Source: a virus
Length of the DNA: 39,783 bases
Direction: 5' to 3' (one strand)
Virus record (IMG/VR): IMGVR_UViG_3300029267_003963
Coordinates: 1-39,783 of that record
The notes beneath the pieces were generated by a model. That model saw only the letters and a list, made by a program, of their open reading frames with translations, was not told the origin of the DNA and made no database searches. This document shows positions 1-39,783 of the stretch, piece after piece. The stretch's first letter is position 1. Each line of letters opens with the position of its first letter. A program made the position numbers and the translations under genes.

Positions 1-17
1 ATGCGGAGGCGGAGGCC
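1..17. repeat. Terminal direct repeat, copy at left end
   Basis: Bases 1-17 are identical to bases 39767-39783, the last 17 bases of the window. An exact match placed precisely at both ends is most simply an assembly overlap of a circular or circularly permuted molecule. The operon reading leftward through 444-67 therefore probably continues into the ParB-like gene at the other end. Positions 1-66 plus 39742-39783 form a gap of about 90 bp with no gene; it contains a 6-bp GGGGCC/GGCCCC hairpin (26-31 with 48-53) without a T-run on either side. Confidence 0.8.
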
Positions 18-66
18 TTCGGGGGCGGGGCCTGGCAAGGACCCGTGGCCCCAACGAGACTTACTC

Positions 67-444
67 TCAGCGTTCAAGGCGGGCCTTGCCGTATATCAGG
101 CGGTGAAGCCATTCGAGCGGCCAGGCCCACCACGGGACATAGAATTCTTGAACGGGGGCGAAGTCGGCTCGTCCCAGTTGGACGGCGCCGGAGGCCGGGC
201 GGCAGCGCAACCACCAGCGGCACTTGCTGGCAACGCGCACGGTTAGCCGGTGGGCTCCAAGTCTCCGGTCGAGGATGTCGGCCATTTCGGCCAGCCATTG
301 TTGCGGGATATGCGGGCGTCGGCTGTCGGCGTGGTAGCGCACCACGGCGGCGGCCAGTTCGGCCAGGCGGTCCTCGTCGCAAAGCCAGCGCGGCTTGGGC
401 CCCATGGGCGGCCGCGGTCTCGCGGGGCGGTTGGTGTCGGCCAT
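67..444 (-). CDS. Hypothetical protein, 125 aa, last gene of the peptidase cassette
   Basis: I do not recognise a family. The start ATG at 444 has an AAAGG about 9 nt upstream and gives MADTNRPARP; an upstream in-frame ATG at 495 lacks this. The protein has a basic Pro/Arg-rich N-terminus, an alpha-helical middle (DEDRLAELAAAVVRYHAD), several basic and aromatic stretches, and a C-terminus rich in Trp and Tyr (WWAWPLEW) that could lie at a membrane surface. It follows the papain-like peptidase gene after an 87-bp gap holding a 6-bp hairpin (473-478 with 483-488). On a circular map the next gene in the same direction is the ParB-like gene. Function unknown. Confidence 0.7.
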   Translation of the reverse strand: MADTNRPARPRPPMGPKPRWLCDEDRLAELAAAVVRYHADSRRPHIPQQWLAEMADILDRRLGAHRLTVRVASKCRWWLRCRPASGAVQLGRADFAPVQEFYVPWWAWPLEWLHRLIYGKARLER

Positions 445-531
445 AGGTTGCACCTTTTGGACTGAGACGGCCGGCCGACGGGTCGGCCATGGCAAGCCGC
501 GGCCGTCGGCCGGCGTTTCGAGGGTGAATTA

Positions 532-1275
532 TCAGCGGCCGACGTCGGCCCCGCCGGTGTCGGCCGGCGTCGGGATCGGCAATTCATCGCTGGGGATCAG
601 CACGGACCGGACGGCCCAGGCGCCGTAGCCCCAGACAATCGAGCGTGCCCTCGCGGTGCCGAATCCCCCGTCGCCCCAGTTGCCCCAGGAGTTTAGATAG
701 ATAATCGTGTCCTCGTCTTTCAGGCCGACGGCCAGAATCGAGTGGCCGGAGTAGCCCCAGACCACGGGGAAACCCAATAGCAGCGCCGTTCCGAATTCCT
801 CCCAGCTTCCAATATCATAGAATTCGTGAATGCGGTACTTCCGCGCCTCGCGCTGCGCCTCGGCCGACGGCCGGGCGCGCCACCCCTTCGACCTCGGCCA
901 GACCGAATCTGGAGCTATCCCGTTCTCGCGGATAAAGGCCAGGTTTTGGTCAATCGAGCTTCCGGCGTCGCGTCCCCCGCTGGTCGTGTGGTACACGAAC
1001 CAGGGATTCAAGAGGACGTGGGGCAGGCCGTACAGCGCGCGGATCAGGTGGACGGCCCCCGTGGCGCTCTCCGTGGCGCAACTCCCGACCCCGTCCTGGT
1101 CTAGCACAACGGGCACCCGCGGCCGTAGGCTGATTTTCCCTATCAGGTCTCGCCAGTCGCGGCGGGGGATCACCTCGACGTGGTCGGCCAGGGGGTCGGC
1201 CCACTGGCCGAAACGGCTCTTGCGTGGCAGACAGCCGGGTTTGACCCCGGCCGGTGGGATCATCTGGTCATTCAT
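532..1275 (-). CDS. Papain-like (C1A family) cysteine peptidase
   Basis: A 247-aa protein with the full catalytic layout of papain. An oxyanion Gln (Q60) lies six residues before the nucleophile Cys (C66, in DGVGSC), the catalytic His (about H177) is in YSGHSI, and the catalytic Asn (about N194) is in LNSWGNWGDGGFG, the classical NSWG motif. There is no signal peptide and only a short N-terminal segment, so it is not obviously a zymogen. The start codon overlaps the stop of the upstream secreted-protein gene (ATGA), so the two are probably translationally coupled. C1 peptidases cleave proteins, not peptidoglycan, although the wider papain fold includes wall hydrolases (CHAP, NlpC/P60). The gene sits in the genome position where lambdoid phages keep lysis genes. 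A role in lysis, in virion entry or against host proteins is possible; which one cannot be read from the sequence. Confidence 0.9.
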   Translation of the reverse strand: MNDQMIPPAGVKPGCLPRKSRFGQWADPLADHVEVIPRRDWRDLIGKISLRPRVPVVLDQDGVGSCATESATGAVHLIRALYGLPHVLLNPWFVYHTTSGGRDAGSSIDQNLAFIRENGIAPDSVWPRSKGWRARPSAEAQREARKYRIHEFYDIGSWEEFGTALLLGFPVVWGYSGHSILAVGLKDEDTIIYLNSWGNWGDGGFGTARARSIVWGYGAWAVRSVLIPSDELPIPTPADTGGADVGR

Positions 1276-2036
1276 CGGCGGCGGCCTCCTTTCTGCGCGT
1301 ACTGTTTCAGCCGGTCGACCAGTTCGGCGGCGGTGTCCGGCGGCGGGCCCCGCTCAAAGATTCGGCCCTCAGTCCCAACCATAACCAGGTGGGGCAAAGC
1401 CTCCCCCCGGGCCAGGTCGAGGTAGGGGGCAATATCCGGAGGGACACGGCCCTCCTGGTCCAGGTCGTCGGGGTCCACTACTCGCATCACCAGGCCGGCG
1501 CGTTTCAAATATCCCGCCAGTTCCGGGCTGGCTATCAGCCGGGCCAGTTCCGGGGTCCGGTTCTGCGTCTCCTCGATCAACACGGCTCCCCATAGGTCTT
1601 GGTCGGGCGGCGGGGGCGGGGGCGGGGGCGGGGGCGGCGGAAAAGGGCCTACCGTCACCTCGTGGACGGCCAGACTCCCCACGCCCCCTTGAACGGCCAT
1701 CAACACCACGGCGGCGCGGCCGGTCGCGGTGAGGGTCACGGTCGCATAGGGCGAAACAACCCATTTTGGCTTGTTGGTCTTTTCGTCCACCTGGACCTGA
1801 ATCTCCAGGCGGCTTCGAATCGTGCCCCCCTCTTTCGGCGTCAATCGCCATTCGATCTGGGGCGGGGTGTTTTTCTGAAAGACGGCCAGGTCAATCGCCA
1901 GGCCCTCGACGGTGAAGTCGACGGCCTGGCCGGGCTCGACCTGGTCGGGGCCGATAATCGCCAATTCGGCCCGGGCCACGGCGGCGGCCAGCATAACCAC
2001 CGCCGCGGCCCCTGCTACAAAGCGCGCGGGTCTCAA
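1272..2036 (-). CDS. Secreted protein: Ig-like domain, polyproline linker, thioredoxin-fold-like domain
   Basis: I place the start at a TTG (2036) because GGAG lies 8 nt upstream and it yields a clean signal peptide: RPAR, a hydrophobic core of about 15 residues, then an ARA-E cleavage site near residue 23. An in-frame ATG at 2315 would add 93 unlikely residues overlapping the upstream gene. The mature protein has a beta-rich segment (about 24-130) that starts like planctomycete IIGPDQVEPGQ-type Ig-like domains. A run of 12-13 prolines follows, and then a C-terminal domain (about 150-254) with a thioredoxin-like pattern ending in LPHLVMVGTEGRIF, including the cis-proline position. There is no cysteine anywhere in the protein, so it cannot be a redox thioredoxin. 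It is coupled by ATGA to the papain-like peptidase and is the obvious candidate partner for it. Confidence 0.8.
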   Translation of the reverse strand: MRPARFVAGAAAVVMLAAAVARAELAIIGPDQVEPGQAVDFTVEGLAIDLAVFQKNTPPQIEWRLTPKEGGTIRSRLEIQVQVDEKTNKPKWVVSPYATVTLTATGRAAVVLMAVQGGVGSLAVHEVTVGPFPPPPPPPPPPPPDQDLWGAVLIEETQNRTPELARLIASPELAGYLKRAGLVMRVVDPDDLDQEGRVPPDIAPYLDLARGEALPHLVMVGTEGRIFERGPPPDTAAELVDRLKQYAQKGGRRR

Positions 2037-2074
2037 AATGGTTTCTCCGTGGGTTGGGTCGAGGGGCGGGCCCC

Positions 2075-2091
2075 CTCGACGTCTCCGGCGG
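2075..2091 (-). repeat. Dispersed 17-mer, copy 1 (variant)
   Basis: Minus-strand sequence CCGCCGGAGACGTCGAG, one base different from the consensus CCGCCGGAAACGTCGAG. It lies in the 70-bp gap between the stop at 2107 and the TTG start at 2036, 39 bp before that start. Confidence 0.65.
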
Positions 2092-2106
2092 GGCCGGCGG
2101 CCGGCT

Positions 2107-2388
2107 TTACTTGAAAACCAGGATAAACTCCATGATGATTGCCAGCAGTTCGCGGATAAATTCCAGGAAGCTATCCCAGTCAATTTCGGCCACGTCTTCG
2201 GTCCCGCGCAACTTGCCTTCCAAGACAAGCTGACACACCAGTTCCTCGTGGAGCGCTTCGACCAGGGCCGGCCGCCAGAGGCGGAGCCGGGCCCGGAAAC
2301 AATCGCGGCGGTCAATGTCGCCGTCGGCCGCGGCGTCGACGAGGGCTTGCCGGACTACCCGGCGCATCTCTCGGAGGTGGTCTTGCAT
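2107..2388 (-). CDS. Small protein with C-terminal hydrophobic helix, 93 aa
   Basis: Unrecognised. The start ATG at 2388 has GGAG 7 nt upstream. The N-terminal two thirds are charged and helical (MQDHLREMRRVVRQ and following), and the last 20 or so residues (about 74-92) are strongly hydrophobic with two interrupting acidic residues, ending FILVFK. That is compatible with a tail-anchored or amphipathic membrane-active helix. With the neighbouring 115-aa protein, the secreted protein and the peptidase it forms a four-gene block in the lysis position. A holin-like role is a guess from position and hydrophobicity only. Confidence 0.7.
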   Translation of the reverse strand: MQDHLREMRRVVRQALVDAAADGDIDRRDCFRARLRLWRPALVEALHEELVCQLVLEGKLRGTEDVAEIDWDSFLEFIRELLAIIMEFILVFK

Positions 2389-2450
2389 AGTCTCACTCCA
2401 GGGCAGGAAAGGAAAAAGGAAAGGGGAAGGCGGCCGGCCGTCGGCCGGTC

Positions 2451-2798
2451 TCACGTTTCGGTGGTTTCGGTGGCCGGCTCGGCGTCGGCCTCTCCCAGGC
2501 GAATTCTCAATTTGAGTTGGCCCAGAATCTTTTGCAAAATCGGCCGGAGCTTGGGCAACAGGTCGCGGAGTTCGGCGGGCAGCTTGTCGAGGTCCAGCCC
2601 CAGGCCGTCGAGCAACCCGGCGCCGTCGGCGGGCGGGTCGAGGGCCAGGTCCAGCAGAATCCCGTCCTCCTGGACGTCGGCCAGAATCTCGACGGCCAGA
2701 ATGGCCAGGTGGCCGAACCAGTCGGCCGTGTTCTGGACACTGTCGGCGGCGGCTCCGGCGTGCATGGCGGCATAGGCCGCGGAGTCTCTAATTCTCAT
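2451..2798 (-). CDS. Hypothetical amphipathic helical protein, 115 aa, first gene of peptidase cassette
   Basis: The start ATG at 2798 has GGAG 8 nt upstream, within the GGAGCCC leader seen at several other starts. The protein is helix-rich: a central segment (about residues 24-55) is hydrophobic but studded with acids, then comes a leucine-rich stretch (LLDGLGLDLDKLPAELRDLL) and an acidic Thr/Glu tail. There is no clear transmembrane segment. It is the first gene after the terminators of the early region, so a promoter for the cassette is expected between 2799 and 3168. Function unknown. Confidence 0.7.
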   Translation of the reverse strand: MRIRDSAAYAAMHAGAAADSVQNTADWFGHLAILAVEILADVQEDGILLDLALDPPADGAGLLDGLGLDLDKLPAELRDLLPKLRPILQKILGQLKLRIRLGEADAEPATETTET

Positions 2799-2839
2799 CG
2801 CGTGGGCTCCGGTGGTTGGGAAGTGGGAAAGCTGCTTAC

Positions 2840-2856
2840 CTCGACGTTTCCGGCGG
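2840..2856 (-). repeat. Dispersed 17-mer, copy 2
   Basis: Exact minus-strand CCGCCGGAAACGTCGAG in the intergenic region, 42 bp before the start of the 115-aa gene at 2798. Confidence 0.8.
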
Positions 2857-2905
2857 TGGCCCCTCGGCGGCGGTCCGGCGTCTCGCCGGCTGGCCGTTCC
2901 CGGCG

Positions 2906-2950
2906 CTCGTGCGGCAGCACGAATTAGAAAACCTCGCGCGGCAGCGCGAA
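2906..2950 (-). other. Twin covarying stem-loops
   Basis: Two hairpins lie side by side: TCGTGC-GGCA-GCACGA (2907-2922) and TCGCGC-GGCA-GCGCGA (2934-2949). Both have a 6-bp perfect stem and the same 4-nt loop. The stems differ by a compensated change (T-A in one, C-G in the other), which favours a selected RNA structure over chance. On the minus strand the first one read (2949-2934) is followed by GGTTTTCTAATT, so it could be a second terminator. A related hairpin (18874-18889) precedes the gene starting at 18865. Confidence 0.6.
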
Positions 2951-2993
2951 CCAAGAAGAACCGGGGCCGGGTTGGAGCCGTCCCGGCCCCGGT
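2950..2993 (-). terminator. Strong hairpin terminator at end of early operon
   Basis: A 12-bp perfect inverted repeat (2960-2971 with 2982-2993, arms ACCGGGGCCGGG and CCCGGCCCCGGT) has a 10-nt loop. Read on the minus strand the stem is followed by TTCTTCTTGG, a U-rich tail, so this fits an intrinsic terminator for transcripts coming through 3169. The rest of the 370-bp gap 2799-3168 holds another 8-bp hairpin (3035-3057), the twin stem-loops, one 17-mer copy and a possible promoter, but no gene. Confidence 0.7.
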
Positions 2994-3135
2994 GGTGCAT
3001 CCCGGCGTCGGGCGGCCGGGCGTTTCGTCCTGCGCGTTTCCACGCGAGGGGTGGGAACGTGAGGGGGTCGCGGTTGGGCGGGCTGTTGGCTCCACAGTAG
3101 CCCCCGGCGGGAAAGGAAAGCGGCAAAGTCGCTCT

Positions 3136-3166
3136 ATTCTTCTTAATAGGACAAACGCGGGCAAAA
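3136..3166 (-). promoter_or_regulatory. Possible promoter, TTTTGCCCG type, site A
   Basis: In an AT-rich patch just after the stop at 3169 the minus strand reads TTTTGCCCG (3166-3158). The TTGCCC hexamer is exactly 17 bp from AAGAAT (3141-3136), a 4/6 match to a -10 box. The same TTTTGCCCG with the same 17-bp spacing occurs at 34274-34244. The weak hexamers and the terminators lying downstream keep confidence low; those terminators would require antitermination or leakage. Confidence 0.3.
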
Positions 3167-3168
3167 CC

Positions 3169-3432
3169 TTAGCGGCGCGTCAGTTTTAAGAGCCGGAGGC
3201 AGTCGCGGGCCAGGCGCCGGACGGCCTTCTGGTCGTGTCGGGCCAGGCGCAGGGCGCGGCGTTGGATCGTCCGCCGCTGGCTGGGCCAGGGCGGCGTGGG
3301 CTCGCGGTCAAGGCCCATAAGTTGGTGGAGCTTCTGGACTTCCGCCAACAGGAGGCGGGCGTTCTCGCGGTGGTCGACCGTCGGGTCGTCGACGGCCAGG
3401 AGGCAATCCTCGCGGAGCTTTTGCAGGTTCAT
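3169..3432 (-). CDS. Hypothetical basic helical protein, 87 aa, last gene of early operon
   Basis: The start ATG at 3432 overlaps the stop of the amino-methyltransferase (ATGA). The N-terminal half is a regular helix (NLQKLREDCLLAVDD...NARLLLAEVQKLHQL) and the C-terminal half is very basic (QRRTIQRRALRLARHDQKAVRR), so nucleic-acid contact is plausible. No family recognised. It ends just before the hairpin-rich 2799-3168 gap. Confidence 0.75.
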   Translation of the reverse strand: MNLQKLREDCLLAVDDPTVDHRENARLLLAEVQKLHQLMGLDREPTPPWPSQRRTIQRRALRLARHDQKAVRRLARDCLRLLKLTRR

Positions 3433-4208
3433 CGCGTCCCCATTTCGTGAATCGCGGCCAGGAGGGCCAGGCGTTGCAGGCGGTCCATGCGGCGTAGCTC
3501 GCCGGCCAGGTGGTCGAGGTAGCCGGCCACCACGTCGCAAGCCACGGCGCGGCGGCCCAGGTCGCGCGCGGCCAGCGTGTAGGGGCCACACCCGCAACAG
3601 GGCTCGACCACCAGGTCGCCGGGCGCGGTCACCACGCGCAACAGGTCCCGGCACAACGCGACCGGCTTGGGGCTGGGGTGGTTATCATTCGAGGGCCGCG
3701 GGTGGCGAAGCACGTTGGGCACGTCGCGGTCAAAGATCCGCGGCGTCCCCTTCCCGGCGTGCAAAATAAGTTCGTGCTGAACCCGGAACCCGTTGCCCAG
3801 GCCGAAACTCTCCTTGTCCCAGACCAGCATATTGCAGAGGCGAAGGTTGCAACTCTCGACGGCGCCGGCCAGGTGGGGCCACTGTCGCCAGTCGATCCAG
3901 CAAAGCAGACTGGCCCCGTCGACCATTCGAGGGACCAGCAGGCGGAGCAACTCGCGGACGAACCAGACAAAACCCACGGTGGTCATCTGGTCGTTTTCTA
4001 TCGGCCGGGCGTTCCAGCGCTGGCCGCGGACCATTGCCCCGGACCGGCTCTTGGTGGCCTCCGTCCTGGCCCCGGAGGCATAAGGCGGATCAATGCAAAC
4101 GGCGGCCACGGGCGGCGTCTCCGGCCGCTCCGTCCAGAGGCCCCGGAACACGTCCAGCGCGTCGCCGTAGAAAAGCAAGGCCGTCTCGTCTTGGTGGTAG
4201 GGGTGCAT
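3429..4208 (-). CDS. DNA N4-cytosine/N6-adenine methyltransferase (PF01555 type)
   Basis: A 259-aa SAM-dependent amino-methyltransferase. Motif IV is DPPY (residues 40-43, in VCIDPPYASG). A conserved HPSPKPVAL segment (motif X-like) precedes VVEPCCGCGPYTLA (about residue 210), the SAM-binding motif I with Cys in place of the usual D/F residues. This order (DPPY first, SAM loop last) is the beta class, which usually acts without a fixed cleavage partner in phages. No restriction endonuclease gene was recognised nearby, so an orphan, self-protective or regulatory methylase is likely. The start ATG at 4208 has only a weak ribosome site. Target base and sequence cannot be told. Confidence 0.9.
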   Translation of the reverse strand: MHPYHQDETALLFYGDALDVFRGLWTERPETPPVAAVCIDPPYASGARTEATKSRSGAMVRGQRWNARPIENDQMTTVGFVWFVRELLRLLVPRMVDGASLLCWIDWRQWPHLAGAVESCNLRLCNMLVWDKESFGLGNGFRVQHELILHAGKGTPRIFDRDVPNVLRHPRPSNDNHPSPKPVALCRDLLRVVTAPGDLVVEPCCGCGPYTLAARDLGRRAVACDVVAGYLDHLAGELRRMDRLQRLALLAAIHEMGTR

Positions 4209-4252
4209 GTTTTGCTTCGAGTTTCCACGCGAGGAGTAAAGGCTGGGGGTCC

Positions 4253-4483
4253 TCAGGGCTGGACAATCTCCGGGCCCTTGGCCTGGCCGTTTTCGGCGGC
4301 GGGCTTGGAGTCGTGGGCCAGGGCCAACCAGCCGGTAACCGCCCCATCAATGAGTCGGACGTGGGTGGGGACCAGGCAAATAAGGTCCCTTTCCTCCACC
4401 TGGGCCTCCTGCAAGAACTGGGCCAGGACTAGGGGCAACGGCGGCGGGCGGGTGGGGTCGCATTGGAAGACTATCGCTTTCAC
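4253..4483 (-). CDS. Hypothetical protein, 76 aa
   Basis: I choose the GTG at 4483 because AAAGGA lies 10 nt upstream within the leader CGAAAGGACCCC shared with other starts. The protein begins VKAIVFQCDP, has an amphipathic helix (PLVLAQFLQEAQVEERDLI) and a beta-like stretch ending at ALAHDSKPAAENG. It overlaps the 3' part of the HTH gene by 137 nt in another frame, which is unusual. One of the two may be shorter than drawn. The 44-bp gap to 4208 holds a GTTTCCACGCGAGG sequence also present at 3036-3049. Confidence 0.5.
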   Translation of the reverse strand: MKAIVFQCDPTRPPPLPLVLAQFLQEAQVEERDLICLVPTHVRLIDGAVTGWLALAHDSKPAAENGQAKGPEIVQP

Positions 4484-4697
4484 GGTCGGGGGTCCTTTCG
4501 AGTTGGCGGCGGAGGGCGGCCCAGCGGCGGCCCAGGCGAATGTTGCGGACGGTGAACACGGCCAGGCCAAAGCGGCGGGCCAGGGGCGCGTCGTCGGCCG
4601 GGCCGCGGGCGGCGCGGATAATCTCCGCGGCTTGCGCGGGGGTCAGGCGGGCCGTCCCACAACCCCGGGACCGGCCCCAGTCGGTTTCGAGGTTCAT
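4347..4697 (-). CDS. Helix-turn-helix DNA-binding protein, 116 aa
   Basis: The start ATG at 4697 overlaps the preceding stop (ATGA). Residues about 18-65 form a homeodomain-like HTH: a first helix LTPAQAAEIIRAAR, then LARRFGLAVFTVRNI as the turn and recognition helix, then GRRWAALRR. Similar HTHs occur in phage regulators and in proteins linked to HNH endonucleases. From about residue 70 on the sequence is low-complexity Pro/Gly and overlaps the 76-aa gene, so the real C-terminus may be shorter. It is one of few candidate transcription regulators in the genome, since no classical repressor was found. Confidence 0.65.
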   Translation of the reverse strand: MNLETDWGRSRGCGTARLTPAQAAEIIRAARGPADDAPLARRFGLAVFTVRNIRLGRRWAALRRQLERTPDRESDSLPMRPHPPAAVAPSPGPVLAGGPGGGKGPYLPGPHPRPTH

Positions 4698-5176
4698 GCG
4701 TAGCCGTCCGGATCGGCGGCCGGATCGCATCCGTCCACCTCGACCTCGTGTTCCAGTTGGCCCCGCAACTCCTCTTCCAGGCCGTAGACGTGGAAGGGCC
4801 GGTCGCGGAGCCTGGCGGCGGCGGCCCGGGCGGTGGCCTCGGTGCAAGGGGTCAGGGCGTAGAGGCTCCCGGGGGCCACCAGCTTGGTAAAGGCTCCGCG
4901 GCCGGCGGCGGCCGGCACGTCGACGCGCAGCAGGCCGGGAACCAGGCTGGAATCGGGCGACACCCGGCCGGCCAGCCGGGCGTGGCCCATCAACTCGACA
5001 ATCGCCCAGACGGCCACGGTATGGGGCTGGGGCGGGGCGGGGTGGTCTTCGTGCATTGGCAGAATTCCTCCATCATCATAGGCGAAGTGGGTAGCGGTCT
5101 GCGGTCCGTCGGCCCGGGTGTAATACACCCGGCCGGCGGCGTCGCGGTGTACGGACAAAAAAACGCGGCCAGTCAT
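4694..5176 (-). CDS. Conserved-type phage protein, 160 aa
   Basis: No named family. The core (about residues 53-125) reads VAVWAIVELMGHARLAGRV, then RVDVP, FTKLVAPGSLYALTPCTEATARAAA. I associate this pattern with small uncharacterised proteins of many tailed phages, but cannot attach a function to it. The N-terminus is beta-rich (RVFLSVHRDAAGRVYYTRA) and the C-terminus acidic. It starts 3 nt after the cytosine methyltransferase stop, so it is part of the same operon. Confidence 0.75.
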   Translation of the reverse strand: MTGRVFLSVHRDAAGRVYYTRADGPQTATHFAYDDGGILPMHEDHPAPPQPHTVAVWAIVELMGHARLAGRVSPDSSLVPGLLRVDVPAAAGRGAFTKLVAPGSLYALTPCTEATARAAAARLRDRPFHVYGLEEELRGQLEHEVEVDGCDPAADPDGYA

Positions 5177-5179
5177 CGC

Positions 5180-6706
5180 TCAGGCGGCCTGTAAAATCGT
5201 GCGGCAGAGGGCCTCGGCCACGGGCGGGCAGACGGAGTTGCCCACCTGGCGGACGCGCTCGGCCTTGGTTCCAAACAGTTGGTATCCGGCCGGAAAGCCC
5301 TGGGCGGCGAGTAGCTCGTCCACGTCGAGCATCCGGAAGCCGACGTCGACGACCCCCAGTTCGTGCATCGTGGCAATCAGGGATTGGGCGGCGGCGGTTC
5401 CGGCGGTGCCCAGCAGCAAGCGGACCGACGGGAAGCGGGCAGCCCGGGCGACCCCGGGACACACCAGGCCGAATCGGTGGCGGGTCGTAATCGTGCCCAG
5501 CGGTCCCGACACTCCCGCGGCCCTGCCGGTGCCGAAGTATTTGGTTAGGAAGGGGACGACCAGGCTGTGGCCGTTCTTGGCGGTCAGCGTGGCCAGCGGG
5601 TCGGACGGCGACCGGCTGCGGTCATCGTCGCCCCCGTGGTTAATGGCCAGCAGGTAGGGAACGGCCAGGGCGCCGGCCCCGTGCGAGGTCACCGCGGGAA
5701 GCGGCGCGGCCGGGTCGTGCGTCCGCGGGGCCTGGCCCGGGCGCTCGCCAAAGTTGGGGACCAGGTAGGGACAGGCCAGGGCGTAGCGGTTCTGTGTGTC
5801 GAGCGTCGGCAGCGGGTCGCCCGGGCGGTAGTTGCGCCGGTCCCCGTCAGGCCCGTTGTGGTACTGGGAGAGCAAGGGCACACAGAGCGCGTGGTGGCCC
5901 GCACGGGCGGTAATCGTCGGCAGCGGGTCGCCGGCGCTCCGCGCGTCCATGTTGCGGCGGAGGGTCACGGCAAACGGCCCTACAAACTTCCGGAGGCCCG
6001 TTTCTATCCGGCGGAGCGTCTTGTCGGCCAGCGGCCGCTTTCGGCTGAAAATCGACGGGCAGGGCTTCGACCAGTCGATAATGCCCGCGGCCGGTCGCCA
6101 TTGGTCGCGGGAGTGCGTGGGGTCGGGCCAGGGAATGGCGCGGCGGCTTTGCTGGCGGCGGGCGACCACGAAAAGGCGGGTCCGGTTGGTGGCGGCCCCG
6201 TAGTCGGCCGCGTTGAGTAGCTGGTGGTCGACCTGGTAGCCCAGGCTTTCCAGGGCACGAATCCAGGCCCGGAAGGTGTCGCCGGCGCGCTTCTTGTCGG
6301 GCCGGCCGCGGCCGTCGAGGGGGCCCCAGTTGCGAAACTCGCGGACGTTCTCCACGATCACCCACCTCGGCCGCTTGGCCTCGGCCCAGGCGCAAACGTG
6401 CCAGGGCGTGGCCCTCTTCTGGTCGTCGATCGGCTGGCCGCCCCGGGCGATTGAGTGGTGGGTACACTCGGGGGCCGCAAGCAGAATGTCGAGCTCGGGC
6501 AGGGTGCGGTCGTTGCGCGGGTCGACGTCGTCTATCCGGGCGCAGATATGGCGGGTCTCGGGGTGGTTGGCCTGGTGGGAATAGACGGCCGGCCGCCAGT
6601 GGTTGACGGCCAGGCAGACGTCGACCCCGGCGGCCGCGGCCCCGGTGGTGAATCCCCCGGCCCCGCAAAACAGGTCGGCGGCGCGCTTTCTGGCGGTGCG
6701 TTTCAT
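5180..6706 (-). CDS. DNA C5-cytosine methyltransferase
   Basis: A 508-aa protein. Motif I is DLFCGAGGFT (11-20). Motif IV is APECTHHS with nucleophile C81, the PEC variant found in a subset of phage enzymes instead of PPCQ. Motif VI is ENV (119-121), the motif VIII-like segment NRTRLFVV (about 174-181), and the C-terminal motif X is VGNSV (about 488). The start ATG at 6706 overlaps the preceding stop (ATGA) and has AAGGGGA upstream. The region between motifs VIII and X holds about five repeats of a unit beginning PLxT(I/L)T and ending in a hydrophobic xxPxL stretch. This is the place of the target-recognition domain. It would methylate cytosine in phage and perhaps host DNA; no partner nuclease is recognised. 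Confidence 0.93.
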   Translation of the reverse strand: MKRTARKRAADLFCGAGGFTTGAAAAGVDVCLAVNHWRPAVYSHQANHPETRHICARIDDVDPRNDRTLPELDILLAAPECTHHSIARGGQPIDDQKRATPWHVCAWAEAKRPRWVIVENVREFRNWGPLDGRGRPDKKRAGDTFRAWIRALESLGYQVDHQLLNAADYGAATNRTRLFVVARRQQSRRAIPWPDPTHSRDQWRPAAGIIDWSKPCPSIFSRKRPLADKTLRRIETGLRKFVGPFAVTLRRNMDARSAGDPLPTITARAGHHALCVPLLSQYHNGPDGDRRNYRPGDPLPTLDTQNRYALACPYLVPNFGERPGQAPRTHDPAAPLPAVTSHGAGALAVPYLLAINHGGDDDRSRSPSDPLATLTAKNGHSLVVPFLTKYFGTGRAAGVSGPLGTITTRHRFGLVCPGVARAARFPSVRLLLGTAGTAAAQSLIATMHELGVVDVGFRMLDVDELLAAQGFPAGYQLFGTKAERVRQVGNSVCPPVAEALCRTILQAA

Positions 6707-7041
6707 GGGGTCCCCTTCGTGGCCTGTTGGGTGGCCCAGCGGGCCCAGGCCTCGTTGTCCTGGAGGACGGCCTGGTCGGGCTGGTCGGGGTGGTAGCGGT
6801 AATCGGCTTGCAGGACGTGTCGGCAGCCCCCGCCCTTCCCGCGCTTGCAGACAAAGCCGCTGGAGGGCGGCGCAAGGCGGGTGTAGACGTAGGCGGTTTC
6901 GGCGTCGCGCATCAGGTCGCCGGGCTGGTCGAGGGCGTCGACGGCGCCCGTTTCTTCGTCGACCACAACGCGGAGCCACAGCGGAGCGCGGCGGAGTGCA
7001 AGGGTTCGTCCGGCGGCCGGGCCTTCGAAAAACGTAATCAT
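6703..7041 (-). CDS. Hypothetical phage protein, 112 aa
   Basis: The N-terminus reads MITFFEGPAAGRTLALRRAP followed by LRVVVDEETGAVDALDQPGD, a beta-rich pattern I associate with uncharacterised phage proteins; no function is known to me. There are three Cys/His residues in a possible small metal site (C.. GGGCRH). The start has the CGAAAGGAC leader. It is linked by ATGA overlaps to both the upstream DUF4031 gene and the downstream methyltransferase. Confidence 0.8.
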   Translation of the reverse strand: MITFFEGPAAGRTLALRRAPLWLRVVVDEETGAVDALDQPGDLMRDAETAYVYTRLAPPSSGFVCKRGKGGGCRHVLQADYRYHPDQPDQAVLQDNEAWARWATQQATKGTP

Positions 7042-7325
7042 CGGCGGGCGTCCTTTCGTTCAGCCAGTCGGCGGGCGCGGACAAACTCGACGGCGTGGCG
7101 GGCGTCGGTCTCCAGGGCCCCGGCGTTCACGGCCAAGAGTCGCTTTCCCGGCGTCAAGTCGTAGTGGGGAAAATGGCGGCGGTTCTGGAACCAGCAGCGG
7201 CGCAGTCCGCAGGCGCGGGCGCAGGCGTGCAACTCGTCGAGCGTGTCGGCGTAGAGGTGGCAGCTTCGCCGGTAGGGCCAGCGCTTCGTGGGAATCGTCG
7301 AGCGGAGGGGGTCGACGTAGATCAT
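7038..7325 (-). CDS. DUF4031 family protein, 95 aa
   Basis: The protein begins MIYVDPLRST and contains YADTLDELHACA (about 25-36) and GLRRCWFQ, then FPHYDLTPGKR and AVNAGA. These are the hallmark pieces of DUF4031 (V-D-D strand, aD-t-dELH helix, HYDlt, GA). These proteins are common in phages and actinobacteria; their biochemical role is not established. ATGA overlaps join it to its two neighbours. Family assignment is fairly firm, function unknown. Confidence 0.85.
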   Translation of the reverse strand: MIYVDPLRSTIPTKRWPYRRSCHLYADTLDELHACARACGLRRCWFQNRRHFPHYDLTPGKRLLAVNAGALETDARHAVEFVRARRLAERKDARR

Positions 7326-7657
7326 GGCTGGCGGGCCTCCGGAAGTTCGCGGGTCAGGCGGACGGTGTCGGCCGCGGTGCGGAAGGCCCAGGCGGCGCCC
7401 TGCAAAAAGGCTCTTTCCAGCCAGCCCATTACGTCGGCCTGGGATAGACCCCCAACGAGGGCCGCTTGGGTGAAATGCGGGAAGCGGTCCAGCCCGTCCC
7501 GGGCCGCGGCCGCAGCGGCCACGTCAGCCGCGGCCGGCGGGTGGCCGGTCAGGTCGGGCACGGCCGGCGGGTCCGGCGGGTCCAGCGGGGGTGAAGGGGC
7601 CGGCGGCGGGTCGGTGGTAGGGTCGCCGTACCAGTGGCCTTTGAAAATCCCGAACAT
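7322..7657 (-). CDS. Hypothetical protein with proline-rich N-terminus, 111 aa
   Basis: The start ATG at 7657 has GGAG 9 nt upstream, and I prefer it to the ATG five codons earlier. It begins MFGIFKGHWYGDP, then a Pro/Asp/Ala-rich spacer (about 15-45), then a helical C-terminal half (LSQADVMGWLERAFLQGAAWAFRTAADTVR is the region, residues about 73-102). No family recognised. It lies 2 nt after the HD phosphohydrolase stop, in the same operon. Confidence 0.7.
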   Translation of the reverse strand: MFGIFKGHWYGDPTTDPPPAPSPPLDPPDPPAVPDLTGHPPAAADVAAAAAARDGLDRFPHFTQAALVGGLSQADVMGWLERAFLQGAAWAFRTAADTVRLTRELPEARQP

Positions 7658-7659
7658 GG

Positions 7660-8208
7660 TTATTCGCTCCATTGGTTGAGGCGGTCGAGGAACACCCCGG
7701 CGGCTACGTCGGCGGCCGTCAGGCTCCGGGGGATCCGTTCGGGGTAGGGGACGGCCTCGGGGTCGTAGGGGTCGCCGGCCATCAGGTCGCGGCGCTCCGT
7801 GGCCAGCATCCGCGCGTCAACTTCCACAACGGCGGCCGGCACGCGCCGCGGCCGGAGGCCGAAGCGCTCGGCCACGGCGGCCAGAATCCCGTTTTCGAGG
7901 TCTTCATAAGGGACCAGGCGGCGGCCGTCGTGGACGAATAGCTGGCCCTTGAGCGGCCCGGGGGCGTCGCCCAGGTAGGCCTCGGCGGCGTCGTGCAAAA
8001 GCCCCCAGAGGCGGAGGCGGCCGGCGGGGAGTCGGCGGGCGACCTCCAGGCTGTGGTCGAGGACGGACCAGTTCGGGACGGTCTGGCCGGCCCAGCGGGG
8101 CATCCGGGCCAGGCCCCAGGCAATGTCCTCTGGGTCTATGTCCTCGGCGCGGGGGTGCAGCGGGTCCAGCACGCGGCCGGAGCGCGTCAAACGCCAGGGG
8201 TTGGGCAT
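7660..8208 (-). CDS. HD-domain phosphohydrolase, YfdR-like
   Basis: A 182-aa HD protein with the metal ligands H52 (VLDHSLEVA), H72-D73 (LLHDAAEAYLGD) and D131 before MLATERRDL. The segments HDAAEAYLGD, PGPLKG and MLATERRDL closely match E. coli YfdR from prophage CPS-53, a nucleotide 5'-monophosphohydrolase. The likely role is trimming or recycling deoxynucleotides during phage replication. The E. coli prophage also pairs yfdR with yfdQ (DUF2303), and a DUF2303-like gene lies about 1.2 kb upstream here. The start has the GAAAGGCCCC leader and lies within the 3' end of the sigma gene (22-nt overlap). Confidence 0.88.
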   Translation of the reverse strand: MPNPWRLTRSGRVLDPLHPRAEDIDPEDIAWGLARMPRWAGQTVPNWSVLDHSLEVARRLPAGRLRLWGLLHDAAEAYLGDAPGPLKGQLFVHDGRRLVPYEDLENGILAAVAERFGLRPRRVPAAVVEVDARMLATERRDLMAGDPYDPEAVPYPERIPRSLTAADVAAGVFLDRLNQWSE

Positions 8209-9191
8209 CGTGGGGCCTTTCGGGGTTGGGCGGCCCGGTGACTCTCCCAGGTCGCGGTGGGGTCGAGCGTGTCGCGGAGGCGGCGCAGCGCGGCGCTTCG
8301 AAGCTGGCTAATGCGGCTTTCGCTCAGGTGGAGAACCTCTCCTACTTTCTTGAGCGTGTGGCCCTTTTCGAAGTTGAGGTAGAGGACGACCAGTTCGTCG
8401 GTTTCCAGCACGCGCAACATGGCCTGAAAGGCCCAGGGGGCCCGCTGGTCGCCGCGCCCTGGCAGGACGTCGGCCAGGGTGGTAGTCCGGTGGGCGTCGT
8501 CCGGTTGTCGCGGCAGCGGCGCGTCGAGGTGGTGGACCTTCGCCGGTTGGCCCTCGGCCAGTTCCGCGGGCGAAAGGCCCAGCAGTCCGGCCACCTCGTC
8601 GTCCGTCGGCCGGCGGCCCAGGTGGTCGGTCAACACCTGGCGGGCGTGGGCCTCGCCGGCGGCGCGTTGCCGCTGGAGACGGGGAACCGGGTCCGTGTTG
8701 CGGAGATCGTCGAGCATCGCCCCGCGAATCCGCGGCGGGGCGTAGGTGCCAAACAGCACGCCCCGGGCCGGGTCGAATCGCTTTACGGCCTCCATCAGCC
8801 CCAGGTATCCGGCGCTTCGGAGTTCGTCGTCACTGACGGCGGCCACGGGCACCCCGCGGCGGCGCAGCGCGGCGACGGCGTAGTCGACCAGGTAGCGGTA
8901 GGCGATCACCAGGCGGTTTCGGGCCTCGACGCTCCGGCCGTCCTCACCCAGCGGCGGCGGGCCGTAGGCGGCCCAGAGGGCGGCGTGCGGTCCGGCTCGA
9001 CGTTTCCGGCGGGGCTTCCGGCCGGCGGCCGGCCGGCGGCCCGGTTTGGCCGGCGGGGGCACCTTTTCCGGCGGAATCCGTTTCAGCCGGTAGTAAAGGC
9101 TCCTTGTGGAGATTTGCAGGCGGCGGGCGGCCTTCGTGCGGTTTCCGCCCGTCGCGTGCAAGGCTGCGAGAATCTGGCTATCCGTTGCCAT
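8187..9191 (-). CDS. Sigma-28/SigF-type sigma factor with N-terminal Fis-type HTH
   Basis: A 334-aa protein. Residues 1-38 (MATDSQILAALHATGG...TKAARRLQISTRSLYYRL) are a Fis-type HTH like those at the C-terminus of sigma-54 activators. A basic Pro/Arg linker follows. Region 2 spans about 86-170, with YLGLMEAVKRFDPARG and TYAPPRIRGAMLDDLR, nearly diagnostic for FliA-type group 3 factors, then DPVPR. Region 3 is next, and region 4 (about 262-312) contains ETDELVVLYLNFEKGHTLKKVGE and LHLSESRISQLRSAAL. I chose the start at 9191, where the HTH begins; there is no clear ribosome site, but it overlaps the stop of the CsrA-like gene by 14 nt, so coupling is likely. It would redirect host RNA polymerase to late or phage-specific promoters. 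Confidence 0.88.
   Translation of the reverse strand: MATDSQILAALHATGGNRTKAARRLQISTRSLYYRLKRIPPEKVPPPAKPGRRPAAGRKPRRKRRAGPHAALWAAYGPPPLGEDGRSVEARNRLVIAYRYLVDYAVAALRRRGVPVAAVSDDELRSAGYLGLMEAVKRFDPARGVLFGTYAPPRIRGAMLDDLRNTDPVPRLQRQRAAGEAHARQVLTDHLGRRPTDDEVAGLLGLSPAELAEGQPAKVHHLDAPLPRQPDDAHRTTTLADVLPGRGDQRAPWAFQAMLRVLETDELVVLYLNFEKGHTLKKVGEVLHLSESRISQLRSAALRRLRDTLDPTATWESHRAAQPRKAPRCPTPGV
8996..9012 (-). repeat. Dispersed 17-mer, copy 3 (inside sigma gene)
   Basis: Exact minus-strand CCGCCGGAAACGTCGAG inside the linker of the sigma factor gene, read there as P-R-R-K-R-R-A. Confidence 0.8.
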
Positions 9192-9381
9192 GCGGGGCTG
9201 GGGGGTTAAAGGTCGGGGGCTTCTCGCGGTTGACCAGTTCGCCGCGGAGGATCTTTGTCGCCGGCGGCGCGGCAATCGCCAGCCGGACCGAACCGCCGCG
9301 GACAGAAACCACGGTCGCCGTGATGTCGGGCCCGATCTGGATTTTCTGGCCGCGGTGGCGTGTCAGGACCAGGTTTCCCAT
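9178..9381 (-). CDS. CsrA-like RNA-binding regulator, paralogue 2
   Basis: A 67-aa protein with the CsrA/RsmA pattern shifted by one residue: LVLTRHRGQKIQIGPDI, TATVVSVRGGSVRLAI, and ILRGELV at the end of the core. The Arg at about 46 is the equivalent of the RNA-contacting R44 of E. coli CsrA. The tail (NREKPPTFNPP) is Pro-rich instead of the usual helix. CsrA dimers bind GGA motifs in 5' leaders and change translation or mRNA decay. The start ATG at 9381 has AAGGA about 8 nt upstream. The gene overlaps the sigma factor start, so both are probably made together, echoing bacterial csrA-flagellar gene linkage. Confidence 0.85.
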   Translation of the reverse strand: MGNLVLTRHRGQKIQIGPDITATVVSVRGGSVRLAIAAPPATKILRGELVNREKPPTFNPPAPHGNG

Positions 9382-9428
9382 AAAGTGTTTCCTTTCCGTG
9401 GAAATGGGGAGGGGGTTTCGGCCGCGGC

Positions 9429-10193
9429 TCAGGGGCGGCCGCGGTAAATCGGTATGTTTGCCAGGTCGCCGCCCAGTAAGGCCTTGAGGTCCGCGGCGAT
9501 GTTGGCCAGGGCCAGGTTCACGGCGCGGGCCAGGGCGCCGGGCAGCGGCCGGAGCGTGAATGTGTGGTTGAGGACGTCGACCTCAAGGGCCAGGCGGATT
9601 AGCCAGGTGTGGGCCAGGTCGGGGTTGTCGTAGAGGGGGACCTCCAGGTCGACGGTTTCGGGCAAGTCCTCCAGGCCTTGCACCTGGGCCGTGATGTTGC
9701 GGCCCAGGCTTTCCTTGTCCTTGCCCAGGTGGCCCCGGGTTTCGTCGCACTTGGCCCAGTCGAGCTTGCGGAAGCGGGCGACCAGGTCGGCCGGCGCGGC
9801 GAGGTCCAGGCGCAGGAGGCGAATAAAAGCCCGCTGGTCGAGGGCCTCGCCCTCGTCCAGGACGCCCAGGGCGGCGGCCTGGCGGCTGGGGACCAGGGCC
9901 AGCCTGGCCACGTCGCGGCGGTCGGCGTTGTCGCGGACCAGGACAACGGCTTGGGGGGAGACCCACAGCACAGCGTCGCCGGTGGCGTCGTTGGCGTCGA
10001 CGGCCAGGGCGGCCAGCGTGTCGAGTGTCTCGGGGTGGTGGTCGCGCAGCGGCGGGGGGATCTGGACCGTGTGGTGGTTTCCCTCCCGGTCGGCAAAGTG
10101 GGCGTGGCGGGGGTCGGTCACCGCAAGGGGCTTCCAGGCCGCGGCGGCGACGGCGGTTTCCTGGATTTGCTCCAACGTCTTAACGGGTAGCAT
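9429..10193 (-). CDS. DUF2303/YfdQ-like phage protein, 254 aa
   Basis: The start ATG at 10193 has AAGGAG 9 nt upstream. The sequence is mixed alpha/beta with AVLWVSPQAVVLVRDNADRR, a helical LDQRAFIRLLRLDL segment (the region where DUF2303 proteins carry an sQxxFaxFlE motif), and a C-terminal beta-rich half. Its size, composition and the nearby YfdR-like gene support a DUF2303 assignment, but the match is not strong by eye. The function of DUF2303 is unknown. The 71-bp gap before it contains two GGGGACACC direct repeats and a 7-bp hairpin (10233-10239 with 10256-10262). Confidence 0.6.
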   Translation of the reverse strand: MLPVKTLEQIQETAVAAAAWKPLAVTDPRHAHFADREGNHHTVQIPPPLRDHHPETLDTLAALAVDANDATGDAVLWVSPQAVVLVRDNADRRDVARLALVPSRQAAALGVLDEGEALDQRAFIRLLRLDLAAPADLVARFRKLDWAKCDETRGHLGKDKESLGRNITAQVQGLEDLPETVDLEVPLYDNPDLAHTWLIRLALEVDVLNHTFTLRPLPGALARAVNLALANIAADLKALLGGDLANIPIYRGRP

Positions 10194-10264
10194 CGGCACG
10201 GCTCCTTGAGAGAAAGGGGACACCAGGGGACACCGCCAGCGGCGGCGGTGCGCTTCTGGCGGGG

Positions 10265-10618
10265 TCAGGGCTCGTTGTCGTCGAGCGGTTCGAAGGTCGT
10301 CTGGTCGGGGTTGTCGGGGGCGTGTTCCTGGAAGTAGAGTTGACCGTTGCGGGTCACCCCGGCCGGCCGGCTGGCCGTCTGGTAGGCGGGCAACTTGGTC
10401 TGAATCTGGAAGTCGACGGCGGCGTCGACCACGTCCCCGTCCTGCTGCAACGTGGGTTTTAGGGTCGCGGTCAGGATCACTTTCCGCGCGGTCTGGTCGC
10501 CGGGCCGGTCTGTGATGTCGCGGACGGCCTGCGCCAGCGCAGTTTGCCAGGCCATGGCGGCTTTTCCGAAGTCGAATTTGTGCAGCGTTTCGAGGGTAAG
10601 AATTTGCTGGGCCATCAT
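10265..10618 (-). CDS. Hypothetical phage protein, 117 aa
   Basis: It begins MMAQQILTLETLHKFDFGKA, followed by a helix WQTALAQAVRDI, DRPG, then strands ARKVILTATLKP and AAVDFQIQTKLPAY, and an acidic tail. I recall this arrangement from short uncharacterised phage proteins encoded next to DUF2303-like genes in early operons; a nucleic-acid metabolism role would be a guess. The start overlaps the stop of the preceding gene (ATGATG), so it is coupled. Confidence 0.75.
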   Translation of the reverse strand: MMAQQILTLETLHKFDFGKAAMAWQTALAQAVRDITDRPGDQTARKVILTATLKPTLQQDGDVVDAAVDFQIQTKLPAYQTASRPAGVTRNGQLYFQEHAPDNPDQTTFEPLDDNEP

Positions 10619-10860
10619 CGGGCCTTTCTTAGCAGGGGGCGGAGTTCGTCGGCCAGGCGCTGGCCGGTCGGGTAGCCGGTGCGGGTTCCGCAGACGCAGA
10701 CGTCGGCGGCGCGGGTGTCGACGGTTACGCAATACCAGCCCGGGCCGCTGGGGTCCTCGCTGCGGAACCAGAGGCCGGGCTTGTCGGCGTGGGGCTGGAA
10801 CCCCAGGGCTTTGAGCTTCTCGACCAGGCGGTCGGCGGGCGTGGCGGTCGGTGGGCTCAT
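10615..10860 (-). CDS. Hypothetical protein, 81 aa
   Basis: Unrecognised. An N-terminal helix (DRLVEKLKALGFQPH) is followed by a short beta meander (LWFRSEDPSG, WYCVTVDTR, VCVCGTRTG) and a C-terminal helix (ADELRPLLRKA). The pair VCVC could form a small redox or metal site. ATGA overlaps join it to both neighbours. Confidence 0.75.
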   Translation of the reverse strand: MSPPTATPADRLVEKLKALGFQPHADKPGLWFRSEDPSGPGWYCVTVDTRAADVCVCGTRTGYPTGQRLADELRPLLRKAR

Positions 10861-11477
10861 TGGGTGGGGGCCTCGCTGGGAATCGTGGGGGCCTGGTCGC
10901 GGCGGACCTCATCGACGGCGCGGCCCAGCGCGGCGGTGGCGGCGGCGGCGTGCTGGAGTTGGGCCTCGGGGGCGGCCGGAGCGGGCGACCGCTCGGCAAG
11001 CAACCCGGCCAGGTCGAGCGGCACGTCGCGGCCCAGGTCGCGGAGGAGGTCGACCAGGGCCCGGGCGATCGTGGCGTCGGCCTGGCGGAGCCGGTGCAGC
11101 GCGTAGGCGTCGCGGGTGTTCGTGGGCCAGGTCAGGCCTAGGGCCTTGGCGGCCCCCAGGAGGTTCCCCCGGGTGCAGCGGAACCCCAAACAAGCCGTTG
11201 CGGCCTTGGCGGCGCGAAGTTGGGTATAGCGGGCCCTCTCAATGTCGGGCCAGCGCTGCGCCAGCCAGTCCTCTAACACCCGCTGGCGGGCCCGGTCCAG
11301 CTTGTTGGGCGGGGCCTTTTTGGCGGCGGCCGGCGGGCTGCCGCCCCCTCCGTTTTCGGCGGTGCGAAATCCGCTCGACGTTTCCGGCGGTGTCGACGTC
11401 GCCGGGTCAGTCGCCGGCGGCGGGCCGGCCGGGATCGGCAGGAGGGGCCTTGCGGGGCTCGCGTGTGGGTCGGTCAT
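10857..11477 (-). CDS. Hypothetical protein with possible DNA-binding helical domain, 206 aa
   Basis: The start ATG at 11477 has GGAG 9 nt upstream in the GGAGCCC leader. An N-terminal Pro/Thr/Ala-rich spacer (to about residue 58) is followed by a basic helical domain: LDRARQRVLEDWLAQRWPDI, then RAAKAATACLGF, TRGNLLGAAKALGL (an HTH-like helix pair) and LHRLRQADATIARALVDLL. The tail is acidic. A regulator or replication accessory protein is plausible. The 17-mer at 11374-11390 falls in the spacer region, read as P-P-E-T-S-S. Confidence 0.65.
   Translation of the reverse strand: MTDPHASPARPLLPIPAGPPPATDPATSTPPETSSGFRTAENGGGGSPPAAAKKAPPNKLDRARQRVLEDWLAQRWPDIERARYTQLRAAKAATACLGFRCTRGNLLGAAKALGLTWPTNTRDAYALHRLRQADATIARALVDLLRDLGRDVPLDLAGLLAERSPAPAAPEAQLQHAAAATAALGRAVDEVRRDQAPTIPSEAPTQ
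11374..11390 (-). repeat. Dispersed 17-mer, copy 4 (inside a gene)
   Basis: Exact minus-strand CCGCCGGAAACGTCGAG in the N-terminal spacer of the 206-aa gene, in a third reading frame (P-P-E-T-S-S). A partial relative, with the GA of CTCGACG deleted, lies close by at about 11348-11362 on the plus strand. Confidence 0.8.
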
Positions 11478-11664
11478 CGTCTCGGGCTCCATGGGTCGGG
11501 GGTCGTGCGGCCGCGGGGGCCGCGGGGCGGGAAGGGCCGGCCAGCGGTTGGACAGGGCCGGCGGTGTCTTCGTCGAGGTCTTCGAGCGCGCGGCCCAGAA
11601 CGGCCCCATAGGGGAAAACCGGGGGGCGGCCCTGGGCGTGTCCGGGGTGAGGGCGTGGGGGCAT
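11407..11664 (-). CDS. Hypothetical protein, 85 aa
   Basis: The ATG at 11664 lies 3 nt after the replication-type gene stop and has GGAG 9 nt upstream (GGAGCCC leader), which argues for translation. The N-terminal half (PVFPYGAVLGRALEDLDED) looks like real protein; the C-terminal half is Pro/Ala/Arg-rich and overlaps the next gene by 71 nt in another frame. No family recognised. Confidence 0.5.
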   Translation of the reverse strand: MPPRPHPGHAQGRPPVFPYGAVLGRALEDLDEDTAGPVQPLAGPSRPAAPAAARPPTHGARDDDRPTREPRKAPPADPGRPAAGD

Positions 11665-11667
11665 CTC

Positions 11668-12693
11668 TCAGGGCTCCGTGGTCTGGGGGCGGCGGGTGGG
11701 GACCGGCCAGGGGCCGGTCAACAGGTCGGGCCCGTGGCGGTCGACCAGGTCGGCCAGGCGTCGGGCGGCTTCTGGGACGCGGTCCAGGCAGTCCCACCAG
11801 CGGCGGCGGGAGACCACGGCCACAAACAGGGCGGCCCGGTTCTTCCGCACTTCGGCCTCGGGCATCCGGGCGGCGTAGTCGGCGGCGGCCAGGGCCAGCA
11901 GCAAGTGGGGCCCGTCGCCGGGCAGCACGGGGCGCTCGAGCCCCGCCTGGCAACGGAACCAGCGGACCACGGCCAGCGGCGCGTCGAGGTGTCCGGGCCG
12001 GAGCGGCTTATAAGCCCCGTAGAGCATCCGGCCCGGGTCGAGGGGCTCGACGGCCAGGCTTGCGGCGTCGCGCAACTCGGGCGCGTCGGGGATCGTCTCC
12101 CCATTCCGGCCCGGGGGCGGCCCTTCCGGACCCGGTCCGGAAGTTGGAAAGGGAGAATCAGAAGGGGAGTCTTCCTTAAAGGGGTGTCCATCTTGGACAC
12201 CCGGGTGGCCATCTTGGCTAGGGGGCTGGTCAGAATGACCACCCGGGTAGTCAGAATGGACACCCGCCCCCGGGCTGGCCAGGGCGGCCACCCCGGCCCA
12301 GTCGACGCGGTAGCTGTTGGCCCGCTGGCCTCCGGTAACGTAGCGGGCGGCCTCGACGGTCAACAGCCCCAGGCGGCGGGCCTTGGCGACCGTCCGGCGG
12401 GCGGTCGTGGCGCTGCAACAGAGGCCCCAGGGGCGGGCGGCAAGCTGGGCGTGCGTGCGGGTCAGTTCGCCGGCGGTTCCTCCGGCCGTCACGTTGAAAA
12501 CCCACAAGGCGAGTTCGCGGAGGTGGAGGTCGCAGGCGGCGGCGTCCAGGGCCAGGCCCAGCCGGGCGCGGCGGTCGGCGTGGGTGCCCTCGGCCTCGGC
12601 CAGGGGGAGGTCGCGCTGCCGGGGCGCAGCGGCGGCGGGCCGGCCGCTGGGGCCGGTTTGCGTTCCGTCGTGTCGGGGTGGCGTTCCGTGCAT
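11668..12693 (-). CDS. Winged-helix protein, probable phage replication or regulatory protein, 341 aa
   Basis: A basic Pro-rich N-terminus is followed by a winged-helix-like domain (about 55-135): LHLRELALWVFNVTAG, ARPWGLCCSATTARRTVAKARRLGLLTVE and a wing ending NSYRVDW. An Asp/Gly/Pro-rich linker follows (about 145-210, including GHSD and QDGHPGVQDGHP repeats). The C-terminal helical half begins LDPGRMLYGAYKPL and includes AVVRWFRCQAG and RRRWWDCLDRVPEA. The layout (wHTH plus helical C-terminus in the early operon) is that of phage replisome organiser/replication initiation proteins, but I see no specific motif to prove it. It has only a weak ribosome site. Confidence 0.6.
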   Translation of the reverse strand: MHGTPPRHDGTQTGPSGRPAAAAPRQRDLPLAEAEGTHADRRARLGLALDAAACDLHLRELALWVFNVTAGGTAGELTRTHAQLAARPWGLCCSATTARRTVAKARRLGLLTVEAARYVTGGQRANSYRVDWAGVAALASPGAGVHSDYPGGHSDQPPSQDGHPGVQDGHPFKEDSPSDSPFPTSGPGPEGPPPGRNGETIPDAPELRDAASLAVEPLDPGRMLYGAYKPLRPGHLDAPLAVVRWFRCQAGLERPVLPGDGPHLLLALAAADYAARMPEAEVRKNRAALFVAVVSRRRWWDCLDRVPEAARRLADLVDRHGPDLLTGPWPVPTRRPQTTEP

Positions 12694-12726
12694 TGTCCGC
12701 GGGTCCGTGCGGTTGGGTCTCCGTCG

Positions 12727-12918
12727 TCAGGCGGCGGGCCTGGCCAGTCGGCGGGGGCCGTGTCGCTGCATATCGGCCCAGACCTCTTGGCGGTAGATCG
12801 GCACGTTAGCCGGGCCCTCGAATCCAAGCCGGACCCGGCCGGCGGAAATTTCGAGAACCTCGACCCAGACTTGGTTGATCAACAGGCGCTCACCGACGCG
12901 TCGAGACAAGACGAGCAT
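12727..12918 (-). CDS. csrA: CsrA, carbon storage regulator
   Basis: A 63-aa protein that matches bacterial CsrA almost end to end: MLVLSRRVGERLLI, VWVEVLEISAGRVRLGFEGP, NVPIYRQEVW. R43 in YRQEV is the equivalent of the essential R44 of E. coli CsrA, and the first strand keeps the L4/R6-R7 RNA-binding residues. It acts as a homodimer on GGA motifs near ribosome sites. The start ATG at 12918 has GGAG 5 nt upstream (GGAGCCC leader). The 179-bp leader up to the integrase stop holds a large GC hairpin (about 12935-12968) and a GGGTG-AA-CACCC hairpin (12976-12987), so structured-leader autoregulation is possible. First gene after the integrase. Confidence 0.95.
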   Translation of the reverse strand: MLVLSRRVGERLLINQVWVEVLEISAGRVRLGFEGPANVPIYRQEVWADMQRHGPRRLARPAA

Positions 12919-13097
12919 CAGGGCTCCAAGGGTTGGGCCGGCCTGGCGGTCCGTCGGCCGGACCGGCCCGGAAAGGGGTGAACACCCGCAGGAGAATTCC
13001 CGCGGGGGCGGCGGGCTCCATTCGCCGCAGAACGGGAGGGCGCGGCCCGGGGGCGTCGGTCCGTCGACGCGGGCAGCGCGGGAAGTGGTCGCCAGCT

Positions 13098-14102
13098 TTA
13101 CGGTTGCGGCAGCCGGGCCATGGCGGGGGCGACGACGGCCTCCGCGGCGAAGTAGTGGCCGGCGGTGGTGTTGAGGCTGGTGTGGCCCAGGGCCAGTTGC
13201 GCGGCGGTCGGGTCGAGCGGCGCAAGGCCGGTCGCCAGGGCCTTCCGCAGTCCGTGGAATCCGAAGCGGCGCCCCGGCGGCAGTCCGGCGCGGCGAAGCA
13301 TTTTGCGGCGCTGGGCCTGGAGGTAGCTCTCGGAGTAGTCCCACGGGAAAACGCGGCGGCGGCCGGCGGGGCGGAGCCGTTCGACGGCGGCCAGGGCGTG
13401 GGGGCTGGCGTAGAGTTGGCGGCCCTGGCCTCCCTTGTAGCTGGCCCCCGGGACGGTCAGCGTGTGGCCGTCGAGCCAGTCCCAGCGCATGGCCAGCGTC
13501 GAGCCGATCCGGAGGCCCGTGTTGTAGGTCCAGAGAATCAACGCGCGCCACCAGTCCGGAGAAGAGACCCCGCGGAGCGTCGGCAGGGTGGCCGTGTCGA
13601 CCACGTCGAGCCAGGCCCGTATTTCGTCGAGCGTGAAGGCCTCGGGCGTGGTCCGCTGGAGGGCGGGCCTTTCGAGGTAGGGCGGGCGGGCGATGAGTTC
13701 GGCGGCCGATCGGTTCCCCTTCCCGGGCGGGCCGGCCAGGTCGAGGCATTTCTGTATGTGCGCGCAATGCTTCCGGACCGTGTTGGCGCTGAGCGGTTCG
13801 CCGGGCTTGGCGCCGGGCAGCCGGCGCAGGCCGCGGACAAAGGCCGCGGCGTGTCCCTGGTGCATTTCGTCGAGCGTGGGGTCGCCGGTGAAGCGGGCCC
13901 AATACCGCAAACTCTCTTCGTACTGGGCAAAGGTCCGCCGGGATCGTCCCCGCGGGTCGAGGTAGACCGGCCGCACAAAGGCGCTGTAAAACTGGCCCAG
14001 CGTCAACAGGGAGGAAAGCCCCGGTGTGCAGGGCTCGGCGGTAGCCGGCGGGCCCTCGTAGAGGCGCAGCGGTGGCGGCAGTTTGCGCGCGGTGGTGGAC
14101 AT
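13098..14102 (-). CDS. int: Tyrosine recombinase, phage integrase
   Basis: A 334-aa protein with the complete catalytic set: R198 (NTGLRIGS), K223 (SYKGG), H283 and R286 (FHGLRKA), H307 (LGHTSLNTTAGHYF) and the nucleophile Y317 in the same motif. The N-terminal part contains an SAM-like core-binding domain (about 35-125: FYSAFVRPVYLDPRGRS... RTFAQYEESLRYWARF). It would integrate the phage at the host tRNA gene matched by the attP core 580 bp upstream. It starts at 14102, directly behind a 10-bp stem-loop in its leader. Confidence 0.95.
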   Translation of the reverse strand: MSTTARKLPPPLRLYEGPPATAEPCTPGLSSLLTLGQFYSAFVRPVYLDPRGRSRRTFAQYEESLRYWARFTGDPTLDEMHQGHAAAFVRGLRRLPGAKPGEPLSANTVRKHCAHIQKCLDLAGPPGKGNRSAAELIARPPYLERPALQRTTPEAFTLDEIRAWLDVVDTATLPTLRGVSSPDWWRALILWTYNTGLRIGSTLAMRWDWLDGHTLTVPGASYKGGQGRQLYASPHALAAVERLRPAGRRRVFPWDYSESYLQAQRRKMLRRAGLPPGRRFGFHGLRKALATGLAPLDPTAAQLALGHTSLNTTAGHYFAAEAVVAPAMARLPQP

Positions 14103-14121
14103 AGCGGGGGCTCCCTGTCGG

Positions 14122-14157
14122 CCAACCGCTCGGGGCTATGTCCGTGGGAGCGGTTGG
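14122..14157 (-). promoter_or_regulatory. Stem-loop in integrase leader
   Basis: A perfect 10-bp inverted repeat (14122-14131 CCAACCGCTC with 14148-14157 GAGCGGTTGG) around a 16-nt loop, 19 bp before the integrase start. It may act as an operator dyad or as an RNA stem limiting integrase expression. Confidence 0.5.
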
Positions 14158-14196
14158 TGGGGCGACCGGGGGACGGCCATCGGTCCGTCTGTAGAA

Positions 14197-14202
14197 AGTA
14201 TA
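14197..14202 (-). promoter_or_regulatory. Possible -10 box of integrase promoter
   Basis: The minus strand reads TATACT here (5/6 match to TATAAT), in a locally AT-rich patch 95 bp before the integrase start. I see no good -35 hexamer at 16-18 bp, so either it is an extended or regulated promoter or the match is chance. Confidence 0.3.
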
Positions 14203-14685
14203 GGTTACAAAGGCAGGTCGGTTGGTGTGAAATGCGGCGGCCATGGCGCGGGGCACCCGGCCGGACCGTCGGCCCGGAAATGGGCCGACGGGCGGCCGTG
14301 GTGCGTTGACGGGTTACGGGCGGCCGGAGAAAGGTGGTCCAACCCCGGCCGGCGTCTCCGCTCGGCCGCGGCCTTCGCAACCCGGGGGAAGCCCAGAGGA
14401 AGGGGCGAGTCGAATGGAAGCGCTTTTTCTCAGTACGCCCGTCAAGCTAGGCCAGGCGGCGGGCCGTTGTCAAGAAGAGAAGGCGGCCGGCCAGGAGTGG
14501 TGTACGGGTGAAAAAGCGAGTCGCGCGTGTCGTGCGACGGCTTCCAAAAAACCCCCCAGAGCCTCGCGGCGTCTGGACACTCCCGGCCGGCCGTTGGTCG
14601 CTCGGGGCCGTTCAGCGGAACCAGACTCCGCAGAACACCCCCCGGCCTCTTTTCGCCGTAACCTCTGTTACGGCCTGGCCTTCAG

Positions 14686-14726
14686 TAGCGGCGCAGGGAC
14701 TCGAACCCCGGACACGCGGATTATGA
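14686..14726 (-). other. attP core: 3' half of a CAT-anticodon tRNA
   Basis: The minus strand reads like a tRNA from the anticodon to the discriminator base. It runs from CATAA (anticodon CAT at 14725-14723) through 3' anticodon stem TCCGC, a 5-nt variable loop and a T-arm with loop TTCGAGT and stem CGGGG/CCCTG. The acceptor strand CGCCGCT and discriminator A follow. Upstream, the matching 5' half (AGCGGCG, D-arm) is absent, so this is not a functional tRNA gene. It is the partial copy that restores a host tRNA (Met or Ile-CAT type) after integration, and it lies next to the integrase as expected. The exact crossover boundary beyond 14726 cannot be set without the host. Confidence 0.8.
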
Positions 14727-14933
14727 TCTCGGGCTAGTGCGGAACTACCAGCACAAGCGGCCTAAACTGGAGGGGCGGCCGGGTGGGGGCGCGCGGGGGG
14801 GTAATGAGGGGGCGGGGCGGGGGCAAGAATTTCCGGCGGAAAAGATTTTTCGGATTTTTTTCCCCCCGGGGGTTGTGGTAGGCTGTGGGGCGGCCGCGGG
14901 GGCCGGCGGGGTGGCCAGGAAGGAGGCGGAGCG

Positions 14934-15221
14934 GTGCAGATCTTTGGCGGGGTGTTGATCGTGCTGGGGTGTTTCGGCGTGGTCGGAAGCCTGGCGGCCG
15001 GAGTGAACGGGGCCGCGGGCTGGGGAGCGGTGTTGTGGTCTTCGCTCGGGGTCGTCTTCTGGGGAAGCGTGACGGCCTATCTCGGGGCCATGGGGGCCAG
15101 GCTGGCCCGGGTCGAGCGGCTGGTGGTTCAGCGGCTCCCGCAGACGGAGAAGGGGCCTCCGGAGAAAAGGGCCCCGGAAAAGGCCCGGTGGAAGGGACGG
15201 CCGGGGCCGTCGGCAATGTGA
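14934..15221 (+). CDS. Small membrane protein, the only plus-strand gene
   Basis: A GTG start at 14934 with a near-perfect AAGGAGG 8 nt upstream makes this a real gene despite its odd direction. The 95-aa product has two hydrophobic segments, about 3-24 (IFGGVLIVLGCFGVVGSLAA) and 29-54 (GWGAVLWSSLGVVFWGSVTAY). A helix LARVERLVVQRL and a basic, Pro/Lys-rich cytoplasmic tail follow. It lies between attP and the end of the tail genes, transcribed against everything else and closed by a strong palindrome. That is the usual setting of a lysogenic-conversion or superinfection-exclusion gene. A holin is an alternative. Family not recognised. Confidence 0.75.
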   Translation: MQIFGGVLIVLGCFGVVGSLAAGVNGAAGWGAVLWSSLGVVFWGSVTAYLGAMGARLARVERLVVQRLPQTEKGPPEKRAPEKARWKGRPGPSAM

Positions 15222-15252
15222 GAATGAGGCTTTGAGTCAAGGCCTCATGCTC
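15220..15252. terminator. Bidirectional hairpin between convergent genes
   Basis: Bases 15220-15235 pair with 15237-15252 over 16 positions, with one A/G mismatch and one G-T wobble; the tip will open to a small loop. It starts inside the stop codon of the plus-strand gene and faces the end of the tail operon at 15428. It lacks a T-run on either side, so it may stop both transcripts by structure or need Rho. The remaining 15253-15427 shows no gene. Confidence 0.65.
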
Positions 15253-15427
15253 TCATCCTAAGGGTTCAGAACGGAGTGGGCGGGTGTGGCAGCATATCGC
15301 GGACCGGCGGTGAATATGCGGGAACGCGGAACCATGAATAGGGGAAACTTGGCAGATGCCCCCCTGGCGGGGGCGCTGTTCAGGCGGACGGACTGGGGCC
15401 GGCCGGGGGATCGATCGACGGCTCGCG

Positions 15428-15784
15428 TTAGCCGGCGTCGCCCCACTCGTCGCACCAGAGGGACCGGCGGCAGAGGCGGGCGCGGAGCTTGGCGGGGCCC
15501 TGGCAGTTGTCGCGGTCGCATCGGTCGCCGCGGAAGTCGCGGCACGCCTGGCAGAGGGCCAGCAGGCGGCCTATCTCGCCGGCCGGGCGCGTGGCCAGGC
15601 CGTTGGAAAGCCACTCATCGAGGGCGCGGAGAAGCTGGGCCAGGCGGCGGCGGTACTCGGCGCCGTTGACGGCGGCGGCCGGGCAGTCGCGGCGGGGCGG
15701 CCGGTCGAGGTCGCGGGGGTAGGGCCGGCCGCAAAGCTGGCACACCCAGGGCGGGCCGGCGGCGTTGAATTGACACTCGGCCAT
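15428..15784 (-). CDS. Cysteine-rich zinc-ribbon-like protein, 118 aa, last gene of tail operon
   Basis: Two CxxC-type clusters are visible. One is N-terminal (CQFNAAGPPWVCQLCGRPYP and a following CP). The second is C-terminal (LCQACRDF, RCDRDNCQG, LCRRSLWC). The middle is a helix (YRRRLAQLLRALDEWLSNGL). The pattern suggests zinc binding. It is the final gene of the minus-strand morphogenesis operon, 4 nt after the preceding stop. Function not known. Confidence 0.75.
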   Translation of the reverse strand: MAECQFNAAGPPWVCQLCGRPYPRDLDRPPRRDCPAAAVNGAEYRRRLAQLLRALDEWLSNGLATRPAGEIGRLLALCQACRDFRGDRCDRDNCQGPAKLRARLCRRSLWCDEWGDAG

Positions 15785-15788
15785 GGCG

Positions 15789-16334
15789 CTAGAGGCTGGT
15801 TAGGTAGGCTTTGAATTCGGCGGCCGGCCAGACGGGTCCGCATTGGGCGGGGGCGAAAAAGTAGCCCCCAGTGAGTTCCTCGTCCACCAGTTCCGTGCAG
15901 GGCGGGTATTCGGGCGTGGCGTCCTGAATCCAGCCCCAGTTTTCGGCGGAGGCGAGGGTGTTTCCCCAGGGCACGTCGACGGCCTCGAAGTCGTCCCCAA
16001 GAATCAACATGAAGTATCGGCGCGTGTACCAGATCATGTAGGGGACTTGGACCAGCAGGACGTACACGGAGCGGACCCCGCAGACGGCCGGGCTGATTTC
16101 CTTGGCCCAAAGACAGGCGGTTGCAATGAGGGGCGGCCCGGGGCCTCCGCCGGGAACGTGGTTGGTAACGTAGGCGGTGTTGAGGGATAGGCAGGCAGGG
16201 CCGCAACTTCCGGCCGTGATTCCCTCGACGCGGGCCTCCATCTGGCATGGCGCTTTCCCGTCGGCACAGAAAGCGCACTGGCAACCGCCGCAGCAGTCCG
16301 GGCAGGGGTCAAACTTGATTCGACTTGCGGGCAT
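15789..16334 (-). CDS. Cysteine-rich virion-region protein, 181 aa
   Basis: The N-terminus has a dense cysteine cluster (CPDCCGGCQCAFCADGKAPC, residues about 11-30). Beta-rich sequence follows with AVCGVRSVYVLLVQVPYMIWYTRRYFMLIL as a long hydrophobic strand region (about 84-112), and the C-terminus is aromatic-rich. Small tail-end proteins with such N-terminal Cys clusters are seen at the 3' end of siphovirus structural operons. A metal- or disulphide-stabilised tip or fibre component is likely but unproven. Confidence 0.7.
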   Translation of the reverse strand: MPASRIKFDPCPDCCGGCQCAFCADGKAPCQMEARVEGITAGSCGPACLSLNTAYVTNHVPGGGPGPPLIATACLWAKEISPAVCGVRSVYVLLVQVPYMIWYTRRYFMLILGDDFEAVDVPWGNTLASAENWGWIQDATPEYPPCTELVDEELTGGYFFAPAQCGPVWPAAEFKAYLTSL

Positions 16335-16337
16335 GGG

Positions 16338-16853
16338 TTATTCGCAGGTGGCGCCAATGACCTCCCAGGCGTGGTCGGAGGTCGACGGGTAGGGGATGCA
16401 ACTAGCTCGGACCAGTTCGCCAGCGTCGAGTTGGCCAGCGGTCAACAGTTTTCCAGAAACCGTAAGGCTTCCCAAACTGGCGTAGGCGCCGCCTGGCCCG
16501 TCGCGGAGCGTCGCCGCGGCCGTTCCCCCGGCGGCCAGGTCGGCGTCGAGCGTGGCCCAGTACCACGGCCGGCCAGGGTTGGCCACGGGCAGCCAGAGCG
16601 GCGTGTCGCCCCCGGCGTGAACCAGGCGGGCCTCGCCGCGGTCTTGTAGGGCGCCCCAGAAAAAACCGGTCTTGTCGGTCACGGTGAAGGTGACGGAGTC
16701 TAAGACGGTGAAGCTGGAGCCGTTCCAATAAAGGGCTTTGGCCTCGGCCTCCCCGCCGGGCTCCAACACTTCGGAAAGCTGGAAGGCGCGTAGGTGTCGC
16801 GGCAACTGGGGCAGGCGGACCGGCTCGGGGCCGGAGCGGCGGGCGTCGGTCAT
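16338..16853 (-). CDS. Tail-fibre-like structural protein, 171 aa
   Basis: The start ATG at 16853 overlaps the stop of the hub-like gene (ATGA). The sequence is beta-rich with LRAFQLSEVLEPGGEAEAKA, YWNGSSFTVLDSVTFTVTD and GFFWGALQDRGEARL, then LPVANPGRPWY. I recall the AFQLxexLxpGgxAxA pattern from uncharacterised phage tail-region proteins. It probably belongs to the tail tip or fibres. Confidence 0.7.
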   Translation of the reverse strand: MTDARRSGPEPVRLPQLPRHLRAFQLSEVLEPGGEAEAKALYWNGSSFTVLDSVTFTVTDKTGFFWGALQDRGEARLVHAGGDTPLWLPVANPGRPWYWATLDADLAAGGTAAATLRDGPGGAYASLGSLTVSGKLLTAGQLDAGELVRASCIPYPSTSDHAWEVIGATCE

Positions 16854-18865
16854 TGGGCGAACCCGGTTCGTATCACGGTCAGGGGGGAATCGTTGGGCCC
16901 TTGGGGCATGGACCACTCGATCGACGTTATCGGGGCCTGGATTTGGTGGGCGGCGCCGGCCTCTTCGACGGTTTCGAGAATCTGGCCCAGCAGCCCCGTC
17001 CATGGCAACAGGCCCTTAACGTGAATCTCGGCCCGGGCCCGGGTGGCGTAGTACCGGGCAAGCACCCCGGCCATCACCAGGGCCAGGCGGTCGGCGTCGT
17101 TTCGCAACTCCAGCGGGCCGGCAGAAACTAGGGCGGTGGGGTCCGCCGGGTCCACGTCAAGAATCGTATCGGGGGCCAGAAACCAATAGTGTGCGTCGGG
17201 GACCACGGTTTCATAGACTCCGTCGCTGGGGGCGGCGTCGGGTATTTCCACTTCCAGACAAAGCCGCTGGTCGGTCTCGACGGCTATCGTTATGACGGTC
17301 GTTTCGTAGTCGACCAGCGGAGCGACGGCCGACGGCTCAAGAAAATGGCCCAGGGCCAGGAGGTGGCGGGGGTTGGCCGTCAGGAGGACGCCCCAGTCGT
17401 CGCGCAGGGCGTGGACTCCCACCCCCAGGGCCTCGGCCGGCTGGTAGGCTTCGCTCCAGGGATCGGCCTCGCCGGCGGGGTTGCGGAGCGTTAGCCAGGC
17501 GGCCGGCGGCCGCAAGTCGGCCTCGACCCCCTCCGGGTTTCCGTCAATGGGCGGATCGACGGTGTAATCCCACCCCTGGCGCAGCGGTAGCCAGGAAAGC
17601 GTGGAGCGGACGCGGGTTTGGAAGTCGGCCGGGCCGTCCTGGCGCTGGCCGGCCTGGTCGAGCTTCGGCGCACATTTTCCGTCGTAGAGGTCCCAGTCGT
17701 TGGGGGCGCCGAAGGCGGAGAACACGGTTCGGAACCGCTCGGCGGTGCGGTCCTGGTCGAGGACGGTTGGGTCCGAAGAACCGGAGCCGTTTTCATAGTC
17801 GCTTTGCAGGGTGTTGGTCCAGCGCTTGACGAGGTCGCCGGCCAGGGGGTGCGGGGAGACGTTGCCATTGGCCAGGACGGCCGGGCCGTAGAGGCTGAAG
17901 GCGCAGACCAGGCGGCGGCCCAGAATCCGGACTTTGCCGAAGGCCTGGGCGTCGCTGGTGGCCAGGTGCGTTCTGATGTTTTCCTTGGCGCTGCCGCTGT
18001 CTACGCGGACCGATCGAGGGTTCCGCGGGAGCGTGGCCCCCTGGAAGCTGGTTTCCTGGGAGAGAAGGGAAAAAACGGTTATTTCGAATCCGTCCGCGGT
18101 GGGCGTGATTTTGTAGTCCAGCCCCAGGCGGGGCGGGATCAGCCGGCGGATAATCTCGGCGGCCGTCTGCGTGGTGGCCATCTCGACGGTTTCGGTCAGT
18201 TCGTCGAGCAGCTCGTCCTGGCCTCCTATGGTCCAGGCCGGGCCCCCGGCGTCGCTTTCGTCGACGAATCGGTCCAGGAGGTACTCCAGAAAGTCGCGGT
18301 GGGTCCAGACCGCAGTGGAGCCGAAAAGGTAGCTGTCGCCGGACTTCTCCGCGGAGCGGTTGCCCCGTATGGTGTCGAGTTCGTCGCGGCGGTTGAGGCT
18401 GGGAATCCAGCCCAGTTCTTTTTCCTCCCCGTCGACAAGCCAGAAGCTACGGCCAACGTGAATCTTGCGGAGAATCTGCAAGGGGCCGTAGGCGGCCCAG
18501 GTCTGCCGGCCGCTGGGGCCGTTGTCCTGGCCGTGAACGTGGCGGCCCTCGCCGGAAATGCGGCCCAGAAAGATCGTCTGGGCTCCCCCCGGGGCGACCA
18601 CGTCGACGCGGACCCAGGCCCGGGTCCAGTCGGCGGGGAGCTTCGTCGAGAATCCGGCTTCGTGCGGCGCCTTGTCATAGCCGTAACGGCTTTCAAGTTC
18701 GGCCATGTCGAGGTCGGCGCCGGTTGTGTGGCAACTTCCGCGGCGGAACCGTAGCGACGGCTCCCAGGTCCAGGAGTCGGACCAGGTCCGGCGGACATAC
18801 ACCAGCGGCGGCGTGGCGGTCACGGCTCCGGTGGCGGCCGTCGGTCCTATGATCGTCGTAGCCAT
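16850..18865 (-). CDS. Large tail-tip/baseplate-hub-like protein, 671 aa
   Basis: The third-longest structural protein. N-terminal beta-rich part (VYVRRTWSDSWTWEPSLRF), then RVDVVAPGGAQTIFLGRISGEGR (a hub-type strand-turn pattern). A middle section deals with FLEYLLDRFV and ETVEMATTQTAAEIIRRLIP, and the C-terminal domain reads LARYYATRARAEIHVKGLLPW. Position after the tape measure and fibre genes, size and the late-control-D-like C-terminus suggest a tail hub, but this is not a confident family match. Its ribosome site GAGGAG lies at the foot of a 6-bp hairpin (18874-18889), which could mask it. Confidence 0.65.
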   Translation of the reverse strand: MATTIIGPTAATGAVTATPPLVYVRRTWSDSWTWEPSLRFRRGSCHTTGADLDMAELESRYGYDKAPHEAGFSTKLPADWTRAWVRVDVVAPGGAQTIFLGRISGEGRHVHGQDNGPSGRQTWAAYGPLQILRKIHVGRSFWLVDGEEKELGWIPSLNRRDELDTIRGNRSAEKSGDSYLFGSTAVWTHRDFLEYLLDRFVDESDAGGPAWTIGGQDELLDELTETVEMATTQTAAEIIRRLIPPRLGLDYKITPTADGFEITVFSLLSQETSFQGATLPRNPRSVRVDSGSAKENIRTHLATSDAQAFGKVRILGRRLVCAFSLYGPAVLANGNVSPHPLAGDLVKRWTNTLQSDYENGSGSSDPTVLDQDRTAERFRTVFSAFGAPNDWDLYDGKCAPKLDQAGQRQDGPADFQTRVRSTLSWLPLRQGWDYTVDPPIDGNPEGVEADLRPPAAWLTLRNPAGEADPWSEAYQPAEALGVGVHALRDDWGVLLTANPRHLLALGHFLEPSAVAPLVDYETTVITIAVETDQRLCLEVEIPDAAPSDGVYETVVPDAHYWFLAPDTILDVDPADPTALVSAGPLELRNDADRLALVMAGVLARYYATRARAEIHVKGLLPWTGLLGQILETVEEAGAAHQIQAPITSIEWSMPQGPNDSPLTVIRTGFAQ

Positions 18866-18873
18866 TCACTCCT

Positions 18874-18889
18874 CGCGCGGCAGCGTGCG
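18874..18889 (-). promoter_or_regulatory. Hairpin at ribosome site of the hub-like gene
   Basis: CGCGCG-GCAG-CGTGCG folds into a 6-bp stem with one G-T wobble and is related to the twin stem-loops at 2907-2949. The GAGGAG ribosome site (18874-18869) begins at its base. Confidence 0.45.
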
Positions 18890-19927
18890 TTACAGGTTTT
18901 CGGGCAATCCGCCCACCCAGCGGTCGGCCGACGGCGGGGCGGCGGGGCCGGCGGCGTCGGCGGTGGTCGTCTCGACGGTCGAGTCTTCGGAGTAAGTCGA
19001 GTCGCGGCGGGTTTGCAACCGGACCTTGACGGTGGTTCCGTCGGCCTGGCCGGGTAGGTCGTACTGAAGAACGGCCAGGCCGGCGGCGGCGATCGTCTCC
19101 GTTGCGTCGGGCGTGTCGGCCGGCGGCGCGGAGCCGTCGACGGTGTAGGCCAGGGCCCAGGCGTCGGCGCGGTTGGCGCCCGTCTCGTAGTAAACGGCCA
19201 AAACGCGGACCACGCCGGAGGCTTTTTGGACCAGTCGCCAGTCGAGCGGGCCGGCGGGCGGCGTCTCGGCCTCTTCGCCCCCGGCCAGGTCCAGGCGGAG
19301 GTAGGTCTCGCCGGCGGGCCCCACGGGCAGGAAACCGCTGTCGAGAATCCCGTTATAGTAGCTCACCGAAAGCCACCAGGTCCCGTCGGCGTGGGTGTCG
19401 GCCGGCGTGTGGGGCAAGGTCGCATTGGTGGCGAAGGGGCTGTCGTCTTCGGACGGCGGGCCGGTGTTGGAGCGGTAGAAGCGGTAAACGGCCGGGTTGA
19501 AAACGCGATAAAGGCCCCGGGCGTCGAGGTAGTAGCGGCTGCGGAACCAGGACGGGTCGGTCAGGTCGTGCGGCCGCTGGCGGAAAAGGTTTTTCCGCGG
19601 CAAGGGGTTAGAGGCCGGCGGCCAGGGGAAGCCGTCGCCGGGGAAGTAGAGGCCCAGGTGGGCGGTGGTCACCAGGCCCAGGTCGTCGACGGGTCGGGGC
19701 CGGCGGGTGCGGACCGGCTGGGCGGTGGGCTGGGCCCAGCGGTCGAGCGTGGGGACGGCCAGGTCGAGCGGCTCGGCCACCAGGTCGCCGGCCGGGTGGA
19801 ATGCGCGGGGCCGTCGGCGGACCGGCTGGCTGGTCGGGCGGTGCCACTTGTCGAGGGTCACCTCTTCCGGGGCCTCGACGGCGGCCGGCGGCGGCTCGGC
19901 AAGTTGCGGGTACTGGTAGGCGCGCAT
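18890..19927 (-). CDS. Tail-region virion protein with tandem W-P-P repeats, 345 aa
   Basis: Residues about 24-80 contain two copies of a short repeat, LDKWHRPTSQPVRRRPR and LDRWAQPTAQPVRTRRP. The middle holds aromatic-rich SWFRSRYYLDARGLYR and NPAVYRFYRSNTGP, followed by a beta-rich domain (TYLRLDLAGG, VRVLAVYYE, VRLQTRRDSTYSE). Such repeats are seen in uncharacterised tail-region proteins of GC-rich phages. A fibre or adaptor function is inferred from position only. It ends just before the hairpin at 18874. Confidence 0.65.
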   Translation of the reverse strand: MRAYQYPQLAEPPPAAVEAPEEVTLDKWHRPTSQPVRRRPRAFHPAGDLVAEPLDLAVPTLDRWAQPTAQPVRTRRPRPVDDLGLVTTAHLGLYFPGDGFPWPPASNPLPRKNLFRQRPHDLTDPSWFRSRYYLDARGLYRVFNPAVYRFYRSNTGPPSEDDSPFATNATLPHTPADTHADGTWWLSVSYYNGILDSGFLPVGPAGETYLRLDLAGGEEAETPPAGPLDWRLVQKASGVVRVLAVYYETGANRADAWALAYTVDGSAPPADTPDATETIAAAGLAVLQYDLPGQADGTTVKVRLQTRRDSTYSEDSTVETTTADAAGPAAPPSADRWVGGLPENL

Positions 19928-19930
19928 CGG

Positions 19931-20218
19931 TTAGCCGCGGGTGTGGAGCGGGAAGCGCTGGACGGCGACGCGGACCGGCCGGAAGTGGAGCGGCCGGCCG
20001 GCTTCTAGGTTTTCGATTTGCTGCTCGGCCGGGACGCATTCCGCGCAGCCCGGGCCGCAGATTGGGCCGTTGCAGCGGGCACAATACCCGCGGACCCGGC
20101 CGGAGCCGGGCCGCAAGTGGAAGTGGCGGCCGCAATGGACGCATTGGAGGGTAGGCAACTCGGCCAGAGGCCGGTCGGCCCCCGGGTCGAGAATTTGAAT
20201 ACGGCCGGCCTCTAGCAT
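19931..20218 (-). CDS. Small zinc-ribbon protein in tail operon, 95 aa
   Basis: The start ATG at 20218 has GAGG 5 nt upstream. Residues about 24-60 carry CVHCGRHF and YCARCNGPICGPGCAEC, a compact zinc-binding pattern, followed by an EQQIENLEAGRP helix. Similar short proteins occur among phage structural genes and may be assembly factors. Function not established. Confidence 0.75.
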   Translation of the reverse strand: MLEAGRIQILDPGADRPLAELPTLQCVHCGRHFHLRPGSGRVRGYCARCNGPICGPGCAECVPAEQQIENLEAGRPLHFRPVRVAVQRFPLHTRG

Positions 20219-20244
20219 GGTGGGCCTCGGGGTTACCTGGTCGC

Positions 20245-20261
20245 CTCGACGTTTCCGGCGG
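20245..20261 (-). repeat. Dispersed 17-mer, copy 5
   Basis: Exact minus-strand CCGCCGGAAACGTCGAG in the 61-bp gap, 27 bp before the start at 20218. Confidence 0.8.
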
Positions 20262-20279
20262 TCTCGGCCGCGGCGGGTA

Positions 20280-20738
20280 TCACTCCAGAAAAAGAATCGT
20301 GGCTTCGTGCTGCGTCGTGCCTCCGCTGGAGACGCTTTGCAAAGCGGCGCCGTTGTTCTGCGTGGCGGGCAACACCAGTTCGCAGTCGGGGGCGGCCACC
20401 CAGCGGAACGTGGCCCTTTGGTTGAGCGAGAACGTGTAAAGCTCGCTGTTGGCGGTCTTGGTAGGCTCGCCCCCTGTGAAGCCAACCCCGAAGTCGCTTT
20501 GGCTGGCGGGGCCCCCGGGGTCGAGGTTGACGGGGGTAAAGCCGGCGTCTTCGGTGCCGACGGCCGTGGTCCGGATGATCGAAAACCGGGTCGCCAGGTC
20601 GGCGGGCGTGGCCACACAGCCGACGTTGAATTCGAAAATCCGCGCGCGGCTGGTGGGGCTGGCGGCCGACCGAAACAGGTTCAGGATGGCCTTGGCGGTG
20701 CCGACGGCGGCGGCGCCGTGTCCGTGGTAGCGTTCCAT
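20280..20738 (-). CDS. Beta-rich virion-type protein, 152 aa
   Basis: The start has the CGAAAGGACCCC leader. The N-terminal part reads GTAKAILNLFRSAASPTSRARIFEFNVGC, followed by alternating strands (LATRFSIIRTT, LYTFSLNQRATFRWVA) and a C-terminal HEATILFLE. I recall this arrangement from decoration or fibre proteins of environmental phages without assigned names. It is probably a structural subunit of the tail tip or fibre. Confidence 0.7.
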   Translation of the reverse strand: MERYHGHGAAAVGTAKAILNLFRSAASPTSRARIFEFNVGCVATPADLATRFSIIRTTAVGTEDAGFTPVNLDPGGPASQSDFGVGFTGGEPTKTANSELYTFSLNQRATFRWVAAPDCELVLPATQNNGAALQSVSSGGTTQHEATILFLE

Positions 20739-20775
20739 GCGTGGGGTCCTTTCGAAAGGGTGGGTCGTGGTCGGG

Positions 20776-21924
20776 TTAGTAGGGGATCACCAGCGGCCGA
20801 GGCCGGTGGATTTGGACGGGGAAGCGGGGCAGGGCGGCCGCGGCGGCAAAGGCCGGGTTGAATTCGAGGTCGCCCCAGGTGAGTTCGTTGTCGGCCTCGG
20901 CCAGGTTGTGGTGGAAGAATTTTGCCCAGGCGGCGCCGCGGACGGCGCTAGCGAGGCGGACGACGTCGAGGTCGCCGGTGTAGTAAAGGGATTGGCCGGA
21001 GCTTGTGTTGTAGCATCCCAGGCAAAAGCCGTATTGAAGATTCCCGGTATTGTCGGGCGTGGCCTGTTGGGTGTAGGTGATAGCTTGTGCCTGGCCGTCG
21101 ACGTAGATAGTGATTGTGTCGGCGTCGGGTTGCATTTCCCAGGTGATGGTGTGCCAACTGCCATCATTAAAGCCCGTGTCAGCGTTTGCACCACCGTAGC
21201 AGCGGTTCCCGTCGTTGTCGCGGGCGTACATCGCCAGGCGGCCACTGGAGGCCCCCAGGCCGGCGTTGGCGTTGAGGGCAACAAACATAATCGTTTGGCT
21301 GCTGGAATTCGCGCATCCCATCCGCGCGGCGGAGGTGTCGGAGGTTTTTAGTCTGCAAGAAAACGAAAATCCCTCGGTGTCCATCCGCGTGCCGAAGGTG
21401 CCCAGCGTCCCCAGGTCGACGTAATCGTCCCCGTCGAAGTTTTGGCCGTAGTGGACGCTTCCGGTGGTCTCGGTGGGCTCGCCGGCGGCGCCCTTGGTGC
21501 CGTCGTTGCCGTTGCTGGTCGAGTCCTGAAGGGTGCTGGTGTCTGGGTCGTCAACGCAAGTGTAGGCGGCCTCGGTGTCGGAATCGTAGACGTTTTCGGC
21601 GTCTTCTCCGTCGGAGTCGCCAGCTTTGCCCCAGTAGAGATATTGCTCCGTCGCGGCGACGGCGGAGAGACTGGGGCATTTGGTCCAGAGGCGGAGGGTT
21701 GCGGCCGACCCGGCCCCGCCGCTCCACTGTTCGCGCTCGTACTTCTGGAGCGTCTCCCCGTCGCTTTGGGTCACGCGAAGGTCGTAGCCGGTCGCCAGGG
21801 CGGCGGCCAGGGGCGCGTAGCTGTCGAGCGCAACCAGGAGCGGGAAGTCGGTCAACGCGCCGTCGATGTTGGCGTGTTGCGTCGAGAACTTCCGGCGGAG
21901 GGCGTAACCGGCTAACCAGCCCAT
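20776..21924 (-). CDS. DUF2341 plus LamG/concanavalin-like protein, probable receptor- or glycan-binding tail protein
   Basis: A 382-aa protein. Residues about 10-105 fit DUF2341 (YALRRKFSTQHANIDGALTDFPLLVALD, GYDLRVTQSDG, ending YLYWGKAG). Residues about 120-345 fit a LamG/concanavalin A-like jelly roll: STSNGNDGTKG, FDGDDYVDLG, FSFSCRLKTSD, GSWHTITWEMQ, ITIYVDGQAQ and SGQSLYYTGDLDVVRL. This two-domain layout is typical of secreted glycan-binding proteins and of phage fibres. It is likely involved in host-surface recognition. It has no clear ribosome site. Confidence 0.82.
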   Translation of the reverse strand: MGWLAGYALRRKFSTQHANIDGALTDFPLLVALDSYAPLAAALATGYDLRVTQSDGETLQKYEREQWSGGAGSAATLRLWTKCPSLSAVAATEQYLYWGKAGDSDGEDAENVYDSDTEAAYTCVDDPDTSTLQDSTSNGNDGTKGAAGEPTETTGSVHYGQNFDGDDYVDLGTLGTFGTRMDTEGFSFSCRLKTSDTSAARMGCANSSSQTIMFVALNANAGLGASSGRLAMYARDNDGNRCYGGANADTGFNDGSWHTITWEMQPDADTITIYVDGQAQAITYTQQATPDNTGNLQYGFCLGCYNTSSGQSLYYTGDLDVVRLASAVRGAAWAKFFHHNLAEADNELTWGDLEFNPAFAAAAALPRFPVQIHRPRPLVIPY

Positions 21925-21961
21925 GACGTGTGAGGGGGTGAGGGGGTGAACGGGTGAGGGG

Positions 21962-22264
21962 TCAGATTTCGACGGCGGCCAGGGCGTCTTTCATCGCGGT
22001 AGCCTCGGCTTGGAGGGCCGTAAACTCGGCCACCAGCAACTCCTTTTCGGCAACGGCGGTGGCCAGGGCCTCGTTGTCCGGGTCGGCCACCAGGGCGGCG
22101 TCGAGGTCGGCCAGGAGGCTCCCGTACTGGGCGGGCATCCCGGCAAGCTGCGCTTCGGCGCTGGCGATTTGGGTTGCGGCGGCGTCGAGCGTTCCGCGGT
22201 TGGTGTTGATTCGCTGGGCGATCTCGTCCAGCGCTTGCTTGATCTGGGCGTAGGTGGTGGGCAT
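21962..22264 (-). CDS. Coiled-coil protein, 100 aa
   Basis: Almost entirely helical, with a heptad-like spacing of Ala and Leu (IKQALDEIAQRINTNRGTLD, then two more helices ending EATAMKDALAAV). The start ATG at 22264 has GGAG about 10 nt upstream. Its place among fibre genes suggests an oligomerising stalk or fibre-associated protein. The 37-bp gap downstream has GGGGTGA direct repeats. Confidence 0.75.
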   Translation of the reverse strand: MPTTYAQIKQALDEIAQRINTNRGTLDAAATQIASAEAQLAGMPAQYGSLLADLDAALVADPDNEALATAVAEKELLVAEFTALQAEATAMKDALAAVEI

Positions 22265-22316
22265 GGGAGGTTTTCTCCAGGGCGGTTTGTTTCCACGGCT
22301 CGCGGGGAACCGCGCA

Positions 22317-22985
22317 TCAAAGGGCGTCGAAGCGGAAGTGCAACAGGTCGAGGACGTCGGGGTCGGCCGCGGCGGCCGCGGCGATCGTGCGGCGAAGGTA
22401 GAGAGTCAGGGAGTCGCCCGGGGAAAGGTCCGCCAGGGCCAGGGCGGTTCCTTCGGTGGTCGGGCTGGAGTAGGCCACCCCGTCGCTGGAGAGTTCGAGG
22501 CCGGCGTGGGCGGCGTCGAGCCAGACCACCAGGTTTTCTATCGTGTGCGTGCCCTGGTGGGTGAGGGTCAGGGTCCAGGTCGAGACGTCGCCGGCGGCGG
22601 CCTCCTCGGCGGTCACGTCGGCCAGGGAAACCCCGTTTCCCCAGCGGTCGGCCAGCAGGACGCGGGCCTCGGCCGGGCCGGCGGGGAGGTGGTCGCGGTA
22701 GACACTCACGCGGAGCCAGGCGTCGCGGTCGTCTCCGTCCAAAAGGAGGTAATCGGCGTCGGCCTCCGTCTTCTGAATCGGGCCCCAGGTCGAGCTATCG
22801 GGGGCCTTGTACTGCACGGCGCCGGCGGTGGGGTCGTAGCGGAGCCGGCCGGCCCCGGGGCCGTTTTTCGCGGCGGCCAGCAGCGGGGCCACCCCGGGGA
22901 CGGTCCCCACGAGCGTAAGCGGCCGGACCTCCGCGGCGTCGCGGATTATTTCCAGGCTGTCGGCGGCCAGGTTGGCGTGGGGCAT
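22317..22985 (-). CDS. Beta-rich tail-fibre-like protein, 222 aa
   Basis: The N-terminus (SLEIIRDAAEVRPLTLVG) is followed by strands AVQYKAPDSSTWGP, DAWLRVSVYRDHLPAG, WTLTLTHQGTHTIENLVVWLD and a C-terminal SLTLYLRRTIA segment. This is a probable all-beta structural subunit. It lies between the FN3-like protein and the coiled-coil protein. No family name assigned. Confidence 0.7.
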   Translation of the reverse strand: MPHANLAADSLEIIRDAAEVRPLTLVGTVPGVAPLLAAAKNGPGAGRLRYDPTAGAVQYKAPDSSTWGPIQKTEADADYLLLDGDDRDAWLRVSVYRDHLPAGPAEARVLLADRWGNGVSLADVTAEEAAAGDVSTWTLTLTHQGTHTIENLVVWLDAAHAGLELSSDGVAYSSPTTEGTALALADLSPGDSLTLYLRRTIAAAAAADPDVLDLLHFRFDAL

Positions 22986-22995
22986 GGAGTGCAGT

Positions 22996-23012
22996 CTCGA
23001 CGTTTTCGGCGG
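22996..23012 (-). repeat. Dispersed 17-mer, copy 6 (variant)
   Basis: Minus-strand CCGCCGAAAACGTCGAG (one base from consensus) in the 29-bp gap, 11 bp before the start at 22985. Confidence 0.75.
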
Positions 23013-23014
23013 TG

Positions 23015-23575
23015 TCAGCTGGCGGCGGAGAAGGTTACCTTGGTGGTTCCGCTGTTATACGAGATAGAGAAGTCGGGCGCGTCGGGGGTTCTCACCACTT
23101 TGTGGGCGTCGAGGGTTATCGGCGTCCCGTCGTTTCCGGCCCGGTCGACGGGGACGACGCGCCACTGGTAGGTGGCCAGGTCGTCCAGCCGGCCAGTCAG
23201 CAGGGTAAAGGCCCATTGGGTGGGCTCGGGCAGGGCCCGGGCAATCGTCGACCAGTCGCCGGCGTCTTTTTTTTGCTCGACGCGGTAGTGGTCGACGTCG
23301 GCGGCCTGGGAGCGGACCCACCAGAGGGTCCGGCGGGGCGGGTAGGCGTCGGGCGCGCCGGCCACGGGGTCGAAGTCGGCGTCGGTCGTGTCGAGACACT
23401 CCACGCGGGCCTGGTCGCCGGTGGGGAGGTAGAAGGTCCAGCTTGCGGCGGTCGTCTGCCCCTGGTAACACCCGTCGAGATACCAGTGGAAATATACCGT
23501 CCCCGATAGGTCGTTAGTGACCTCAACGGTGGTCAGGTTTCCCAGGCGGGTCGAGTTGTAGGCGGTTATGGCCAC
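23015..23575 (-). CDS. Tail protein with fibronectin type III-like domain, 186 aa
   Basis: GTG start at 23575. Strand pattern with NLTTVEVTNDLSGTVYFHWYL in the first half. The second half (about 80-165) resembles FN3: RTLWWVRSQAADVDHYRVEQ, DWSTIARALP, ATYQWRVVPVDRAGN. FN3-like modules are common in phage tail tips and fibres, where they aid adhesion. Located just after the tape-measure/distal-tail genes. Confidence 0.75.
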   Translation of the reverse strand: MAITAYNSTRLGNLTTVEVTNDLSGTVYFHWYLDGCYQGQTTAASWTFYLPTGDQARVECLDTTDADFDPVAGAPDAYPPRRTLWWVRSQAADVDHYRVEQKKDAGDWSTIARALPEPTQWAFTLLTGRLDDLATYQWRVVPVDRAGNDGTPITLDAHKVVRTPDAPDFSISYNSGTTKVTFSAAS

Positions 23576-23577
23576 GG

Positions 23578-23934
23578 TCAGGCGGTCCGGATTCCCTGGA
23601 TGGTCAGTTCGCCCCGGTGGGTCGTGGTGCCGGCGGCCTGCCGGCGGAGTTCGGAAACGCGGGTTAGGAGACAGTTCGCGTAGGTGTCGCCGTAGTCGTT
23701 GACAATCGACACGATCGTCCCCTGCTGGGCGTGAATCAGGGCGGCCCAGGTGGCCAGGCCGGCGGCGGTCGAGTAAAGCACGGCGGTTACGGAAAAGGGA
23801 CTGTCTCCCAGGCCCAGGTAGTGCAGCCCCGGGCCGTTCAGCCCGGGGACGTAATACACGTCAAGCCTGGCCCGTTGCGGGGCCAGGTCGCCCTTGACGA
23901 AGGTGCAGGCCGTTCCTCCAATGCTGGCGGCCAT
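23578..23934 (-). CDS. Small tail protein following tape measure, 118 aa (distal-tail-like position)
   Basis: All-beta composition: TACTFVKGDLAPQRARLDVYYVPG, then SPFSVTAVLYST, an amphipathic helix GLATWAALIHAQQGTI, then VSELRRQAAGTTTHRGELTIQGI. The helix-plus-strands design and its place right after the tape measure resemble distal tail or minor tail proteins. Motifs are too weak for a named family. Confidence 0.65.
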   Translation of the reverse strand: MAASIGGTACTFVKGDLAPQRARLDVYYVPGLNGPGLHYLGLGDSPFSVTAVLYSTAAGLATWAALIHAQQGTIVSIVNDYGDTYANCLLTRVSELRRQAAGTTTHRGELTIQGIRTA

Positions 23935-23937
23935 GGG

Positions 23938-25401
23938 CTATCTATCCTGGTCGGGGGCGGCAAGGGTCGGGTTGCGGGCGGGTATTATTGCTTCCAGGGC
24001 GCCTCCCAGGCGGTTGAGAATGGCGTCCCTGTGGGCCCGGTAGGCGGCTTGGGCTTCTCGCTGTTTGCTGGTCGAGTGTAGGTGAGGGCTGGCGGCGTAG
24101 ACTTCGCGGGCCATCGGGTCGTTGACCAATTCGCCGGCGGTGGCGCGGGCGTAAAACCCGGGGGTGAGAAATTGCAGCGTCCGCTCGAACTTGGCGCGTA
24201 TCGCGCGAAGTAAGGGGCTCTCGCCCCGTTGGACGGCGGCCCGCTGGGAGGCATCGAAAAGCGCCTCGCTTTTCATTTCCTGGGTTCCGAGGTGTAGTTC
24301 GGCCAGTTCGCGCTGTGCCCTCGCCATGCGTTGCATTCGGGCAGATTCCAGCAGCGGGTCGGTCCGCGCGGTGGCGATCATCCGGCCGGCGGCGTCGGTC
24401 TCCTGGGCGGTGCGGACCTCGCCAAGGCGGGCCTGGTAGGCGGCCGGGTCGAGGGACTGGAAGGCGCTGGCGGCCTCCGCGCGGCCGAAGTATTTGATTA
24501 GTTCGGGGGTGTCCATCCCCTTGGCCCGTATGGTCTGGAGCATTTCGGCCAGCGGCTTTCCCTGGAACTGCTCGACGAATCCCTGGCGGGCCAGGCTCCG
24601 CAAAAGGCTGGCGACTTGGGTACCGCCCTTTTCGCTACTCTCGGCGGCCTGGGAAACTACCGACGTGGCGGCGATCAACTCCTCGTCGGAAATGCCAAGC
24701 TGGCCGGCGGTCTTCGCCCCGCGGCTGGCGGCCTCGATAATCTGGCTGGCGCTGGCCCCGGGGATCGGGCCGGCGGCGGCCAGGCCCTTACTGAGGATCT
24801 GGCGGAAGCTGCCGGCCTCCTTTTCGCCCATTCCGGAGCGAATGATTGCCCCGGCCTTGGCCAGGCCGGCGGTGTCGGTGAGGCCATAGAGTTGGTCAAA
24901 AAAGGCAAGGTCGTTAACTCCCGCGCTTTCGAGTTCAAACATGCTGGCCATAGCCTCTTCGAGGCTGCCGGCTCCGCCGCGGGCATAGAACATTTTCGTT
25001 TCGGTCATCAGGCGCTTGAGGTGGTCGGGGTCCTTGGCCAGTTGGACCAGGGCGCCGCCTCCGCGGGCGCCGCCGGTAGCGACCTCCATGGCGTTGGTTC
25101 GGGCCTGGGCCATTTCGTTGAATAGGGCGGTGGCCCCGGAAATGGCCGTGTGAATCCCCAGCAACCCGGCGCCAAAGGCTTTGACCTGACTGAGGGCAGA
25201 GGCGCCGAAGGCCTGGCGGCCGGCTCTGCCGGAGCGGTCGAGGTGGCCGGCGGTCTTCTGGGCGGCGGCCCCGGCCTGCTGGGCGGCCCCCTTCATCTTC
25301 TTGAGGCCCCCGGTCACTTCGTCCTGCTTCTGCGCGATCTTCTGGTAACTCCGCCAGAGGCGGGCCTCCTCGCCGGTCATTTCTACCACGATCTTGGACA
25401 C
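23938..25401 (-). CDS. Tail tape measure protein
   Basis: A 487-aa helical protein starting at a GTG (25401) or at the ATG seven codons on. The first 60 residues are a coiled coil (ARLWRSYQKIAQKQDEVTGG), then comes a hydrophobic, Gly/Ala-rich region (GAGLLGIHTAISGATALF) and a TP901-type core with MASMFELESAGVNDLAFF, TDTAGLAKAGAIIRSGMGE, ISDEELIAATSVVSQAAES. Using the usual rule of about 0.15 nm per residue, it would set a tail near 70-75 nm. It lies directly behind the frameshifted chaperone gene, the classical order. Confidence 0.9.
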   Translation of the reverse strand: MSKIVVEMTGEEARLWRSYQKIAQKQDEVTGGLKKMKGAAQQAGAAAQKTAGHLDRSGRAGRQAFGASALSQVKAFGAGLLGIHTAISGATALFNEMAQARTNAMEVATGGARGGGALVQLAKDPDHLKRLMTETKMFYARGGAGSLEEAMASMFELESAGVNDLAFFDQLYGLTDTAGLAKAGAIIRSGMGEKEAGSFRQILSKGLAAAGPIPGASASQIIEAASRGAKTAGQLGISDEELIAATSVVSQAAESSEKGGTQVASLLRSLARQGFVEQFQGKPLAEMLQTIRAKGMDTPELIKYFGRAEAASAFQSLDPAAYQARLGEVRTAQETDAAGRMIATARTDPLLESARMQRMARAQRELAELHLGTQEMKSEALFDASQRAAVQRGESPLLRAIRAKFERTLQFLTPGFYARATAGELVNDPMAREVYAASPHLHSTSKQREAQAAYRAHRDAILNRLGGALEAIIPARNPTLAAPDQDR

Positions 25402-25407
25402 GGCAGG

Positions 25408-25548
25408 TTACCAGGTCAGGGACGGGGGGCGGTGGCATCCGGCGGCGACGAACCAGAGGTCGGCAACCGTGGGCCGGTATCGGGGGCAGAGGCCGGCGGC
25501 CCAGCGGGCGGCCTGGAGGGCCCGGGCGTCGAGGGGCGGGCCGTCTGT
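25408..25548 (-). CDS. Minus-one-frame extension of the tail assembly chaperone gene
   Basis: If ribosomes or polymerase slip by -1 on the A9 run (25548-25556), translation continues from the last A for 46 codons and stops at a TAA (25408-25410), 6 nt before the tape-measure start. Nearly every third codon position in this frame is G or C, and the peptide (DARALQAARWAAG, RPTVADLWFVAAG) looks like real protein. The zero-frame tail over the same DNA is low-complexity Pro/Ser/Ala with poorer third-position bias. The full -1 fusion would be 287 aa, of which 241 precede the slip. Confidence 0.7.
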   Translation of the reverse strand, partial: TDGPPLDARALQAARWAAGLCPRYRPTVADLWFVAAGCHRPPSLTW

Positions 25549-26270
25549 TTTTTTTTGAGCCAGCGGACAAGAACCGGCCAGTCGACCAGGGCGTCCAGCA
25601 CGTCGACGACGGCCGGCTGGGAAAACAAGCCCAGAAGCGCCACCTCGGCCTTTCCCAGGCGGTAGTTGGTCGCCAGGGCCAGCAGGGCGGCGTCGTGGAG
25701 TCCGTCAAAGTCGAGCGTGGCCCGGGCGCCCTCGCCGGCGGGGGCGGTGTCGACGTCGGCGGCCGTCTTGGCTCCCCACCAGCCCAGGGCGGCGGCCCAG
25801 AGCGTTTCGAAGCGAGGCAACAGGCCCCCGGGTTGCCAGCGGCCGTCTTCGTCGACGGTGGTGGTCTGCGGCAAGGCCTGGTAGGCGGTCAGGGTCTCGT
25901 CCTCTTCGGCCAGGGCGCGGGCCAGTGGGACCACCCAGGCGCGGCCGTCGGCCAGGCGGACGGTGTGGCCGGGTAGGGCGTCAGGGCGGGCCAGGTCGGC
26001 CGGCGCGGGTGGGAGTTCGGGGTGGTGGAACATGCCACACCAGGCCGGTCCCCCGGGGACCTTTCGCCAGGTCTGACGGTCGGGCCAGAAGCCGACGCCC
26101 CGGGAGTCGGTCGCGGCGGCGGCAAACACCACGCCGGCGGCCCCGCCGGGTCCGGCGGTAACCTGGCGACACGGCCCCGCGGGGACCAGGTGGGCCAGGC
26201 CGGCGGCCACCAGGTCGGCGTCGGCCGGGCGGCCGTTGCGGTCGGGCAGGAAATAGACAAAGCCGGACAT
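25416..26270 (-). CDS. Probable tail assembly chaperone (zero frame)
   Basis: A 284-aa protein between tail tube and tape measure, where phages encode lambda G/GT-type chaperones. The first 240 residues look well folded, including FVYFLPDRNGRPAD, TVRLADGRAWVVPLARAL and ALLALATNYRLGKAEVALLGLF. The last 43 residues after WLKKK are low complexity, and the coding signal moves to the -1 frame there. Zero-frame and shifted products would be almost the same length, unlike lambda G and GT, so the shift may be needed for most molecules. A sequencing error in the A-run is the alternative. Start at 26270 has no clear ribosome site. Confidence 0.7.
   Translation of the reverse strand: MSGFVYFLPDRNGRPADADLVAAGLAHLVPAGPCRQVTAGPGGAAGVVFAAAATDSRGVGFWPDRQTWRKVPGGPAWCGMFHHPELPPAPADLARPDALPGHTVRLADGRAWVVPLARALAEEDETLTAYQALPQTTTVDEDGRWQPGGLLPRFETLWAAALGWWGAKTAADVDTAPAGEGARATLDFDGLHDAALLALATNYRLGKAEVALLGLFSQPAVVDVLDALVDWPVLVRWLKKKQTARPSTPGPSRPPAGPPASAPDTGPRLPTSGSSPPDATAPRP
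25548..25556 (-). promoter_or_regulatory. A9 slippery sequence
   Basis: On the coding (minus) strand CTC AAA AAA AAA CAG provides an A AAA AAA site in the zero frame, which is among the most slip-prone sequences for -1 ribosomal frameshifting and also supports transcriptional slippage. Such a nine-base A-run stands out in a GC-rich gene. Confidence 0.75.
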
Positions 26271-26286
26271 AGTGGTTTGGAGTGGG

Positions 26287-27210
26287 TCAGGCGGGCAGGG
26301 CGGAGGAGGTGTCCACGGTGATGGGCGCGTTGGTCCCGTCGTACTCGCAAGACAGGACCAGGCCGGTTTCGGCCGGGTCGTCGCCGGAGGCGGCCATGGC
26401 GTCCTCGACCACGGCCAGGCCGTCGGCGGTTAGCTTGATGTGTTCCTCGGTGGCGTCGGCAACAAAGGTCGATCCGGCGGCCCGCTTGCGTAGGTAGATG
26501 GTGGTGTTGGCGTGCGTCGCGGCCTGGCCGGTCAGGGGGATATTGGCGGCCTTGAGCAACTCGACGTCGACGCCGGTAATCGTGAGGCTGGGCTGAATCG
26601 AGGCAATCCAGGCGTGCGTGTCGTAGAGTTCGCTGCCGGCCCCTTCCGTGCGGGCGTTAATGCCAAATTGCACGCTGAGGCTGCGGGGCTCGGCCACGGT
26701 AACGGCCCCGATCGTGATGGGGCCCAGCGTGAAGCGCTCGCCATCAGTAACGGCGCCGAGGGTGACGGTTTCCGCAATGGCGACCGGGTGCGTCGTGCCG
26801 TCGGCGGAGGTGGCCAGCAGTAGGTAGGACAGGGTGGCGTTTCCCGCGTGATTGACCGAAAGCGTCTGGGGGACCAGCAGGCCGTCGGCGATCGTGTAGC
26901 TGCGGTGGTTGGCCCCCGCGGTCCGCGTGGCGCCATCAGCCGTCTTCTGGGCGTAGAGGACCACCCCGTCGCCGCTGTCGACGTCGTAGCCGGTAACACC
27001 GCACAGGTCGAGCGCAGCGGCGATGTTGAGCGTGGAAAAGGTGGCCTGGGGTTTGGCCCCCATCAGGCTTTGAAAGCGGGTGTAGACCTCGCCGCTGGAG
27101 GCCTCGCCCTGGACCTGGTTTCCCAGGGGGAGGTTCTGCGCGGTGATGCCTCCGAGCATGGTCTCGTGGATTTTGACCCCATAGAGGGTGTGCAACCTGG
27201 TAACGGTCAT
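26287..27210 (-). CDS. Probable major tail (tube) protein, 307 aa
   Basis: The start ATG at 27210 has GGAGG about 10 nt upstream. Beta-rich repeating strand pattern: FSTLNIAAALDLCGVTGYDV, GVVLYAQKTADGATRTAG, FTLGPITIGAVTVAEPRSLSVQFGI, SIQPSLTITGVDVELL. Placement just before the chaperone and tape-measure genes and the fold pattern fit a siphovirus tail tube subunit. No sheath gene follows, consistent with a non-contractile tail. Confidence 0.75.
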   Translation of the reverse strand: MTVTRLHTLYGVKIHETMLGGITAQNLPLGNQVQGEASSGEVYTRFQSLMGAKPQATFSTLNIAAALDLCGVTGYDVDSGDGVVLYAQKTADGATRTAGANHRSYTIADGLLVPQTLSVNHAGNATLSYLLLATSADGTTHPVAIAETVTLGAVTDGERFTLGPITIGAVTVAEPRSLSVQFGINARTEGAGSELYDTHAWIASIQPSLTITGVDVELLKAANIPLTGQAATHANTTIYLRKRAAGSTFVADATEEHIKLTADGLAVVEDAMAASGDDPAETGLVLSCEYDGTNAPITVDTSSALPA

Positions 27211-27227
27211 GGCGCGGGGCCTCCGCG

Positions 27228-27731
27228 TTAGATTTGGATTGTGTGTTGCGTGTGGTCGTGTTGGATTTGCCGCTGGAGTTCGGCGTCGATCGACGCGACG
27301 GCCCGCTGGCGGTCGGCGTCGCTAACGGCGGTCATTTCCAGGCGCATGGTAATTTGGCTTTTGGGGTGGCGGCGGTTCAGTCCGGGCGCGTGAATCACTA
27401 CCTTGCAGCCGGTGGCCGTGGCGCGGACGTCGCGCTGCCGGGTGAGGCCCTGGGTCAGGCCGGAGTAGACCAGGGGGAGGGTGTGGCCGTACTTCGCCAG
27501 CTTGCGGCCGGTGTAGCTTCGTTTGAAGCCCTTCGGGTGGGCGTTTCCACGTTCGCCCTTGCGGGGCTTGTAGTTGTATTCACGCGCCCCCGCGCGGCTG
27601 AAGTGCTTTGGCCGGGCGGTCTGGTGCCAGTCGACGGCGGCGGCGGTGTAGGCGGCTTTTTTCATGCGGGGCAAGCGGCGCTTGGCGACCCCGGGGACGT
27701 GGCCGGTATAGGTTACGTTCAAAAGGATCAT
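27228..27731 (-). CDS. Neck/tail-completion-type protein, 167 aa
   Basis: Basic N-terminal two thirds (KRRLPRMKKAAYTAAAVDWH, YNYKPRKGERGNAHPKGFKR) and a C-terminal beta-alpha part (CKVVIHAPGLNRRHPK, MTAVSDADRQRAVASIDAELQRQ). The helix after the strands and position suggest a HK97 gp10-like or tail-terminator-like joining protein. ATGA overlap with the preceding gene. Moderate confidence in the role. Confidence 0.65.
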   Translation of the reverse strand: MILLNVTYTGHVPGVAKRRLPRMKKAAYTAAAVDWHQTARPKHFSRAGAREYNYKPRKGERGNAHPKGFKRSYTGRKLAKYGHTLPLVYSGLTQGLTRQRDVRATATGCKVVIHAPGLNRRHPKSQITMRLEMTAVSDADRQRAVASIDAELQRQIQHDHTQHTIQI

Positions 27732-28258
27732 GCGGCGCCCCCGTGGGTGATGCCCAGTTCGACGCCCTGCGCGTCGCCTTGTTCGGGTTGCTTGTCGGGG
27801 ACCAGGCGGAAGGGCCCGTCGTCAAGGTCGATTCGTGCGATGGCCAGGTAGCCGGCGCCTCCGGCCAGGGCGGCCAGGTCGTCGATAATCTGGCCGATTG
27901 TGTTTTTCCAGCGGAGGTCGGCCTCGGCTATGTCCGTTGCTATGGCCGCCGGCACGTCCTGAATCAACAGCAGTTTCAGCCGGCCGGACTCCTGCCAGGT
28001 CTCATACGCGGTACGGGCCAGGGAAAAGCCGGCTTGTTCCTGGGTCCATATCAGGGCGTAGGGGCGCAGGGCGGTAAGCTCCGCGGCTGTGTAGCCCTTG
28101 TCGGGGTCGGTCGGGTCGGGCAGGCCGTCGTGATGAATGCTCCCCAGGGCCTCGGTGGCGTCCTCGGCCTCGACCCAGGTCTGGAACGTGGCCGACGCGG
28201 CCAGCGTGGCCTTGAGGTAGTTCTGGGCGAGCATCAGCCGGCCGGCGGGTTCGGTCAT
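27728..28258 (-). CDS. Head-tail connector/tail terminator-type protein, 176 aa
   Basis: The start ATG at 28258 overlaps the previous stop (ATGA). Mixed alpha/beta: AQNYLKATLAASATFQTWVE, RPYALIWTQEQAGFSLART, GRLKLLLIQDVPAAIATDI, IGQIIDDLAALAGG. The pattern of short helix, strand, helix fits minor tail or terminator proteins (gpU-like), but is not diagnostic. It is flanked by two ATGA overlaps. Confidence 0.65.
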   Translation of the reverse strand: MTEPAGRLMLAQNYLKATLAASATFQTWVEAEDATEALGSIHHDGLPDPTDPDKGYTAAELTALRPYALIWTQEQAGFSLARTAYETWQESGRLKLLLIQDVPAAIATDIAEADLRWKNTIGQIIDDLAALAGGAGYLAIARIDLDDGPFRLVPDKQPEQGDAQGVELGITHGGAA

Positions 28259-28671
28259 GGGGCGCGGACCTCCGGCGGGCCGGCCGCGGCCCGGAGGCAT
28301 TGGCGGACGGCGTCGAGTTTCTCGCGGGCGTCGGGCACGTTCAGGGAGCGGCAAACGTCCTCGGCCACGTCGCAAGCGTGAAGGCCGGCCGTGGCGAGGG
28401 CCTGGTGCTGGCCGTCGATGTTTCGGACCTGGCCGGCCAGGCGGCCGGTGGCCCGGAAGTGCTGTTCCTCAAGGTCGACCTGGCGGGCCTGCACCTCCTG
28501 GAGGCCACCCAGGAAACTTTGCCAGGCCTCGACGGCGCGGGCGGCCAGGGGGCGGAGCCAGCCGTGGCGGGAGAATAGCTGCCGGAGAATCCACCAGGCG
28601 GCCCAGCAGAGGGCCAGCAGCAACACGGTGGCCAGGCCGTAGCTTTCCAGGATCGAGACCAGGGCGTCCAT
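28255..28671 (-). CDS. Membrane-anchored coiled-coil protein inside the connector module, 138 aa
   Basis: Residues about 10-30 (YGLATVLLLALCWAAWWILR) form one strong transmembrane helix near the N-terminus. An amphipathic helix and coiled coil follow (VEAWQSFLGGLQEVQARQVDLEEQHFRATG), then a Cys-containing helix. It lies between head-tail joining genes with ATGA coupling downstream. Single-TM coiled-coil proteins can be holins, spanin-like proteins or membrane-bound assembly factors. A membrane protein is out of place in the connector module, so it may belong to lysis or exclusion. Confidence 0.7.
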   Translation of the reverse strand: MDALVSILESYGLATVLLLALCWAAWWILRQLFSRHGWLRPLAARAVEAWQSFLGGLQEVQARQVDLEEQHFRATGRLAGQVRNIDGQHQALATAGLHACDVAEDVCRSLNVPDAREKLDAVRQCLRAAAGPPEVRAP

Positions 28672-28672
28672 A

Positions 28673-29050
28673 CTATTGGCTCCGGCGGTAGGCGGGTCGG
28701 GTCACTTCCAAGGCGGCGGAGTGGGTCAGGCGGAGGCGGGCCCAGGCGTCGGTCATCTCGGCCACGGCCTCCACGGCGTAGGTCCGCCCGTCGGCGGTGA
28801 CGGTGTCGCGGTGGCTGGGGCTGGCCACCCCTCCGGCGTCCCCGTCGGGGTCGCGGGAAATGGTGGCGTGTCGCGTGCGTCGCAACTCGCGGCCGTCGAG
28901 GGTGGGGAGTTCCTCGATTTCGTCGGGGCTTAGTATGGCGGTTAGGGCGACCCCGTCGCCCCCGGCCGGCGTGTAGGTTACGGCCTGGCCGTACACGTCG
29001 AAAAGGGCCGGGAGGGCCGCGGCGGCGTAATTCTCGGTAAACGTCGACAC
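28673..29050 (-). CDS. Head-tail joining-type protein, 125 aa
   Basis: GTG start at 29050 with GGAGG 6 nt upstream. Beta-barrel-like pattern: VTYTPAGGDGVALTAILSPDE, RRTRHATISRDPDGD, DTVTADGRTYAVEAVAEM, ARLRLTHSAALEV. This is the look of lambda FII/HK97 gp10 adaptor (head-tail adaptor) proteins, in which a loop region is followed by a TADGRTY-VE hairpin. The role is supported by placement after capsid and decoration genes. Confidence 0.7.
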   Translation of the reverse strand: MSTFTENYAAAALPALFDVYGQAVTYTPAGGDGVALTAILSPDEIEELPTLDGRELRRTRHATISRDPDGDAGGVASPSHRDTVTADGRTYAVEAVAEMTDAWARLRLTHSAALEVTRPAYRRSQ

Positions 29051-29092
29051 GGCGGCCTCCCGGCCCCGGCGGGCAACTCAGGGGGCGGACAC

Positions 29093-30052
29093 TCAGGACG
29101 CCAGATCGGTGGCGCGGATCGCCATGTGCGAAACGCGGACGTCGGCCGTCGTGTCGTTGCTGGTCTTCTCCAGATGGGCTAGCAACTTCATGGGCCCGGT
29201 GGCGGCGTCGAGCTTGAAGGTGGACGTCGAAAGCACGCGAACCGCGTTGATGTAGATTTTGATGTCGGTCAGGTCGCGGCAGTCGAAACGGAAGTCAAAG
29301 TACGTGTTGTCGACGGCGTCGACGGTCGTGTCCGTGGCGGCTACCTCGGTGCTGCCGTCGTCACTCTCGGCCAGGATCGACAAGGCGGTCCCGTCGAGGT
29401 GGAGGAACACGCTTTCGGTGATGCTGTCGGCGTCGGTGGCGTGGGTGCCGTTGGCGATGCCGATGTTGATGTCGAGGGCGGCATTGTCTCCGATGTCGTA
29501 GACCGCGACGCGGCCTTCGACGATGAAGGGGATGGTAACGGGGACGCTGTGCTGAGACATGATGTCGGCCTTCTGCGCCTCGGCGGTGGCGGAGAAGGTG
29601 ATTTTCGCGTAGCCGGGCCCCATATCGACCGCCGGAGTCCCGGAGGTCAAAACCAGGACCGTGTCGGCGGCGTCGCGCAACAGGTCGACGGTGTAGCTGG
29701 GCCGGACGTTGAGGTCGACCTCCACGGTGGTCGCCGTGCTGGCGGCGTCTGCCAGGGCGACGCCCACAAAGAAGTCGGCCCCGGCCAGGGCCTTTAGCGG
29801 CGTTGCGGTCCCGGCGGAGCGGTCCCAGTAGAGCCGGTCGCCCTTGAGGATCACCACGCCGGAGGTCTTGGCGAGGGTCACCTGGCCGGAGGTCTTCAGG
29901 CCGGCGGCCTCGCCGCTGGTCCGGGCGTTCAGGCCGGCGACAAAGGCCGCGCGGCCGTCGGCAAGTTGGATGACTTCGCCGGCGGTGTAGCCGGCGGCGG
30001 GGGTGGTCTGGGCGACCACGTCCGAATCTTTGAGGATGGTGGCTTCGGCCAT
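29093..30052 (-). CDS. DUF2190-type capsid decoration protein with C-terminal lectin-like extension, 319 aa
   Basis: Residues 1-115 follow the DUF2190 pattern: SDVVAQTTPAAGYTAGEVIQ, GQVTLAKTSGVVILKGDRLYW, and ADFFVGVALADAAS. Such proteins trimerise on the outer capsid. The rest (about 120-319) is an added beta-sandwich (FSATAEAQKADI, IPFIVEGRVAVYDIGD, VFLHLDGTALSILAESDD, FDFRFDCRDLTDIKIYIN). The start ATG has GGAG about 10 nt upstream. A C-terminal extension displayed on the head could bind surfaces or glycans. Confidence 0.8.
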   Translation of the reverse strand: MAEATILKDSDVVAQTTPAAGYTAGEVIQLADGRAAFVAGLNARTSGEAAGLKTSGQVTLAKTSGVVILKGDRLYWDRSAGTATPLKALAGADFFVGVALADAASTATTVEVDLNVRPSYTVDLLRDAADTVLVLTSGTPAVDMGPGYAKITFSATAEAQKADIMSQHSVPVTIPFIVEGRVAVYDIGDNAALDINIGIANGTHATDADSITESVFLHLDGTALSILAESDDGSTEVAATDTTVDAVDNTYFDFRFDCRDLTDIKIYINAVRVLSTSTFKLDAATGPMKLLAHLEKTSNDTTADVRVSHMAIRATDLAS

Positions 30053-30121
30053 GGGGTGTTTTCTCCGGGTAAAGGTTGGTGGTTGGTCAGGGGTCGAGGT
30101 TCAGGGGTTGGGGGTCGCGGG

Positions 30122-32437
30122 TCAGCCCCCGGCGCCGGTGGACTTGTAGAGGGGTTGCCAGTCGACGATTGCCGCGCCGATGTCGAGGTTGATGTCCCAG
30201 CCGACGCCCCACTGCCCCTTGTCGAGGACAAAGGAGCGCATTTGGGGCAGGCGGCCGGTCCCGAGGCGATAGGCAACGCGGATTCCGCGGCCGGTGGTCA
30301 AGAACCAGTTGGTGTCAAGGCCCGTTCGGGCGGTGCCGGTGCGCGGGTCGCGGACGCCGATCGCCCCCAGGCGGTCGTCGGGCACGACGCGGAGGCCCTC
30401 CTTGGCCAGGAGGTTGAGCGTCGGGTACCAGGGGTCCGAGTCGTCGGCAAACAATTTCGCCAGCATCTCGGAGGCCGTCAGGCCGCGGGCGGTCCACTCC
30501 AGGGCGGCCGGGCAAAGGAGGAACTTGGGCCGGAGGTTGAGTTGCTTTCCGGGGTTGGTGGTGGTCCGGCCGCTGCGCTGCTTGACGATAGCGCTGATGC
30601 CGGCCTTGAGGCCGTCGCTGTTCAGAACCGCGGTCCCCAGGTTGGCGTGGCCCCCGGCCGTGGTAACGGCCGTCGAGTTGAAGGCCTCGCCGGTGTCGGT
30701 CATGGTGGGGTTTTCCAGCAGAAGCGCATAGACCATGTCGGGCCTGGTGCGGCGCGCCTCCTCTCCCAGTTCTTCGGGCATCCGCAGCAGCGCGCCGAGC
30801 CGGTCGTCCAGGATGTCCTGTTCGTCGACGACGAACTTTTCCGCGTAGCGCGCGATCCGGTAGGTTTCGCGCGAGTCGGACAGCGTGGCGTGTTCGGCGG
30901 TGTCGCCGCGGGCCAGCCGGCGGAGACCGCCCCCCTTTTTCAGGGAAATGTCCTCTTGCTGCTGGAAGTTGGCGACGTCCTCTTCCTCGCACCAGCCGAC
31001 GGTCGTGTCGCCCACCTCCTCCCACCCGCGGATCAGGTGGGCGTAGACACTGGTGCCGAAAACGTAGGTCAGGGTTCCGCCGGAGGTGGCCGTCCGGATG
31101 GCGTCGCTGCGGCCGGTGGGGCGGCGGCCGGTGTCCAGCAGCGCGCATTCCCGGCAGAGGTCGACGGCCGAAAGGTCGCGGAGCCGGTCGCCCAGGTCGG
31201 CGTCCTGTTCGGTGAGACGGCCCCCGCGCTGGCCGGTGAATTCCGCGCAAAATCGGTGTTGCGTGGGGTCGAGGCCGTGGGCGGCCAACATGCCGGAGGC
31301 CAGGCTGCGGGCGTGGACGTCGGTCTCCCGGCTCCGGCTGTGAATGGCCGGGCCGGAGCCCTCGGGGCCGACGGCGGGCGGGCGGGCGTCGCGGACGGCG
31401 GCCAGAAAGGCCGTCGAGGCCTGGCCGACGGTCCAGCCGTCGTCCAGCGCGCGGGCCAGGAGTTCGGCCGGCACGTCGTCCACGGCCAGGCCGCGGATTT
31501 CCCGTTGCCGCTGGCGCTCGGCGGCCTCGCCCGTCGGCGGCGGGTCGGCCGGCGGCGGGTCGCTGCGGGCCGGCGTCGGGGCGGGCGGGTCGGCCGGCGG
31601 CGGGTCGCTGCGGGCCGGCGTCGGGGCGGGCGGGTCGGCCGGCGGCGGGTCGCTGCGGGCCGGCTGGGGCGTGGGGGCCGGCGGCGGGTCGGCGGCCGGC
31701 GGCTCGGCCTGGCCGCGCAGCGCGTCGGCCTCGGCGCGCTGCTGGCCTCCCAGGGCGTGGTAGAAGGCCCAGGCCTGGTCTTCGGTGGCGTCGGCGCGGA
31801 GGCCGTGGCGGGTCAAGAAGTCGCGGAGGGCTGCGGGCATGGCGGGGTTCCCTTGGGGGTGCGGGCGGTGGTTTCGAGTTTTGGCCTGTTCGTCGGCGCC
31901 TATCGGCGTGACGCTGGTCTCCTTGAGCTTCCAGGAGGTGACGACGCGGAGGCGTCGGGCGGTGGCGGTCCACTGGCGGCCGGCCACGGTGGCCGTCTCG
32001 CCGGGCTTGATGTTGGTATAGGTCAACACCTCATAGCCGACACTCACGTCGCGGAGGTGTTTTTGCTTTACCTTGTTCCAGGCCCGTTCGGCGGCTTCGT
32101 CGTCCGCGGCGAAGTGGAGCCGGCCGGCGATCTGGGGCGGCGGGCCCTCTTCGGTCCGGATCGTGCGGACGCTTCCGAGTTGGTCGTCGAGTTCCCAGCG
32201 GCGGTGACAGGCCAGCAAGGGGACCTGGTCGGGCAGTTGGGCCCCGGCGACCAGCAACACCTCGTCAATGCGCTCCCAGGTTTCGAGGTCGTAGACCCTC
32301 ACGGGCGTTTCGGTGGCCAGGACGGCCTCGACGGAGCGGTTCTGTTCGTCGACGGAGTCGGCGCGGACCTGAAAGGTACGGGTGGCCAGGTCGCCGGCGG
32401 CGTCGCGGGTCTGGAAATAGGGGCGGCGGCGAATCAT
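30122..32437 (-). CDS. Prohead protease / scaffold / Mu-like major capsid protein fusion
   Basis: A 771-aa protein starting at ATG 32437, which overlaps the portal stop (ATGA). Residues about 1-180 are a HK97/Mu-type prohead serine protease: catalytic His in LACHRRWELD and Ser in RDVSVGYEV. A Pro/Asp/Ala-rich scaffold-like linker (about 220-330) holds three 15-residue repeats. Residues about 400-771 match Mu gpT-like major head protein, with VFGTSVYAHLIRGWEEVGD, YRIARYAEKFVVDEQDILDD and CPAALEWTARGLTA. One long polyprotein carrying protease and capsid subunit is known from other phages; here the scaffold is in the middle, so self-cleavage during maturation is expected. Confidence 0.88.
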   Translation of the reverse strand: MIRRRPYFQTRDAAGDLATRTFQVRADSVDEQNRSVEAVLATETPVRVYDLETWERIDEVLLVAGAQLPDQVPLLACHRRWELDDQLGSVRTIRTEEGPPPQIAGRLHFAADDEAAERAWNKVKQKHLRDVSVGYEVLTYTNIKPGETATVAGRQWTATARRLRVVTSWKLKETSVTPIGADEQAKTRNHRPHPQGNPAMPAALRDFLTRHGLRADATEDQAWAFYHALGGQQRAEADALRGQAEPPAADPPPAPTPQPARSDPPPADPPAPTPARSDPPPADPPAPTPARSDPPPADPPPTGEAAERQRQREIRGLAVDDVPAELLARALDDGWTVGQASTAFLAAVRDARPPAVGPEGSGPAIHSRSRETDVHARSLASGMLAAHGLDPTQHRFCAEFTGQRGGRLTEQDADLGDRLRDLSAVDLCRECALLDTGRRPTGRSDAIRTATSGGTLTYVFGTSVYAHLIRGWEEVGDTTVGWCEEEDVANFQQQEDISLKKGGGLRRLARGDTAEHATLSDSRETYRIARYAEKFVVDEQDILDDRLGALLRMPEELGEEARRTRPDMVYALLLENPTMTDTGEAFNSTAVTTAGGHANLGTAVLNSDGLKAGISAIVKQRSGRTTTNPGKQLNLRPKFLLCPAALEWTARGLTASEMLAKLFADDSDPWYPTLNLLAKEGLRVVPDDRLGAIGVRDPRTGTARTGLDTNWFLTTGRGIRVAYRLGTGRLPQMRSFVLDKGQWGVGWDINLDIGAAIVDWQPLYKSTGAGG
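31541..31675. repeat. 45-bp tandem repeat in scaffold region
   Basis: Units start at 31541, 31586 and 31631, spaced exactly 45 bp; the third decays after about 32 bp. They encode a 15-residue period (PPAPTPARSDPPPAD) in the linker between protease and capsid domains. The near identity at DNA level suggests recent duplication, and copy number may vary. Confidence 0.85.
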
Positions 32438-33933
32438 GGGCGGGCGTGTCCGTTGGCGGGGACGGGGACGGTGAAGCCGCGGGAGGGCGGGGCGGCGGCG
32501 GTCGGCGGCGGAGCGGGCCAGGTCGGAAGCGGCGGCAGACCGGCGTCGGCAAGCAGGCGGTTTTCCCGTCGGCGTTGGGCGATCACGGTTTCGAGCGTGG
32601 TTCCGTGCGCGGCCAGGGCGGCAGAATAGGTCAGGGTGCCGTTGGCCAGGCGGGTCTTTTCGGCGTTGGCTTCCTTGGCGGGGTCGACGTGTGGGCGGAC
32701 GGGCCACGTCCAGGCGTAGACCACCCGCGGCGGGCGCTTGGGCAAGAAGTTCGCGGCGGTGGCCTCGGCGGCGAGTTCGTCGACCAGGCGGCGGAGCGGC
32801 TGGGCGGAAAGCCAGGCCTGGACGGTTTCCAGGCCGCGGTTGTAGTTCTGTCCGTCGAACCTGGCGCTTGAATAGTTGTGGTTGGTGCTGTCCAGGCGGA
32901 CGGTCATTAAGGGCATTCCGACCGGGCGGCCCAATTCGCGGAGTCGCTCGGCGCGGTAGTCGTTATAGACCGTGTTTGGTTGCTGGGGGGTGAGTTGCTG
33001 GGGCTTCCACCCGGGCGGCCCTGTCTGTTGCTGGCGGCGCTCGATTTCCGTGGACTCGTTGACGACCATAGGGGCGACGTCCTGGTGGTCGGTATACCAG
33101 AACACGGCCATATCGGCGGCCTGGCGGGCGGCGTCGAGGGTCTCGGCGTCAAAGTCGCGCAGGTCGGCCATGGCGTCCAGGCAAGGGGACAACCAGGGAA
33201 AGCCGCGGGCCTGTTCGGCCTCGGTCACCTTGAAATAGTGGAGAATCCAGCGGGCCAGGATTCGGCGGCTGCGGGTCGAGACCTCGGAGGCGCCGAAGAA
33301 TTCCGGGTCGTCGACGTGGTAGGCAACGGGCGCCCCGTCGCCGGCCCGCTCGACGCCCAGGCAGATATTGGCCTGGCCGGCGGCGGCGTAGGGCGTTCCC
33401 AGGCGCCGCGGGGGAATCAGCCGCAAGGCCAGGGCCAGGGGGCCGGGCGGGTTTTTGCGGCTGGTCATTTGGCCCAGCAAGTCGCCGGTGGTCCATAGGT
33501 CGCGGACCCAGAGGCGGAGGGTTCCGGCCAGGTCGAGGTCGCGGCGGGTGGTGGGGTCGGCGGTCCAGTCGGTCCAGAGGGTTTCTAGCCGTTCGTTGAA
33601 GCGGTCGGAGTCGGATTGCACGTCGAGGCGGGGGCCGTGCGGCCCAACCACGTCGCCGGCGTGGGTCTCGACGGCGCCATCGACCCAGGGGTTGTTGGCA
33701 ATCTCCAGGGCGCAGCGGGCGCGGAGAATCGCCAGCTTGGCTGCCAGGTCGCTATTAAGGCTGTTGTCGGCGGCGTTGGTCCAGTGGGCCGAGTTGAGGC
33801 GCGTTGTCTCGGCCGCTTCCCAGCGGCGGGCCTGGCGGCGGGGAGGCTCGCGGCGCGGGGGATGGAGCGACGGCTCGACGGCGGCCGGCCGGCGGAAGGC
33901 CTGGCGGATTTTGCGGAGCGTTGCGGCAAACAC
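32434..33933 (-). CDS. Lambda-type portal protein (phage_portal_2)
   Basis: A 499-aa protein. I use the GTG at 33933, two nt after the previous stop, since it gives VFAATLRKIRQAF and the usual portal length. Typical pieces: ALEIANNPWVDGAVETHAGDVVG, LWVRDLWTTGDLLGQM, a Asp/His strand AYHVDDPEFF, MPLMTVRLDSTNHNYSSARFD, and a long C-terminal helix-rich region (LETVQAWLSAQPLRRLVDEL). A dodecameric ring for DNA entry and tail attachment. Ends in a Pro/Ala-rich tail. Confidence 0.9.
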   Translation of the reverse strand: MFAATLRKIRQAFRRPAAVEPSLHPPRREPPRRQARRWEAAETTRLNSAHWTNAADNSLNSDLAAKLAILRARCALEIANNPWVDGAVETHAGDVVGPHGPRLDVQSDSDRFNERLETLWTDWTADPTTRRDLDLAGTLRLWVRDLWTTGDLLGQMTSRKNPPGPLALALRLIPPRRLGTPYAAAGQANICLGVERAGDGAPVAYHVDDPEFFGASEVSTRSRRILARWILHYFKVTEAEQARGFPWLSPCLDAMADLRDFDAETLDAARQAADMAVFWYTDHQDVAPMVVNESTEIERRQQQTGPPGWKPQQLTPQQPNTVYNDYRAERLRELGRPVGMPLMTVRLDSTNHNYSSARFDGQNYNRGLETVQAWLSAQPLRRLVDELAAEATAANFLPKRPPRVVYAWTWPVRPHVDPAKEANAEKTRLANGTLTYSAALAAHGTTLETVIAQRRRENRLLADAGLPPLPTWPAPPPTAAAPPSRGFTVPVPANGHARP

Positions 33934-33935
33934 GG

Positions 33936-34202
33936 TCAGGAGGTGGTTGGGCGGGCGCGGGTTATGTTTGTGCGTTGGATTCCGGCGGCGACGCTTTGGG
34001 CGCGGGTGCATTGGTTGATGCACTCGACGATCGCTTCGCGGTCCCAGGCCAGGGAGTGGCCGGCGGCGTCGCGGGTGTCGGGCATGGCGGAAAGCATGGC
34101 CAGGGCGGCCCGGGCGTTGGATAGGGCCGTGGCGAAGTCGCCGGAGGCCAGGGCGGCCGCGGCGGCGTCGCGGTAGGTGTTCAGCGTCGAGACGTCGGAC
34201 AT
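33936..34202 (-). CDS. Small head-tail joining protein (gpW-like position), 88 aa
   Basis: Helical protein (YRDAAAAALASGDFATALSN, AALAMLSAMPDT, WDREAIVECINQCTRA) between the large terminase/zinc-ribbon genes and the portal, the position of lambda gpW. The sequence does not clearly show the gpW fold. An AT-rich patch upstream may hold a promoter. Confidence 0.65.
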   Translation of the reverse strand: MSDVSTLNTYRDAAAAALASGDFATALSNARAALAMLSAMPDTRDAAGHSLAWDREAIVECINQCTRAQSVAAGIQRTNITRARPTTS

Positions 34203-34243
34203 ATTGGCCGGATCGGCCCCGCGGCGGGGAAAGCTGGGCGGGC

Positions 34244-34274
34244 GTTACAACCTATGTAAAATTGACGGGCAAAA
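34244..34274 (-). promoter_or_regulatory. Possible promoter, TTTTGCCCG type, site B
   Basis: In the 89-bp gap 34203-34291 the minus strand reads TTTTGCCCG (34274-34266). TTGCCC lies 17 bp from TGTAAC (34249-34244), a 4/6 -10 match. A short dyad TTAC...GTAA overlaps it. The same element with the same spacing occurs at 3166-3136. It would serve the portal-capsid genes. Low confidence because the hexamers are weak and the polymerase sigma is unknown. Confidence 0.35.
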
Positions 34275-34291
34275 CGGCTCAGAGGGGGGGC

Positions 34292-34693
34292 TCAGGGGGA
34301 CCGCTCGACACTTTTGAACGTGTGGCCACAGTCCCGGCAGCGGTGGTAACGGACGGGGCGGCGGGTCGAGGTGGTCCGGGTGTTGGTCGAGGTGCAGGCC
34401 GGGCAGCGCAGGACATAGAAGGGGACGGCGTGGCCGTCGGCGTCCTCGCCGGCGTCGGCGGCCGGGTCCGTTCGGTTGGCCGGCTCGACGTTTCCGGCGG
34501 GGAGGACCTCCCCGCCGGTTTCGGCGGTGGCCCCTGGGACGCGGGGCGGCTGCGTGTGGATCCAGACGTGGCCGCAGAGGCGGCAGCGGAAGCGGGCCCA
34601 GGGTTGGCCCCAGCGCGTCCCGCGGGCGACGACGCGGGCCTCGGGGCAACCACAGGCGGGGCAGGGGTCGGGCGGGCACTCGTAGCGGTTCAT
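34292..34693 (-). CDS. Double zinc-ribbon protein, 133 aa
   Basis: The start ATG at 34693 overlaps the terminase stop (ATGA). Two zinc ribbons: CPPDPCPACGCPEARV with FRCRLCGHVW (residues about 6-44), and LRCPACTSTNTRTTST with HRCRDCGHTFKS (about 95-127), joined by an acidic linker that contains one 17-mer copy. Tied to the packaging genes; zinc ribbons here could bind DNA ends or portal, but function is unknown. Confidence 0.8.
   Translation of the reverse strand: MNRYECPPDPCPACGCPEARVVARGTRWGQPWARFRCRLCGHVWIHTQPPRVPGATAETGGEVLPAGNVEPANRTDPAADAGEDADGHAVPFYVLRCPACTSTNTRTTSTRRPVRYHRCRDCGHTFKSVERSP
34484..34500 (-). repeat. Dispersed 17-mer, copy 7 (inside zinc-ribbon gene)
   Basis: Exact minus-strand CCGCCGGAAACGTCGAG in the linker of the zinc-ribbon protein, read as P-A-G-N-V-E-P. 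Confidence 0.8.
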
Positions 34694-36744
34694 CGGCGGC
34701 CTCGTCGGCGGGATTTCTTCTGTTGGGCAAACCACCCGGCGGCCTCGGTGGCCGTCGGTTCGGCGGGGGCCGGCGGCGGCAACGGCGGCTGTCGGCTCAG
34801 GGGGGGCGGGCCGGTCGACGGTTCGGGCTCGGCGGTGAGTCGCCAGCCGGCCAGGTCCAGCGCGCCGGCGGCGTAGACCAGGCAGTCCAGCAGGTGGTTG
34901 GCGCGGCCGGCGGCCTCCCAGCGTGTGACCCAGCCCAGGCCGGCTTTCCACTCCGTGACGGAGCGCTCCGCGGTAAGGTGCTTGGTCAGGGTGATGTGTT
35001 CGCGGTCGCCGGCGGGCGAATCAAAAAAGGTGAGGGCGCCGGGCTGGTCGGGCGGGGTGCGGAGGCGGGCGTCGAGCCAGTTTTTGCCGTGGTCGACGTC
35101 CAGGACAACGTGGGTCCAGCCCGGGCGGTCCAGCCGGGCCAGGTGCCACCCGTTGCCGATTCGGCGGATTGAGCGGCTGGTCCGGCTCGGGTGCGTGTAG
35201 CGGCCCGGGTCGCGGCGCTGGGAGACCCCGCGGCCCAGGACGGGGCGGCAGAGGCGGCGGAGGCCCTCGCCCGTGCGGTGGCAAAATCCGTGGATGGCGT
35301 CGCGGTCGGCGGGGTAACTTTCGTCGATCCAGATTTGATCGGGCGGGCGTAGCTCGGGGCGGCCCTCCTGCGGCCATCCCGGCTGGAGCGTGTCGACCAG
35401 GTCGCCCAGGGCCTTGGAGATGGCCACTTGCAGGTCGAAGGCATCGCTTGGCACGTCGAAACGGCCATAGTCGGGAATGTGGAGCCGTCGGCAGGATCGG
35501 CCGGCCAGGACCAAGTAGTGGCCATAGCGTTTTCCCAGGTCGACGCCAACGGTGACGGCCTGGGTGTCGGGCGGCAACAGGCCGCGGGCGAAGTGGTCGC
35601 GGCGCTTGACCAGGATTTTGGTGTCGAGCGGGGCCTCGTCGACGTCGGGCGGGGCGGCGGGCAGGGCCCAAACCTGTTGGCGCATTTCCCGGTCTGCGGC
35701 CTCCTCGTCCTGGGCCCGGGCGGCGGCCCACTCCTCGCCGGCTATCTGGGCGGCCGACGTAAAGAGGTTGTGGACGGCGGACCAGCGGAAGCCCAGCGTT
35801 GAGGTGGGCGGCGCGTGGCCGGTGACCTGGCCATCGGGGGTTACCTCCTGGCCGCGGTGGACGGCGACGGCTCGGAGGTTGGCCGCGCGGCGCTGGGCTT
35901 CGGTCCAGGGCTCCGCGCAGGCCGGACAGTGGAAGGCGCCGGCCGCGCGGGCGGCGTGTTCGTTCTCGGCCTCCTGCCACCCGCTGAAGTGTTCGCGCTC
36001 CGGGGTAACGTGGGCCTTGCAATGCGGGCAAGGCAACCGGAGTTCGGTGGCCGTCCCCTGGTGGACCTCTTGCCAGATCCGGCCTTCCTCGATGCTTGCG
36101 GTGCATTCCAGGTAAATCCGCTTGTGGTCGCCGTAGGCCCGGGTCCGACCCTCAAGCTGTTTCAGCTTGTCGGTTTCGCGGCTGGTGCTTCCCGGCGTGT
36201 CCAGGCCGTCGGCCTCGGTGACCACCAGGACGCGGGCGGTAAAGGCGGCGCGGCTCTTGTCGCGCCCGCCCCCGCTCATAAAGCGCAGCGTGCAACCGTT
36301 GCGGAAAGTGAGGCTGCGAACCTTGCCCCCTTTGCTGCCGAGTCCTCGACGCGGCAAAAGGTCGCGGTACGGGCTCCGGAGGATGGCCGGCAGGAGGTCC
36401 AGGTTCCACTTGTCGGCGGCCATGTCCATATCGGGCAGGCCGCAAATCACGTTTTCCTCGACCTCGAAAAGGTGGTAAAGCGTGGGGAGGATAAAGGCAA
36501 TCCAGGTTTTGCCGCTCTGCGTGGGGCCGACGGCGGTAAAGCGGTTCCAGAGGCCGGAGTCGAGCAGGTCGAGGTAGTGGCCGGTGTACGGCTGCCGCTC
36601 CACGCGGAAGCGGCGGCCGACCCAGGGACCGTCGGGCAGGACCAGGCCCTCGGCAAAGGCGCGCATGGTGCGCAGTCGCGGGGCGCGGGCCTGGCGGGTG
36701 AACCAGCGGGCTTCGGCGGCCGTGTTAGGAGTGAGGGTTGCCAT
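34690..36744 (-). CDS. terL: Terminase large subunit, lambda GpA type
   Basis: A 684-aa protein. ATPase: Walker A GPTQSGKT (73-80), Walker B region RVLVVTEADG (171-180). A zinc-finger pair CPHC (about 240) and CPAC follows, as in GpA-family enzymes. The nuclease half has VGVDLGKRYGHY (first Asp), IDESYPADRD and HLLDCLVYAAG as the acidic RNase H-like sites. I use the ATG at 36744, which overlaps the small subunit gene by 20 nt; an ATG eight codons earlier is less likely. Gene order small subunit, large subunit, portal is lambdoid, favouring cos-type or similar packaging. Confidence 0.95.
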   Translation of the reverse strand: MATLTPNTAAEARWFTRQARAPRLRTMRAFAEGLVLPDGPWVGRRFRVERQPYTGHYLDLLDSGLWNRFTAVGPTQSGKTWIAFILPTLYHLFEVEENVICGLPDMDMAADKWNLDLLPAILRSPYRDLLPRRGLGSKGGKVRSLTFRNGCTLRFMSGGGRDKSRAAFTARVLVVTEADGLDTPGSTSRETDKLKQLEGRTRAYGDHKRIYLECTASIEEGRIWQEVHQGTATELRLPCPHCKAHVTPEREHFSGWQEAENEHAARAAGAFHCPACAEPWTEAQRRAANLRAVAVHRGQEVTPDGQVTGHAPPTSTLGFRWSAVHNLFTSAAQIAGEEWAAARAQDEEAADREMRQQVWALPAAPPDVDEAPLDTKILVKRRDHFARGLLPPDTQAVTVGVDLGKRYGHYLVLAGRSCRRLHIPDYGRFDVPSDAFDLQVAISKALGDLVDTLQPGWPQEGRPELRPPDQIWIDESYPADRDAIHGFCHRTGEGLRRLCRPVLGRGVSQRRDPGRYTHPSRTSRSIRRIGNGWHLARLDRPGWTHVVLDVDHGKNWLDARLRTPPDQPGALTFFDSPAGDREHITLTKHLTAERSVTEWKAGLGWVTRWEAAGRANHLLDCLVYAAGALDLAGWRLTAEPEPSTGPPPLSRQPPLPPPAPAEPTATEAAGWFAQQKKSRRRGRR

Positions 36745-37339
36745 TTTCGCGGGCGGCCAGCGTGTCAATGAGTCGGTCGGCTTCGTCGAGGGCCTCGTCC
36801 AGCGTGTTTTGGGCCTCCAGGCCGTATGTCCGCTGGAGGGATTGGCCGGCGGCGCGGATTACCCGGGCGATTTGCCCCAGGAGTTCGTGGACCTCTTCCC
36901 GCGGCAAGAGGCTTCGCTCGCGTTCCAGGCGGTCCAGCCGGGCTAGCTTGGCGCGCTCCTGGCGGTACTTCTCCAGGGCCGGCGACGCGGAGCCGGCCAG
37001 CAGCGGGTCGGCCTGGTCGGTCTTCGTGTTCCGCTGGGCGTCTCGCCAGGCGTGGATTTCGTGGAGGTTGTAGGCGCCGGCCGCCCCCGGGCAACCGGCG
37101 GCCAGCCAACCGGCAACCGTCCTCAGCCCCACGCCGAAGTATTGGGCGACCTCGTCGCGGGTCTTGGCGGTGCGGACCTCCTGGGCCAGGCCGCGGGCAA
37201 TCAGCCATTGGCGGACGGCGGCGGCGTCAAAGTCGGGCCGGCCGCGGGCCTTGCGCGTGCAGGGCAGACCGTCCGCAAGCCATTTGTTGAGGGTCTTGCG
37301 GTCGGTGCCTAGTGCGGCAATGAGGGCCTTTCCGGTCAT
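36725..37339 (-). CDS. terS: Terminase small subunit, Nu1-like with two winged-helix motifs
   Basis: A 204-aa protein with two successive MerR/Nu1-like HTH segments: LGTDRKTLNKWLADGLP with RPDFDAAAVRQWL (about 9-46), and YFGVGLRTVAGWLAAGCP with AYNLHEIHAWR (about 67-99). A long helical oligomerisation region (ALEKYRQERAKLARLDRLER) and ENGNPHS tail follow. Nu1 has one such HTH; two in tandem are less usual and may recognise a repeated packaging site. Partner of the downstream GpA-type subunit. Confidence 0.85.
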   Translation of the reverse strand: MTGKALIAALGTDRKTLNKWLADGLPCTRKARGRPDFDAAAVRQWLIARGLAQEVRTAKTRDEVAQYFGVGLRTVAGWLAAGCPGAAGAYNLHEIHAWRDAQRNTKTDQADPLLAGSASPALEKYRQERAKLARLDRLERERSLLPREEVHELLGQIARVIRAAGQSLQRTYGLEAQNTLDEALDEADRLIDTLAARENGNPHS

Positions 37340-37342
37340 TCA

Positions 37343-37777
37343 TCAGCCGGTAATTCTCAGGCCGTGGAGTGGGTCGGGGTCGCCCGGTGGCGGCGTCGGT
37401 ACCGGCTCGACGTTTTCGGCGGGGCGAGCTGGTCGCCGCGGCGCGGCCGTGTGGAGCCGTTCCAGCTTGTGGAGTTCGCGGAGCGCGGCCAGGGCCGACC
37501 GCATATCGTCCTCGGACAAGGCTTTGCGGTAGACCTCGGCCAGGCGGCGGCGGGCCAGCCCCAGGGCCTCGACCTGGTCGACCTCGGCGGCCAGGGCCAG
37601 GCGGCGGCGGGCCTCGACCAGGGCGGCCTCGAGCGCGGCCGGCGTCGGCGGCTTCTTCCCGGCCGCGGGGGCCTGCGCTGCGGCGGCCGTCTTGATTTGG
37701 TCGGGTGTGTGGCCGGCGACCAGCAAAAGAACCACGTTGTCGACCAGGCCGGCGGGCGGGGGTTTCGGGGTTTTCAT
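37343..37777 (-). CDS. Helical packaging-region protein, 144 aa
   Basis: The first part (VDNVVLLLVAGHTPDQIKTAAA) is HTH-like, and a long helix (AALEAALVEARRRLALAAEV and following to LRELHKLERL) resembles small terminase-associated proteins. The C-terminus is Pro-rich and carries one 17-mer copy. It sits directly upstream of the Nu1-like gene. A second small-terminase component or packaging accessory is plausible. Confidence 0.65.
   Translation of the reverse strand: MKTPKPPPAGLVDNVVLLLVAGHTPDQIKTAAAAQAPAAGKKPPTPAALEAALVEARRRLALAAEVDQVEALGLARRRLAEVYRKALSEDDMRSALAALRELHKLERLHTAAPRRPARPAENVEPVPTPPPGDPDPLHGLRITG
37406..37422 (-). repeat. Dispersed 17-mer, copy 8 (variant, inside a gene)
   Basis: Minus-strand CCGCCGAAAACGTCGAG (one base from consensus) in the C-terminus of the 144-aa gene, read as P-A-E-N-V-E-P. 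Confidence 0.75.
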
Positions 37778-37824
37778 GGGGTCTCTAGGGTCGGGTCGAG
37801 GTCTCGGCGCTCGTTAGGGGCGAC

Positions 37825-37862
37825 GTGGCGGCTGCCGTTTTGGCAGTCGGCCCCGAAAATGG
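37825..37862 (-). terminator. Hairpin after PP-loop gene
   Basis: In the 110-bp gap 37778-37887, CTGCC-GTTTT-GGCAG forms an inner stem and GGGGCGAC...GTCGGCCCC adds an interrupted outer stem. No T-run follows on the minus strand, so it may be an attenuator rather than a full terminator. Confidence 0.4.
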
Positions 37863-37887
37863 CCTCTGCGGCGTGTTTTGGTGCTTT

Positions 37888-38808
37888 TCAGCGTCGGCCG
37901 GCCCGGGGGTAGGGGATTCGGTCAAAGGCCCCAGAGGCTATCAGGCTTTTCCACCCGTCGCGCTTGGCCAGGGCCCGGGCGCCGTCGGCGGTCAGGCCGT
38001 AGCGGATCATCAGGATTTGCGCGCCGAATCCGGCCCGGGTAATTAGGTGGCGGTGGTAGCGGGGATCGGCCTGGCGGAGCCGGGCGAGTTGGTTCGGCCA
38101 GCGGGCCAGGTTCACGGCGCAGGCTCGGCAGCCGTACTCTTCGCCGCGGCCGTACATCAGCGGGTAGTCGGGAAGGCGCTGGGCCAGGTAGTCGAGCGTA
38201 TCGGTTTGCTTCCAGGTCAAAAGCGGGTAGGCCAGCGCAAAGCCCTTCGAATGGTCTTGGATCACCTCGCCGGCGGTGAGCTTGAACTTGTGGCGGTTCG
38301 AGTCATCGCCGCGGGCCCCGGTGGTCAAGCAGGTGCAACCGTAGTCGCGGAGCCAGGCGTCCATGGGGGCGGCCTTGTGAAGCTGACAACAGAGGCGGGG
38401 GTTGACCTTTAGTTCGGGATTGTCGCGGCGGTAGCTCCGATCGGAGACCTTCGCCCCGATCGGGAAACACCCGCGGGCGGCCCAGTTCTTTTCGGGGTCG
38501 TCTTGGTTTTCGAGGTAGACCAGGCCGTCGCCGCCCCAGTCGCGGACAAAGGCCGTCAGGCGGGGATCGGCCAGGCCGGTTGCAACGTAGACCAGCGGCG
38601 CGGCGGGGATGGTCTCGCGGGCCAGGATTGCCAGGGCGACGGAGTCGCGGCCCCCGGAGAAGGCGACCACGGGGCGGCCGGTGTCGGCGGCGGCGCGGAG
38701 TAGCCGGCGCGCGCGTTTGATTTTGTCGGCCAGGGGAAGGCTGGCCAGTTTGCGCAGGGCCCGGTAGGCCGCGGCGGAGTCAAGCTGTTGTCGGCGTCGC
38801 CGGTTCAT
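37888..38808 (-). CDS. PP-loop protein, PAPS/APS reductase-like, with Fe-S cysteine pattern
   Basis: A 306-aa protein. The PP-loop is SGGRDS (51-56) and the substrate-type region includes TGARGDDSNRHK (about 163-174). C140-C141 and C227-x2-C230 reproduce the CC-x85-CxxC spacing of the [4Fe-4S] cluster in assimilatory APS reductases (C139, C140, C228, C231 in the Pseudomonas enzyme). No cysteine follows C230, so the C-terminal catalytic Cys of sulfonucleotide reductases is missing. It probably activates something with ATP, perhaps in DNA or nucleotide sulfur chemistry as in DndC-type proteins; that part is inference. The ParB-like gene lies just upstream. Confidence 0.85.
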   Translation of the reverse strand: MNRRRRQQLDSAAAYRALRKLASLPLADKIKRARRLLRAAADTGRPVVAFSGGRDSVALAILARETIPAAPLVYVATGLADPRLTAFVRDWGGDGLVYLENQDDPEKNWAARGCFPIGAKVSDRSYRRDNPELKVNPRLCCQLHKAAPMDAWLRDYGCTCLTTGARGDDSNRHKFKLTAGEVIQDHSKGFALAYPLLTWKQTDTLDYLAQRLPDYPLMYGRGEEYGCRACAVNLARWPNQLARLRQADPRYHRHLITRAGFGAQILMIRYGLTADGARALAKRDGWKSLIASGAFDRIPYPRAGRR

Positions 38809-38920
38809 CGGGCAAACCGTTTTGGATCAGGTCGGCGGCGGTGTGGCCGTCACGCAGCGCGGCGCGGAGCCTGGTGGCCAGCGGTCGAGGTAGAAGGTCG
38901 GTCGCATCAAAATGGCTCAT
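38780..38920 (-). CDS. Small protein, 46 aa
   Basis: The ATG at 38920 has a textbook GGAGG 8 nt upstream, the best ribosome site in this part of the genome. The product begins MSHFDATDLLPRPLATRLRA and ends in a Pro/Thr-rich tail; its 3' end overlaps the PP-loop gene by 29 nt, so it probably also couples translation of that gene. It is the first gene after the iteron array and might be its ligand. Function unknown. Confidence 0.65.
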   Translation of the reverse strand: MSHFDATDLLPRPLATRLRAALRDGHTAADLIQNGLPDEPATPTTA

Positions 38921-38951
38921 TCAAAACACCTCCATACCTACCCCTGGGAAT

Positions 38952-39105
38952 GTGCCCTATGTGCCCTACGTGCCCTGTCGGGCCCTTCTCGCTTTGGCTC
39001 AGGTGGCCTCGGGCAGGGCACTTCCGGCCGGAATGTACCCTGTCGGTCGGGGCCGTTTTCTTCGGGGTTTGGGCCGTTTCAGGGCACGTAGGGTACATGG
39101 GGCAC
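38952..39105. promoter_or_regulatory. Symmetric eight-iteron array between ParB-like gene and packaging operon
   Basis: Three 9-bp-spaced units GTGCCCT(A/G) (starting 38952, 38961, 38970) face three inverted units AGGG(C/T)AC (39081-39105), with one more inverted pair in the middle (39014-39021 and 39035-39042) around TTCCGGCCGGAA. Outer arms match 24/26. The midpoints of the outer and inner pairs coincide (39028-39028.5), so the whole element is one nested dyad of 154 bp. The right arm forms the last codons and stop of the ParB-like gene. Candidate binding site for the ParB-like, Nu1-like or 46-aa protein (centromere, packaging site, operator or origin). Confidence 0.7.
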
Positions 39106-39741
39106 TTCGCCGGGGGTGTGTCTATTGGTCTTGCAATCCGAGGTCGATACCGTAGTTCGTTTCGAAATGAGTTTCACGGTGTTGGTGGGCGTGGTGTCCT
39201 CCGCGGCGGCCGTCCTGGCCAGGCCGTCGAGGTTGATTTGTGGGGGCAGCACGGGCGCGGCGTGGTCCAGGGTGTATTGCTGGGCCTGGGCGCTTGACAG
39301 GCCAAGGGCGTCGCGGGCGGCCTCCGTCGAGGTCTCCAGGAGGTGGGCGACCAGGTCGCGGTCAAGGTCACCTTCCAGGCTGCCGTCGACCCCACCGTTG
39401 AGGGCCAGGGCGACCTCGGCCTCCTGGGCCTCCGGCCAGGTGCCCCATAGCGCGGGGACTTTCCAGCGCGTCCGCTTGCCCTTGCCTTCGACGGTGACCC
39501 CGTCGGGGGCCGGATCGCCGGCGCGTTTCATCCGGCGGAGGGCCCGGGTCCGGCCGTTTCCGGCCAGGACGTGGCCGGTGGTCGCGTTGAGTGTGAGCGC
39601 GGCGCCGAAGCCGTGGCGGCGGAGGCTCGCGGCCAGGGCTTTGAGGCGGTGGGTCGATCGCGGGTTGGCTTGCAGGAGCTTGACGCGGGCCACGTCGACC
39701 AGGTCGGTTTTTCCTGGGTGGTGGTGGTGCAAGAAAAACAC
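39079..39741 (-). CDS. ParB-like (ParB N-terminal/Srx-fold) protein
   Basis: A 220-aa protein. A GTG at 39741 is the first possible start since an in-frame TAG lies two codons upstream. Core: VKLLQANPRSTHRLKALAAS, then a turn and GHVLAGNGRTRALRRM (about 56-71), the GNGR(T/H)R motif of ParB-fold proteins. Next come PALWGTWPEAQEAEVALALN and a helical middle. The C-terminus is encoded by the right arm of the iteron array (PHVPYVP). Many phages pair such ParB-fold genes with PP-loop genes near the terminase; functions proposed include DNA binding, nuclease or CTP/ATP-dependent modification. It may bind the adjacent array. Confidence 0.8.
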   Translation of the reverse strand: MFFLHHHHPGKTDLVDVARVKLLQANPRSTHRLKALAASLRRHGFGAALTLNATTGHVLAGNGRTRALRRMKRAGDPAPDGVTVEGKGKRTRWKVPALWGTWPEAQEAEVALALNGGVDGSLEGDLDRDLVAHLLETSTEAARDALGLSSAQAQQYTLDHAAPVLPPQINLDGLARTAAAEDTTPTNTVKLISKRTTVSTSDCKTNRHTPGEVPHVPYVP

Positions 39742-39766
39742 ACCCTATGCGCGCGAAAATCGGTAA

Positions 39767-39783
39767 ATGCGGAGGCGGAGGCC
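39767..39783. repeat. Terminal direct repeat, copy at right end
   Basis: Identical to bases 1-17; see the left-end copy. Confidence 0.8.

Follow-up and report, generated by a model that had tools for sequence, protein, structure and literature searches.

The promoters of phage T7 constitute a dispersed set of near-identical, contiguous, and co-oriented sequences, which are located both between and inside genes. The closest repeat sets found for the one described here are all from mycobacteriophages. Cluster A stoperators, such as those of L5 and Bxb1, are short, asymmetric, transcription-oriented sites found mainly in short intergenic gaps (PMC3029335; PMC9283540), and variation among the stoperators of L5 and TipsytheTRex is greatest in the middle of the site (PMC9283540). 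The 17 bp repeats of the Cluster O phage Corndog are nearly invariant, vary only centrally, and occur in genes as well as between them, while their function is unknown (PMC4351075). The start-associated sequences of Cluster K are asymmetric, share one orientation, lie 3–7 bp before start codons, and include an AGGAG core (PMC3203893). The current study describes a repeat set in a phage having no near relative in the collections that were searched.

The analyzed window is the entire 39,783-nucleotide record IMGVR_UViG_3300029267_003963, from an uncultured bacterial virus, in which CCGCCGGAAACGTCGAG occurs eight times with no more than one mismatch, against an expectation of ~0.01. Rescanning the window reproduced the coordinates, mismatch counts, and strands given in the original prediction: all eight copies are on the minus strand, which is the coding strand of the recognized genes, and the plus strand contains none at this threshold. 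Five copies are exact, two have A at position 7 (22996 and 37406), and one has G at position 9 (2075). The window has no copies with two mismatches, whereas those with three (4283 on the minus strand and 12839 on the plus strand) are at chance level; dinucleotide shuffles, the control originally suggested, yield 0.54 matches at up to three mismatches. An order-5 Markov background, trained with the 17-bp sites masked, predicts 0.008 copies on the minus strand and 0.0014 on the plus strand at up to one mismatch. The sequence is also the top-ranking 17-mer by copy number in the window; no other 17-mer family reaches eight, and the next is a G+C-rich simple sequence centered on a 45-bp tandem repeat. 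The eight sites are real and almost certainly not a product of chance.

The argument from their shared orientation is weaker than was first thought. There are 344 instances of CCGCCG on the minus strand compared with 17 on the plus, so the background already favors the minus orientation of the 17-mer by ~6:1 and the bias is partly compositional. Thus, the single direction holds for all eight copies, but it is less surprising than originally supposed. Conservation of the sites may reach slightly upstream of the 17-bp core: every copy has G at -7 (P ~0.025 when all flank columns are considered) and A or C at -1, and seven also have C at -2. The invariant G at -7 hints at contacts outside the 17 bp. 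Neither flank of the eight sites yielded a second conserved element.

Half of the sites are fully intergenic, when 6.6% would be expected (P ~0.001), and these end 10, 26, 38, and 41 nt upstream of the next start codon, close to the 11–42 bp originally claimed. All site coordinates that follow refer to the minus strand. Site 1 (2075..2091, CCGCCGGAGACGTCGAG, one mismatch) is followed after 38 nt by a TTG start, and its last 6 bases lie within the 5' arm of the hairpin GTCGAGGGG-gcccg-CCCCTCGAC. The exact copy at site 2 (2840..2856) stops 41 nt short of a 115-aa gene (2451-2798), the exact copy at site 5 (20245..20261) ends 26 nt before the ATG of the gene at 19931-20218, and site 6 (22996..23012, CCGCCGAAAACGTCGAG) ends 10 nt before the ATG of the gene at 22317-22985. 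The remaining four sites are inside genes, in linkers or tails as first described. In the sigma-factor gene, site 3 (8996..9012, exact) separates the Fis-type HTH from the sigma domains and is read as PRRKRRA via the rare Arg codons CGT (2%) and CGA (9%). Site 4 (11374..11390, exact) corresponds to residues 30-35 of a 206-aa gene (10857-11477), in a Pro/Thr-rich N-terminal stretch. Site 7 (34484..34500, exact) occupies the linker between two zinc ribbons, which varies in length among relatives, and its first 7 bases form the end of CCGGCGGGGAGGTCCTCCCCGCCGG, a perfect palindrome of 25 bp. The idea that this gene is a fusion scar is rejected, since two ribbons are present in relatives as well. 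Site 8 (37406..37422, CCGCCGAAAACGTCGAG) corresponds to residues 119-124 of a 144-aa gene, in its C-terminal tail. It ends 66 nt upstream of the terminase small subunit start and is thus the fifth site near a start codon; the other three are at least 281 nt from one. Since the in-gene copies employ all three reading frames, as originally noted, and are partly read through very rare codons (the two above and ACA, 3%), it is DNA rather than protein that the sites have in common.

As judged from the available genomes, the site set is specific to this phage lineage. Across all viral contigs, the 17-mer has 18 matches, one per contig, and at up to one mismatch there is none in the single bacterial genome with a terminase relative, which argues against a host-wide or otherwise widespread motif. 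The only bacterial genome hit for the terminase is a 3.4-kb contig, possibly misbinned, from an Elusimicrobia MAG; other Elusimicrobiota yielded no close terminases. The relatives L026-L040 and their records, including the syntenic ones, have no copy of the 17-mer. Absence from the corresponding positions of close relatives had been put forward as a refutation of the prediction, but these relatives are distant, so the result rules out family-wide conservation while still being compatible with a lineage-specific site. Nor do the relatives each have an analogous repeat set of their own: none was detected in G010 or G009, and L031 has only a local repeat cluster.

The gene content of the phage indicates that it is temperate. 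A tyrosine integrase is encoded at 13098..14102 (minus strand; phrog_1, E 4e-30; PF00589, E 1e-12), and just upstream lies the 3' half of a CAT-anticodon tRNA gene (14685..14727, minus strand), likely the attP core. The same 34 bases are present exactly in two other viral contigs. A search of 60 Elusimicrobiota for the tRNA fragment found none. An immunity repressor is therefore the second candidate reader of the sites, although none was recognized among the genes of the window. The first candidate is a sigma factor of the FliA/WhiG type that carries a Fis-type HTH at its N-terminus (8187..9191, minus strand; Pfam HTH_8 and Sigma70_r2/r3/r4). It matches TIGR02479 with an E of 4e-43, yet below the curated cut-off, and its best solved-structure match is FliA (6pmi). 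FliA residues D81, R84, and R91, which reportedly recognize the GCCG of the -10 element (Koo et al. 2009), align with identical residues in the phage protein. The third row of alignment A2, E. coli FliA, is an approximate sequence used solely to pick conserved stretches.

We tentatively favor, at just short of an even chance, the interpretation that the eight sites are lineage-specific, one-direction DNA recognition sites for a phage-encoded transcription-control protein, which would bind them and act upon RNA polymerase in the direction of transcription. This is based upon the eight near-identical copies without any two-mismatch forms, the intergenic enrichment with four sites 10–41 nt and a fifth 66 nt before starts, and the confinement of all three substitutions to the central positions 7 and 9, a pattern that recalls the L5 and TipsytheTRex stoperators. 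Presumably, the most likely reader would be the phage's own FliA/WhiG-type sigma, which we credit with about half of the recognition-site hypothesis, the sites then being a promoter family without the usual -35 box. Most of the remainder goes to the predicted immunity repressor, with the sites serving as operators or stoperators in the prophage. The integrase and the attP-like tRNA end support this alternative, while the failure to recognize a repressor in the window counts against it.

Several observations link the sites to the sigma factor. Besides the sigma itself and its matching FliA residues, all eight sites contain GCCGRARA, which is close to the sigma-28 -10 element, for which the consensus is GCCGATAA (PMC2859248). 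The -10-like part reads GCCGGAAA in five sites, GCCGAAAA in two, and GCCGGAGA in one, differing from this consensus by one to three mismatches. Furthermore, neither a recognizable sigma nor the sites are present in G010, a syntenic relative of 39.5 kb, and sigma-70-like promoters in the window are not above chance. A canonical sigma-28 promoter is ruled out by the missing -35 box: the mean best match to TAAA ~15 bp upstream is 1.25/4 at the sites versus 1.33 in the background, and TAAA is present only upstream of the site at 2075, overlapping a stop codon. The sigma reading is also weakened by the 7 bases 3' of the -10-like part, which are invariant in all sites and unusual for sigma-28 promoters, by the very high frequency of GCCG in the window, by a roughly estimated ~3% probability that a random 17-mer of this composition would match GCCGATAA at 6/8, and by the other viral contigs that encode FliA-like sigmas, none of which has a comparable one-way repeat set. 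As replicates, these contigs are uninformative, their sigma proteins being only 26–37% identical. In addition, site 6 ends 10 nt before its ATG and would leave a poor leader for a promoter. It is conceivable, if rather unlikely, that the sites are promoters of a sigma of new build, FliA/WhiG-type with a fused Fis-type HTH, that would read an extended -10 element plus downstream bases and dispense with the -35 box. If so, one viral sigma would switch on modules all along the genome.

The main rival, which we regard as possible but doubtful, is a small functionless dispersed repeat of 17–20 bp spread in the lineage by recombination or template switching, surviving only where its insertion is harmless, in spacers, linkers, and tails, and possibly marking a recombination boundary between modules. 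Five identical copies and three with one change each are what such a repeat might leave behind, and the sites are missing from relatives. In the gap at site 6, for example, the stop and start codons nearly touch in L034 and L038, which are ~45% identical to the window in the downstream gene, whereas the window has a 28-nt spacer containing the site. In-gene copies at domain junctions or tails fit as well, as does the site in the zinc-ribbon linker of variable length. A small mobile repeat, already an alternative in the original prediction, gains from the insertion-like appearance of site 6, but it should land both ways, as either orientation of the 17-mer is free of stop codons; eight of eight in one direction would be a 1/128 outcome. 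Moreover, the flanks have no target-site duplications, the lack of two-mismatch copies leaves no visible decay series, and the changes are confined to the middle of the site.

An element acting at the RNA level is improbable. The site transcript would be bound by a phage RNA-binding protein such as CsrA, or would form a GNRA-capped hairpin (CG.CG-GAAA-CG.CG), thereby affecting translation or antitermination. Every copy is in the sense strand, the phage has two CsrA genes, and the 17-mer can fold with a GAAA or GAGA loop in six of the eight sites. However, at -2.7 or -1.3 kcal/mol the predicted hairpin is weak and not more stable than the background, and it contains a conserved mismatch, while larger flanking hairpins are found at only two sites; consequently, we reject a common RNA hairpin. 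A CsrA site is likewise disfavored, since the required GGA is missing from two of the eight copies and CsrA-bearing relatives lack the sites. Rfam gave no match.

Even less probable are partition, packaging, or other DNA-maintenance sites, despite the presence of a ParB-like protein and a helix-turn-helix terminase small subunit that could use them. The ParB-like match (phrog_723 and phrog_620) is weak, and DNA-modification proteins (phrog_498) share it; the motif is asymmetric and dispersed through the genome; and L031 and L028 encode terminase small-subunit homologues without having the sites. The ParB alternative raised originally is further undermined because the sequence does not form a palindrome of the parS kind. 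Finally, an artefact of chance or codon usage in a G+C-rich, strand-skewed genome can practically be dismissed, even with CCGCCG 20 times commoner on the minus strand and a partial match at 21589 demonstrating that codon usage alone can yield part of the word, because the order-5 expectation is so low and CCGCCG[AG]AA words are all-or-none, half extending to the complete 17-bp site and half without any extension.

When the sites are compared with known systems, each likeness is partial. Like Cluster K start-associated sequences, they are asymmetric, in one orientation, and upstream of genes, but the originally proposed resemblance does not survive inspection, as the sites lie 10–66 nt from starts, or else hundreds of nt away, and lack a Shine-Dalgarno-like AGGAG core. 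With the Cluster O repeats, they share a 17-bp length, near invariance, variation confined to the center, and both intergenic and in-gene locations. Unlike the 34 perfect palindromes of Corndog, which have no orientation, the eight sites are asymmetric and one-way, and instead of 7-bp inverted arms flanking a 3-bp center, they have only an imperfect CG.CG-N4-CG.CG dyad. Their co-oriented, dispersed layout between and inside genes resembles the T7 promoter set, although the sequences are unrelated and none of the genes examined was found to encode a single-subunit RNA polymerase. The parallel to sigma-28 (FliA/WhiG) promoters consists of a sigma of that type in the phage and the -10-like GCCGRARA; the sites differ in lacking the -35 TAAA and in a conserved block running 7 bases further 3'. 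As for Cluster A stoperators, the original comparison is upheld with regard to a short, asymmetric, transcription-oriented site in multiple copies, mid-site variation, and a temperate phage, but not with regard to a recognizable repressor, sequence, or copy number (24–34 versus eight). Stoperators also sit mainly in short intergenic regions, whereas half of the present sites are in genes, even though the intergenic half represents an enrichment (P 0.001). A one-way set paired with the phage's own sigma would broaden the notion that phages place private regulatory sites along their genomes.

The window carries eight near-identical copies of a 17-bp sequence, starting at 2075, 2840, 8996, 11374, 20245, 22996, 34484 and 37406 (sites 1-8), which we tentatively read, at slightly less than an even chance, as DNA recognition sites for a phage transcription protein. 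The coordinates of the original prediction were correct, and all copies lie on the minus (coding) strand; five are exact and the other three carry a single change. The window holds eight matches to the 17-mer with at most one mismatch, none with two and two with three, the latter being chance matches, and no other 17-mer there reaches this copy number. Shuffled sequence does not reproduce the family: dinucleotide shuffles yield 0.54 expected matches at ≤3 mismatches, while Markov models of order 5 or lower, for which the eight sites were masked in training, yield ~0.01 at most at ≤1 mismatch.

Half of the sites are fully intergenic, versus 6.6% of 17-bp windows (P 0.001), a background that leaves out 12919-15427, a site-free stretch excluded before the integrase there was recognized. 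These four do precede gene starts, by 10, 26, 38 and 41 nt to the start codon, close to the 11-42 first given. Within genes, site 3 separates the Fis-type helix-turn-helix of a sigma protein from its sigma domains, site 4 falls in an N-terminal stretch rich in Pro and Thr, and site 7 is flanked by two zinc ribbons. Site 8 occupies part of the C-terminal tail in a 144-aa gene and lies 66 nt ahead of the terminase small subunit. The claim that these copies are read in three frames holds, and what they share is DNA sequence, not peptide. Of all Arg codons, the CGT and CGA that the sigma-gene site introduces make up 2% and 9%; in the 206-aa gene, ACA, immediately upstream of the site core, represents 3% of Thr codons.

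Only mid-site positions 7 (G; A in two copies) and 9 (A; G in one) vary, both within the spacer of an imperfect dyad, CG.CG-N4-CG.CG. Since one mismatched pair of this dyad is conserved and dyads of such quality are often expected in DNA like the phage's, we regard the site as asymmetric. In the upstream flank, G occurs at -7 in all eight copies (P ~0.025 over all flank columns) and C at -2 in seven, and position -1 is always A or C. A search for a second conserved box near the sites, at fixed or variable distance, found none, nor did RNA folding find a fold common to the eight; strong hairpins touch only sites 7 and 1. A perfect 25-bp palindrome, CCGGCGGGGAGGTCCTCCCCGCCGG (34494-34518), overlaps site 7.

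The phage is temperate, a point absent from the original prediction. It encodes a tyrosine integrase (13098-14102), just upstream of which a tRNA 3' half with anticodon CAT (14685-14727, minus strand) is probably the attP core within the contig, which is therefore probably not an integrated prophage. Two other viral contigs, L081 and L082, match this fragment exactly in other surroundings. Head genes include a lambda-type terminase and portal, a decoration protein and a protease-capsid fusion, whose domains are joined by a Pro-rich linker with three 45-bp tandem repeats (31539-31673). There are two CsrA genes (9178-9381 and 12727-12918, minus strand) versus one each in the related records G010 and G011, as well as cytosine and N4/N6 DNA methylases, a PAPS-reductase-like protein and a ParB-like protein. 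CCTCGCGTGGAAAC occurs twice on the minus strand (~4215-4230 and ~3035-3050), once upstream of a DNA methylase gene.

If a phage transcription protein reads the sites, the most likely candidate would be the phage's own FliA/WhiG-type sigma (8187-9191, minus strand; TIGR02479 at E 4e-43, short of the curated cut-off), which has an N-terminal Fis-type helix-turn-helix, FliA (6pmi) as its best solved-structure match and no counterpart found among the relatives. In work by Koo and colleagues from 2009, GCCG is reportedly read by E. coli FliA residues D81, R84 and R91, and these align with identical residues in the phage sigma. All eight sites contain a sense-direction GCCGRARA that differs from the sigma-28 -10 consensus GCCGATAA at one to three positions, and sigma-70-like promoters do not exceed chance expectation. 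However, a -35 element is missing and the 3' part of the site is invariant. By analogy, the sites could also be putative stoperators, one-direction sites bound by a repressor; the general layout and temperate lifestyle fit, but no repressor was recognized in the phage.

The main rival reading, which we consider less likely, is a small dispersed repeat lacking any regulatory role; it explains well the linker positions and an apparent insertion at site 6. There the site lies in a spacer of 28 nt, whereas in the relatives L034 and L038 the upstream stop and downstream start nearly touch; site 6 would have been either gained in the phage's lineage or lost together with its spacer in both. The linker holding site 7 likewise differs in length among relatives. 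The nearest terminase shares 50% identity (L030) and the best capsids ~56% (L031, L034). G010 (39.5 kb) is syntenic over the head-tail genes, encodes CsrA and shares homologues with the window at 9429 and 10265, and in it we found no 17-bp site, repeat set of its own or recognizable sigma. The scanned pattern occurs once each in 18 other viral contigs, as expected by chance. In another viral contig, L080 (504-15816), dispersed copies around TCCGCCGTTTGCGCCTGA number at least 14, in both orientations with conserved flanks, which looks like a larger repeated element. A dispersed repeat explains the one-way orientation of the sites badly. The original argument from orientation is nonetheless reduced in weight by an extreme CCGCCG asymmetry across the window (344 on the coding strand versus 17 on the opposite) and a background model preferring the sites' orientation about six to one, so it weighs strongly only against a randomly landing mobile repeat. 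A codon-usage accident is ruled out by the sharp mismatch distribution and by the split among the 16 coding-strand CCGCCG[AG]AA words, of which half lie within full sites or nearly match them and half show no continuation.

Among known systems, the kinds nearest to the sites are the 17-bp repeats of Corndog (PMC4351075), the stoperators of L5 (PMC3029335, PMC9283540) and the start-associated sequences of Cluster K (PMC3203893). The suggested likeness to the last fails on both position and core, and the Corndog repeats are palindromic, whereas the phage sites are not and thus do not belong to that type. Lying outside both types, the sites represent a variant among dispersed short phage repeats of likely regulatory role.
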